Below, piece after piece: positions 1 through 64,000 of a stretch of 64,000 nucleotides of DNA (the stretch's first letter is position 1; every line of letters begins with the position of its first letter). This stretch comes from Ulota crispa (lineage: Eukaryota; Streptophyta; Bryopsida; Orthotrichales; Orthotrichaceae): the NCBI GenBank assembly GCA_963920765.1, contig OY987246.1:23383167-23447166 (forward strand), read 5' to 3'. The position numbers were made by a program, and so were the translations under genes. Below the pieces are notes generated by a model that was not told where the DNA came from, made no database searches, and was given only the letters and a program-made list of their open reading frames with translations.

Positions 1-262
1 CCAACTCGCTGCGCTTGAGCTTCTTTGTTACCTTGCTTTGAATGTTCCCGAGAGCGAAACTTTGGCAAATGCTAACATTATTCATGTCTTGAAATCCACC
101 ATTCACGCCAGTCAGTTGTCTCAGTTGTTTGCCGAACACGATTCTGCGAGACCTTTGATCAATGACGCTATTGCTAAACTTGAGGTTTACCAGTTACGTA
201 GCTCTAGTTTTAATATCGACATTGATTATCATTCTCGTTTCACAAATAGATTTTTAGACTAA
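1..262 (+). CDS. 3' terminal exon of an unidentified gene (partial)
   Basis: An open frame runs from the left window edge (frame starting at base 2) to a TAA at 260-262 and reads about 87 residues, ending NRFLD. It has ordinary coding composition and is rich in Leu, Ala and Ser with amphipathic helices (for example ALELLCYLALNVPES and NANIIHVLKSTIHASQLSQL). That is compatible with the end of an alpha-helical repeat protein of ARM/HEAT type. I do not recognise the family. The upstream part lies outside the window, so start, length and function cannot be given. Downstream is AT-rich sequence with a 28-bp tandem repeat, probably 3' UTR or intergenic. It could instead be a chance open frame, but it differs in composition from the noise open frames further right. 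Confidence 0.5.
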   Translation, partial: QLAALELLCYLALNVPESETLANANIIHVLKSTIHASQLSQLFAEHDSARPLINDAIAKLEVYQLRSSSFNIDIDYHSRFTNRFLD

Positions 263-399
263 TCACCCTCCAAGCTTTTTCACCTTTTTTTATATAGATT
301 TTTAATGATGAAATCAGCATCGTTTGTAAGCTTTTATTCTGTCGAAAGTGTAGCTTACTGCGGTGGTTGCAGGTCTTGCGGTGTGCGTCTTGTACACAC

Positions 400-487
400 T
401 CTGTAATTGAGATAGGTTATTCTTTACTCTGTTATTGAGATAGGTTATTCTTTACTCTGTAATTGAGATAGGTTATTCTTTACTCTG
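400..487. repeat. 28-bp tandem repeat, three copies
   Basis: Three near-identical 28-base units (core AATTGAGATAGGTTATTC) follow one another directly; the middle unit differs by one base (TTATTG instead of AATTG). It lies 140 bases after the stop codon of the partial gene, so it may be in that gene's 3' UTR. Confidence 0.9.
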
Positions 488-2250
488 GATCATTTCCCAT
501 TCTTTACAAATCTGGACTTTCATGTGGCTATTGTCACAGAACTGTGTCCCCGTCATTACGTGGTTTATAAAATGGGCCAAATCCATCTCTACATTCTGAA
601 AAATTGGTATTCTTTGTTCTCTCCTGAATTTTCTTTTCATAAATGAATATATTTTTTGTATTCAAATTCTAGCTCATACCATGTACTGTTAGTGTTTTTT
701 CCATTCGTCTTTTACGTGTGCAGATTTCCATCTGTTGTCATTATTTGATTATGAATTTTGTGATTTTGAAAGTGTCGTCCACTTGCTTTGCTTGTACGGT
801 TATGTTGTGCTCAATGGATGTGGATTGGATGGAGCCATTGGTAGGTGAAGGAAAAGTATTTTCGGCCACGTGGATGGTGTCATATTGATACACGTGGTTT
901 TGGGAATGTTTGTAAATGTTATCGTTTTATGGGTCCGTGGATATCCATTAATTCTTGCCTTTACTGTGTTCCATGGGTCCATGGGTACGTGCTGGTAAGC
1001 AACTCTTTGAATGTGAACTTCATTGACCCACTTTGATAGGCTTGGAACCCACGAAAAATTTGCAGCAAAGTAAAAATCTTTTACAGTACTCTAGGCAAAC
1101 ACCAGAAATGACTTCATAAAGAATTTGAAGTGGTTAGCTGATGAGCTCTATGTTTTGAAAACGTTAAATCACTACATCTAATTAATTGGGAAAATTCCAA
1201 GCCTCAAGTATAAATTTGGCTTCATTACTACTTGATGTCAAGTTTCACAACAATTATTGTTTGCATTTGTACAATTTGAGAACATGAAAGTTTAATATAT
1301 AAATCACATATTTACAAGAAATTATCCACACTACTACCTCTAGAATTTATGCAATGATTTGCATTCAATTCAAACTTTAATCCCAAAACGTGAATATTGT
1401 CTCCATTTGTTAAATATGATGTTTTGATCATATGATTTGAAAATTTTGATCATTTTTCTTAGATGCAATTAAGATAATGTTCACCTATAGAATCAAATCG
1501 TGGAAAGCCATAGCAACAAATCTAATGTTGTTAGGCATTGTGTCCAAGAACTCTTGATCTTATGTTCACTTCTTTTGCTTTGTTTTTTTCTTATCCCTTC
1601 ATGTGCAATTAGTATGTAATCTACATTTGTATCATGTTTTTCTTTAAGAATTTCATCACCCTTGGATTTGGGAGGTTTTGCATTAAACACTATAAGTAAA
1701 TCCTCCAATAGGTGAAGGGGACCTACCAAAGCCAAAAGCTTATTTTGAGGTATTGTAGAATTCAATTTAATTTTAAATTTGAAAAAGTCTCTAATGTAGG
1801 AAAAGGAATAAATTTCCTTAATAATTTGTACTCTATTGATGTTTAGGACATTTTCTACCCCAATTCAAACATGGCCCTTTTGAAACTTGACGTACATTGG
1901 ATAATAAATTTGAAAAATAACACCTACTACCTTCCAATATACCCAATAGATTATTTTCCTTTGGTTGTATCTACTAAAGTTGCAACTCTAGACAAGAGTG
2001 CAAGCATACTCACCACTCCATGATTATCCACAAAGGAAATTTCAAGGCCCAAAAAAGAAGGAAACAACATGTCAAGCTTGTGAGTACAATTGAACAAGGT
2101 TATGTGAACAAACTTCTTTCAAGTTGCACAAAATATACATCTTTTTGAGCTTAGGGTAAAATGGATTAAAAGTTATTGGTTGTGAATAGCTAGGGAGAAG
2201 GCTTTGCATTAACAATATCCATCTTGAAGAAGTTTGAGTAGGTGCGTTGC
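488..2250. other. Gene-free AT-rich stretch
   Basis: I see no exon or RNA gene here. The part around 1650-1740 reappears inverted and diverged around 7797-7860 (shared stretch GGTCCCCTTCACCTATTGGA), so both are copies of an old dispersed repeat. Confidence 0.6.
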
Positions 2251-2497
2251 TTAACCCCTAAAAGATGTTGATGTATTCTATACGTTCTCATGTGTTGTAT
2301 ACGGACAAGGTATATGAGTAGCACATGAATCCCATTGGAGTTGTAAGTTTTAAGCCAAGTCACAAACATACTACTAGTCAACTAGGTTTTTTTGGGGAAT
2401 TTTTGGCATTTGTCATGAAGCCATTTCTTCAAGTACTAAAATGGTTCTTGTATGAATCAGCCAACACTTTTGGTAGGCAACATCCTTTAGGGGTTAA
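2251..2497. mobile_element. piggyBac-like MITE, family A, copy 1
   Basis: This 247-bp unit starts TTAACCCCTAAAAGATGTTG and ends CAACATCCTTTAGGGGTTAA, so it has about 20-bp terminal inverted repeats inside TTAA. TTAA followed by CCC is the end structure known for piggyBac elements. It has no open frame that looks real. A second copy is at 32562-32996, in the same orientation and carrying an insertion. Confidence 0.8.
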
Positions 2498-3275
2498 AAA
2501 GCAAAGACAAAGTCTCTTACAACTTTGCCTTGAATGTAAACCTTCTATACATTTGCATCAGTTTTGTGTATACCTATTTTATTACATTGAAATTTCCTAG
2601 ATGGTTGATCTTTTTACCCCAAAAATTAATTGCTTTTTCCAATTTCTAGCAAGGTCTAGCAAAATGTAAGATATTATAAGTATAGGAACCTCCCTCAAGT
2701 ATTTATTTGTACACTTTTAGGTGTAAGTACCTTAAATGAGTTTTTGTATATGTTGTGGAACAATTTAGCAATTATTGAACTTACTTCTGTAGAATAGTCC
2801 CAACTAGATGGTTTTGCAAGGGAATGAAAAGGGGTGCTTTTGTCCCACTCTTGAAGCCACTAAAGTCTTATTTAGCACGATGCTATTGTTTTTTGGCCTT
2901 GCTTTCATGAATTAGAAATTTTTAATGATAATTATAGTCATTGCAAAATTCATTCTTATACATTATTTTAGAGCAAATTTCTTAGCATTGTTGTAAATGA
3001 CTCATTTGTGGAACATTGTGTACTATCATGGTTAATATTTTGGAATATGTTTTATGGGTTAGAAAGACCTTGTTATGAAGAAACAATAATTACATCTGTA
3101 TTCTTTTGTGTACACATACATCTAATGAATTTTTTATTGGTCTATTAGGAGAAATGAACTTCTGCAACTTTTACGTCCTTGGCAAGTATACACATAACAC
3201 ACCCCTTAACCATTTGAAGGTTTAGGATATTTTCAACTCATCTAAGATTCACTTGATTTGATAATGAAAGATTTC

Positions 3276-3412
3276 ACTACAAGAAAAATTGTTTGCAATG
3301 ATACGTCCAAATTGATTAAAATGTCTAAACTAACAAAAAAATTGACAAAAACATGTCCAAATTGACAAAAAAATGTCCAAATCAGCGTGACCTAATTGAC
3401 ACTACTCCCTTG
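3276..3412. mobile_element. CACTA-type element end with short internal repeats
   Basis: The sequence CACTACAAGAAAAATTG near 3276 is a classic CACTA terminus. It is followed by repeated motifs of the type TGTCCAAATTGACAAAAA. No matching right terminus was found, so only one end is claimed. Confidence 0.4.
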
Positions 3413-4614
3413 TATTGTTTTGAACCACAAAATAAAGAATACAAAGGTTTAACTTTTAAGTTGTTTTCAAGGTACTGTACCATTAGCTAAGCTCTATACC
3501 ATTGGGTTTGCCCATAGCCTTATGTCCACCTCAAACCTCAAGTAAGCTCTAAGTATCTTTTTTAATTATTTTAACCTATCTTGTAAGTACTCAACCCTAT
3601 TGAAGGAGAATTTGGAGCATAAAAAACCAAAACAATGTCCAGCTCGTTTCTCTCATGAGCCATTTTCTAATCTTCTCATTTACTCATAAAGCTTGCATCC
3701 TCTACTTTAAAAACCCAAGTGGTTGTTTGACAACTTCACTAGTTTACTTTCTAATAGAAGGCACTTCTTTGTTATTATTAGTGTGTAAAAACATAAACCA
3801 CATTTCATCTCACAATTTCATCCTTTCAAAAAAGTTGGGGGCAAAGAACTTTTTTGGGCAATTCTTTTGCCATAAACCAGTACCCCATTTTGATATTGGC
3901 TACCCATTTGCTAAAAATATTGGTTAAAAAAGTGGATGGAATTGTCAAAGTCTTCTCATAGAAACATTAGATGCTCGAATTTGAATGAGAGATACTATTA
4001 TTAACTAGTTTTTATACACAAAAATGTACAAATACACAATTTTGTCCATTTTACACTTACTAGCTTGCATTCTAGGACTTGGTGAAAATCACATACGTGC
4101 TTGGGGGGCTAGGGCGGAAAAGCTCAATTTACAAGCAAAGGTAAAAGTAAGAATTTGTCCCTACGTTATAGTTGACCAATTTCATCTCGTTGTGTATTTC
4201 TAGAACAAATCAGGGTTTTTGAATCCTAATACAACTTAAGAATTCTAAAATTCTATATCCTAGTGATGTATTTCTACAAATTTACCTTTTTCTGCCCAAA
4301 AAAAAATCTGAGTTGTGGTTTTAAACTGTGACCCTACAAACACGTATGTGCATGGCAGCCTTAAATTTTGTTTCTTTTTGCTGGTAGTGCGACAGGTACC
4401 CAACAAAATGCCAGTACCCAACAATGCCAGCAGGCAAGGAAAAATTGGACAAAAATGGATAGAATCCATGAGAAGTGCATTCATAAAATATACTAATATT
4501 AGTATCTTTCATCCATATTTTGGCAAATTTGGTGTTTGCTCAAGTAGGCACCTGGCAAAGTCATCCAAATTTTCACCCAAATTTTCTAGTGTTATGGTTG
4601 CTAGACAAATTTAG

Positions 4615-5733
4615 TCAACCCCTAAAGGATCAAGCAAGGGATCAAGTGGTTGTTTAACACACTAGAAGAAAACTGCTTTAAAGTCAACATAAACTACATG
4701 ATGGTTTTTTATTCCCAACACAAAATTCTATGTTTCAAGTGCAAAATTTTGTGTTTGGAACTATAAAATATCATGTAGATTATGTTGACTTCAACATAGT
4801 TTACTTCTAGTGACAGCCACTTGAGAACTTGAGTAGGGTCATATGGAATTGATTTTTATTGGATGTTCTTAAGATTGTTACACAAGGTGTGAATAAGTAT
4901 CTGAAGTGGAAATGTAATTATTTTGCCAATTGGATGCCTAGTTCAAAAGTTATGTTGTCCAAAAGAAATTGGGCAGCTTGGGCAATTTGGGCATCTTTGC
5001 ATAATCTTATGCTAAAACTCTCATCAACTTTTGAAATTTGGCAAGTATATAACTAAAAAAACATAGTGTACAATTGTAAAAAAAAAAAAGCTCTCACATC
5101 ATATTTTGAAGGGAGTCAAACTTTGTTAATTATGTTTGGGTTGTTTCAAGATAAACAAATTCCTCTAACTTTAGGCCCTATTATCTTTCAATTTATAAAT
5201 CCAAAGCTCTTGAAATTTTTTTCCACACATTCTGGATGCTTGTTCCTAACTTTTTGCCATTCAGATTTCAAATAAAAGACTTCCTCATTGCACAAGAAAT
5301 CATGAAAGAATGACTATTGTGTTGCCGATTAATTAAACCTCATTGCATTGCAAGATGATTTAGAATAAGCTAGATTCTATATTTGCATCTGAAAATTTTC
5401 ATGAGTTGGCCTAACATCATATACTTATGAATGGTCAAAAAGCTCAAGTTTTTATAGAGCAAAAGATTTACTCTAGGAAGGCTCAAAAATTGTTGATCTT
5501 ATTATGCAAGAATGAAAAAAAAATGTTTTTCTCACTTCAATCATTCTAATCTTACAATCCGCACAATCAAATGGGCTAAATTTTTTGCACACATTAATTC
5601 ATCTATTTTACACACTTTTGTACAGTTGAAATTGAGAAAAAGGGCTTTTATTTTCAGTTATGGGCAATGCACTAAAAGTAGGTAGTTTCTGAGATTTTTT
5701 CTTCAAAAACACTGTTGGTCCTTTAGGGGTTAA
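4615..5733. mobile_element. piggyBac-like element, family C, copy 6, carrying a nested CACTA element
   Basis: The left end reads TCAACCCCTAAAGGATC (TTAA degraded to TCAA). The right end reads GGTCCTTTAGGGGTTAA at 5717-5733. The unit is 1119 bp. Removing the nested CACTA-type element at 4661-4813 and its 3-bp duplication leaves about 963 bp, close to the other family C copies (907, 944 and 956 bp). The right TTAA at 5730-5733 is also the left TTAA of the next element. Confidence 0.65.
4661..4813. mobile_element. CACTA-type MITE with 3-bp target duplication
   Basis: It begins CACTAGAAGAAAAC and ends GTTTACTTCTAGTG, with long imperfect inverted arms (the left arm contains AAGTCAACATAAACTACATG; the right arm carries its complement). 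It is flanked on both sides by ACA. CACTA termini with a 3-bp duplication are characteristic of En/Spm-type elements. It sits inside the family C element. Confidence 0.8.
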
Positions 5734-5962
5734 CCCTTAACAACCGAAAGACCCTTTGTGACCAATACAATATAGGATATTTTTCTTGTATTTGGAATGG
5801 ATCCACACCTCTACTACATTTGAAACTAACAAAGAAGTTGGAGAATAGATCAATGTGGTTCTAGTGAGCTACTTGAGATCCCAAATTAAAATTTCCTATT
5901 GGTAGCAAGTGACAATTGTACGTCAGTGTATACACAATTCCCTATGGTCGTTTAAGGGTTAA
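5730..5962. mobile_element. piggyBac-like MITE, family B, copy 1
   Basis: The 233-bp unit starts TTAACCCTTAACAACCG and ends CGTTTAAGGGTTAA. Inner sequence (such as TTTTTCTTGTATTTGGAATG and GATCCCAAATTAAAA) recurs at 14346 (inverted) and 32782. Its left TTAA is shared with the preceding family C element. Confidence 0.8.
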
Positions 5963-6353
5963 ATGCTGGTGCACGGTACCAAGGCACATTCTAGTGTGCA
6001 TGTAAATTGCTTTTTCTTTAGTAGCATGGACTATTTGTCGAAGTAGCACTTGGGGCACCATTTTAGTGATCATTGTTTGGGAAGAAATTTGAGCTATCCC
6101 AGCTGAAATCAAGCATTTTCTATTTTCAACTAATTTTTTACAAGCACACATCAGATATTTCTTATCAAATTTTCATATTTATTCTCTAACATACTATAAA
6201 AGTTTTTGGTGAAAGAATTGGCCTGTGTTTTATCCAATAGTTTCAAGTTTCAACCAGTTTTTTTACAATTTCAATAGGCAGACGATATACTAACTGCTGG
6301 TCCAATTCTCCCTAGACCTTAATAGTGATCCCAATTGAGATTTTCATAATGAA

Positions 6354-6903
6354 GGGCTGCTTCACTCTATGGCCAATCAAGTTGAGAAGCTATGTGATTG
6401 ATTGAGAGACAAACTTTTTTTAGAGGCCAAAGAAATGGGCTGAAAATAGGCAATAAAATATTGTTTTTGGCACCTTTGGCTGCCATTTGTGTGAAGCCTC
6501 CAAAGACCAAGTCCAAAGGCCAAATTCTTGATAATGAACTTCCACAACCTCTCAACTTGAAATGACCATAGTGTGAAGCCTCCAAAGGTCAAGCCCAAAG
6601 TCCAAAGTCACAACATTTAGTATACCTTCCAAGTCTAATAACCAAGATCTTGTTGGCTTTTGATTATTTTATGAAAAAAAAGTGATGACTTCTCAACCAT
6701 AGTTTGAGTCTCCATTTTTGCATGACCAAACTTTTCTTGAGAAGCCATCATTTTGGATGAAAATATGATGTCATAAGGGTAAGAGACTTTGAATTTTGTC
6801 CTCTAGTGTGAATGATCAAGAAGCCAAACTCTCTTCATTTCTTGCAATTTGATAGGTGAGAACCCACGATCTTTCAACCTTTGGCCATAGTGTAAAGCTG
6901 CCC
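6354..6903. mobile_element. PIF/Harbinger (Tourist)-like element, copy 1
   Basis: It begins GGGCTGCTTCACTCTATGGCC and ends GGCCATAGTGTAAAGCTGCCC, followed by TAA. Internally it repeats GTGAAGCCTCCAAAG blocks. It is the diverged sister of the element at 11897-12559, whose ends and TAA duplication are intact. Open frames inside it are not conserved and are not taken as genes. Confidence 0.7.
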
Positions 6904-7199
6904 TAACTCTCCAGTGCCTGCACTACTAAATATGCGAGAAAAAAAAAAAAAATCCAAAATTTTAAATCTACAAAATGAATTGTTAGCAGTTTTGCAAAAA
7001 ATTGTACACGTTTGTAGAGACTGATGCATACAACGAGGTACTCAAACACTGTGGGCCTGGCAGGTCCAGAGGGGTTCTGTTTGTTGCAGAATTATGATAT
7101 GGTGTACCCTTTCCTTCCCTTTAGTCTGAGACTGCTTTGGTCCCCAACCTCACGGCAGTTCATACTTTTGTAGGTTGTCTGATGTAAAGTGGTTGTAAC

Positions 7200-7276
7200 T
7201 CACCCTCTTTGTCCCAAAGTCCCCCCCCCCCAAAGAAAAACCAAAAAGACCAACAAACAAACAAACAAACAAAAAG
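7200..7276. repeat. Poly-C run and AAAC microsatellite
   Basis: A run of ten C bases near 7220 is followed by five tandem AAAC units (about 7255-7273). This is simple sequence. Confidence 0.9.
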
Positions 7277-7383
7277 GTGTTGGTACAGCATACTTTACAC
7301 TCGAATTTTTTCACGAGCTAAGATATCTTGAAGAGGGTTCTCCCCCCTTCACGTTGCAATATCAATACACTGAATATTGCGTT

Positions 7384-7634
7384 TAGGGTGCCCCACACTA
7401 ATTTCTTGACATTTTACACTACATAAATATTTACTTTATTGCAACTACAGCAGTTATTGAAATAAACAAACTTTAAAGGGCGGGGCAAAAGCATTGAAGT
7501 TGCAAGAAAAACAAATAATAGCATCCATGTTGTAAACCATGTGAAATCCTATATATAGAGAGTTGCATGCATCCCCAAGTGGTCAAGTAATGAGTCATGA
7601 GGTAACTTTTTAGGGTAAGACAATCTAATTATTT
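7384..7634. repeat. Dispersed repeat family G, copy 1
   Basis: About 250 bp starting near GTGCCCCACACTAATTTCTTG and containing TGAGTCATGAGG near the end is repeated in the same orientation at 14098-14346. No terminal inverted repeat was recognised. In this copy the site where the second copy carries a TTAA insertion reads ATTTAAG, uninterrupted. Confidence 0.75.
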
Positions 7635-8610
7635 AAGCAACTAGAATTTGGGAATAGATCATCTTCATGTGCCTATTCCCACTATATTTTCATTGGTCAA
7701 GAGGGTGACAATGGGATTTGTTGTTTCTACACTATTCTTAGTGTATTTAAAATAAAATCTAAGATAATTTGATCCAAACAAATAAGTTTTGAATTTCATT
7801 AGGTCCCCTTCACCTATTGGAAGATCTACTTGTTGCACTAAGTGCAAAACTTCCTTAACGTACATAAGGGCCCTATACTTCTTTAAAAAGTATGACACTT
7901 GTCCACAAACTAACTACTAATAAAGGATAAGGTTGAATGTCCATAAATCCGTTACATATGAAGGAATATGGTAGGGGCAAGAAAGAAATGAAAACTTTAA
8001 AAAAATCAATGCGAGAGTTTTGGATAAGGTGTTCTTTGACAAATGCCGGTTTTTATTTTAAGTAAATTAAGAACAAACAAAATGGTACAGATGTGTCAAT
8101 TACACCTAGGTAACCTTCCACTTTTGGCACATCCAGGTTCATTTAGAAATGCCTACGTGACAAATCTTGTGGAAGTTTTTATTCTAATAAAGTGTAACAC
8201 TGCTCCAAAGGTTGGATTTAGCAAAACTAGGAAACCAGTCCCACCAATATTGTTGCATATACATTTTAATGGTATTTCCTTTTGTCCCCTTGCCTTGCAA
8301 ATCCAACAAAGTTAGATAACTGAATTGAATTGGGACTTGTAGAATTGGAAGGTGGGACATACTGTGAACCCCTTATATTAAATAGCTATATCCTTTTAGG
8401 AAAGTGTAATGACGTATCTCTTTTTGCCTTCTTTGTGTTGTAAGCTTTTCCATTGGGTGTCAATAGCTTATTCATGGGGCGGCTGGAATTCCTACTTTCT
8501 GTTAAAGAATTTTTGGGATGTTGAGATTCACACTCATGATACCCATGCTCAAGGTTGACATCACTCTTGTACCGTCTCAATTCTACATGGCCCACACTAG
8601 GTTCTATACT
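7635..8610. other. Gene-free AT-rich stretch
   Basis: Open frames here are short, AT-driven and resemble nothing known. 7797-7860 is an inverted, diverged relative of 1650-1740. Confidence 0.5.
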
Positions 8611-9566
8611 TTAACCCCTAAAGGCCCATTGTCCCCTCGGGGGACAAATGGGATTTTGGGCAGGTATTTATGGCTAAACTACTTTGCATGACATTCTGAA
8701 TCTTTTACTAAAGATGGGGAATTATAAGATCTGCGTAGAAATCTAGTTTTTCCTTCATTCTGACAATTTTTGAAGAAGTTATGCATGAATAACTGAAAAA
8801 CGGGGAGAATTGGGCAGCAAAAAAAAAGTGCAACTTTTCTAAATAAAATTTTGAAATTGGTTCTTTAAATTTTTATGTATTTGGGAAGTTTTGAATCATT
8901 CAATTCTGATAGATGAAATGAAAGTTATGAGAAGTTTTAGTTTGCAGGTAGGTATGGGACTCCCAAACCTCCATTCCATTTCCCCCTTGTAAAACTTGTT
9001 GCTTTACTTTTTTGAGCTCTTTGTGTATTTTTTTTTTGACCTTTTTTTTTGCAAGTTTTAGTAGACTAAGATTCCTTGGTTTTCACCATCTGGATCAAAG
9101 TAATTTGGGTTTTTGAATTTTACATAAATCCTCCAATTTTGCCTAGTGTATATGCAAATTTCATGACCTTAATGCATTGCAGGATTTTACAAAGTATAAT
9201 CCACACCTCCGTTTCATTTGAAAATTCTCTTGCATTTACCTAACTTGGTCTTCTACATGGGAAAAATAAACTTCAATTTTGCGCAAAGCAATTTTTTTGA
9301 TATAGGAGTTGTCAAAGGCTTTTGAAATTTTTGAGTAGCAAGGAAATTTTTTTTTGTTTTCACTTCAAATGTCAATATCTCACTCCTCTACAACTAGATT
9401 GAGCTGATTTTTTTCCCACAAGTACCTCCCATATTCTAGGGCAAGATCTTATTGTTGGATTTCCAAAAAATAAAAAAAATAAAAAATAACATTTCTCCTC
9501 ACTCCCCAAAAGTGGCTATTTTGAGTGATTTTCACAAAAAAAAGGGCTTGGGCCTTTAGGGGTTAA
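8611..9566. mobile_element. piggyBac-like element, family C, copy 1
   Basis: The 956-bp unit runs from TTAACCCCTAAAGGCCCA to TGGGCCTTTAGGGGTTAA, an 18-bp terminal inverted repeat apart from one indel or mismatch. Just inside the left end is a small stem, GTCCCC/GGGGAC, that also occurs next to the right end of copies 43010-43916 and 61036-61979. It has no transposase-like frame, so it is non-autonomous. Confidence 0.85.
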
Positions 9567-11893
9567 GTTAATATGATTTGTGGAAATAATAAAAAACTTT
9601 CAAATGTGTAAAATGCCATTATCTCCCTTTAGTGGGAGGTTAAACTTCTAATCATATTTTAATTAAAAATGACAGAAACCATGAGTACACTATTTACTTT
9701 GTATTATTTCAAAGTTTCTGAAAACTTTGATACATTGTTGATAAAAAAGTCTCATTTTTTTAAAACATATTAGAAGAAATTTTATAGTATTATTTTTGTT
9801 CAAAATACCTTGTCACAACTTAATTTTGCATTTGACGTTAGACATGAATTGTAGATAAGGTGTCTAGGTGGATCACTTAGCGCATTTTAGAATTGACATG
9901 CAACATAATATAGTAAAGGTTTTATTCATTTGAGATAAAAATTATAACAAACTTACAAATAAGAAGGGAACACTCAAAGTGCTAAATCCAATATAAAAAA
10001 CATAACTACACTACAAATTTGGGGCATTAACTTTTTTACAACCAATGTAGGAGCAAAGATATAGAGTTATCCTATGTACAATATTGTATTTAGTATGATT
10101 TTGCACAATTAACTAGGAATACAAGAGGCCAAGATGTATTGGATGAAAAGCCAAAGCAAAAGTAACTTAATTAAAAAAATAGAAAGTGAAAAACTCAAAA
10201 TTTAAAACAAACCAAAGTGTCATAGCCCATATCTTGTAAACTATAGAGTGTCAAAACCAAATATAAATTTAAGTCCAAAAAAAGTGTCTAGCCAAAAAAA
10301 TGGGGAATGAAATAAATACCAAAATTGTGCATAAACAAAGGTACCATAATTGGGGTCCTAACAAAATAATAGGATGTGAAAAAAATGCAAAATCTAACAC
10401 CAACCAAAATATCTTAACAAAAAAATTATAATGTAAAAAAAAAAAAAACTATCTTATGATATTAAAGTCCAAATATCAAATACTCACATACCTCTTTTGT
10501 ACCTCTAATCCAAAATCTTATGATGTCACTTTGCTTAATAATTCAAAAAAATTCCTTATAAAGAAAACAACTTGGGAAAAAATGGAGACCCCTAAGCAAT
10601 TTAAATAATTATAGAGTGCCTTAATATAGGTCATTTTGCTAAATTATCTAATAACACGGGCCCTTTTATTTCTACATGGGAGGTAAATAACCCCCTAAAA
10701 AACACCCTCTTGTTGCACAGGGGTACCCAACATATAAAGAGTGATTCACTTGAGAGAATGTGTCAAGTTTAATCCTTAAACGCCCCCATAGGTCCAAAGT
10801 GTCTTTACATAATTTTGTAAGCCACTTTGAAGCACCAAATTTAATTTTTTGATCTTGTTATAAATTACAAGTATAAAGGCATTCAAGTGCTTCATGCAAT
10901 TGGAGTAATAGCAAAGCAAGCATGATGTTGTACAAGTGCTTAAAGGGCCTTGATTGGATAAGATAATATACAATGCAACATGACAAATGTCTTTTAAGCT
11001 GCAAGCAATCAATACCTATCACAAGCTTGCTTGCATGTACTTTGTGGTGGCCAAATATTGATAGACTCAGGTTCAAGCATGTTCTTGCTCATTGCATAGA
11101 GGTGGTTTCACTATTTTTGCTTGTCATCAACTCTTGTCTAACATCAAAGTTTGAAGCCTCTAAATTTAGTTTTTTGAGAAATACAACTTTCAATAATTTG
11201 CAATTGTGTGCATTCACATCTAATCTTGCTACTCATTAAATTTGAGGTGTAATAGGACCTCCAAAATTTTGTAAAAATTAATAATGTCATATTTGTTAAT
11301 TTGGGAAAACAATGGGTACCATTTTGTACCTCACCTAAATCCAAAATAGTCACCTTAACTTATGTCAACTAACCACATGGAACCATATTCATAAAATTAA
11401 GTAGGTCAACTTAAACCTAGTTAATGAACTTCTGTCCAAAATTTTAGAAGTCAATGAACCTTTTGTCCAAAAAGAGCATAGTTGTGGAAGATGTAATTCT
11501 CATTTCATTGGAAACCAGTTAACAGATTCTCAATCCAATGAATACGGCGTTTTTTGAAGAAAAAGAAAACCAAAAGTCTCACTTGGTACGCTTTGTCCCA
11601 AATTAACAAATGTGATGTTTAATGTAGAGCATCTACTTGCCAAAAAGTGAGATTTTGCCATCACATGCTATTTGTTCAAATGTTATTATATCCCATATTC
11701 CAATATCAGTTGCTTCCAAATTTTACAAATCACTTTCTAAGTAGATGTCCCATTTTTTTCAATGCGTATATTTTGTGCATCATCCAAATGGCCAAGATAT
11801 GACTCATCAAAGATGTGTGCCTCCCTAAACCCTAATTTTGATGAAAATTACTTGGGCTCTTAGGAATTGAGTTCTTGGTTTTAAACTCTAAAC
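9567..11893. other. Gene-free AT-rich stretch
   Basis: No gene is recognised. A degraded family B-like end (TTTAATCCTTAAACGCCCCC) is at about 10769. The rest is low-complexity AT-rich sequence with many short homopolymers. Confidence 0.5.
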
Positions 11894-12562
11894 TAAGGGC
11901 GGCTTCACACTATGACCAGCCAAGTCGAGAGGCCGTGGGATTGAGTGGCCAAACTTTGGTGAGAGGCCAACGAAATGGGCTGAAAATAGGTATTAAAATA
12001 TTGTTTTTGACACCTTTGGCCAACTTTAGTGTGAAGCCTCCAAAGACCAAGTCCAAAAGCTAAACTCTTGGCAATGAGCTTCCACGGACTCTCAACTTGA
12101 ATGGCCATAGTGTGAAGCCTCCAAAGGCCAAGCCCAAAGTCATAAACTCTCATGGCCTCTCAACTTGAATGGCCATATGTGAAGCCTCCAAAGGCCAAGC
12201 CCAAAGTCCAAAGCCTCCAAAGGCCAAGCCTAAAGTCCAAAGCCATAACATTTATGAGACCTTCCAAATCCAATGGTTAAGGTCTTGTAAGCTTTTGATT
12301 ATTTTATGAAAACAATGTGACAGCCTCTCAACCATAGTTTGGTTCTCCATTTTTGCTTAACCCAAATTATTGCCGAGAGACCGTCAGCCTTGAATGATAA
12401 AGTACTGCCATGTAAACATTTGGAAGATGACAACCTTTGGAGTTTGACCACTAGTGTGAAGGGCTGAGTGACCAGACTTTGGGTTTCTTACAATCTAATT
12501 GGTGCAAACCGACGGCCTCTCGACCTTCAGCCATAGTGTGCCATAGTGTGAAGCCGCCCTAA
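11894..12562. mobile_element. PIF/Harbinger (Tourist)-like element, copy 2, with TAA duplication
   Basis: The element itself is 11897-12559. It starts GGGCGGCTTCACACTATG and ends CATAGTGTGAAGCCGCCC, an 18-bp perfect inverted repeat, flanked on each side by TAA. A 3-bp TWA duplication with GGG-starting ends is typical of PIF/Harbinger and Tourist elements. The end motif (GCCATAGTGTGAAGCCTCC) is repeated several times internally, giving a sub-terminal repeat array. Confidence 0.85.
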
Positions 12563-13575
12563 CACTTGCACCCAAACGGCCAAACTTAGTTGGGCATTGT
12601 TTATGAACGCATCTATTCTAACAGACGCAATATGGTAATCGCGTGACATTAATTTTTGAAAGCATCCATGCAGTGCCAAATGTGTTGGTGATTTAATTAA
12701 ACATGTTAGACATTATGTTAGGTGTCTTGTTCAGTAGTCAGCTAAACAACATCACTTCACACATGTTCAGACAATTCTTTTTGTTTTGGACCTTGAAACA
12801 ACAAAGCACGGGTCTCAATCAATTAAGCGTTGGTTAATGATTGATAGAGTAAACTAACGTCATATAAAGATAGTGACTTCATGGACAAAGAGTGATAATA
12901 ATACTGCTATAATATACCCTTGTCGTCTAAAATTATCAATCTTAAATGATAGTTAAAATTGACCAAAGATAAAAGATATTAATAGGGGATTTCAAGCTTT
13001 GACATGCCTAATTTTTGACATAAGTTCTAAGGTTTTGGGTTTTTGGATAATTCCGCTTTTTTCAATTTATGCTTTTACCACTTCTTAAAGTCAAAACCCC
13101 TAGTTTGTTTCATTTTGAATAAGCAACTACACGAACATCAAATACACATGCCCAAAGTTTCTGGGCAGCTTCAATCATTCACAAAAAAAATCAGTCCTTT
13201 TTTACTTTACAATTTATGAAATAAGGTTTGAATTTTTGAGTCTTAAGTTCCACATGCTTTTGTGGGAAGTCAACATCGAGTTTGTTAGACGGGAAGCACA
13301 ACAAGGAGCTAAGCTCAATTAGTTGACCTAATAGGATATCATGAGCAATATACAACTTTGCTTTAAAAAAATAGTAAAAAGCCATATGAATATTTGTATA
13401 AATATTTATCTAAACACTTTTAAGAGGTGTTTATTTTGCCAAATCATAAAAGATCTTATACAGTATGACGATCAAAAGTGCTAATACCCAATATAAATTC
13501 AAACTGTCAAAGTTTGAAATCCCCTAATTACAATATCATAAGTATCTCTTTTACTGTAGCACCAACATGATAGAG

Positions 13576-13802
13576 TAGAACTCCTCTAAGCTTATATGGT
13601 TGGGACTCCAAGAATTAGATTAGTTTAAGTACGTTATTAGTTAATTACCTTGAGGTTAGTGTAGGGATAGCATCAAGGAGTATTACTACTATTGAATTAA
13701 TTACTTTGGTTTATGACTGACTTATGGTTTGACATTGAGATTTGTACTATATTAGATCATAAAGGATATCAGTTTAGAGGATATTGGTTTAGAGGAGTTC
13801 TA
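13576..13802. mobile_element. Small inverted-repeat element
   Basis: TAGAACTCCTCTAA at 13576-13589 is exactly complemented by TTAGAGGAGTTCTA at 13789-13802, giving a 227-bp unit. No duplication of the target is clear, so the superfamily is not assigned. Confidence 0.55.
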
Positions 13803-14097
13803 TTGTACACGCTTCAAAACTTCACTTGCAAACTCCTTGTAAAGTCCTTGGAGTCTCTCAAGTCCTTCCAACAATGTATAGGAAGAACCAAAAATTAACC
13901 AATAAAAATATTAAAAAAGTTGGTTGAACATTGAAATGTTAAAAAGAAAAGCAACCAAATTTCTGAAATAATATGTGATATATCACAAATACATACAATA
14001 TCCAATGCATGCTTGTGAAAAACTAATTGAGGATGAGAATGCCAAATATATCTAAAAAATCTCTCTCAAACAATGCTCTACACTAAATAGTGCACTT

Positions 14098-14346
14098 AGG
14101 TTGCCCCACACTAATTTCTTGACTTTTACACTACATAAATACTTATTGGTATTACAATAATTTTCATCAATAGTTATTACAACAAATCAATTTTAAAAGG
14201 CTTGACAACAACAACAAAAGTGCTAAAAAAGTGGTGTCCAAGTTGTAAACCATACAAAATCCTAATATTTAGATGGTTGAATGCAATTCCAAATGGCCAA
14301 ACAATGAGTCATGAGGCAACTTTTCAAGGTAAAGCAACCTAGTTAT
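14098..14346. repeat. Dispersed repeat family G, copy 2
   Basis: This is a second copy of the 7384-7634 repeat. It ends where a TTAA-type element begins. The corresponding place in copy 1 is uninterrupted and shows a TTTAAG, so copy 2 looks like a filled site. Confidence 0.7.
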
Positions 14347-14540
14347 TAACCCTTAAATGACCATAGGGCATAGTATATACACTATTGTATAATTGGCATT
14401 TGCTACTAATAAGAAGTTTTAATTTGGGATCTCAAGTAGCCCATTAAAACCGCTTTGATCTACTCTCCAACTTCTTTGTTGATCTCAAATGTAGTAAAGA
14501 TGTGGATCCATTCAAATATAAGAAAAACACCTTGTATTGT
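14346..14540. mobile_element. piggyBac-like MITE, family B, copy 2 (right end lost)
   Basis: It starts TTAACCCTTAAATGACCATA and follows the inverted sequence of the 5730-5962 copy through about 14540 (shared TTTTAATTTGGGATCTCAAG and CTCCAACTTCTTTGTTG). The far terminus is not recognisable. Confidence 0.65.
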
Positions 14541-15493
14541 ACTAGTTGCAGCAACATGCTTAAATGTTTGGGGTTTTGCAACCTAAATGTAACATTTAGG
14601 ACATCACCACCGGTGGCTCAAACACGCTTAAAGTGGATGAATAAAGTTGAGGCCCCTCTCAAAACCTTCTCAAAACCCTCACAAGACACTTCATCCTATT
14701 GTTTCTAGCAAGGGCGCTTCAAGACACAATTCATCCTAAGTTTAGTGAACTTTATCCTCTACTTTCCTTGATAAGTGGTCAACTAATTATCTATGGGACG
14801 TGTTGGAGCGCAAGGCCACCTTTTTGAAGAGCATGGGTGGAGATCAAGGGGCCAGATGGCCAACCAAAACATATGGAAAACTTTGAAAGAGCCCAGACTA
14901 GTGGAGATGCTCTTTGTGCAACGTCCTTGGAGTGTTTGGAGCAAGATCCGGGAAGAAATTACCGCTAGTTCAAAGCTAGCCGGTTGAAAGGAGGAAAAAC
15001 CGTTTGTAATTTATGAACATCAACTGAAAAGTGGTTGAAAATCTAGAATTTTTTAATTTATAGTAGCCCACCTTATAAGTGGTAAATTCACTTTTATCCA
15101 CAATTAGCTTAAAAGTGGTAATTGGTAAGAGTTAAAAGTGTTTATAACCACTTTTAATCATTTTATCATTTGTACTCGTGCCCACAAGCTTATTTGATTC
15201 AAAAGTGCAAATATTTTAGATTGTAAATTACCTTTCAAAAACAAATTGATGATGGACTTGCAATATTTATCTTTCTCCTATCCAAAAATGAAAAAATCAA
15301 ACTCCACAAATGCAATACTTGAGAATAGTGTGGCAATACCTCCCTTCCAATCAAGCGGGAATCAAATTGCTAATTGACAAGCTTCCAACTAGCCTCAAAT
15401 GTAGTCTTGTGGTTGTAATTGTCAAACACAATAGCAAAACCATTGCCCTTCAAATATGGTGTGTGCATGACTTTGTGGTCCATCTAAACTTGA
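14541..15493. other. Gene-free stretch
   Basis: The two open frames at 14502-14708 and 14793-14987 look slightly less AT-biased than the surroundings, but they match nothing I know and have no splice context. The rest is AT-rich and non-coding. Confidence 0.4.
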
Positions 15494-15612
15494 CACTACA
15501 AAGGAAAGTTGTCAACTTGGACATCTTTATGTCACTTTGAACATTTTAATGTCACTTCAGACACAATTAGTCAATTTGAATGTGTTAATTCAAACATTGT
15601 TTTCTTGTAGTG
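15494..15612. mobile_element. Probable CACTA-type MITE
   Basis: It starts CACTACAAAGGAAAG and ends TTGTTTTCTTGTAGTG, with repeated TGTCACTT motifs between. The termini fit the CACTA type, but no 3-bp duplication was found, so this is a weaker call. Confidence 0.45.
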
Positions 15613-15779
15613 ATCCACTCAAGCTGGAGAGCATGGCTAGGTAAATCCAACATAAGGCCATTTGGTAAATGTCATCTTGGACTAAAAATGGTTGGCAAAG
15701 AAGCGGGGAATGGTGGAATGGAAATATCCGCAAAGAAGTCGTGAACCCCATACACAAGTGGTGTATCCATCCGAACGAC

Positions 15780-16034
15780 GCTATTTTATGAGCATGAAAC
15801 AATGAGCCCATGAGTGGTGAGCCAAGATTTCGTGAGCTAACACCAATTGTGAGCTCAAAATTAATGAAAAACCTTTAAAATAGTAAGTTTTTCAAGAGAT
15901 GGATGTTTATAATGCACAATTACTATGACCCATGTACACGTTTATAGGTGAAATTTAACATTTTGGTTAAAAATCTAAGCTCATGGCTCATGGCTCATAG
16001 CTCCTATATTCCTGCTCATGATTTAGCATTCCCC
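15780..16034. mobile_element. Dispersed repeat family E, copy 1
   Basis: About 255 bp rich in GAGCTCATGGCTCATG-type motifs. It begins GCTATTTTATGAGCATG and ends CATGATTTAGCATTCCCC, so the ends are imperfect inverted repeats. Other copies are at 25414-25657 (inverted) and 55440-55688. Confidence 0.7.
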
Positions 16035-16255
16035 ATTATCATCCAAAGACTTAAAAGTGGTAAACCGCCAAACTTAAAAGTGATAAAAGTGGTAAATATT
16101 TATAGATTACCACTTAAAAAGTGACCTGATTTATCCTGATCTATAGTGTTAAATAGAGAAAATAACCGAAATAATGTATGAGTATCACAGGTGATTGAGG
16201 AAAAAAAGCAATTTTGACCCAAAGAGGCGTTTGGCCAAGTTATCCCGGACCCTGG

Positions 16256-17312
16256 TTTGATGGAATACAAGTACCGTAGAGTTTGGTCATTTTTGACTCC
16301 ATACGGCAGGAGTGAAGAATGGTGGCTCCCCTTCCTGGGCCCGGGCCATGGCCGTCCTCGTCGCTGGAGCCGGGCCTCCCCCGACCCCCGCCCGCTGTGC
16401 ATTTCCAGGTTTTGCAAAGCTTCCGCTGGCCGGCTCCGCTCGACGAGTTTCATCCCTTCCAGCGCCTCCGCTCTCGCTCTCGCACTCGCATGTGCGTGTG
16501 GCGATGGCCTCTTCTGCTTCTGCTCCCGCTTCTTCTAGCTCACGGATTTTGCTGCTTTCTACGTAAGCCAGAGTTTCCGCCATTTCTCTTACCCGCTTCG
16601 CTCTCCCGACGTTTTCCGTTGTCGGTAGCCATTCCCGCGACGAGTGTGCCTTTGCTGCCATTCTCTTTCTCCTATTCTTGAAGCTGGACGTCGTTCCTAG
16701 AGACTTGTCTTAAGCTTAGCAGCACAGGTGCGTGGACGCTATTCGTGTGCATTTTAATTTTCATTGAGTCGTGCTTTCATAGAGAGTTTTATTTTAGCGT
16801 TAGCGACATTTTATTTCCTTGCGAACGGTATAGTGTGAAAGACTTTCCGTAATTTCGATTCCTAAATCACATCTAAGTTAGTGCAAGATGATCTGCGTAG
16901 AGGACGCTGTTGAATACCGAACTTTACGTCTTCCTCGATTGTGTTCAACTACTTCTTAGAGTGTATTGTCGTACACTCAAGAAATTGTTATTTTGTTGAT
17001 AGTGCTTTATTTTTATTGCCGTGGATTGATTATTAAGCGTATTTAGCTCTGATAGTGTAGTTGGAAAGCTCACTCGGTTTTGTAATCGTTTGTTTGTTTG
17101 TTTGGTGTTCCGCAGTGTCTTAAGCGCGCCTTTCGTGGAGCTTGTGACCAGAGAAGCTAGGTCATCGTCATGGCAATCAAGTGTTATAGTTCTGTTTCTT
17201 CAAGCATTTCTTAGTTGTCGTTGCTTTGAGATCCCGGAAACGAAGGTTTAGTTTCTTGTTTCCACCAATTCTCTACCTAGATGCAGGTGAGTTGGAGGTT
17301 AATTATTGAAAA
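16256..17312 (+). promoter_or_regulatory. GC-rich promoter and 5' UTR region of the 5-phosphatase gene
   Basis: Composition jumps from AT-rich to GC-rich at about 16310-16660, with a CT-rich stretch (CTCGCTCTCGCACTCGCATG). This is the usual look of a gene start in this window. Overlapping frames on both strands here are compositional and disagree with each other, so none is called a gene. Possible 5' UTR splice donors (CAG followed by GTGCGT near 16727 and by GTGAGT near 17286) hint at non-coding leader introns. The exact transcription start cannot be read. Confidence 0.5.
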
Positions 17313-20300
17313 ATGGAAGGTCTGTCGAAGATTGCTGAGGGCTCGTCCACACATTCGCAGTCGACACGTGTGTCGATGTTCGAGGAGGTTACGCAGTCTG
17401 GTTCCTTCAAGGTCGGAATAGAGAAGAAATTAGAACATCGTAGGAACCTGGTTCACAAGTTATCGCATTCAGGAGGGAGCAATGGTCGTACTTTTGATTT
17501 GGAGGACATAGCTTCTGGATCGAACGGTTCTCACGTCACAAGCACGGATAGAGCATGCCGAGTGACATTGACAATAATCGCTGCAAAAGATTTGAAACGA
17601 ACTGCGACTGGTCCCGACGCCAAAGATCCTGTTTTCAAAGTTCGAGTGGAGCAAGTATTGAGAAAATCAAAGGACATTAAGACTGGAATCAATCAGGTAT
17701 TAACAGATATTATGTAAGAACAGTTTGTGCAGTAGATTTGGTGGAATTCCTCTTTTATTTTGCACTGGCTGCTTCCCGCCTTTTACTGCTTGGTTTGGGC
17801 ATACACAATATTGACTACTTTTCAAATAAAAACAGAGCATATGCCACTGTTTGAAGATGTAGTTGGACATGTAAATGGCGATTTTTTGACTGTTTGTTGA
17901 AACCTTTTTAGCAGTCGAATTAATTCTGAATGAATTGCTATGTTACTTTTTGCGGTCAAAATTCGATAATCCTTTTTGGAACTCGCGTTGACAGCCGTCT
18001 GTCATATGCTGTTTCTGATTCTAGAAGTGGTGATTGCCTGTGTAGAAGACATATTCTAAGTCACAAGGAAACTCTGGTTGGTTACCTGCAGGATGGAATC
18101 CTTAATGTGAACCAGAGCTTCACTTTTGATGTTAGGGATTTGAAGACTGCTCACATAACACTTCAAGTTGTGGCAAGGGGAGTTCTTGGTATCGAAGAAG
18201 CCCTTGGGCATATTAACAGTCTCTGTGTCCTGAACTTGCTTGAGGTAGAAATCTGGGTGCTCCATCATCTTTCTCTTTATTTTCTGGCAAATCCTTCGTT
18301 GGTGATTCTCTTGCTGAATAGTTCAAAGAAGGTTCATGAAGAAAGAACTATCACTTTAACTTTGTGATATTACTTGAATTTACACAACGTGTTGCAAACT
18401 CCTTTCCATCAATCTTCTTCTTTAGTTGTTGTTTGTAAGTAAATTTGTTGACACAAAGTGGTATTAACGTTTACGTTGAAAACCGACATTAACAGGAGCA
18501 AGGTGGCCGGAAGGATGTGCAAATCAACTGGTATGATCTCTACTCTAAGAGCGGCAACAGAATTATGCCTGGAAAGCTGCAAATGCAAGTCATCGTTGGT
18601 ATGGCAGAACCAGAGCAGACTATTTCGGCGTTTGTGGGCACCTGGAACGTTGGAAATGCTCGGCCTCCGGCAGATCTATCTCCTTGGCTACCTACCGACG
18701 CCTCTTTTGAGATCATTGCCGTAGGAACTCAGGAATGTGACTATCCACCCCGAGCTCCGTTTACGGAGTGCAGCAAAGACTGGACGCATACGTTAAAAAC
18801 GCACTTTGGTGAGCGTTACAAGCTTGTTCATGCGACATCACGTGGGCAGATGCGACTTGTGATCTTCGTCCGTGATGATGCTGAGAAGGCAATCTCTGAA
18901 GTTGATAACGACAGTGAGGCAACAGGAGTAGGTAATGTTATGGCGAACAAAGGAGGTGTATGCATAGCGTTCAAATTCTGGGACACAGGTTTGTGCTTCG
19001 TGAACTGCCACTTCGCTGCTCACGTTGGGCAGTGTGAGACACGCAACAGCCATTTTAGGCAGATCGCAATGTCAATGCGAGTCGGACTAGAAAGCATGGA
19101 TTTACTCAGTCAGTTCCACCACGTATTTTGGCTTGGAGACCTGAATTACAGGTTAGACTTTGGGAAACTGGAGCCTCAAGGGACAACTCCTGATCGGACA
19201 TTCTGGGCGACGATTGTAAAGCAAATTCATGCGAAAAGGTGGAAAGAACTTCTCAACTATGATGAGTTGCGGAAGGAGAAAGGGGCCTCACGTATACTCG
19301 CCGGTTTCAAAGAGGGAGAGATAACGTTCCCTCCTACCTTTAAGATGCAGAGGGATTATTTAGATCACTACGATCAAAAACGAATGCCTGCATGGTGCGA
19401 TCGTGTGTTGTGGAAGACCTTACAAGGATGCCATTCTTATCTCATTTCGTACTTTTCTGCCCCCAGCATCGTCACCAGTGATCACAAACCAGTGGGTGCA
19501 ACGTACAAACTGACGTCATATGCACTGCCTTCATCGACTATGATTCCTGCGGGAACCGATGAAGATGATAAGAGGTGTGTGCCTGTTTTTTCCCCTTCTG
19601 TTAATGTTGCTGTCCCTAAAACCGCTCTTACATCAGTCTGTTATCGTTCTAGCAAGCTAGTGGCCCTGTAAATGTAAGCTGCATACTTTACAGATGATGG
19701 AGTCCCCTTCTTGTGCCTTTCTACCCCATTTATGTCCAAGCTGAAGTAGGAACAAGTTGGGCCTGTAGTCGCAGCAGGCACGTGTTGCGACTTAGTTGAG
19801 AATTATCCGAGATCTTTATAGTCAGGAGATTCAAGCATGCCTGCTGAACCATCGTTCATGTGTACTAATGGCATCAGGCTTTGTGCTTCGTAACTGTGTG
19901 GCCTAGACATGAGTTCATTACTTCTGGGAACGTAGCCAGGTTAATTACTGATTGCCTGACTGGTGCATCAATTTTCAGGTGGCACATCCGGTTCACGTCA
20001 CTGCGGGCTAAGAAGCTGCGAGCCTCAAACATCAACGGTTTCTCAGATCCATACGTCTCGTTCGTGGGTCCCAATCTGTTGCAGGAATTTCATTCGAAGG
20101 TGAAACACCAGACTCTGAATCCGGTATGGAATCCTTTTCAGGAACTTCCCACACTGGTTTTGAGTACGTTCCCCCTTCAGCGAGTGGACAAGGAGTACTT
20201 ACTGGTCCGAGTTCTTGACCACGATTCGGATGAAGACGCACTAGGCTATGGAGTCATACCGTTGGGTCAGGCTGTGGCCGCCTTCAAGACAGGTGTTATG

Positions 20301-20492
20301 GAGGTCGCACATTTCAAGGTCAACCTTTCCCATCACGGTCTACCAGCCGGTACCTTAGAAGGGGGCATGAAACTTACCTGGGAGAAAAACGTGGTAAAAA
20401 GGAAAGGGTTGATTTCAGGAGACTTCTCGAGTCGGGGAACGAGCATCAGAAACTCTCTAAAAAAGAAAATATTTGTTCGACGGATGCCTTAG
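17313..20492 (+). CDS. Inositol polyphosphate 5-phosphatase with N- and C-terminal C2 domains
   Basis: Model: exons 17313-17696, 18092-18244, 18496-19574, 19979-20492; 2130 nt, 709 aa; all junctions keep frame. Residues about 75-220 look like a C2 domain (ACRVTLTIIAAKDLK, QSFTFDVRDLKTAHITLQVV). Residues about 222-515 are the 5-phosphatase domain with every hallmark present: GTWNVG 227-232, GTQE 256-259, NKGGV 330-334, WLGDLNYR 391-398, PAWCDRVLW 477-485, SDHKPV 507-512. Residues about 540-670 form a second C2 domain (INGFSDPYVSF, TLNPVWNPF, LLVRVLDHDSDEDALGYG), with calcium-type acidic residues. The tail is basic (KRKG, SLKKKIFVRRMP). The enzyme class removes the 5-phosphate of phosphoinositides and inositol phosphates; two C2 domains suggest action at membranes. 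Substrate is inferred, not shown. The exon 2 donor (GAG then GTAGAA at 18245) is the least certain junction. I know no C2-phosphatase-C2 layout in Arabidopsis. Confidence 0.9.
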
Positions 20493-22475
20493 TAACCATA
20501 CGAAACCAAAGTATTTGCAAATTTCCTCCTCAACAATCGGAGTCAAACCCCTTCCGTTTCTGACCAGCAGACTAAAGGTACACGGATGTTTGATCAGGGT
20601 GTCTTTATCGAAGGGTTAGGGTATTTGGCAGTGAGAGTTTCGTGGGAATGAAAAGCCTCGATAGATGAACAGCTTAAATCAAAGCCTATCAAGGGCTTTG
20701 GATAACCATCGTTTCTGAGACGGCAGCGCTACCACGTTGATGGAAGCTGACAACTGTCTCAACATGCGAAACTAAGCGTTCCGTTGAGGTCGGAGCCCTG
20801 CCACCGTGACTCTGCTGCTCTTGATGTAGTTTTATGGTCTGTCTGATGCGTGAGGTATCAATGTCCACATCCCGATTGCTTTCTGGAAGTGTTGGCCTAG
20901 GTTTTACTTAGGCTGGCGTGGGTGCACGCATGGGTGCTCTCACATTTTGTGAAGTGTCTCGATCAGCATCTCCACAGATCGGGATAAGGTTATGAGTATA
21001 TATCCAGCCCTATTCCTCAGTCACTCATATTGCAAGAATATCTATGACGGCGGGGTGGTTGGCTATTGCAGTTGATAAGTGGATGGACCACTGCAGCGGG
21101 TGTGTAACATAGGCCCCCAAACTCCGAAACCTCAAGCTTCCTCCCGGTATTTTGGTGCAACTTACTTACAGGATTTAGCAATTTGATTCTTTTCTGTTCT
21201 CTCATGATGAGGGCTACATTATGCCATGTCCTAGTGATGGTGTCCTTATGTACAGAAAGGCGCTTCCTTGAGACAGACCGTCCAATAGTATAGAACAGGA
21301 GGTATTGTAGGTGACTGGAGAACGTTGTGCTGGCTTTTGTGGCATGAATCCAGTTCTACTTCAGTCAAAGTACTGACATTCCATTGATGGACAAACTCAT
21401 GTTCAGAGATTGAACTATACTTAGAGACTTTGTATTCGGAGAACTCAGGGTTTTGTGATTCCCTTTTATCTATTCCTTAAATGGTGTAAATCGTTGACAA
21501 ATTTCCTTACAGTAATTTTCTTGAAGAACCTGTCCTCAACACCCTTGGAAAGGATCCAGATTCTGTGTGCGCACAAGCTTGAGCTCATCATCTATGGTGG
21601 GAGGTACCAAAAGCTACCATATGGCATTTTGGAATCCATTTTCAATGCTTTCAAATTTTATTGCGAAACTCCTTTTTACTTTCACTTTCAGTTTGGTTTT
21701 TAGATTTTATTTTGAAGTTCGTTTTTGAAAATCTTTCTCAGCTCAATTGTTTGTCAGCTCTTTTTCTATCATTGTGGTTAAATGAGCCCTACAACGAAGC
21801 GCATATCCCTTTCCCAAATAGTGGGAAGTCGACAACCTGCATAACTTTGTGTAAAATGGACCGAGAATCATCATTCGGTTCAAACAAGGTTCTCACCCTT
21901 TTTCTGTGCGTTGTTTTCAGTCGATACTTTTTCCCGAGGGAGAGAAAATTTTCTTTCAGATTTTCAAAATTTTATGTTCGCTTGATCCCCATTGACCAAT
22001 GGCAAGTTTTAGGGTGCCAAATTTTGCTAGAACTGCCTCAGCTGTAAACTCTCTCTAGGAACGGGTGACATTACATAGAGAACGATATTTAAGAATGGTA
22101 TTACTAAAGTCAGTACATTTAAGGAGAATATTTATGGACCCTCATCTTAGTTATTTGTTAGTCATTTGTGGTGGAAAGGGGCTAAGTTCCCACATGTGTT
22201 AACTGATGAAAATAATGCAAGGACTGTCCCAAACATGCCTCAAAATATTATCGAATGCAAGGCTCCTACAAGAGCTTCTTATACACTCATAGCAAACAAA
22301 ATGATTTTTGAGACTCATGCCATAATTAATGAAAAAATGTTCCAAGGTATTGTAAGCCTTCCAAATCGCCAAAATTCAGCCCTTGCAGTAGAAACGTTCA
22401 TCGTTCTTACCTTAGTGATCATCAAATATTTGACCTTGTATCTTTTTTCACTGACATGCGTTAGTCAATACTCAA
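20493..22475. other. 3' UTR and gene-free stretch after the 5-phosphatase gene
   Basis: Composition stays fairly balanced to about 21400, so the 3' UTR may be long. No further gene is recognised. Frames at 21455-22047 and 22166-22516 are AT-driven and unrelated to anything I know. Confidence 0.45.
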
Positions 22476-22886
22476 TAGGGATAGTCACACCTTCTCCTGG
22501 ACTGAAATTACTGTGAAGAATGAGAAGTTTGGGAGAGGTGAAATAGGAGGCAATGGGAGCAATACTCCCCTTTCATGGGTGCTGGAGAATAAAGAATGGA
22601 GAATGGTTAAAACAGACAAAGCAACCATGAAAACAAGAGGGGCAATTGTTAAAAATGGAAAACTGATGGGTAAATAAAGACACGCAAGGGTGAATGCTAG
22701 GGTAAAAAAGAGACAATCGAGGGTGAAATCTTTGCGTGCATACTTTTCTTCACCCCATTCTTCTTTAAAAATGAAGAGAAATGTTTTTCAATCTTTAGAG
22801 AATGAGGTCTCTAAAAAAGGAGGGATTGCCATGACCCTATTCTTTGGAATTTGAGAATGAGATGAAGAAGTTCGTGACTACCCCTA
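22476..22886. mobile_element. Inverted-repeat element, family J, copy 1
   Basis: It begins TAGGGATAGTCACACC and ends GTGACTACCCCTA. The inner motif GGAGGCAATGGGAGCA has a relative (GGAGCCAATGGGAGCA) in a second copy at 63719 to the window end. TAGGG ends suggest the hAT group, but no 8-bp duplication was found. Confidence 0.5.
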
Positions 22887-25195
22887 GTATGTTAACCACT
22901 TCTTGTTGTCAAAGCTTTTCAAGTTTCAGGAACAGCTACCCTAATACAGGGGTTTTTTGTTTATTTATTTGTTTTATTTAATTTAAGGGAATCATGGTAG
23001 TTGGATACCTGGGACTTCTTCTCATGTACTCTCACCAACCTGGTCTTGTTCAAGCATCGGTAGGACACCGTGGTGGGTAAACCACTGCCCAGCCAAATGT
23101 TGGGATATGGTTAGGATAATTGAGTACCTCCATGCCACGTCATGCTGATGCATGGCCCCATAAACCATGTGCACTCTCTTTCAACATTGCTACTCTTGTA
23201 CAACTGCACATTGTATGTTGTACCAACAGAGGCAACAAGAATATTCTTTTAATAAGTAAATTTTTGTGTAGCAATCTTGTCACAAAATGTGTCTAATTTA
23301 AAAATTTAAATCATGGGTGACCAATTGACCCACAAAGGTCATCAACCTCATTCAAAGTAAAGTCTCACTGTAAACCACTTTACGCATGCATCCCTCTTTT
23401 CCTTATTGATCCTACACTAAAAGGACAAATGGGCACTGAAAGTTGCACCATGACACTCTCTGCCACCCAATCATAATGAGTGGCTTCATGACTCTTGTGG
23501 TGGTTAATAATAAAGTATAATGGGTCATGGAAGTCCCACCACAACACTTTCTCTCAACCAATCATATCACCAGATAGATGGGTCACTAGAAGTCCCACCA
23601 CAATACTTTCTTTCAACCAAATAGATCACTAAACTTATATAGATAACAAGTCACATGAAGTTACACCACAAAACTCTCTCTTTAGAATGAGTAGCTTCTC
23701 CAAAACCCTAAACTGGATAGATTCTTATATACATACAGATGCACATCTATTGAAGTAAATATATCCATCAACATGCATATTTGAGAATTTGGTATTCATT
23801 AATTTTCTATTCTAAAAAGATCCACATAAATTTTCTTAGGCCTCATGCTTACAAACAAATTGACAAACAAACCAATAGACAAACTTGACAAACAAAAAAA
23901 CAACCACAAACATGCATATTATAGGAGAAAATAATAACAAGCAAAAATTAAACAAGACAAAAACAAAGAAGTAGTTTAAATAGAGATTAAAAGTAAAAAA
24001 AAAAAAAATCAGCAATGCATTTGGAATTTAACACATTTGGAATGTGTACTTTTTCCATTCTCCTAATAATAAGAAAATACATTGCATGATGAAATTTAGT
24101 GTGAGGAATTCCTATCCTTATTGAATAATGTTATTAAATGATAATAACACAAACTATCATTTAGTTACCCATATTAGCTACAATGTTTAGTATTTTATAA
24201 CAACATACAAAGAACACAAACAACAATATTGGTTTCTATATCAAATTAAGTTTTTTTGGATAGGAAGAATCTGACTTATATGGCATGAATTACAAGATAA
24301 GTACATAGTACAATTAATTGTGACACTTGCTTACGTATGATGTTCTAAAAATTTTCACAATAACTACACATTGATTCTAGTAATCTGCACTACTTGAACA
24401 TCAAGATTCATAGCATTTTTGAACCATCTATCAAGAAAAACCAAATTTCTTATGATTTTCATATTATGTACTTGTAACAAACAAAGAGCAAGTGAAAGTT
24501 GAGACTATTCATTTTCCTAATATGTTGATTTAAAACAAAAAAAATTAAGCAAATTGTCTAGCTATACTTCAAACAAGTTCTCTTCTCAAAAATTAAATAA
24601 AAAATATAACCAAAACACACCAACTAGAAAATCAATTAATGTTCAATAGAGAATTATAGTCATTGGTTAATTTGCACATGATTTGGTTGGATAACAATGA
24701 AATCTTCAAACAAGGCATTCTTTATCATGTTGAAAGCCAATATATGCACTTAGTATGAAATAAAACATAAGCAATAGTCAAGAAGTTTTATGACAAAAAT
24801 TTTCAAAGAAAAACTATAATTGAGGTTTGTCCAAAATTCTTATAGGGATTACATTTTTTTTGACAATATTAAGAAATCTCATGATCTATACATGGAACTT
24901 TGAACCTTTATAACTTACACATCATATCCAAAAAGTATGCTCTAGTCTTACTTTGTAGAACTTGAAATAATTCAATATTAGAAACACTGGTTCACACCAA
25001 ATTTAGCTCTATATGTGTCTAACTTGAACTCAACCAATTACTGAATGCATTAAAGCTCTATACTGATTGTGTTTTTCCTAAGGGTAGACTTGCAAATTTG
25101 TTTAGCTTTTGTTAATGTGACCTTTGAAATTACAATTTACTATAATCCATGAAAGCTTGTCACACTATAATTAATTTTAGACCACTTTAATTGGT
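22887..25195. other. Gene-free AT-rich stretch
   Basis: No coding signal is seen. 23430-23680 holds several diverged copies of a motif of the form AAGTCCCACCACAACACTTTCTCTCAACCAA, about 55-60 bp apart, suggesting an old degenerate tandem repeat. 23860-24560 is A-rich. Confidence 0.5.
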
Positions 25196-25274
25196 TTAAC
25201 CCCTAAATGCCCAGGTTACCAAAATGTGGTGTTTTTAACACTGAAATTTGGCACCGTGGACATTTAGGGGTTAA
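25196..25274. mobile_element. 79-bp piggyBac-like micro-element
   Basis: It starts TTAACCCCTAAATGCCC and ends GGACATTTAGGGGTTAA, so 17-bp terminal inverted repeats with one mismatch make up over 40% of the unit. The core repeats the arrangement in short form (GTGGTGTTTTTAACAC). Confidence 0.8.
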
Positions 25275-25413
25275 TGAGACCTCTAAAAACATGCTAATCA
25301 CACAAACATGATTTTTTCTAAGACTCCATCCAATAACATATTGTTCATGCACACTTGTCAAACTTTCATTATTTCAAACCTTTAGTGTGATTATTGAAAC
25401 GATATTTTGGAGA

Positions 25414-25657
25414 GGATTGCTAAATCATGAGCAAGGATCCATGAGGTGTGTGCAATGGGCCTAGATTTTTTTGTGAAAATACTAAATTGCATCTATAAAT
25501 GTGTACATATGGCCTTATAATTGTGCATTATAAACATTCATCTTTTGAAAAAATTGCTCTTTTAAAAAAATTCCATTGATTTTGAGCTCAAAATTGATTC
25601 TTGCTCACAAAATCTTGGCTCATTGCTCATGAGCTCACCATTTTACACTCACAAAGT
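25414..25657. mobile_element. Dispersed repeat family E, copy 2 (inverted)
   Basis: This is the complement of the 15780 and 55440 copies: GATTGCTAAATCATGAGCA at the left and GAGCTCACCATTTTACACTCAC at the right. A CACTA-type element is inserted directly at its right edge. Confidence 0.65.
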
Positions 25658-25868
25658 AGCACTAGTAGAAACCTGTGTTTTTCTTGACGCATTTGTTTAA
25701 ACGTCCAATTTCGTTTGTGTTAACAATGCCATCAAACATAACACAAAGATGTTAGTTTTGACATCAAATATAACATTACAATGTTAAATTTAACATCAAT
25801 TATAACATAAAGAAAAGTGGGCGTCCAAAAAAATGCGTCAAGAAAAACATAAATTTCTACTAGTGTAG
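25657..25868. mobile_element. CACTA-type MITE, palindromic, TAG duplication
   Basis: The element is 25660-25865 (206 bp), from CACTAGTAGAAACCTG to AAATTTCTACTAGTG, with arms pairing over most of its length (TTTTCTTGACGCATTTGTTT left, its complement right). It is flanked by TAG on both sides. A near-identical unit is at 53056-53261. Confidence 0.85.
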
Positions 25869-28164
25869 TGTTGTTTATATTTTGGAGTACCTTTCACACT
25901 TGCTACTCTATCATTGATCACTACTTCATCATCATGTCCTTGTTGTGAGATGACGTCTTGAAACACCTTCCACACTTAAATACACTATCATAGAGTCAAA
26001 TTTCTATAAGATGACCTTTGAAACAACGTTTTGGAATACCTTGCACACTTGTCATACTATCATTGACTGCAAACCTCTTGAGTGGGACCTTTCTAAAAAT
26101 GACGTTTGCAAATTCTTTGCAAATAGTCATCAACTGTAGGACACTTATCGAAGACTCAAAAAATTTCTAAAATAATTAAAAGAGGGGTCAGTGTCATGCT
26201 TACTTCGAAAGGGGGGAACTCTCAGCCAGCCAGCCATACATCACATGCAAATGCCATTCATGAAGGCTGTGATTCATTGCTGCAACAATCCTTGGGCCTT
26301 TGTATTCTGTTTCTCCAGAAACAGAGTTTTCAGAGATTGCAAATGATGGGGTTTCAAACCTCAAGGAAAAATTATGTTCCCTCAAGGCCTCTTTCTATCA
26401 AAAATGGAAAATTTCTCACGCAAGGTCCAGGTTTTCAATGAGAAAATCAAAAAATTGTGCACTTAGCAAAAGTGTGCAAAGATGTCAGCACGGGCTCTCT
26501 TGTTCAAGAAAATAAGAAGTCTGCCTCTTTTTTGTATAAATGAAGAAAAAGATCAAGTATAAGTAACAAGGAAAATGACTACCAAGCATGGCCCTCTTTT
26601 GTGAGAAAAGAAGGGAGACAAAATCAAGCCTGGAAACCGCCCACAAAAAATCCAAAAAACTCTTGCAAAAAGGAGCAGAGAAAATACAAATTTAAATGTA
26701 GAATGCACCGAGTGAGTATTTGACGTATATTTGAGTTGGCAATTCATTTTCCTCTAAGTAATACAGATTTCAAGAGTTTTGTTTCTTTTTGTATTTTTTT
26801 AAAATTTTGTTTGACTTTAAGCCTAAAGAAAAGAAGAAGAAGAGAGGAAGGTGTGATTATTTTTGCCATTGTTGAAAGATATTTTGCAAATTTCCAGAAA
26901 TTGAAACAATGAGCAAAGTTGGGCCAATTGGGTATCCCCAACCAAGTTCTTGTTGTCACCCAGAAGAAAAAAATTAGAAAATGAGGGAGAATCCCTTGCA
27001 TCCATGTATTGCACCATGTTAGTTAATAAGTTACCAACGCATTAGAGCCTTGGTTAAAGTTAGGTAGCTCCTGCAAATGGAACTTTAGTGTGTGGTAATT
27101 TTCAACGGTTCCAAATGGCTACTTGAGGGGCAATAAACAAAATTAGAGTTGTATGAGTAAAGGAACTAGATAGAATTATGATATGTATCTCATGTATTCA
27201 CTTTTCATATGATCACTAAACAAACTGCACAAGCTCTACAAAATTACATATCATAATGTAATGATGTAGACATATTCAAATTATTTCCAATTCAAATCAT
27301 TTGAATTCCACTTCTAGAGTGCTCAAATTAAAACAAAAAGTCAATCTTTAAGCCAGTAACTAACACTAATGACTATATTTGAACACAGTGACATATAATG
27401 ATGTCATTGTCACAAAATTTAGGATGTAATTGCTACTCTTAGTTCATGTTGGTTTTTTCCTATCAACTAATAAGAGTTTACATAGTAATGTGAAAAGCAT
27501 TGCGTTCCTAAAATTCATATTATCAAAGGACAACAACCAAGTTTACAATCTCCTAATAATCCAAAATTAACATTTGCACAAAATTTCATGCATGAATCTT
27601 TTGAAATGTGTTCTTCTACAATGCAATTTAGAGATCAAAGTAATCTTGGTATTGTACATGCATTGCCTTGAAAACATAAGCACTAACAAGTATTACAATA
27701 TTTGTATCTTACAACTCCCAATCAACATGCTACCAACAAAACTCAATTTTCCATGTTGTGTCCACACTTGCATGTAATATCCCTCTATTTGTAGCTAATT
27801 TGAAGATACCTAACCTTATCCCTTAATTTGGAAATGATTAGTAGACACCAATGTCATTCATTTGAAAACTGTTGAACCCCTTGAATTTGGGAGATTTTCA
27901 TCATCAACAATTAATAAATTTTTCAAGTGCATTCTATAGTGAGAAAAGAAGATACTATAAGAATGAAAATCCTAATCCTCTTTCCAACATTGACCCCTGT
28001 TACCACCAACTTGATCTATAGCCATTGATCTTTGAAAGAAAATTGGAATTGTATATTACACCATCCTTTCAACAATCAACAATATCACATGAAATTCTTA
28101 CACAATGACAAAATCTCAAACACATTCAATTCTTGTACTCAAAAATAAATTGAAAAGCCAACCA
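25869..28164. other. Gene-free stretch 3' of the dipeptidase gene
   Basis: Nothing recognisable as a gene. 26190-27010 is slightly less AT-rich with overlapping frames on both strands, but no conserved protein features. 27000-28160 is AT-rich. Confidence 0.45.
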
Positions 28165-31100
28165 TCAAGATGATGATGCTGTTTGAGTTGCTTCCCCTTT
28201 CCAATCTTTGAGAGGTTCATGCACATTGTCATGTTTGTCAATGAAAGAGGAAGTTTTGAGAGCAAGAGCACTCTCAACTAAAAAATCCTCACAAGAATAA
28301 TCTCTACTTCCCTCAATTGTGACTAATGGTGACTTCAACAATTTGCCACCGGCAATCACATACTCAGTTTCAAGACTTTGGGGATTCAAGATCAAGATGT
28401 CCGCATCTGCACCAACTTCCAATTTCCCTGCACATGGTATGTCTCAATGTAAGAATAGGAGTTCAAATCATTAAGGATAGCACATGCAATCTAGTGTCAA
28501 AAATAAAATAAGACCAACATCGTAGAGATTTTGGAGGAAACCCAACACACCATAGGATACCCCCCTTAAGGCCCAATGCTTTGAAGACTCCCACAAATGA
28601 AGAACCCTATCTTTAGCTCTAGGGTGTTAAAAGAAGACCCTCAAAAATCTCAAATCCTATTAAACAAAACCAATGAAATCAAGTCTAATAGAAGTTTCAT
28701 CAAAATAGATAATCTAGAAGTTAATCTCATTGAATTTCTCTTTTCATATATAAAGACACAACACACTTTGGATGACTTTAATGTCTTTAAGACCACCACC
28801 AAGCGTGCAATATTACTCTAATTCCGAACACAAATACCATGTGACAAAACAAAGATACTAAATTATAAAAAAACAAACCTACACACAAGACTCTCTTCAC
28901 ATGTAACAAGATATGCATGCTTGCTTAAAAAAAATCTTTCTCATCAGCGTCAAAAATTTATTTGCAGTTGCATAAGCACACTTGCAAGGGCAAAAGCATA
29001 CCCTCTACAGTAAAAGCTGAATACCAAATGGAGAAAGAGGACTCTCTCAACACAAGTGATACACAAAACACACTCACTTGCTGAAAAAAATCATTTATTG
29101 ATGTGAAAGCTAACTCCAATCTGTGCTTGCAAAAACATACTTAGAAGGACAAAGCAAAACTCTACAAAATAAGCAAAGGCTTTTATCCCTGCTACTCAAA
29201 CTTCCTCAGGGTAGCTTCTCTAGACGCAAAACCTCCTCCTCTACAGTGCAGAGCCAACAAATGGAGACAGGTCATTGTTACTTACCTTTTGATTTGAACG
29301 ACAAAAACGAGGCAGGGTTGGTGGTGCTCAGTTGCAGCGCATCCTGCAAGTCCCACTTGCCATCCTGCACAAGTCGCCTTATGGTATTCAAATTGGCTTT
29401 CGGAGATGCAACGCTGTAATCCACAAGTTGTCCTTTGGAGTCAAACTTTGGCAGGGAACCAAACGCATCCGACGACAGGGAGACGCTCTGCAGTGCTACA
29501 TTGCCAACTCGCTTGCTCCAGTCCATCAATGCATTGTGTGATGCTTCTTCTCCTTCTTGGTCAGCCGTAAAGTCCACTCGCCCTCCTTTGCTCACCCATT
29601 CCTCAGCCGCCTGAATCCCCAAACCACAAGTATCCATTCTAATTAAGACCTCTAAGTAGAATTTGCATGTATTGTCAACATAACCCCCCCAATATGGAAT
29701 TGCTCATATTGTGACACGCTAGTCCAGTCAATATACAGATCAAACTAAAGAACCATGTAATTTACAGAAAAAAAACTCATTTGCTTAGGATACCTTTCAT
29801 GTGGGTTGAGAAGTAACCTACTTTGAATACAAGTGTCATTCAAACATGCGGCTTGTAAGTAGTAACATCAAATTCCAGGTTCTATCATAGTCATTGGATA
29901 CGTTGAAGAAGAAAGACTCATGTCTATGATAGTAACTTGGGACCCTACTAAACCAACTTCAAGAATTCAGGACTTGTTCTTATCACATCCAAGTATGTTA
30001 GTACGTTGGCATACTTTTAAAACAAAAAAAGTGCAAAAACGAAACTAAAAAACATGTTGCTTCATTGTGAGGGTTTTGAACTTGAAATTGTAGTTGTGCT
30101 TGGTTAGCAGTCTACTCGAACTTCCTCACACTCACTGTAAACGTGTTAATCATAAAATTACAAAACCCTCCTCTCAAGAGGGAACAAATTTGGTCAAGAG
30201 CTATTAAAGTATGATTCTAAGTTATGACCTTGAGCAGAGCAGGCCCGCGACTGGAGACGTGAGTGGGAATCATGTGCATCAAGGGAATGGCACCCTTGCT
30301 GGCATTCACCACATCCCACAGCGGTTGTAGGAGAGAATCTGCAGAGCCTGTGTGGAAGTGCACAATGCCTGCCTTGCCGGACAGCATCCCCCCAACTCGG
30401 GCATCTGTTACCATGCCTAACAGCTCCTGCATTGACACCAAAAATAAATTTTAATGTATAAGGAAGAGAACCCATAGGCCTGGGGGTTCGTATCTCATAA
30501 GTTGAAAGCTACCCGTTTCCAATGCAAGTGACTTTCAAACATGCGATTGTAAAAACTGGAAACATCTCAAGATTTTATTGCACTCAAGAGGTACATTTTA
30601 GATGCAGTAGACATGGTAGTCTAGGCTTGTGATTGGGACCCTACTACTTCAAACGACAGCAATTCATAATTTGTTCACACAGTACCCTAATAACGCTCAT
30701 TCTTTTGTACTATAAATTTTCACACAAATGGGACAAGAACTTAGTATCTCATCATAATAATGGAAACCATTCAAACACCTAAAAGCCACTAAAATAGAAC
30801 TACATAAGGTCCACCAACATAGATTCCCTACATAAAATCCAAAATCTGGCAACTACTGCTTGAAGAAAGCTATAGCGTTAGCGTAGAGGTGCCGAATTGG
30901 AACACCACCTTAAAATACAACACCCTAAAATCTTGTGCAATAAGTCCACATGGACATTAGGACTTCTGTCAGCATTAGCTCGTCTACCAATAAGAAACCC
31001 TGAACCCTTATAACTCTTGCATTAGGTATCTAAATAGTACATTCCCCAGTGCATTGGAATCCTACTTAGTTTCCCAAAAAGAATATACGAAGCTATGAGC

Positions 31101-33458
31101 AATATAATAATAGCAACCGAATTCAACACGTTAGGCATTCCTACCGACTACTGCATCTGTATCTAGAAATGAGGTCTCAAACCACGTATAGCGAGATTTT
31201 CCAGACATAGGTACAAGTACTTGGTTCTAAAAAGGAGAGCTTGACCAATCAGACACCTGAGAGATTTCTGATAAAAAGCTCTAATAACAGTGACTTGTAA
31301 ACTTTAGCAATAAGATATCGTCCAGATCATGTTTAGCAGAAACGTCAGTAGAAAACCGACAACATGCTCGTGAAGTGTCGTCTTTTAGTCTAGTAACCTT
31401 AAACCCTAAACCCCTAAAACTTAAATCCTAAATCCTGAATCCTAAATCCTAAAACTCTCCATGCCTTGATTGGCACCCTGCTCGATATTAAGAGTGTGAG
31501 GGTGAGAGGAGGACCTGAGTAGAAGGCCAGCTGCTGCGGTGGTCACTAATGGCAATCTCGCCGGCGCCAATGACCTCCTGAATGAGCTGCAAATCACGAA
31601 TCAGGGAGCCCGTGAGAGTGGGCGACGGCACTCGGTAGCACCCGCTCCACATGTGCGCCGTCATGCCCTGCTCTTGCAGCGCCGCCACTTTCACTCGCAG
31701 ATTCTCCAGACTGTTCTGTACAAGAGCATGCCACGGCTCTCCATACGTCATCTACGGAAGAAAATAACTAAAACACATTGCTGCTCTTAACCCCGCCCCT
31801 GAAAAAGATTCTAAAATGGTCACATTTGATAAGTTTGAACGATCCCTTCCTCAAGAGGCGGCTTATGTTTAACACATTTTTCTCATGCAAAGTCGTGACA
31901 CGAGTGTTGATGTATGCGATTGTACAGATTCTGAGAAGCTAAAGAAGAACTGGATGTTGATTGTGGCGCTTGCTGGAAACTGAACCATTTTCTGAACATA
32001 GACGGCTTCTGTTTTACCCAAGAATAGGAACCAACTTTCTTTTCACTCCACAAAAACACAACTACGCCCATAAGACTTCATCATTCCAGTTTCGTAACAG
32101 TCTAGTGCACTTGGGATTGAGCACCCTTTTCCACCTTCTCATACCGTTGCAAAAGCAGATTGGAAGAATATTCAGTTCCTGTAGAGACTTGGGTAATAAG
32201 ACTCTAAGGGTATGTTCACACTTGGTGTCAGGAGGGTACTAGCAATATGGATGCATTGTAAAGGTATGTCCAAATGCATCCAAATAACATCTAATTTTCC
32301 TTCGCTACAACCACTCTTAACAACAAGTGTAAACATACCCTAACCAATTGACAATGCCATTATGCCAGTTCCACTCAAAGGAAATCTAGATGTATTGCCA
32401 CATGCGAGTTTTTTGAGGGTGTTGAGGGAGCTGCTCTAGACTAAAACATTGCCTTTGCAAGAAAACCACTCCAAACTAGTTTGACCGAGCCAGAAGTGTG
32501 ATCTTCACAAAGATCGAGATGACGAGGGACCACCTGTACACCGAGATTGCAAAGACACAAGTTAACCCCTAAATGATGTTGCTGTATCGTATACGCTCTA
32601 CATGTGTTGTATACGGTTGGGGTGTTTGGGTAACACTTGAATCCCATCGGAGCTGTCAATTTTAGGCCGAGTCATAAACATACTACCGGTCAGCTAGGAT
32701 TTTTTGGGGAATTTTTCACATTTGTCATAAAGCCATTTCTTCAAATACTACATGGTCCTTGCATGAATACATGCAACACTTGTAACCTTTAAACGACCAA
32801 CCGACTGCCGTAAGCAATACAATATGATGTATTTTTCTTGTATTTGGAATGCATTCAAAGAAGTTGAAATATAGATCAATGCGGTTCTAGTGAGCTAGTC
32901 AAGATCCCAAATTAAAACTTTTTGCTGGTAGCAAATACTCGTTATACAGCAGCGTACATACTATGTCCTAAATACGCAACATTCTTTAGGGGTTAGGAGG
33001 GTTAAGCCAGAGTTTGCGAACCTGCGGGAGACGCAGTCGGTGCCCAGGATGCCAACGACGGTGGTGATGCCGGCGTCGAGAAGCTCACCAACGGTGGCTT
33101 CGGGAGTACGGCTGGCAGGCCCCATCTCGCCGCCTCCGCCCGTGACGTGCACGTGCATGTCGATCAGTCCGGGCACCACGAAGCCACCTTGCGCATCCAC
33201 CACCTTCACCGGCAACCCCGTCAGATTCGCCACGGCATAATCCTCCGGCAGAATGGACACGATGGAGCCCCCTCCTGTCAGAATGAGACCCCGCCCGATG
33301 GGCGATGGCGTGTACAGGCGCCCATTCGTAATCAGCAGCATCGGAGACTCCGCTCCCGCTACTGCTCTCGCTGCTGCTGTTGTTGGTGCTGTTGTTGTGA
33401 GGGCCACGGTGGACAAGAAGAGCAGTGTGCAGATGGCGATGGAGACTGCCATGGCCAT
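28165..33458 (-). CDS. Isoaspartyl dipeptidase (IadA-type, M38 amidohydrolase) with signal peptide
   Basis: Model in order of translation: exons 33458-33022, 31710-31515, 30426-30229, 29610-29286, 28427-28165; 1419 nt, 472 aa; every junction is in frame. Residues 1-37 look like a secretory signal (VSIAICTLLFLSTVALTTTA). The rest follows E. coli IadA closely: GLIDMHVHVTGGGGE (metal ligands H102, H104), GTDCVSRSLENL across intron 1, ISDHRSSWPS, RVGGMLSGKAG (K229, the carbamylated lysine position), IPTHVSS (H267), LSSDAFGS (D325), GADADILIL near the end. E. coli IadA is about 390 aa; here there is a leader and a short C-terminal extension. The family hydrolyses beta-aspartyl dipeptides from damaged protein. 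I could not place the remaining histidine ligand. A secreted or vacuolar location is inferred. The exon 2 acceptor at 31711 was chosen by frame and homology. Confidence 0.9.
31391..31462. repeat. Degenerate telomere-like repeat inside a dipeptidase intron
   Basis: About 70 bases consist of CCTTAAA, CCCTAAA, CCCCTAAAA, TCCTAAA and TCCTGAA units in tandem, all variants of the plant telomere unit CCCTAAA. They lie in the intron between exons 2 and 3 of the dipeptidase gene. Confidence 0.7.
32205..32343. mobile_element. Tourist-like MITE in dipeptidase intron 1, TAA duplication
   Basis: The element is 32208-32340 (133 bp), from GGGTATGTTCACACTTG to CAAGTGTAAACATACCC, a 17-bp inverted repeat with one mismatch, flanked by TAA on both sides. 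Ends and duplication fit PIF/Harbinger or Tourist. Confidence 0.8.
32562..32996. mobile_element. piggyBac-like MITE, family A, copy 2, with nested family B element, in dipeptidase intron 1
   Basis: It starts TTAACCCCTAAATGATGTTG and ends CAACATTCTTTAGGGGTTAG (final TTAA decayed to TTAG). It follows the 2251-2497 copy closely except for a family B insertion at 32782-32974. Without the insertion it is about 242 bp, matching the 247 bp of copy 1. Confidence 0.8.
32782..32974. mobile_element. piggyBac-like MITE, family B, copy 3 (nested)
   Basis: It begins GTAACCTTTAAACGACC (a decayed TTAACCCTTAAACGACC) and follows the 5730-5962 copy in the same orientation (TTTTTCTTGTATTTGGAATG shared) to about 32974. 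The right end is eroded. Confidence 0.65.
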
Positions 33459-34053
33459 CGCACTCCTAGGTATTCTGCAATGGCTCAGAATCGTGAAAGG
33501 CCTTAAGTTGCCGGTTCGGGATACATTGCAGAATGGCGGAGGCTCTCCACAATGTTCTTTGCAAGGTTTGTCACCTACTGCAACTAGAGCATCGTCACAG
33601 ATGAATGCTAAAGATCGACACCAACGTCAAAACTAATAACCCCGACTTCAATTTTCCAGATCGAAAAAGCCTAAGTTTAGTGCAGTGTGGTGGGTATCGC
33701 TAGAGCAGGAACTACGAGAGTCGAGTAAGTTAATGCAAATAGCTTTCGTAGCTCCACGAGACAGCATCAACGTGTCGGTGAAGCAGTGAAGCTCACAACT
33801 TCAGTTCGTGAGAAGAAGGCAGCTGACCAAGCACTCCAAATCGCAGGAGAGATGGCACATCCGGCCCTCGGCGAGCACAAGTGGCGCATGCTGAGAGCAT
33901 CTCCACCCAGCCGCGCAACAGCGAACTCCGAGAACCAGATGTCCAGGGCGCATCCAACCATGAATTTTGAGTTTGTAGTAAACTTTCTCATATTTAGTTT
34001 TAAAGTTTATTTATTAATCCCAAATCAAGGAAACCAAAGAGGTAAAAGAGTTG

Positions 34054-34432
34054 TTAACCTATAAACGTCGACAAGAACAAAAATTGTCTTTTGGATTCCG
34101 AAAAACGCTCTGTACTGTAAAGAAAAGTGGTTTTTCACGTGAATTTTTTGTAGAAGTGATCATAGATACATGGTGCACCATGGAAAGCAAAAAATAATCT
34201 TAGCTAAGGTACTCATATTTTTTGATAACCTAAATTGTGGGAAGATTCAAAGCCTTGGTGTTAGGTCCCATGCTACTCTTTTTGCAATTTTCATGAGGGC
34301 ACCAATTGCACCATGCACTATTGACTTTTGCAACTTTAAGAAACAATATTTTGATGATGGGCACTAGCCACAACACTCTAGAATCCACTGTAAAGGGCAG
34401 GCACAGTCACCCAACAGGCGTTCAAGGGTTAA
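34054..34432. mobile_element. piggyBac-like MITE, family F, copy 1
   Basis: The 379-bp unit starts TTAACCTATAAACGTCG and ends GGCGTTCAAGGGTTAA. Its inner sequence (TGCAATTTTCATGAGGGCACC, GCACTATTGACTTTT) is shared, inverted, with 53317-53666. Confidence 0.7.
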
Positions 34433-36000
34433 GAACAAAATGACATGTTGACTAAATGGCATCATAAGAGGCATAGTTTCATCTAATCACCTATGATTAT
34501 TTCTCATTGTGAAATTCATGTATCTAGAAAATTTGCTACTTCTTTTTCAAAAAAGCACCACAACAAATCTCTAAAATAGTTGATGTATTTCAATTAAATC
34601 TTCTATATTAACCATAATTTGTTAAAGTATTCAAGATAAATCATTGGAATTATTTGAGACAATTTGAAACATTTATAAAAAAAATTAGACTATGGGAAAT
34701 CTCAAAACAAACATGCTTTATTTGTACTTTTTGAATGAATTTGAAATTTGATTCTAAAAGTTACATTTGCTAATATGTCAAAATATTGATTAGAATATCA
34801 CTATTACTTAATATTCACTAAGTTGATCCCAAGTGCTTATTAAGAGCATACACAACAATGCAACAAAAACCTCACCATTTTCAAAATTTTAATGAGAAAG
34901 TGGACACTTATTGTTTTGACCTACTTTCCAATTTTCCTTGCTCTTTCCCATTCAAAAGTTTTGACAAGGCTAACAACTCTTCTAAACATGGATTTTTCTT
35001 ATACAATTAACAAGACACTAGAATAAATGATGGCCTATTTTTTTGCTTTTACACTCTCAGAGACTTGTTAAATGTTTCTATTGTGAGTTGCAGTGTTGGA
35101 ATAAACAAGCAAAGTTAACCTTCTTTTAGATCTAATACAAAGAATTTTGGCTTTGATGAAGCTTTCCTCCAGTGCACAATCCAATTGTTAAAAACCAAGA
35201 AATTTTAAATTTGGGAATTTACAAATAGCGGCACAAAAACAAAAAAGAACATTACAGATAGGGGCACAATTTCAAAATAGTCACAAATAGGGGCACAATT
35301 TCAAGACCCCTTTACTAAAATTCCTTATTTAGGCTTGATTATAAGAAGCCTCTAAATTTTTTGGAAGTTAACAAACATTTAATATGATGTATCTAAATCA
35401 ACCAATGTCCAAATCTTTTTCTTTTTTTTGTTGAAATTGCCCCTATTTGTAATCTAACATCAACACAAAAATGGGTGTTGTGACCTGTCTATTTGGTCTA
35501 TTGTGATTGGTCACCTGAACATAAACAAAAAACAAAAAACATTTGGTTTATTGTGACTGGAGTTTTACTTGGTATTTGGAAGATGAAAGGACATTATTAA
35601 TGAACCTTATTAGATACTCCATAGCTCTTAATTTCTATTTTAAATTGAATACAAAAAGGTGGGAAGGGAGACAAAAAGACAATGACCCCTTTGAATATTT
35701 TTTAAACTTAAATATGACATTTAAAACTAAAAGAGGTATAGATTGACATGAAAAGACATATATATTGAGTCCCCACTTAAGATCTCATCATTATTCATTT
35801 ACCTTAGTATATGGGTTTACAAGACTTTTATATATATATATATATATATATTTTTTGTTTTTTTTTTGTTTTGTTTTTGTGCCCCATTTTGCAAATTTCC
35901 GTTTTAAATTTGCACAAGAGTCGGCAATAGGACAACAGTGGTGATAGGACAACATTGGAGATAGGCTCTCCTCCGACCCAATCCTCGGGGTGTCCATGGC

Positions 36001-36184
36001 CATGGACTCCCCACGTTATCTCACCTCCCTCACGCTCCTTTCGAATTCCGCCCCATTCCAATCAGCAACAGAATTGCACCACGACACTCGTGTACTCGAA
36101 TCGCAGGTCGTGATTGCGAGAGTTTCAGAAGCCGAGTCACATTCCCGCTTGTTGAATTTCGACGTTGAATTGGTCGAAGAGTAG
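36001..36184 (+). other. Possible upstream open frame in the Y3IP1-like leader
   Basis: An ATG in CCATGGACTCC context near 36000 opens a frame of about 60 codons that stops at 36182-36184, 51 bases before the main ATG. If the transcript starts upstream of it, it would be an upstream open frame. Without a transcript this is only a possibility. Confidence 0.3.
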
Positions 36185-36235
36185 TTCTGAATTTGCTTCT
36201 AGAAAATTGGGCATCACAGTGGGCAAAGGGCAGAG

Positions 36236-39200
36236 ATGGCGCTGTGCGGAGTGGTCATGCTGTCGCCTCCGCTGGTGCCCTCGGTGATCGGCGCAGGCTC
36301 GTCGAGAGATGCTCACAATGTAGTAGGGTTTAGTGCACACGGTTTGGTCGTCAAGGGCGGAATGATTCGGCTTGCGGAGTTTGATAGCCGGCGCTGCAGG
36401 CCTAGTCTTCGAGCTACCGCTGAAGACAATTCTGACAATGTGAGCTCTGATCACCATGAGCATTTTGACACTTCTTAGCATATCTTTCTTTCCCTTTTCT
36501 ATAAACCGACTGACACGCTGGATTGTAAATATTTTTATTCGTTTTTTTCCATTTTGAAAATGAAGGTGTTAGCTACCTGGAGTGCAATTCATGCACATCA
36601 AAAAATAGTGCTAAAGCAACCTGCCTTCCATGAGAAGTGGTCTCCTCTTTTTCGCTCTTGTGCATCCGAAACGTGGCAATTTGCTCCACTTGTGTATTTC
36701 ACGGAATTCTGTAATTAAACAGCTTATGGCAGGTCCGGGGCGGTAACCCTAAAAAGCCTTGGAACCTTCACGAAACCGAAGGTGTTGCATTGATTTACAT
36801 TACTAGAACACCATATTAGGTAAATTGGGAAAAACAATACATTCTGAAACTTTCATTATTTTTGTCATTATGTACAATTTAGCATATTACAAAAATGAAG
36901 CGTGCAATTTCTTGTACAATCGTGAAATCTCAATGAATGCCTCCAAGAATTTCAAATAATTACAACTTTGAGCTATAGCTATGCCTACATTTACTATATG
37001 TAAGATTAAGGTGGAGGACAAAATGGTCCCTCCGTTTTTCCCAATTTACCTAATATGGTGTTCTAGGGTTCAACTACGAATTGTCGAGGAATGCTGCCAT
37101 TAAATATACACATAATACCGGCATTAGTCTGTTTTTTTGTTTACATGTAATCACAAGGACGGAATGCGGAATTACTTGCTTTTTGGTTACATATGTTAAA
37201 ATGGCAGAATTCAGAGTGAATTTACACTCAAAACTCTGAAAATTAATACTTCCAATTGCGTAGAGCTTTGACGTTAGGAATCTGAAGTGCTAAGATTGCT
37301 CAAGTGAAATGGCCAAATAGGTTTGGCTGGACTCCACTATTCAATTTGGTCATTCAATTATTACTTTTTTGGTTCTTGTAATTTTAGCTTTTACTATACC
37401 AATTTTGTGAAACTATGCCGTTTTAATGTGTATGAGGTTGTCTCTTTTAGTAGTATTTAGTTCTCATGTAATGGGCGTTGTTGTCTTTTTCCTTTGTTAG
37501 CGCTGTAGTTCAACATAAGGAGGACAACCATAACGATGATGCTGTTTCGCTTTTGCAGGCTTCGTCAACTACTTCTACGAGTGAGAAAGAGGATTTAAGC
37601 GCCAAGGTAAGTTTTAGTGCACCTATCTAAACCCAGAGCCACATACACATCATGCTGGTCTCTACAATAAAGTCAACAAAAACCAAGTTTTCTGACTGTA
37701 CACTCATGATTGAGTGTCTAGAAAGAAAATATCTTGCAACCCTAATAACCTCGCTAAATTTCTGCACAGAGAATGAAACAGTGTTAACAGGAATTCCTTT
37801 TGAACTAGACATTTTTAACATCAGTTAATAGGAAGATCTTCTATGAGAAGATGACAATGCAGCAGCTCGTTCATAAAAGACACTCTTATTCATTTTAAGT
37901 AAACTACAACAGGGTTGTGAATTGAATATTTTGAATAATGGTATAAGCACCTTTCAAGTAGTTAAAAGCAAACGATTGTAGGGAAATATCATGCTTGTTC
38001 TTCCTTATACAATCAATTTTCCCTGCAGTGTTGTTGTCTTCACACTAGTAGAAAATCCGTCTTGGGATACTAAGATATAGTGTCAACGCTTGGTTTGATA
38101 GGCTCATTTGGGCACTAACTTGATGCTCAAATGGGCGTTTCAAACCAAGCTCAAACATGGTAGCTTAGTTCCCCACGACGGCTTTTGTACAAGAGGAATT
38201 CTCAATAAATTTTGAAACCAATCCAGTTTATAAAAAAACCGTGTAACTACATCTTCAATTCCAAGGAGTAATATTATGAACTAGCTTTGGGCAAATATGT
38301 AGAGGATTTCTTTCGTTTGTCAAGGATAACCAAGTGTGTTTATGAGGCCAGAGTAGCATGTTTGATAAGTAGAGAAGGGCCAAGGATTCAACTGCATATG
38401 ATGTTCCAGTTGGCAGCTGCAGAGGCAGAAGCAATGGCGCTACGGAATGAGCTAGCGGCTCGCAAGGGCAGTCAAGGTGCATCAGGTGATCTTTCAAAGC
38501 TAAAACCAGCCACTCCAGAAAAGCGTATTGATGGCACTGGCTACAGAGAAACACTCTTCTCCGGCCCAGGCAAAACTACTGGTATGGATATACACCTCAC
38601 TTCTTAACTGAGCACTTGAAAGTTCTAATTATAAGAACTTGAATGTTGCAATTTGGTACACTGTAACTTGTTGAAATAACTTACATGAGGTTTGATTGAT
38701 GGACTTCTGCAATACTGGTATATACAACGATATGTCATATGTAGGTCAACTAGTATGTTCATAATTTGCACAGAGAATAAAATAGACCCCATCCTAGGAG
38801 AACAATGACCCGGATGTGACCTAAATATCTTGTGAGGAATAGTATTCATAACAGTGCTAGATTCTAACTAGGGACTTACTGAAGAATACAAAGATATGAG
38901 AGTGTAGCTTGGTAGGTGAACAAGATATAGTTGAGTTCTTGTACCACTCAGTATCCCGCTTTTGTGGTTAAGTGGCCTACTAGTGGTGTAACTTTGTTGC
39001 CTTTGAGCTACCAATGTCCCATGGTGCTCTAGCTATCCCAAAATTAGTAGACTTTAAGTTAGTTAAATTATCATTGAATAACCTAATTCCAGCACTTTGA
39101 ATGCTAAACACTTTTCAAGATTTATTTGAACCAATGTTGTTTTCTATTTGGTAGCTAGATCACTCCTAGTGTGTGATGAAAATGCATCTTTCTTTGTATG

Positions 39201-41906
39201 GTTGCAACCAAAGCTCCATCTATTGACTTTGTAAAGGGAGAGGCCGTGCATTGACAAAAACTACATTTTTGTGAATATGAGGAATTCTGAATAGCTTGCT
39301 TTATGTTGTCCTCTTGTGCCGTGGTTGCTTGTTCTTCATGTTTTACTCAATGATGTAAAGACACCGATAAGAGCATGGAATTGGCATTGCAGGAAAACCG
39401 GAGCAGCAAGCCAGTAAATGGGGTTTATCGGAAGCAGAGCTATTTTTATCGAAAGGTGCACCCACGGAAGGAAGTGGCCTTGGGATGCAGGCTATGGAAG
39501 CTGGCTATGAAGGCATCGTTACACGGCGTCTCATTATTGGAGTTGGTATCGCTGCTGTTTCTGTTGGATTGGCTAACGTACGCCTCTAAACCCCTAAACC
39601 CTTCTGTCGCTTTCATTGCCACATGGTACATTTCCGCTGAAAACAAAGAAAAACTCTGTGAAATTCTGTAGTCATAACCTCTTCTCTTACGTGCTCAGAG
39701 CGCCTTAGATTTCCAAGATCTGACGGTCTTGAAGTTCTATATTGAGATCACGAGTGGTACTTGTTTTGTTTCTAGGATGCTTTGCCTTGAAAAACGTGAA
39801 TTTTGAATAAATTGGAGTATTCCTTGAGGAATGAAGTTTGTTGCATAACCGTTGAACGATTTCAATGGAGCACAAACTGAACCACAAACTGAACCCTAAA
39901 CCGCACCAATGCTCTAATAAGGCGCTTGGTGTTTCATTTTGGCAAGCAAATCTGCTGACGAAGATATCTTGCACCACCAATATTATCGTTTAACATTCTA
40001 ATTTTGCTGGAATAACAACTCTGATTTAATCAAAATTTGTGTTGTAATTTTCAAGACAGGCGTTTGTATGTTTTAAGCAAATCTCTCTGGTGGATGATGC
40101 AGTTCAAGTTTCCAACTGGAAGACCTTCGAAACCATTATTCATTTATGTAGTTTCTATTCTTCAGCTCCAACGCATACTAAAATCCTTAGAAGATTCTGC
40201 ATTAGGTTAGGTTCTTTCTCTCACTTTTTTGGCTTTATATTCATACATTGACCAGAGTTTTACTGGTGTTGCGGAAATTGCATGAGACGAATCCTTTTGC
40301 AGAGTTGGGTCCTGAGTTCCTGAGTAGTTGACCATCCATGTGTCAAGAGTCATTCACTTATCGAAATTTAGAGTTCCTTTTTGCTACCAGGGAAAACATT
40401 TGTTATCATGTAAATTCAAAGTTCTGTAGGGAGCCAGATGAAAATGAATTATTTTCTAATGCTTATCCATGTAGTCACTGACATATTTAACCGATTATAA
40501 ACCATGTCGTCCTTAAAAGTCGGAAGATCTTTCAATGTTTTGCATGGATCTCCCAATATTTTACATAGATCCTCCAAACTGTCTCTTTTGGAATTATCAT
40601 TTTCTAGATTTTGGAGAGTCCGGAATTAGTTGAATAATAGAGTACTGAACTCTAAGCTGCTCGTGGATGTTTGGCTGCAGCGGTTGATGCAGTAAGAAGT
40701 GAACTGGGGAAAGCTGGTACATCTGGGGAGATTAGAAACAACTGTCTAAGGTTTGTTTGAGGCATTCTCCTGCGTAATCCTGTATCATAGCTGTTGGTTT
40801 AAAAATGACCAGAGTATTGACTTGATAATTCATATCCTTTGTGTAGAATTTAATGAAGTTCCCAACGTTATTTTGATTCTGCAGCGCCGCAGCATGGTTA
40901 GATGGGGAAGACGCAGAGAAAGCATCCAAGCTTTCATTTGAAATATATGAATACGTTGATCAGGTACTCCTTAGCAGTGTGGTCACTTCAGACACTTTTT
41001 TCTTAACTCGGCCTTGCTCTTGAGCGTTGTCATAGATGGGATGTCAAGTTTAGGCACTAAAGCTAAAGTCCAGATCTGAAATCTAAACTTGCGTAGACGT
41101 AGTCTTTCAGCCTTTAAAAAAGCGCACGCACATTAAAAAATACCATGTGGTAGTCTTGTTGCAACTGTGTTGCATAAATCCGTCATATGAGGTAATATTT
41201 TTTGGGGTCGAAGATTGTCGTTGACTAAATTGAACAGACAGGATCACTAGTTGTGTTTGACACCTTTGTCGTGTCTGTCGAGGTCGACAACTATGCTCCT
41301 TAGGATAGGATAGATTCCATAACTCAATCCAGATCCATCAATTTCTTCATTCACTGCAAATGTGTTCTTTCCTGTATTTAGCACCAAGTTTTATTTCATG
41401 TTGAAACAGGCGGATTACAGTAGGTATTTTGAGAATTTGGGCGAACCCAACGAAGTGCAACAGTAAGCGTCCTGGCCCCTTAACCTTGAGCAATTTCATA
41501 GTTTACATGGACCACATGTTGAATAACCCATTCTGAAGCAATCTTGATGATGGCAAATGTAGTATTCCTGAGAAACTTGTATTTGATCCAGTATTTTTGG
41601 TATTACGCAGCCGTTTTTCATGTGTGCACTTCTTTTGTATGCAGGATGGAATTTCTCAAATTTTGTTTACAGTCGATAAAGGTGAGATAAGCCATGGAAA
41701 CTCTCTAATTATTTGTGGATATCATGAGACAGAGAACGTTTTGAACAATTTGCTTGACTTAGTATGTGCTGCACAGGGCAAACATTTACTAATACCTTTT
41801 TGGCGTAACTCTTGAACAGGCTGCTAGGAAAAAGGTTGATGAATTTTTGCGGTTGATACCCAGAGAAGCGCTAGATGCTGCTGCTGCTTCCCAATACGCC
41901 CGGTAA
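36236..41906 (+). CDS. Y3IP1: Ycf3-interacting protein 1-like thylakoid protein (photosystem I assembly)
   Basis: Model: exons 36236-36439, 37559-37606, 38410-38581, 39393-39577, 40103-40205, 40681-40750, 40885-40963, 41410-41462, 41645-41681, 41820-41906; 1038 nt, 345 aa; all ten exons join in frame. Residues 1 to about 60 look like a plastid transit peptide (few acidic residues; Ser, Arg, Val rich). Residues about 187-203 form one membrane helix (RRLIIGVGIAAVSVGLA), followed by RPSKPLFIYVV and a helical C-terminal region (AAAWLDGEDAEKASKLSFEI, YVDQADYSRYFENLG, KKVDEFLRLIP). This layout, and PSKPLF before a helical domain, agree with my memory of plant Y3IP1, a thylakoid protein that works with Ycf3 in photosystem I assembly. 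The name rests on recalled similarity; the gene itself is well supported. Intron 1 carries a small inverted-repeat element. Confidence 0.7.
36803..37066. mobile_element. 264-bp element with 33-bp perfect terminal inverted repeats, in Y3IP1-like intron 1
   Basis: The left end CTAGAACACCATATTAGGTA and the right end TACCTAATATGGTGTTCTAG are exact complements, and the match continues to 33 bases. TA at both edges (CTA-GAAC, GTTC-TAG) would fit a Tc1/mariner or Stowaway-type TA target, but this is not certain. Confidence 0.8.
38043..38196. mobile_element. CACTA-type MITE in Y3IP1-like intron 2
   Basis: It starts CACTAGTAGAAAATCCGTC; the right end GACGGCTTTTGTACAAG is its decayed complement, and the inner arms pair (GGGATACTAAG left, CTTAGTTCCCC right). 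No clear duplication remains. Confidence 0.6.
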
Positions 41907-43009
41907 TCTAGGTGCAATCATAGTCAGAGCCACTTTTGTGAAGGTGAAAAAAGGCATGAATTTGTGAGATTCGTCTGCACAAAATGTGAAATTGGTTATG
42001 TCCATTATTTGTATACATGACTTTCTTAGTTGTGTTGATGTAAATTATTATTCCTCCGTGGTTGTGAGAGCTACACAACTTCAATACAACCTCTCGTATG
42101 TCTAAGCTTCTGGTGCATCTTGACCATGCGTTACAAAGAACCTATAAAAGGTTCAAAAAAAGGTTTTAAGTTCACTCAGCTAGCTGCTGCCGTTGAGCCA
42201 GGGTATGTACTTTTTAAGACTGAAACTGGTTTGTAGTTGAACATAGCGTCATGGTTGCTGTTCTAGACTCTGAGAATTCAACATAGCTGTGTACCTGGCT
42301 TGAATAGACCTTCCGGGGGTCAAGTCGACTTGTTACATGTACATTTGGATCTGGAAATACAAATTGAAAATGTGTAAGTAGCGATTTTATTTGGTTTTCA
42401 GGCTAGCAGTACTAAAACGGTGATCATTTGAGTAGTAGAAAAGTGATCTTTGAAAATCAAGCTACAATGCCAAACCTCCCCATTTGGGCATCAAGTTGGG
42501 CCTCTGGTAACCGTGCTCCTATATTGTAGCTTGGAAAACTGCCCGCCACACTCTGAAGAAGAAATGGAGCATGTGGCATTTTACCAATTCACCATTGCAT
42601 GTGTATATTGAAGGGCGATTTCAAAGTTAGAAGTTTTTATCACGAAAGACATGCATGATTTAGCATGGACTTTATCATGATGGAACAGTTTGTTGTGGAC
42701 ACAAAGTCTCACAGCATGAAGCAACACTTGTGCAAGTTTTGCAAGCAAGCAGTCTTCGTCGCTTGTAGGTGAACAGTAAATTTTAAGCCTTGAAGCCAAA
42801 TTATGAACTTGTCTTTTTATTATGAGCAAGGAGATTTTCTTTGATAAAATTTGCTTCCTACGTGGTTTTTTTATATCGTAACTTCGACAGTCCATGTTGA
42901 ATTCTTCTCAACAGAAATAGGTGACCCTACTATCAATTACCACTGCTTTATTTTGATGAATTTTGGAAGCATAGACCCTCTCTTTGCTTTCAGGATTAAT
43001 AGTGCTGCT
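41907..43009. other. 3' UTR and gene-free stretch
   Basis: No gene is recognised. The first few hundred bases are probably 3' UTR of the Y3IP1-like gene. Confidence 0.45.
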
Positions 43010-43916
43010 TTAACCCCTAAAGGACCATGGCCTTTATTTTGTCAAAAGACACTCAAAACTGCCACCTCTATGGTAAAGAGTAAAAAAGTTTGAAAATTAG
43101 GCATTTTGCATATCTAACCGTAGGATCTTGTGCTAAACTACTATAAGAATGTGTCATACAAAACTCAAGAACTTTGACCGCACAGATTGGAAGATATTTG
43201 CATTTAAAAAGTAAAAAACAACTTTTTTTGCACCTTGCTTGATTAGATTTTTTAATTTTGAACATTTTTAACTTAAAATTTTTGCACCACAGAGTTCAGA
43301 ATTCTATTTTTGCATGGTGGGGAGTTGAGTTGGGAATCTTGGGAAAAATTTTCAAAAAAGAATACTTAATTTTCATTCTTTAAAGAAACATTAGGTAGAA
43401 GAAGGTATGAGATTGAACAAAAACTTAAATTGCTAATAACCGTGCAAAGAAATTGAAACGCAATAATCCCAATGGTGAGATTGTTCTAGAAAGCAAACTT
43501 CACCCTCTCCAATAATTTTTTTTGGAAAAATGTTAAATCTGCATTCAAAGATGAAGTTTATAAGTTATTTTTTCAAGAAGATGCTTGAGTTGCCCAAAAA
43601 ACAAGATTGTCCATAACTTTCTCATAACTAGTCCAAATGGAATGAATCAAAGCTTCAGAAGTAACTAAAGATATAATCTATGAGAAAATGAAATTAAATT
43701 TTTTTTCAAGTTTTTATAAGAATTTTTTTTGCTTCCCCTAGTCCCCAAATTTGTGCTTATTTGGGCATAACTTTTGCTCCTTAGCATCAATTGGAATAAA
43801 AATTATATTCCCTATCTTCAAAAAAGTTTCAAAAAATTAGGAAAAAAATTAAGACCATAGGTACATGCCCAAAATCACATTTGTCCCCCAAAGGGACTAT
43901 GGTCCTTTAGGGTTAA
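43010..43916. mobile_element. piggyBac-like element, family C, copy 2
   Basis: The 907-bp unit runs from TTAACCCCTAAAGGACCATGG to CTATGGTCCTTTAGGGTTAA. A GTCCC/GGGAC stem sits just inside the right end (TTTGTCCCCCAAAGGGAC). It is AT-rich without a transposase frame. Confidence 0.85.
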
Positions 43917-44390
43917 CTATCACATCTCTTCAATTTGCAAAGAAACAAGTGGTGTTTTATTATCCGAATTTCAGTCAAATTTTCTCTTAATTGCAGCAAG
44001 TGATAATTATATGTGAGTGCAAAACCTGTTTGTTGTTTTTAAAAATTTCCAATTCTAGGGCCAACATATAAGCTTAGTTTTCCCCTGAGTCACCAAAAAT
44101 CTCAAATCCGAGCCGTGCTTGCTGCCATACTATCCACGTCAGCTTCGTCAAGTTTTGGTAGAGAGTTCCTTTGACTTGTGATGGCCGGAGCATCCTGCTT
44201 GGGAAGCCCGTATTTCAGAGCTAATCAGGTACCACTCTCACAGTTTCTAGTCAACAATGGAAAGCTTGGTAGAGAAGGAGAATAGAACCATTGCCTCATC
44301 TTCTTTTGTTCCTTTATCCCCTAATATATCCGTGTATCTCAAAATTCACAGAAAAGGGAATATATTTTGTCCCCCTGTGCGTTGACGGGT

Positions 44391-44791
44391 TAATCTATGG
44401 GAGCGACTAGGCAACACCCCCTAGTTGCTACATGTACACCCCATAGCCCAACCTATTGAGATTATTATTATGCTAAAACATGAAATAAAATCAAAGTAAC
44501 ACTATAGCGTACATTTGCATCTACAAGCATTACAAACTTACAACAAATATGTCTCATTTGTGATATGGTTAGGAGTTAAACTAGTAAATGAAGGGAGCAA
44601 CTAGTTTAACTCTTGACCATGTCACAAACGAGGCAAATTTGTTGCAACACTTGTAGATGCAAATGTATGTTGCAATATTGCTTTGATTTATTTCATATTT
44701 TAACGTAATAATAATCTCAACACAATAGGCTGGATTGTGAGGGTGTCCGCATAGCAAATGGGGGTGTCCACCTAGTCACTCCCTAATCTAT
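44391..44791. mobile_element. Full-length fold-back element with 8-bp duplication (hAT-like)
   Basis: The element is 44399-44783 (385 bp). It starts GGGAGCGACTAGG and ends CCTAGTCACTCCC, and the two halves pair, with mismatches, over nearly the whole length. Both sides carry TAATCTAT, an 8-bp duplication as made by hAT transposases. Confidence 0.8.
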
Positions 44792-44941
44792 CTACAACAC
44801 AAGCTTTGGGTACAATTCAAAGTAATTGCAGAGAGTACATATTGACCATCACATCATTCAATCTTATTGCAAAATTTCATGCGCTGGCCAAGATGGTAAA
44901 CATCCAAGGTGTTTCCCAAAGTTGATAAAGAGTATTCCTGT

Positions 44942-44970
44942 TTTGGCAAAAAAAAAAAAAAAAAAAAATG
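44942..44970. repeat. Poly-A run
   Basis: About 22-23 consecutive A bases follow TTTTGGC. This is simple sequence. Confidence 0.9.
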
Positions 44971-45072
44971 GTCAATAATTCCTATATGAGTAGGGAGAAA
45001 ACAAGTGAAGAAGTAGGATTGTTTTGTTGTTAACGAAATCTGAAATGTGCCCAAATTCACAATGTGTAGTCA

Positions 45073-45120
45073 TTAACCCCTAAATGCTTGAGGCACCCAA
45101 TTTGGGTGTTTGGGAAACTT
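45073..45120. mobile_element. Solitary piggyBac-like left end
   Basis: TTAACCCCTAAATGCTTGAGG has the family end, but no partner GGGGTTAA is found downstream before the next gene. The copy is truncated or its right end has decayed. Confidence 0.45.
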
Positions 45121-45813
45121 TGAGACCTTGTTGAAGGTAGAGATTTTGATATTCTTTTAATTCTTTTTAGAGAAGTTGCAATTTTAAAAGTTAGCTTCAA
45201 TGTTCAATTTGAATTTCCTCCATTCCACATTCCAATTTTTTTTGGTGGAAGCTAAATTGCAAGCATGTCTCTTGCGCATCAAAAAGTGTGATGAATAGTG
45301 TCACTAAAGAGCCTATGACAAGTTGTCACTTTGGAAAATTAGGCAGCAAGTTGAGAATACAATGAAGATTTCCCTTTGGCACTCGCTTGGGTAGTGAGGA
45401 CCCTTTTATTGAAATTTCATCATCTAACAAAATCTAAATGTGTTTTTACTCTAATTTTACTTAGAATGTTTTTGTTATTAAAATTAAAATTAAGTCTCTA
45501 TTGAACTCTTTTTCATTCAAAATGATTTTAGGTCAATAATTGTAGCTAAAGAATTTCTTTGTATTAGGTGGTAGCTCTTTGACAGTTGCATTGCTAGCTC
45601 ATTTGTGAAATTGTGATCATGGATTTGGAAGGGGAGACATTAGTTTTGAAATAACAACAAGCACTAAATTGTCACAAGTGGTGGTTTTTTGATTTTGTAC
45701 TCAAAGTTGCCAATTTACATAACAAGTTTTGGTTGGCTCCAAAAAAAACAAAAAAAATTGTAATCATCCTTGTTCAATAACAAATATCTTAACATCCGCA
45801 TGGCTTTTTTATT

Positions 45814-46325
45814 TTCTCAAAACTTGGGGCATTTTCACAAGACTTGAGCATTTCCACAAAACTTGAGCATACATACTCAAAACTTGGACATAACTTAAGG
45901 TAGATACACCCAATGCCGCTCATGCACTCAATGCCGTCAATCTGTACACCTGGCATTCATTTTGGAACCCAAATGCAAACTTGTCATAAATAGCTTATTT
46001 TCCTGTTAGAGAAAATAAGCTATCTATGGTGAGTTAACATTTGGGTTTGAAAATGATTGCCAGGTGTACAGACTGAAGGCATTGGGTGCATGAGCGGCAT
46101 TGTGTGTATCTACCTTACATTCTCAAAACTTGGGCATGTATTCTCAAAACTTGGGCATGTATTCTCAAAACTTGGGCATCTTCTCAAAACGTGGCCATAT
46201 ATTCGCAAAACTTGGCAATTCCACAAAACTGGTGCATTTCCTCAAAACTTGGGGCATTTTCTCTCAAAACTTGGGCATTTTCTTAAAACTTGGGGGCATT
46301 TCCACAAGACTTGTGCATTTGGGAA
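45814..46325. repeat. Degenerate minisatellite split by a palindrome, upstream of the kinase gene
   Basis: Tandem variants of TCTCAAAACTTGGGCAT, about 17-21 bp each, fill 45814-45896 and 46117-46325; the block between is a perfect-ended palindrome. Apparent proteins here (repeats of KLGHFL or QNLGMYS type) are just the translated minisatellite. Confidence 0.85.
45897..46116. mobile_element. 220-bp fold-back palindrome inside the minisatellite
   Basis: The left half starts AAGGTAGATACAC and the right half ends GTGTATCTACCTT. The two halves pair through the centre, where TAGCTTATTTTC faces GAAAATAAGCTA around a 4-6 base turn. Minisatellite units continue on both sides, so the palindrome was inserted into them. 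Confidence 0.8.
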
Positions 46326-46625
46326 ACGAGGAAAGATGTTTTGAGGGTTATAGGGGGAGCCTATTGAGTAATGGTAGGCTCCGGTCCAGCAAAGGAAAAA
46401 GAAACAGGGGAATTTGGAGAAAACTAGCAGAGGAAGTGCACAACTGATAAGTTACCCCTCATGCGAAGAAAAGTCCCCCGTCCTCCTGAGCTTGCAAGCA
46501 CAATCATCTGTTTATGTTTCGTGATCCTGCGAGCCCCGTCGTCGTCCTGCAATTCATCGACCATCCGCTCGTCTGCATCGCCTCCTCCGTTGCCGATTCT
46601 CGCACACCACAACACCGGAATCGCC
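46326..46625 (+). promoter_or_regulatory. Promoter and 5' UTR of the kinase gene
   Basis: Composition rises to GC-rich with CGCCTCCTCCG-type sequence over 46450-46625, directly before the start codon, as at the other gene starts. No TATA box could be assigned with confidence. Confidence 0.4.
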
Positions 46626-49600
46626 ATGGCTGTGATTGCGCACCTCACCGCAACATCCCCATCACCATCGCCATCCCCACTGCTGCCGCTGCCGCCCAGG
46701 TCAGTCTCCTCTGCTTTGTCTTGCTCTACTTCTCACAATCGGAGAGCCTTGGAACTCGATTCTCTCTCTTTTGTGGGCGTCAATTTCAAGAATTTGGATT
46801 GAGTACCAGCACCTTTTGCTGTGCATGGGTGGTGGTGTCTAAGTCACCACTTTTAGTACAACTGGGTTTTTATTGCTGCTTCTGTGAATTGAGCTTGGTG
46901 GTTGTGTGCTTCAATTAGTAAATCGTTGGTTTCAACTTCTACACAGCTTGATTATGTTTCTTCATCTCTAGGAATGAACGATTATTGTTATTGCTTGGCT
47001 AGTTTACGTCAAAGGGTCCAAGACTGTGGTTTTAACAGTCTAGAGGAACTGAATTTGATCGGTGCAATGGCGTCCTTGGAAGCCATGATCCGATTTGCAA
47101 GCCAAACCTTATCGCCTGTGAAAGGAAAATGTGTTAGATAGAGGGTTTTTTAGAGCTGGAATTAGCTTGCAAGACCAGAAAGATGTTAGGCTTAAAAGTG
47201 GGGTTGATCGGTTTTAAGAAACGCATTACCTTACCTAATTGGTTTCTTGTTTTCCAAACCCTAGTTCATGATATTTGTTGCAGTGTTCTCTAGATAATGG
47301 GTTTTTTTCCATCAAAAAGCTAGAAAATTATATATATCGAGATCATAGGACACAAACGATTAGCGGTGATAGGTAAAACTCTCAAGATCATTTTGTCTGT
47401 TTGTTTTTGCACAGCTTGATTACTAGTTCTAATCCTTTAGGATCCAATGAGAGTGAGCCACGTTGACAAGTTTGAGGCAAAAACCAGTTGTGGAAGAAAT
47501 ACAAAAACCAACTTTGATTCTTGAGATTCTTGTAGTTATGAATTTTGGAATTTGCATTGGTCTAAGAGCATTTCTGTTCTAAATTGTTGACTGTTGGTAA
47601 ATTGGAAACTTCAATATGTCTAATCCTAACAGCGTTTAAAGAGAGGGCAGGTGTTTGCAATGTGTAACTTAATTTGTGAAGTGTCTTGGTTGTGCAGGAC
47701 TAAGCAGCCATGGACACCTTCATCAGGGTTGGAATGTTTGCCGCCGTCTCTGGTGCAAGCTGGGGTCTCGGTTTCTTCAACTGGTACTTTGCTTAATGGT
47801 GATATGGTTTTCTATGCAAGGTTGATGAGTGACATGTTGGTTTTGTGAGATTCAAGTCAATGGATTTGTTTGATTTGTGGTATATTCGTTATTATTCATG
47901 TAATAATTCTGCCTTACATACTTGAGGGTAGAATTGAGTGTTGAGTGGTAATGAGTTTGTCTACCTTATGCCACGCTATTTAGGGTTAGTAATTTTTGTT
48001 GGACTAGCTGACAGTGTATCTGCTTAGTATTTCCATGGATGTGGGGTTAAGGTAAGGACCCAACTCCTGTGGCTTTAAGTGGTTTCTATTATTTTGTACC
48101 CTATTATATTAGTCTTCTATGATTCAAGACGAGAGAATTTGTTTAAAAGATGTGAGAACATTTTCTCACCTTGTATCTCTGTCAAATACCTTTCTAACAT
48201 CTTCTAAATAAATAAATTGTTTGATGAAAAAAACAGTTCGGGACAATCTGCTTAACACATGTAAGATACAACTACATTAAAGGCGAGTAAACTATTAGAA
48301 GAGCTAACTAACGACAATAAAAATGAGTAAAGTTTCTCGAAAGCCAGTTGTAGATTAGTTAAGTTGTACTTTACAAATTCCATGCAACCTTTGTACATCA
48401 GAAACGAAAGCAGCTATCTTGGCCATTTACTTTTTGTCCTTCTTTCTTTAGGTAACTGTTTAACCCCTTCCCAAAAATAAAAATAAACGCTCAATCTTCT
48501 TAGCGCCATCCAATTAGAATAAGATTTTCTTGTTGGTTTACTCTTCGTTATTGAGAAGATTCCAACTCACTAAAAAATGTATCATTTGAATATTTGAAGT
48601 ATTAGGGTCTGAATATCAAGTCTAGGCTACTCTTCTTTTATGAGTATTGCATCTGCGGTGTACCTCATAGAAATATTTATCATAAAATCTAGAAGTGTCT
48701 GATTTCTTAGAAGTCATGTGTTAGGTGACACTTGCATTCTAAGTTGGCAACTCTTAAAACCAAAGGAAAGGGACCCTACACAAAGGGTACTTTAGCTAGT
48801 TTTTCAAACCTGTTGACTATTGCTTGGTTGAGGGGTGCAGGGAACAGAAAAACAGGGACAAGCTTTCCTGCATGGAACCAGCTCGTCCCTGGTGATGCAA
48901 GGTTTTGCACTAAAAAATGGGGCAAAGTGAGAAGGTCTGAAAATCACCAGGTATTTTGTTTATGGATCCTAATAATCCTCATCCTGGACTTGAGTTGAGC
49001 ATTAAAACTCAAACCAATATTCATAGCACTCCCGTTGTACAGAAAATGGCTTCAAACGTATTAATTTAGGTATCAACCTCTTGTTTTTCAAGACCATGTC
49101 CACGATGGAAGGTTCTAATGTAACATTAAGCTAAACTGTAAAATGGTGCAGTGGCAATGTAGCGTACAAGAGAATCCACGCACACTTCAAACCAGGTACT
49201 CTTCTGGGCATATCTAAATATTCTGATAATCTATCGAAGGTCCTGTCATCAAATATCGCCACTTGAATATATCTTTTTTTTTAGAGTGTAGCTTGAAAAG
49301 ATGCTATTATATAATATGGTAACATGTATTTGATTTGTTTTCAGCTCCATGGACGAAACCTACGACGCTCTTGCAAGACATTTACTGTCAGCAGCTTTGA
49401 TCACCGAACCTGGTCAAAAGTAACTCTCTTATTTCCTTGAACATTTTCAAACTTCCATTGCACCAAAAATGGACTTTGAGTTTTTCCCACAATTAGTCAC
49501 TTCAAAACTCTGTCCAAAGCTGGTGAAGAGACTGCTAGCTCATATGTGTTTTGTCGGTTTATTTTGTCAGTTTGTATTTAGAAAATGTGGTTAGATAAAG

Positions 49601-52497
49601 AAAAAAGTATTATAGAAATGTTTTTGGGCAAAGTAGCGACTATGTTACATAACGGGATGAAGTGCCATTTTATGGCCTCATTCTTGCAATAACGTAGGGT
49701 CCATTTAATGTCAATGCTTGCTTCTTTTGTATATATGAATGTTGTAAAATTTGAGTAAGGATGATTTTGTTTTGATGGAACGAGGGATTGCTATTCAATG
49801 AGGACACAGGTATATGGTAGGGATCGCAGGGTCTCCTGGAGCGGGGAAATCAACGGTTGCAAAAGAGGTTGCGGTGCGGTTGAATGCACTTTGGTCTAAG
49901 AATAAAAGGGAGAAGGGCGGAGAAGCTTCAGAAGAGATTGCTGTTGCTGTACCGATGGATGGGTTCCATCTCTACCGTTGGCAACTTGATGCCATGCAGG
50001 TCAGCCCATCTTGCGTTTTCTGCAAGTTCCCAAATTTCATGTTAATTGCTAATTGAGGATTATTTTCCACATTTTGTCGGTTTTGTGTTGGGATTAAGTT
50101 ACTCTATGGCAATATAGTTGTCTTAAGTTCTATGACCTTTGAGGTAGCTAGAGCACCATAGGACATTAGTAGCTGGACGATCAGAAAGCTACACAACTAG
50201 TAGATGCACAAATACACCAAGTTGTCCATACATACGGTACTAAAGAAACATCTAAGTGGTACATATCATAGCTTGGTTGGTGAAGTATATACAGTTAAAT
50301 GTTTTGCTACTCGGTACCTTGCTTATATAATTGGATAACAGGCTAAACTCTTGTATCTTTATGTTTTCCATGGTATCAATTTCTAATCAGCGTTTGTGAA
50401 GGTTACGTTCTTGAGAGTTCAGATGTGTTCTGGTTAGTTAAATGAATTCCACAAGAGGGCATTCATATATAGAACAGCATTGATAACACAGTATCAAAAT
50501 TTATTACTATAGAAAAATTTCCTTCCTTTTTCTTTTCTGCTTCTTTTTATTGCATGTCTGAGTGTACAAAGATTATTCATGCCGTGTTTGGTGTCTTGCA
50601 GGACCCACTAGAAGCCCATGCTCGTCGAGGAGGTTAGTACAAAGTTTTGAATTTTTCTTTGGATCACCTGCACTATTGTGAGTGTGTCCCTGTTTTTAAT
50701 TATCTTCAAACTACACTTTTATTTTTTGTTTAGTTTTTTAATTGTGGTTCAAACTGTTCTTTTGCTTTTTAAATTATATATTGATTTTCTTTTGACAAGC
50801 TGTTGAGGGATTTTTTTTATCAGCTCACTGGACGTTCGACCCTGCGTCTCTGGTCAAGAACTTGCAGCATTTGCGAAGTCAGGTGCGAAGGTGATCTACC
50901 TCATTCAAAACTTTGCGATTCTGTACTTTATTTTCATATTATTACTTAGCTTGCCAGTTTCCCAGTAGATGACTTTTCTTCTTTATCAGGGGTCTGTTGT
51001 GTCTATGTATTTATCAGCCTTAAAAAAAATTGTGTCTTTTATATCTTTTTAACAACCTTTCATTCACTAAACGTGCTTCTATGCTGAATGTGCAGGGTTG
51101 GGCACACTTACCTTCGTTTGACCATGGAGTAGGAGACCCTGTTGAGAAAGACATATACGTATCACCGATGTATGGTCTTATTCTTGCTGCAATTCCAATC
51201 AGTTAAACCTCTGTTGAAGTTTTTTCAAAGCTAAGTTTTTCATTTCCAACTTTTTTGTTAGCTAAGATAGTTTGCTAAAGAAATGCTTGCGATGTTATCA
51301 GACATAAAGTCGTTTTGGTGGAGGGCAACTACCTGCTGATGGAAGAGGGAGAATGGACAGGCCTGGCAGATCTCTTCGATGAACGCTGGTATGGGTTCAA
51401 ATCCAATACTGATTGTTGGAATAAAGTCATTCTATGGTATTGAATTAATCTTAAGTCTATTCATTAGTATGAAGAGAGGCATTTACGTAATAGGTAATAT
51501 ATAATGTAGCCAGATGGGCAAAAAATATACAATTGAGCAATTTGGTGTTGAATGGGGATGGCATCTTTATGTTCATTATCAACCCACTTAAGATGTCAAA
51601 GCTACTCTTATTCTTAGAATTTGAGTTAAACTGACATTCACATTGTTTCCATTTACTGTTTTCTAGGCTTTCCTTTTCTGAACAATATTGCCTAGGGCTC
51701 TCTTGACGAACTGTTTATACAAACAGGTATGTAGACATCGACATTGATGAAGCTATGAATAGGGTCGAAAGGAGACACGTGTCTACAGGCAAGTGCACCC
51801 TTCCTGAACCGTGGCATCGTTGATAACTTTCATTTCCTTTAATCTGTCAAAGAAAAGTAGCTTTTGTGGACAACTTCCTTAATCTTTGAAAGTGCCATTG
51901 TCCACAATGGCTGTTTTCAAACGCTTAATATATAAACTGCTTGAAATGGTGATATACTTCGAAGTACGCCTAGAAAGAAATTTTTGTCTATTCAACCATG
52001 TGACTAGTTTGATCATTGAATGCTTCATGATTTTTGTACAAGGCTTTGAATTAGTTCATGTAGAGATGATATCAGGAAAAAACTAGCAAGAACAAAGATC
52101 TTGTTTCTGGAATCTTTGTAGGCCGTCATTTATTTTGCCTCAAATGCTCCAGATCTACATGCTACCCATCCTTGCACTCTCATGGGTCAATCTGTTTGTC
52201 ACGATATCTGAGGCTGATTTACAAGTGAACCTTGTGCTGTTTTGCAGGAAAAGCTCCAGACTATGCAAAACAGCGGGTAAGCCATACCGGATTATGAATA
52301 TATTAAACTATGCATTGCATTTTTTATTTCGGGTTTGATTTTATGCTTCATTTTCAGCTCATGGCTAATATTTGGGTTTATCTGGGCCTACTTGGGTTTA
52401 TTGACAGGTGGTGTACAACGATCGGCCTAACGCTGAACTCATTGCTCTTACAAAATGGAATGCCGATCTCATTATTCCATCAATTTCTGCATATTAG
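46626..52497 (+). CDS. Plastid-type P-loop kinase of the uridine kinase / PRK family
   Basis: Model: exons 46626-46699, 47698-47783, 48841-48950, 49152-49195, 49345-49419, 49810-49999, 50602-50632, 50824-50882, 51096-51169, 51302-51388, 51727-51788, 52248-52276, 52408-52497; 1011 nt, 336 aa; every junction keeps frame. The first ~25 residues are Ser/Pro-rich (TSPSPSPSPLLPLPPR), as in a transit peptide. The kinase core begins at about 110: Walker A GSPGAGKS at 137-144, VPMDGFHLYRWQLDA, RRGAHWTFDPASLV, VLVEGNYLLM, DERWYVDIDIDEAMNRVERRH, then VVYNDRPNAELI. This matches the eukaryotic P-loop family often labelled putative uridine kinase (Arabidopsis At1g03030 by recall). The true phosphate acceptor is not known to me. 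The intron after 51788 appears to start with GC. The first two exons are less certain than the core. Confidence 0.85.
51789..52247 (+). other. Probable GC-AG intron in the kinase gene
   Basis: The exon ends ...TCTACAG and the intron begins GCAAGT, the canonical context for the minor GC-AG class. Splicing to 52248 gives HVSTGKAPDYAKQR, which fits the family. The nearest GT (AAGTGC, six bases later) would shift the frame. Confidence 0.75.
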
Positions 52498-52873
52498 GTA
52501 GCATAATGATAGTTTCAAATAAAAATTCAAAGTTGGACTGCTGCTGTATATTTAAAAGGTCAAGATGATCAGGAGTATCTTGTAGAGATTGTTGCGTCTG
52601 CTATTGGTGTTGAAACGTCAATTGTGATTTCATTTTATTCTGCAATAATGAAACTGCTAATGGGAGACTGAATCCACGCCTACACTCGTATTGTACCTTT
52701 AAAGTGATTACACTTTTCATGGTCTCCTTTGGAATGCTTACCTCTAATTTAGCATGGAAAATGCCGACAAGCAAAACGTCCAAAATGATGAGTGATGGAA
52801 GGGGTAATAACAATGTGGAGTTGGTGACCATTTTGGGTATGTTTTGGGTCTATATGAAGTAAGTTTTTAACCC
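52498..52873. other. 3' UTR and spacer after the kinase gene
   Basis: Moderately AT-rich sequence with no further gene; probably the 3' UTR at first. Confidence 0.5.
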
Positions 52874-53320
52874 TTAACCCCTGAGCGCCCAGTCGACATT
52901 ATACTGTTGATGGGCCCATAAACTTTATCTCACTTTTTCTCTCAATCCGTACGGTGAAAATAGTCATGGTTGGTCCCCATTAGCAAAGAAGGTAGTCCCT
53001 TTTTCAAATCCTGCGATCACTTCTCTGGATGTAATTTTCCAAGCTGTGGTGGCCACACTAGTAGAAACCCGTGTTTTTCTTAACGCATTTTTTTGGACGT
53101 TCAATTTTTTTAATGTTATAATTGATGTTAAAGTTAACATCTTAATGTTATTTTTGATGTCAAAACTAACATCTTTGTGTTATGTTTGATGTCATTATAA
53201 ACACACAAAAATTTGGACGTCCAAAAAAATGCGTTAAGAAAAACTCGAGTTTCTACTAGTACCATTAAACCCCCCATTTTCTCCTAAATCCTAAAATAAC
53301 TCTAGGTGCTTAGGGGTTAA
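52874..53320. mobile_element. piggyBac-like MITE, family D, carrying a CACTA element
   Basis: It starts TTAACCCCTGAGCGCC and ends GGTGCTTAGGGGTTAA. The unit is 447 bp; removing the nested CACTA-type MITE and its duplication leaves about 238 bp, close to family A length. The right TTAA is shared with the next element. Confidence 0.75.
53053..53264. mobile_element. CACTA-type MITE, palindromic, CCA duplication
   Basis: The element is 53056-53261, from CACTAGTAGAAACCCGTG to CGAGTTTCTACTAGTA (the last base mutated from G), flanked by CCA on both sides. It is closely similar to the unit at 25660-25865 across the whole palindrome (TAACATCTTTGTGTTATGTT and its complement). Confidence 0.85.
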
Positions 53321-53666
53321 AGGACGGATGGATCACCGTGGCTTGCCCTGCCTGTAGCATTCTACAGTGTTTTGCACATGGGCACCAGTAGTATTGCTTC
53401 AAAAAGTTGAAAAAGTCAACAGTGCATGGTGCCCTCATGAAAATTGCAAGAAGGGCAACTCGGGAGCTAACACCATGTATCACAGTTTGGGTTACAAAAC
53501 AAAATGAATGTATCTCAAGAGATAATTTTTTGCCTTCCATGATGCACTTACGCATTTATGATCACTTCTGAAAAAAATCAAATCAAAATCAGTATTTTTC
53601 TAAGATACAGAGTTTTTTTTTGGAGGCAAAGGACGTTTTTCGTCCGTGCCAATGTTTAGGGGTTAA
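53317..53666. mobile_element. piggyBac-like MITE, family F, copy 2 (inverted)
   Basis: It runs from TTAA at 53317 to AATGTTTAGGGGTTAA. Inner sequence (GTGCATGGTGCCCTCATGAA) matches the complement of 34054-34432. Its left TTAA is the right TTAA of the family D element. Confidence 0.65.
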
Positions 53667-53835
53667 GGGGAAGGTATTTGTAGAGTTTTATACTAAATTA
53701 ACTTCTTGCCAAGGCAATGTGTTGATGTTCTTGATTGTTTTTTTCATAATGTGTCATTGTATAGACTTCTATTGCTCTTGGGTTATGTTTTTGACCTCCT
53801 ACAACCTTTAGTTTTGAAAATCCATAACTCAATCA

Positions 53836-54290
53836 TTATATTGTGCAAGACACCATAAACCAACAAAAATTTGGTCACAAAATGTCAAATAGTGGTTGAC
53901 TTTGGGTGCTATCATTGTATTTTTTGCAAATGATAATTCAAATTTGTTTTTGTAACTTTTTTCCTAAAATCTCCCTCATGATTACAAAGAGTTTCAATTT
54001 ATTAAGGGATGTTATGAATAGCTCATATGGTTGTTAGGTCTTTGTTGTTTTATGTTGTAATACCCTTCAACAAGTTGAAGCTCCTTGTTATTTTAAACCC
54101 CTCAATAAGTTGAAACTCTTCATAGCTATGAGTAGGGAGATCTTAAGAAAAAAGCTACAAAAAACATATTAGAATTATCATTTTTCCAAAAGTACATTGA
54201 TAGCACCCACAGTCATCCACTATTTGACATTTTGTGGCCAAATGTTTGTTGGTTTAAGGTGTCTTGTACCATACCTCCAAAATTCATGGA
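53836..54290. repeat. Inverted repeat with about 90-bp arms
   Basis: CAAATAGTGGTTGACTTTGG near 53885 and GTCATCCACTATTTG near 54210 lie in arms of about 90 bp that are complementary with some mismatches (also TTGTTGGTTTA against TAAACCAACAA). The arms enclose about 260 bp. No target duplication was recognised. Confidence 0.6.
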
Positions 54291-54749
54291 GTTGTTTACT
54301 TTTTTGCTTCAAAGTTATTTTGTTGATGTGCAAAAATGAGTAGAAAAGAAATTGAAGCACTTATTGTGGTTTGTTGTGGTTAGAGTGTTGAGGAATAGGT
54401 TTTTTAGTTTTATTTCATTAGGACAATTCTAGAAGCTTTTGAATGATGTAAAAGGCAATGCATTTGGTGAAGAAACAAAAAACGCATAGCAAATAAACAG
54501 GAGCGAAACTGAAGAATGACCATGGTTAAGAAGAAAATGTGGAGAGCAAGATTTGTGAAAAACTTAGATAAAAGTGTAACTTCCTGACCTCTAAATCCTT
54601 TTTATTTGCCATTTCATGCACATAATCTGAATGTTTTCTACATTTTTAAAACAATGTGTACGTGGTGTGCAATGCCATGATTCTCATAAGAACGGTAAGA
54701 AACAAGATAATGGAGTCAAGCAATGGAGTTTCAACTTCCTCAAAAGTTT

Positions 54750-54839
54750 CAAAAAAAATTATAAAAATTGGTTTAGTCATATGTACATGCTTGAGGTTCA
54801 TTTGTCCCTCAAGGGGATAGTTAGACTTTGAGGGGTTAA
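54750..54839. mobile_element. Right end of a family C-like element (copy 5, left end unresolved)
   Basis: The end reads TTTGTCCCTCAAGGGGATAG, then ACTTTGAGGGGTTAA, the same arrangement as the right ends of copies 43010-43916 and 61036-61979. I could not locate its left end. Confidence 0.5.
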
Positions 54840-55439
54840 GCTTGTCAAAATCACAAATTTTGGTCAATTTCTTTCTTCTTTTTCCTTCATCTTAAACTAT
54901 TTAAATTTTAAATTTTCACTATTCATATTTTGAGAATGCTATTGTATGTGGAAGCCAATAATTGTTGAAAAAATGGCTTTGTATGTGAATTTCTTGAAGC
55001 TAGTTTCCTACTCAAAAGTTTTAGTATGTATTTGCTAATTCAAAATATTATAAGAATTTCTAGGCATATGGCAAGTCCTATTACAAAAAATCATTTGAAA
55101 AGAGTTCAAGCAAAAAAGTGAAATTAACTAGTGCATAAGTCTCCCCAAATTATAGCTATCCAAAACTTGAATGCCCCTGGCCAAAAAGAATTCTCACTTC
55201 AAACCTTATAATCTCACAATCTATTTGGCAAACATCTTTCATCTTTTTACTATAACATAATGAAATAGTGTACCACTAGATTGTGTAGGAAATTGCACCA
55301 AGATTTCATTTCACATTTATTTTTTACCTTTGTTATCAAAAACAACTTATTCTAGATATTTTTTTGGTGAAACATACTCAAGCAACTTTAGGGGTTACGT
55401 TGATCAACAAAAAATTACCAAATCCCTGCTTCAAGGTAA

Positions 55440-55688
55440 GCTATTTTGTGAGCATAGAACGGTGAGCCTATGAGCGGTGAGCCAATATTTTGTGAGTGGG
55501 AATCAAATTTGGGCTCAAAGTTAATGAAAAAACTTTAAAAACAACAATTTTTCAAGAGATAAATGTTTATAATGTGCAATTGTAAGGTCCTATGTACACA
55601 TTTACAGGTGAAATTTAATATTTTGACAAAATAATTACACTCATGGCTCACGACTCATGAATCCCTGCTCACAATTTAGCATTCCCCT
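55440..55688. mobile_element. Dispersed repeat family E, copy 3
   Basis: It begins GCTATTTTGTGAGCATAG and ends CTCACAATTTAGCATTCCCC. It matches the 15780 copy throughout (TTTTTCAAGAGATAAATGTTTATAATG region). Confidence 0.7.
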
Positions 55689-56043
55689 CCCTGCTTCAGG
55701 CTGTTTCTGGGGGCTCATGGACACTGCTACTAGTAGATGGAACATCTTTTTCCATTCACTGAATCTTGGAGTTTTGTGAAGTGGAAATTCCATCAACCAT
55801 GAAGAGATTCTACTAGTCTCCCAAAAAAGTGTGGAATATTAACATGGACCCATGAAAAAGGCCATTAGGCGGTTGGCTTAACAAGCAATCAAGCACTTTT
55901 AATATGTTTATTATATTTACATTCATCCTTTTAATGCTTTTGGGTGAACTCTGAATACTGTCAAAAGATGAAAATTTCAAAAAATCTTCAAAATAATGCC
56001 AACGGATGAATTTGTAAAGGCTTGGACACACTAGCAATTCTGC

Positions 56044-56955
56044 TTAACCCTTTAGAGGCCACCGAACCATATTTTGGTTCGAGAGAGTGGTTTTCCGCTT
56101 ATAGAGTAAAATCCTTCAACAATTTGGAAATTGGTTTTGAAGAACGCTTGTGTTTACAAGAATTTTATATCCAATCACACAAAAACAATGAAATCAGGCA
56201 TGTGGGTTGATAAACAATGATGTTTATACGGCATGGCCTCAAAATACGTATCCATATTTGGCCAAAGATGGATCAAAGTAACAACACAATACATCAAACA
56301 TTCAAGAAAAATGTAAAATTTCAATTGTGCGGTACTAAAAAATTTCAAATTCCTCAAGAAATATGCTTGTATTGTTTCTCTATACGGTAGTAGTATAATT
56401 GTAATATTTGAAAATCTATTGAAACGGTGCTATCATTTCACATTGAAAATACGTTATCCTACATTTAAAGCCAATTCTTCATTGTTTTCATTGTTTGGAT
56501 TTTCCATAGCATTTACTAATTTTCTTGTGAAATTGTTTTTGGGTAGCTAATAAAGTGGGATTTTTGACCCTTTTTGTCCACTTAGCTACACCTTGTGATT
56601 GCTATTTTTAACCACTTTGTGTGAAATTAGTCTCATTGGAAAGTTGAGAAATCCTACTTTTAAAAAGTATAAGGCTCTTTTCAAACAAAGCTTGTATGAA
56701 GTAGTAAGATCCAAAACCACACAAGCACAAAAACTAGTGATTTTCTACCTACAACTGACTCAATCATTATAATATTTCACCTCCAATGGTAGATCTAGTT
56801 GAAATTTTGATACTTTATGGTAAACAAGGTGTAGTTTCCATTTGTACGATTGGATTATTGAAATCAGGTCCATATTTGATTCAACCGCACATTGAAGTTT
56901 ACTACCCCGGTTTCTAATGAATTTGTGAAAATGTGTGTGGTCTTTAAAGGGTTAA
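56044..56955. mobile_element. piggyBac-like element, separate 912-bp family
   Basis: It starts TTAACCCTTTAGAGGCCACC and ends GTGGTCTTTAAAGGGTTAA, about 19-bp terminal inverted repeats with a few differences. The inside differs from family C. No transposase frame is seen. Confidence 0.75.
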
Positions 56956-56988
56956 GGAATTTTGTGTTATAGTAGTTTGGTAGTGAGA

Positions 56989-57167
56989 TACAGTAGTGCC
57001 TCCCTAAGATGAACCTTTATAAAGAAAAACACTTGACTAAGATGAAGTAGATGATTGTCCCTGGTGGTTGAGGAGCTACAAAAACTTATTTAGTTACAAT
57101 GAATGTTTTCCTTACATGAAAAGAATATGTTGTCCGGATACCTTCATCGTATCCAGGCACTACTGTA
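56989..57167. mobile_element. pogo-like (Tc1/mariner) MITE with TA duplication
   Basis: The element is 56991-57165 (175 bp), from CAGTAGTGCCT to AGGCACTACTG, with TA directly outside both ends. CAGT-starting ends with a TA target fit pogo-type elements. Confidence 0.7.
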
Positions 57168-57820
57168 CTAAGGTTCATTGTAATAATGTTTCATCAAAAT
57201 CTGCTTGCATGAATCACAGTGCCAAGGTTCAAATGCTACATTTGACTGTGGGCATTATTTTACCTTTAGAGTATATGCTTTGTCCTTGAATGTCAACCTT
57301 TTGATAATTTCTACTATCATGAACGTGTTCCGATGAATTTGTTTGGTGTGGCCTATACAAGCTTAGCACTACACCAATAACAATATTTAGTGTTGACAAT
57401 ATTAATTACAAATTGCAACATCAAATGTCAAAATAAATACTATTACTCAATTGCATTTTCATTAATCTTTTTAAATTAGTATCATAATAGTTTAGCTTGC
57501 ACTCAAACTTGCACTAAGTAGTATTCAACATTGTCACTAATTTTCAACAAGAACATTACTTAATAACTAAACAAGAAGTAGAGTGAGTCAAATTAAACGA
57601 TAAACAACTCCATATGCAATCTAACAATAAATATCATCATTGGTATATTGGCAATGCTATTGACATCATGGGCTTGGTTTATGCACACATACATGATGTT
57701 GGACCACGGTGGAAAAGTTTTGCCTGTGTATATGTTAAGAAATGTAAGAGTTTGGATGTTTACCATCAAGAGATTGAATTTAGAGATTTTGGATTCACAT
57801 TTTGATTCAAAATTCCTGAT

Positions 57821-59654
57821 TTAGCCCCTAAAGGATCAATCTATATTTTTTTGGCAATATAGCAGTTTTGAGCAGGTATGCAATGAATGGAGATTTCATT
57901 TCATTTCTTGAAATCTTCACAAATGATGTGTCCAAGGAGTAGCTTTAAAGTCCAAATTTTTTCATAACTTTTGACTAAGTTCAAGAGTTATTGCATGATA
58001 TGTAGTTTTCTTTGAACTTTGGGCAGCTTGTGTAGCTTTGAAACATCACTTTTTAAGAAATATAAATTTGAAATTGGTTTTTTAGATTTACAATGACTCA
58101 CAAAATTGTCTAATTGTTTGCTTTGAAGCCAAGTTTTTTTCCGTATTTCCACTATACAGTGACAAATTATAATTGGCTTTTTATTCTTAGATTTTGTTTA
58201 ACTTGATCCTTGTGCAATCATGATCAAGTATATACCAAATTTCAGTTACTAAAAACCAAAATCCTATTATTGGAAAATTATTTTGAGTCAAAATCATAGT
58301 TTTAGAAGAAAGTTGATTAAAAAACATTGGTGATGAATTTTTGAGATTTGATTGCATAGATATGTAGGAGACATCCATATGCACATCTTTGTTTCAAACT
58401 AACATTTCCAAAAAGTTTCAAAATTCCTTCTATAGAGATTTTAATGTTATGGTGATCATGACCAAATTCAGTAAAATAGATAATTCTTCATGAGAATTAG
58501 TTTTTGGCAAAATAAACATATTATCATGTCTAAATGTACAAACTTAATCACATTGTATATGCTATTTTGCCAAAAACTAATTCTCATGAAGAATTATCTA
58601 TTTTACTGAATTTGGTCATGATCACCATAACATTAAAATCTCTATAGAAGGAATTTTGAAACTTTTTGGAAATGTTAGTTTGAAACAAAGATGTGCATAT
58701 GGATGTCTCCTACATATCTATGCAATCAAATCTCAAAAATTCATCACCAATGTTTTTTAATCAACTTTCTTCTAAAACTATGATTTTGACTCAAAATAAT
58801 TTTCCAATAATAGGATTTTGGTTTTTAGTAACTGAAATTTGGTATATACTTGATCATGATTGCACGAGGATCAAGTTAAACAAAATCTGAGAATAAAATG
58901 CCAATTATAATTTGTCACTATATAGTGGAAATACGGAAAAAAAACTTGGCTTCAAAGCAAACAATTAGACAATTTTGTGAGTCACTATACATGTATGTTG
59001 AATGCTTTGGATCATTCCATTTTTATCAGTGAGATGAAAGTCATGATGAGTTTTTGTTTGCGGGCAATTATGGATTCTCTATTGTAAAACAAACTTTGAA
59101 GTCCTTTACTTTACTCAATTTCTAATATATTTGAAAAAAAAATAGAACTAACAGATGTAGAGTTTTTATTGCAGCATTATTACTATTGGGAATGGGATTG
59201 GTATTTTTCATTTTCATAATTAAATTCTTAACAATTTAGTGTTTGGAATCGTTCTCTACTTCTTTTTACTTACTTTTTTTTTTACCAATGTGTTCAATTC
59301 CAAATGATATGAAAATTTTCAAGTTTGTATCCAACTTGCATTGAAGAATAAGTCCAAAGAGTTACAACTATTTTGAATTTTTTTCATACAAATGCAACCT
59401 TGTGAAGTGCAACTATTTGGGTTTTTGCAAGGACAAAAAATGACTTTTTGTCAATTCAAACTCAAATATTTTGCAATCTACAAGGTGAAAATTTCTGAAT
59501 TTTTTTCCACATCTTTTGAAACTAGTGTAATACAAGATTTTAAGAGTACATTTGTCCAAAAGTAATTTCTTTAAAAAAAAGTTACTTGTTCTATAGATGG
59601 TAGTTTTGTATCAATTTTGATGAAAACTTAGTCAAAAAAACCTTTAGGAGTTAT
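57821..59654. mobile_element. piggyBac-like element, family C, copy 4, carrying a long fold-back
   Basis: It starts TTAGCCCCTAAAGGATC and ends CCTTTAGGAGTTAT, both slightly decayed. The unit is 1834 bp; subtracting the 891-bp fold-back leaves 943 bp, the family C length. Inner stretches (GGATCATTCCATTTTTATCAG) correspond to the family C copy at 8611. Confidence 0.65.
58094..58984. repeat. Near-perfect fold-back, arms about 421 bp, loop about 48 bp
   Basis: The left arm is 58094-58514 and the right arm 58563-58984. I found only about five differences between them (for example CACAAGG against CACGAGG, and CTGTATAG against CTATATAG). A transcript crossing it would form a very long hairpin. The identical 65-codon frames on opposite strands are simply the two arms and not genes. 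Confidence 0.9.
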
Positions 59655-60549
59655 TCTAGAACCCACAAAGTGAAATATAATTAAACTAAGCCAAAATAAG
59701 GTGCAATTATTACTTTTACGCTTGCTTGTAAGAAACGCTAAAATATTTCACCCTGGCCCGGCAGTAAACCACGCCGTTGACTTTTGGCAACATCGAAGTA
59801 TGTGCTGTAAAGCGAGCCGTTGACATTTTAGCGTCGAATCCCAAGCACTTGTTGACCCAGCTTTTAGTCAAAGGGCCGGTGCAACTGTGCAAGTGAGGAT
59901 GGGGAATTGGGGATTGGGGACCATGTGATTAAAGATGCTTGTTCAAATGGCCCCAAATTTTTTTCCCGTTTCTTAATTTTGATTTTCAATGGACAGAAAT
60001 GGGGGTTAACGCTCTCCAAGAGGATAGCCTTATCCTTGCCGAATGAGAAAATCTCCAAATTAGGCAGAGCTTAGTTTTTCTCGGGATTTGTGACATTTGT
60101 CTAAACTTTGTAATCTTCTTCTGAGGTTTAGAAAGGTAAAAGTCAAACTGTGCTTAAGAGACCTAAGGCCCACAATTAGTGCTGATTGAGGATTACTGTG
60201 CCTGTGTTTTAGCGGTTCACACTTCACACCTACCCCAAGATCCAAGTCCCACTGAAATCATAAAAGCCTGGTTGGTCGAGAGGTTGAAAAAGCAAGGGCC
60301 ACTTACTTGTAAGAGTCAAAGGCCATAAAATTGGGGTCATTTGAGCCAAACTCCAGTCCAAATGATTTGGAGAACAGACTGAAGAGCATCTCCACCACAT
60401 TGGTAATTTCTCATCTAGTGAAACGTACTGAATAGAGTTGACTTATGATTTCCCAACCATGTAATTAGGTAAAATAGTGCTCAACCAGTAACAAGTCTCC
60501 TTGCTTGAAAAGTATATAGACTCTTCATCATTGCTTCCTCAACTTATTA
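59655..60549. other. Gene-free stretch
   Basis: 59740-60250 has more balanced composition than its surroundings but contains no convincing exon on either strand. Confidence 0.4.
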
Positions 60550-60886
60550 CCGTAATGCTTGGTTAATGTCAACCTTTGTAATAACATCAATTGGATAAGA
60601 TCACAGCCTTACTCCCCTTTTGTCCAAAACATGTATTATGAGCTTGGTTAAGATCAAGTGCTTGCATATGGTCAACATTTGCTTTTCATCAATGCCCATT
60701 TTTACTCATCAATTAGAAAGGCGTTTGGTTAGTGTACCAAAAACATGGGTGGGAAAGCACCTCCAAAGTTGCAACCATCAAAACTAGGGAAATTAATGCA
60801 AATGGAGTGTTTGTTTATGATCAATGCTTGGATAGGGTCAACGCTTTTTTCTAGCCCAAGGTGTTGACCTTATCCAAGCACCACTG
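60550..60886. mobile_element. Possible pogo-like element with sub-terminal hairpin
   Basis: The right end GGTGTTGACCTTATCCAAGC continues CACCACTG and is followed by TA. The left end CCGTAATGCTTGGTTAATGTC looks like its decayed complement preceded by TA. A 20-bp inverted copy of the end lies at 60825-60844, making a tight hairpin to 60880. Confidence 0.5.
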
Positions 60887-61035
60887 TAATTGATAAAAAA
60901 AAAAAGTAGTATATTAGAGGAGTTGCCATGCAATGAAAAATGCAAATTTTGGAGTGCAAGGAAGAATCTTTTGGCAGGCCGGAGCATGAACAGCCTCCCT
61001 TTCATCCAAAAGTGTAGCTAACATGGTATTTTACC

Positions 61036-61979
61036 TTAAAGCCTAAAGGACTGAGCCATTTTTTCAGTGAAAATCACTCAAAATTGCCACTTTTGGGGGG
61101 TTAGTAAGAAGGTGATTTTTTTTTTAAAATTTGGGAAATCCAACCGTAGGATCTTGCCCTAGACTAGATTAGGTACTTGTGGAAAAAAAACAGGTCATTC
61201 CAGATGGAGATGGGTGAGATATTTACATCTAAAGTGAAAAGAAAAGTTTTTTCATGCTGCCCCAAATTTTCAGAAGCCTTTGACCACTCTTATTACAAAA
61301 AATTTGCTCTACGTAACTTTGCGCTTTATTTTTCCCATGTGTGAAATCAAGTTAGCTATGTGTGGGAGAATTTTCAAATCAATTGGAACTTTACAAGACA
61401 TGGGAAATCATAGTAAGTAAAAAGAAGTAGAGAATGAGTCAAATCACTAAATTGTTAAGAATTTAATTATTAAAATGAAAATTGCAAATCCTAATGGTCA
61501 AAATGTTGTGATAAACAATCTACTTATGTTAGATTAATTTTTTTTCCAAAATAATGAAAATTGAGTAAAATAAAGGACTTCAAAGTTTATTTTAGAGTAG
61601 AGAATCCATAACTGATTGCAAACAAAAACTCCTCATAACTTTGATCTCATTGATTGAAATTGAATGATTCAAAGCTTCTCACCTAAAAAATAATCTAAAG
61701 AACCAATTTCAAATTTAAATTTAAAAATAAAAATAAAAAAAATAAATTAAAGAAGTTTTTGGGCTGCCCGGGCGGGCAATCCTCCCTTGCTTTTCAAATT
61801 TTCTTGCATAACTTCTTCAATAATTGTCGGAATGAGGAAAAAATTAGATGCCTGCGTAGATCTTTGAATTCCGCACCTTCAATAAAAGTTTTGGAAAATC
61901 ACATAAAGCAACTTATCCAAAGGTACATGCCCGAACTCCCACCTGTCCCCCGAAGGGACAACAGTCCTTTAGGGGTTAA
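61036..61979. mobile_element. piggyBac-like element, family C, copy 3
   Basis: It starts TTAAAGCCTAAAGGACTG and ends CAGTCCTTTAGGGGTTAA. The 944-bp unit is largely the complement of 8611-9566 (AAAATTGCCACTTTTGGGG corresponds to CCCCAAAAGTGGCTATTTT). The GTCCCCCGAAGGGAC stem lies inside the right end. The frame at 61759-62103 crosses the element edge and is not a gene. Confidence 0.8.
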
Positions 61980-63718
61980 GGGTGGAGATGCTCTAAGCAC
62001 TTTTTCAGAGTATGATGGGGGATTTTTGTGTGTATTTAGGAACTTGAAAGTCAATAAATCAAAGCAATTAGTGCAAGCTTTCAAAAATTTGTATAGAGGA
62101 TGAAGGAAGAATGAGACCAAGTAAAATTGTTGAGCTTTCTGTTTCATCCTATATATGTTGATTACTTGAAAATGATTTTTTTTCAGCCAAATGTACTTTA
62201 ATGAAATTTGACAACAACATGAAATCATGAATTGGCCTTTTGTTCTTGGAGGAACCAAGTTTTTCAATTGGAACTATGTTAGATCTTGTTTATAAGGGAT
62301 TCAAAATAGGTCTTAATTTCTTGTACAAGGTGCCCCTAAAAGATGAGGCCATCAAAATTTGGGGTCTATACACTAGTAGAAAACTACAGCAGAACTCACC
62401 TTTTTATGTAAGGTAGTTTTTGTTGAGTTCTTTGTTTTCAATGCAAATATTTACTAAACAATGTAAAATTTTGAATTGTTCAGCAAAACTCTATGTTGGA
62501 AACAAGAAACTCAACAAGAACTACCCTACATAATTTAGTGAGTTTCAGTACCAAAAATTTAGCACATATGGCTTGAAAGATAGGCTCAAACACTTGTTGA
62601 AATAAGAGGTTTTTTCACTTGTCTCGTCACTTGTATCTAAAAGCCTTGAAGTCCAAAAGTCCTCAATATTTCTAAGAGATGAAGAGGGAGCCACTAAGCA
62701 AAGCCATCGAGATTTCAATTTCATTCTGTTTTGTTGATAATTTCTAAGAATTAAAAATCAAATTTTTGAACTTTAATGAAAACTAACACTAATCCTAAGG
62801 CCACAAATTAACCTTCTATTTCAGTGGATCCAATTGTTGTGTATTGAACCACGTTGAATTATGCCTTTTCAAAATTAGAATAATTCTCACATCTTTTAAT
62901 CTTGACTCCTGGTATAAAGGATTTGGAACTAATCTAGAAAATGGGACAGATTAAAGGCTTGCATTGGTACTTTTAGGGCTCCAAAGCAATCTTAATTCCT
63001 ACTGTCAATTGATTTTTTATTTCATGTTATACCTTAAGTCTCAACTTACTTAGAAATCAAAACATGATATCACTTTTTGAAATCTTGGTGTTTAGAAAGT
63101 GAGTTGTCATTAATTGGATCTAGGTAAATGGAAACTCAATTAACTTGAGAGCTAAAATTTGACATACTTGCATAATTTATCCAAGCATTATTTGATAATT
63201 TTTGTTTTCCATTTATAATGCAATGCTTTGGGATCCTTATTCAGCTAGAACAATGATTAGTAGACACATATGGTTGAATCCAACTTATTCTTCTAATACT
63301 GTGAATATGCATAGGAGTTTATAACTCAAGGACACAAGCACCTTCCAGTTTTCTGGGAAGTTTATAACATATGATCTTTGCTTGTATAACCAACTAGATC
63401 ATGCCATTTTAATGAGACCTCCTAAAGATGTGTCATTTTTAGTGTTTCATTGAATGCTTTGTTCCTACTAATGTGTACAGATTTTAGCATGGTATATTAC
63501 AAGATGGCTTTGTACTTGTATGGAATCTACACGGTGACACAAAGGTATAATTGAACATGATAGTGTAATCAAATACATAAGCAATATGTGGTTCAAAAGG
63601 GCATTCAAGTCACTTGAGAATCTACATTTCTTGAATCGCAAAAGGTACGACGTGACACTTTCTACAAAGGATGAAAATGTGATAAAACATGATAAAATAG
63701 CACATTCACTCAATAGCA
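61980..63718. other. Gene-free stretch with one CACTA-type end
   Basis: CACTAGTAGAAAACTACAGC at 62371 starts an eroded CACTA-type palindrome reaching about 62560 (GAGTTCTTTGTTTTC region pairs with GAAACAAGAAACTC). The rest is AT-rich with no gene seen. Confidence 0.5.
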
Positions 63719-64000
63719 GGGTAGTCGCACCCTCTCCAAGAATGAAGCTTTAGGAAGGAATGAGAATTTGTGGAATGGAAATAGGAGCCAATGGGAGCAC
63801 TTCTCCATGAAGAAGGTGCGATTTTCCTTTTGTGAGTGGTGCAGAATGGAGAATGAGTTTACTAAAAAAATAGTGATGCCATAAGAAAAAAAGTTCATTC
63901 ACACACTCAACCAAGTCCGCAACCAAGGTCTCTCTAGCTACAAGGAGAAAAGCAAGAAGAATAAAATGAGAAAGAAACACTCATTTGTAAAAACTTCACT
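63719..64000. mobile_element. Inverted-repeat element, family J, copy 2 (runs off the window)
   Basis: It starts AGGGTAGTCGCACC and shares AGGAGCCAATGGGAGCA and GAATGGAGAATG with 22476-22886. The other end is beyond the window. Confidence 0.5.

Follow-up and report, generated by a model that had tools for sequence, protein, structure and literature searches.

The piggyBac superfamily of transposons is best documented in animals, being known from insects, and is a standard genome-engineering tool. The Trichoplusia ni element is ~2.5 kb long. Elements in the moss Ulota crispa resemble it in having a DDD transposase core whose catalytic motifs align, a C-terminal Cys-rich domain, a TTAA target, and inverted repeats starting with CCC; they differ in their greater length (5.0–5.7 kb for those with both ends) and in an extra N-terminal domain in six of the 10 loci read. 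Animal piggyBac-type MITEs are short and non-coding, with TTAA/CCC ends, many size classes, and high copy numbers, and the shorter moss units are like them in each respect except the host, a land plant. The Tourist and Stowaway MITEs of plants are likewise high-copy miniature inverted-repeat elements; their TIRs are other than those of the moss units. Their duplications, given as TAA/TTA or TA in the excerpted text of PMC10004981, also differ.

A preliminary description of the DNA considered here held that piggyBac is not a standard part of land plant annotation, which is true in the main, although some papers do name it in plants. In the excerpts of three of them (PMC4438587, PMC10004981, PMC6890710) it appears for land plants in lists or a table line, the line for C-Fern giving 1,230 fragments and 122 kb; these excerpts show no transposase together with ends, whereas some of the Ulota crispa elements have both. 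In the portion available of PMC9033089, a 2022 table of land-plant transposons is without piggyBac. Among the matches listed for open-licence literature on piggyBac in bryophytes or land plants, titles and abstract openings contained no description of moss piggyBac elements.

TTAA/CCC units in the window

The window is a 64-kb stretch of Ulota crispa chromosome 5. Light-harvesting genes are present on the same contigs as the elements. The preliminary description reported a swarm of units beginning TTAA-CCC and ending GGG-TTAA, and this is real: the end sequence TTAACCCYTAAA occurs 39,919 times genome-wide vs. 792 for a reversed control, a 50-fold excess, and several units have end-to-end copies elsewhere (Table 1). 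Seven of the 13 units listed have exact TTAACCC...GGGTTAA ends, five have degenerate ones, and one (53317–53666) was given a wrong boundary. Together the 13 make up 8,841 bp, or 13.8% of the window.

Table 1. Positions and characteristics of TTAA/CCC units in the 64-kb window
Position	Strand	Description	Ends	Matches
2251–2497	.	non-autonomous element, 247 bp	exact; TTAACCCCTAAA(A/G)GATGTTG	83% to 32562–32781
4615–5733	.	non-autonomous element	degenerate; left TSD TCAA	positions 199–1119 match C1, L003, L004 at 83–85%
5730–5962	.	233-bp family member	exact; TTAACCCTTAA(C/A)	(nearly) end-to-end C1 matches, 85–89%
8611–9566	.	956-bp element	exact; TTAACCCCTAAAGGCCC	end-to-end C1 copies, 76–79%
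25196–25274	.	79-bp element, mostly inverted repeat	exact	end-to-end 79-bp copies in C1
32562–32996	.	2251-family element	degenerate; right TSD TTAG	
34054–34432	.	52867–53666-family element, uninterrupted	degenerate; left CCT, weak TIR	69% over 383 columns to rejoined 52867–53666
43010–43916	.	907-bp element	exact; right TIR one base shorter	end-to-end C1 copy, 86%
52867–53666	.	older element, split by later insertion; replaces 53317–53666	TTAACCCTTAAAGGACGG	
52874–53320	.	447-bp element, inserted in TTAA within terminus of 52867–53666	exact	
56044–56955	.	912-bp element	exact; TTAACCCTTTA(G/A)AG	end-to-end C1 copies, 75–85%
57821–59654	.	apparently composite element	degenerate; TTAG/TTAT	separate internal parts match separate places
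61036–61979	.	944-bp element	degenerate; left CCC decayed to AGC	end-to-end copies, 78–83%

Within 264 kb (the window plus 200 kb of C1), the four bases preceding CCCCTAAA are T, T, A, and A in 74, 71, 76, and 73 of 85 cases, and there is no conservation further upstream in these cases. When end scoring was restricted to positions 5–22, with weights taken from ends in this DNA that start with TTAA, TTAA was found at both sides in 27 of 41 inward-facing pairs. The inward excess is itself modest, with 41 inward, 31 outward, and 40 same-strand neighbors within 2.5 kb in the denser set. The first eight genome matches all have an inward partner end, with spans of 232–1452 bp; because ends are dense, the estimated chance of this is ~0.4 for each. 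Visual inspection of the sequence flanking 24 pairs, some of them >3 kb and perhaps mispaired, revealed no wider TSD of 8–9 bp, as for hAT or Mutator.

Two of the units share a TTAA, at the right end of 4615–5733 and the left of 5730–5962, and two are nested. The misplaced unit 53317–53666 begins TTAAAGG, and is the right part of an element at 52867–53666 interrupted by 52874–53320. Joining the two parts at one TTAA yields TTAACCCTTAAAGGACGG, and the rejoined element matches L006 at 93% over 160 bp and, among the matches listed, 21 other places in the genome at 91–99%. These 21 span the junction by just 5–18 bases on the left side, because the TTAA sits 7 bases inside the end of the element. 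The nested pair is the empty-site case within the window.

Empty sites and the target duplication

Unoccupied paralogues, whose examination the preliminary description had proposed, were found for at least six of 37 elements tested, with 40 candidates scored per search: the 4-bp site is present at most once in each paralogue read, and on both sides of occupied copies. In four of the six families the site seen most often is not TTAA but CTAA, TCAA-like, CCAA, or TTGA; and in one case, where the occupied copy has GTAA/TTAA and its paralogues CTAA, duplication of TA needs one change fewer. An empty TTAA site by itself cannot separate duplication of TTAA from duplication of TA within TTAA, because the resulting strings are identical, and the call of a TTAA duplication therefore rests partly on transposase identity. 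Read together with that identity, the sites support the TTAA target site duplication of piggyBac.

Transposases and shared ends

The preliminary description assigned the units to piggyBac from their ends, and proposed a search for a DDE_Tnp_1_7 transposase. The assembly contains these in abundance, which supports the assignment: with 116 of 528 candidates scored, PF13843 (piggyBac transposase, DDE_Tnp_1_7) gave 120 matches, the best with an E value of 1.3e-73 (254.5 bits). None of those scored is in the window, as had been stated. The profile has no match in 14 control genomes, a weak control in that the kinds of genomes are not all shown.

Ten transposase loci were fetched (L029–L036, L065, L066), and ~6.3–7 kb of each was read. 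L034 was formally aligned to solved chains, with E values of 1.8e-17 to piggyBac 6x67_C and 1.2e-11 to piggyBat 9c0f_C, and with TIDE, DNFF, and GVDxxDQ aligned; 6x67 and 6x68 are structure chains of Trichoplusia ni piggyBac. For the other loci the catalytic residues were located by motif. At the four positions equivalent to D268/D346/D447/D450 of piggyBac, Asp is found in 8, 7, 7, and 8 of the first eight loci, with Asn replacing it at the second in L033 and at the third in L029. Pattern searches place a Cys-rich motif after the core in five of the ten (L030, L031, L035, L036, L066), in a different frame from the core in L036 and directly after a stop in L066; L034 has a variant of it, and it was not found in L029, L032, L033, or L065. 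All ten loci are damaged or incomplete, with no undamaged full-length transposase copy among them.

Three are complete elements with both TTAA-CCC ends: L030 (5,027 bp), L036 (5,102 bp), and L066 (5,656 bp, one flank being TCAA). In a fourth, L031 (5,506 bp), the 13-bp TIRs match but the flanks have decayed, and in the ~6.3–7 kb read for each of L029, L032, L033, L034, L035, and L065 both ends were not found. Similarity between L066 and L032 ends 5 bases before both 3' termini. L030 and L036 share a 16-bp end type, TTAACCCYTSAYYGCC, which occurs 1,305 times in the genome vs. none for the control. Among the 100 matches listed, all on C1, neighboring pairs <6 kb apart comprise 21 inward and no outward or same-strand ones, 13 of the 21 being 637–663 bp and four 952–982 bp. 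These ~650 and ~950–980 bp pairs, known from their ends alone, would fit a piggyBac-derived MITE sharing the L030/L036 ends. When the four bounded transposase elements were compared with the 264 kb, there was a single match, of 140 bp at 71%.

Probable mobilization, alternatives, and an additional domain

The TTAA/CCC units are highly likely to belong to the piggyBac superfamily as non-autonomous (miniature) elements. They were very probably mobilized in trans by the piggyBac elements of 5.0–5.7 kb in this genome, whose product is a DDD transposase. The transposase would cut at the TTAA/CCC border via hairpin intermediates and reinsert the element into another TTAA without gap-filling synthesis; since it would act on any DNA with the ends, short derivatives retaining only these could multiply and diversify inside. 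Hairpin cutting at this border, insertion free of gap filling, and action on any end-bearing DNA are established piggyBac biology. The step from shared ends to mobilization of the miniatures by the larger elements very probably holds. The genome contains many decayed copies of the larger, transposase-bearing elements, and the miniatures would be piggyBac remnants numbering in the thousands.

Duplication of TTAA is not unique to piggyBac, and the units might belong to another superfamily that produces it (Kolobok, some Sola), the piggyBac transposases of the genome being coincidental; the transposase search covered the PF13843 profile. Sola is given for Physcomitrella in the excerpted part of PMC9033089. 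The same kind of TTAA-CCC ends bound piggyBac transposases, however, and miniature families share the 16-bp L030/L036 end type; this origin is very unlikely. Slightly less likely still are Tc1/mariner-like elements with ACCCC...GGGGT termini, a preference for TTAA targets, and a TA duplication: TA duplicated within TTAA gives the same string as a TTAA duplication, and the GTAA/TTAA copy with its CTAA paralogues fits TA slightly better, but the outer T and A are conserved like the inner ones, and it is a piggyBac transposase that accompanies such ends.

The ends might also be telomere-like or chance motifs, their pairing coincidental. CCCTAAA, the usual plant telomere unit, is similar to the core CCCCTAAA, and the window contains one 54-bp array of a related unit, TAAATCC, at 31400–31453. 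Against this stand the 50-fold excess over the control and the inward pairing of family-specific ends; the existence of end-to-end homologous copies refutes such a reading, and its probability is negligible.

In Ulota crispa the superfamily is plentiful, and its transposase, its ends, and its empty sites can all be seen at the sequence level. Given this abundance and the lack of piggyBac in the plant survey table, plant repeat annotation can miss a whole class. With this moss one can also ask whether piggyBac is ancestral to land plants, was lost in flowering plants, or was acquired.

The additional conserved N-terminal domain is a new observation. It is predicted to be helical, with a conserved WRYLxxRQIAxLLGW core, and has no Pfam family match in the two copies scanned; an AlphaFold model has five helices with moderate confidence (pLDDT 76), and nothing in the PDB matches its fold at E<=0.001. 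The 64-kb window contains no match to it. Tentatively, mosses could have their own piggyBac lineage of large two-part elements, with a transposase that gained an N-terminal domain not known from animal piggyBac and with tens of thousands of miniatures, a major overlooked class in bryophytes. For the question of what plant piggyBac transposases have gained, the added domain offers a defined target; in 33 of 65 places it lies upstream of a scored transposase core, at a distance of 1.5–4.5 kb.

Transposase copies and their termini

The piggyBac-like identity proposed for this swarm from its termini was borne out: the Ulota crispa genome carries the transposase, and three of the ten transposase loci read are bounded by both ends (table). 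A genome search with the profile of the piggyBac transposase domain (PF13843, the "core") scored 116 of 528 candidates and yielded at least 120 matches, the best at E 1.3e-73; the 14 control genomes, a weak control, yielded none. The copy in locus L034 aligns through the catalytic motifs with piggyBac (6x67_C, E 1.8e-17) and piggyBat (9c0f_C, E 1.2e-11). Judged by motif, 8, 7, 7, and 8 of the first eight loci retain Asp at the four catalytic positions, and a Cys-rich pattern follows the core in five of ten, with a variant in L034. Most scored copies contain stops, and no undamaged full-length element was found among the ten loci; the three stop-free stretches on contig C2 could be domesticated genes or younger copies. 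Matches to the chlorophyll-binding domain PF00504 (56) share contigs with many of the transposases, which shows a photosynthetic host and places these copies outside any contaminant contig.

Locus L031 has a matching 13-bp repeat, CCCCTTAGGGCCC, with decayed flanks; both ends were not found in the other six loci (~6.3-7 kb read). L066 and L032, which come from different places, remain alike up to the last 5 bases at the 3' end. The sequence TTAACCCYTSAYYGCC, taken from L030 and L036, occurs 627 + 678 times genome-wide (control, 0 + 0). Among 100 places listed, all on contig C1, neighbouring pairs less than 6 kb apart number 21 inward, none outward, and none same-way: 13 inward pairs span 637-663 bp, four 952-982 bp, and the others 79, 774, 1386, and 3717 bp. 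Judged by their paired ends, these look like miniature elements with transposase-element ends.

Many of these transposase elements also encode a second conserved region upstream of the core, a domain of ~100 residues with the motif WRYLxxRQIAxLLGW (table; also in locus L051). Searched against the genome, a 79-residue stretch of L036 matches 65 places, its own among them. In 33 of these a scored core lies 1.5-4.5 kb downstream on the same strand, against an expectation of ~0.2, and in none does one lie upstream or on the opposite strand; for the remaining 32, the 116 of 528 core candidates scored include none within 8 kb. A profile built partly from L030, L031, and L036 matches six of the ten loci: these three, and L029, L033, and L066 (~42 residues in the last), which are independent of its building. 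It has no match in L032, L034, L035, or L065. Two copies scanned had no Pfam match, and the AlphaFold model (five helices, pLDDT 76) matched no solved fold in the PDB at E<=0.001; we could not match this accessory domain to any described one.

Coordinates of transposase, empty-site, and neighbouring features. Empty-site elements on C1 are given as offsets in C1:520001-720000.
Feature	Location	Details
Transposase element	L030:262-5288	5,027 bp; ends TTAACCCCTCATCGCC / TTAACCCTTCATTGCC
Transposase element	L036:496-5597	5,102 bp; ends TTAACCCTTGACCGCC / TTAACCCTTCACCGCC
Transposase element	L066:195-5850	5,656 bp; ends TTAACCCATTAAGGA / TTGACCCTTTAAGGA
N-terminal domain	L036:1122-1481	
N-terminal domain	L030:989-1300	
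Stop-free transposase stretch	C2:36765124-36766008 (+)	inverted pair with next, equal scores
Stop-free transposase stretch	C2:36779670-36780554 (-)	
Stop-free transposase stretch	C2:34594948-34595949	L031
Long tandem repeat	L034:4573-5193	reads (HTYI)n, shortly after core
Chlorophyll a/b-binding matches	C4:21391382-21771811	8, near-equal scores, within 380 kb
Empty-site family	C1:71784-72746	8 paralogues read; TCAA, or TC with deletion, 6/8; TAAA and TA-A in the other two
Empty-site family	C1:26115-26760	7 read, one in the window; CTAA 7/7
Empty-site family	L003 element	10 read; CCAA 9/10, GCAA 1/10
Empty-site family	C1:6583-7229	2 read
Empty-site family	C1:56696-57636	2 read
One of the preceding two		TTGA 2/2
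Empty-site family	window 52874-53320	L006 read
Open frame	window 32964-33626 (-)	Amidohydro_3, E 1.3e-7
Frame	window 29281-29703	weak Amidohydro_1 match, E 0.12
Open frame	window 18493-20489 (+)	inositol-polyphosphate 5-phosphatase-like; Exo_endo_phos2, E 2.7e-65, then C2 domain, E 8e-11
Tandem array	window 31400-31453	TAAATCC, 7.6 copies

Units and ends

Thirteen units of the form TTAA-CCC...GGG-TTAA had been listed for the window: seven are exact, five have one or two degenerate ends, and the remaining one, 53317-53666, was misbounded. Together the units cover 8,841 bp (13.8%). The misbounded unit is the right-hand part of an older element, 52867-53666, whose terminus is interrupted by unit 52874-53320; when the flanks of this inserted unit are joined at one TTAA, TTAACCCTTAAAGGACGG reappears. 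The rejoined element matches L006 at 93% over 160 bp and, among the matches listed, at least 21 other genome places at 91-99%; in these 21 the left overlap across the junction is just 5-18 bases, because the TTAA sits 7 bases inside the element end. An uninterrupted member of this family (69%) is found at 34054-34432. Units 5730, 8611, 25196, 43010, 56044, and 61036 have essentially end-to-end copies outside the window at 75-89%, and their boundaries are therefore element boundaries. At 75-89% between copies, the window units appear mostly old, with one apparently younger family at 91-99%.

Across 274.8 Mb, TTAACCCYTAAA occurs 19,961 + 19,958 times (reversed control, 397 + 395). The window plus 200 kb of C1 (264 kb) contains 85 words CCCCTAAA, preceded by T, T, A, and A in 74, 71, 76, and 73 instances, respectively; upstream conservation ends at this TTAA. 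A scoring of ends that used just positions 5-22, its weights taken from this DNA, found TTAA on both sides in 27 of 41 inward-facing pairs. Neighbouring ends up to 2.5 kb apart are inward in 41 cases, outward in 31, and same-strand in 40, a modest inward excess, the ends being dense and nested. An inward-facing partner end was present at every one of the eight loci taken at the first eight genome hits, with spans of 232-1452 bp.

piggyBac elements move by hairpin cut-and-paste at TTAA, with 4-nt overhangs, and any DNA with the ends is a substrate, which is why families can differ inside while keeping their ends. For the moss units, the best interpretation is that they are end-bearing substrates of this kind for a piggyBac transposase.

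Empty sites and the origin of the target

A junction search with the joined flanks of 37 elements (19 + 8 + 10; 40 candidates scored per search) gave junction-crossing matches for at least six. In the paralogues read, the 4-bp site appears a single time, or incompletely where a small deletion hits it. In four of the six families its majority form is not TTAA. Both flanks of the occupied copies are TTAA, apart from C1:26115 (GTAA/TTAA). The majority sites (CTAA, TCAA-like, CCAA, TTGA) lie one or two steps from TTAA, each step C-to-T or G-to-A. The simplest reading is that TTAA targets arose by decay of methylated repeat copies, prior to insertion; possibly TTAA was instead brought in by the element's own overhangs.

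The same ends could also be parsed as an element ACCCC...GGGGT with a TA duplication, rather than CCCC...GGGG with a TTAA duplication, and at an empty TTAA site the two predict identical strings. TTAA duplication is preferred because piggyBac transposase elements carry these ends and all four TTAA bases are equally conserved.

Plant piggyBac and other window features

A 2022 land-plant review does not contain the word piggyBac (PMC9033089). Other papers list it for all groups studied, including land plants (PMC4438587), place it among angiosperm MITE superfamilies (PMC10004981), count 1,230 fragments in C-Fern (PMC6890710), and mention plants (PMC10813416); plant piggyBac is therefore not unheard of. 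No demonstration in a moss with transposase, ends, and empty sites was found among the literature matches listed. The moss swarm is of a known superfamily, in unexpected abundance.

The window also includes phosphatase-like and amidohydrolase-like frames (table), element 32562-32996 overlapping the edge of the Amidohydro_3 frame. The unit of its short tandem array is related to the plant telomere unit.
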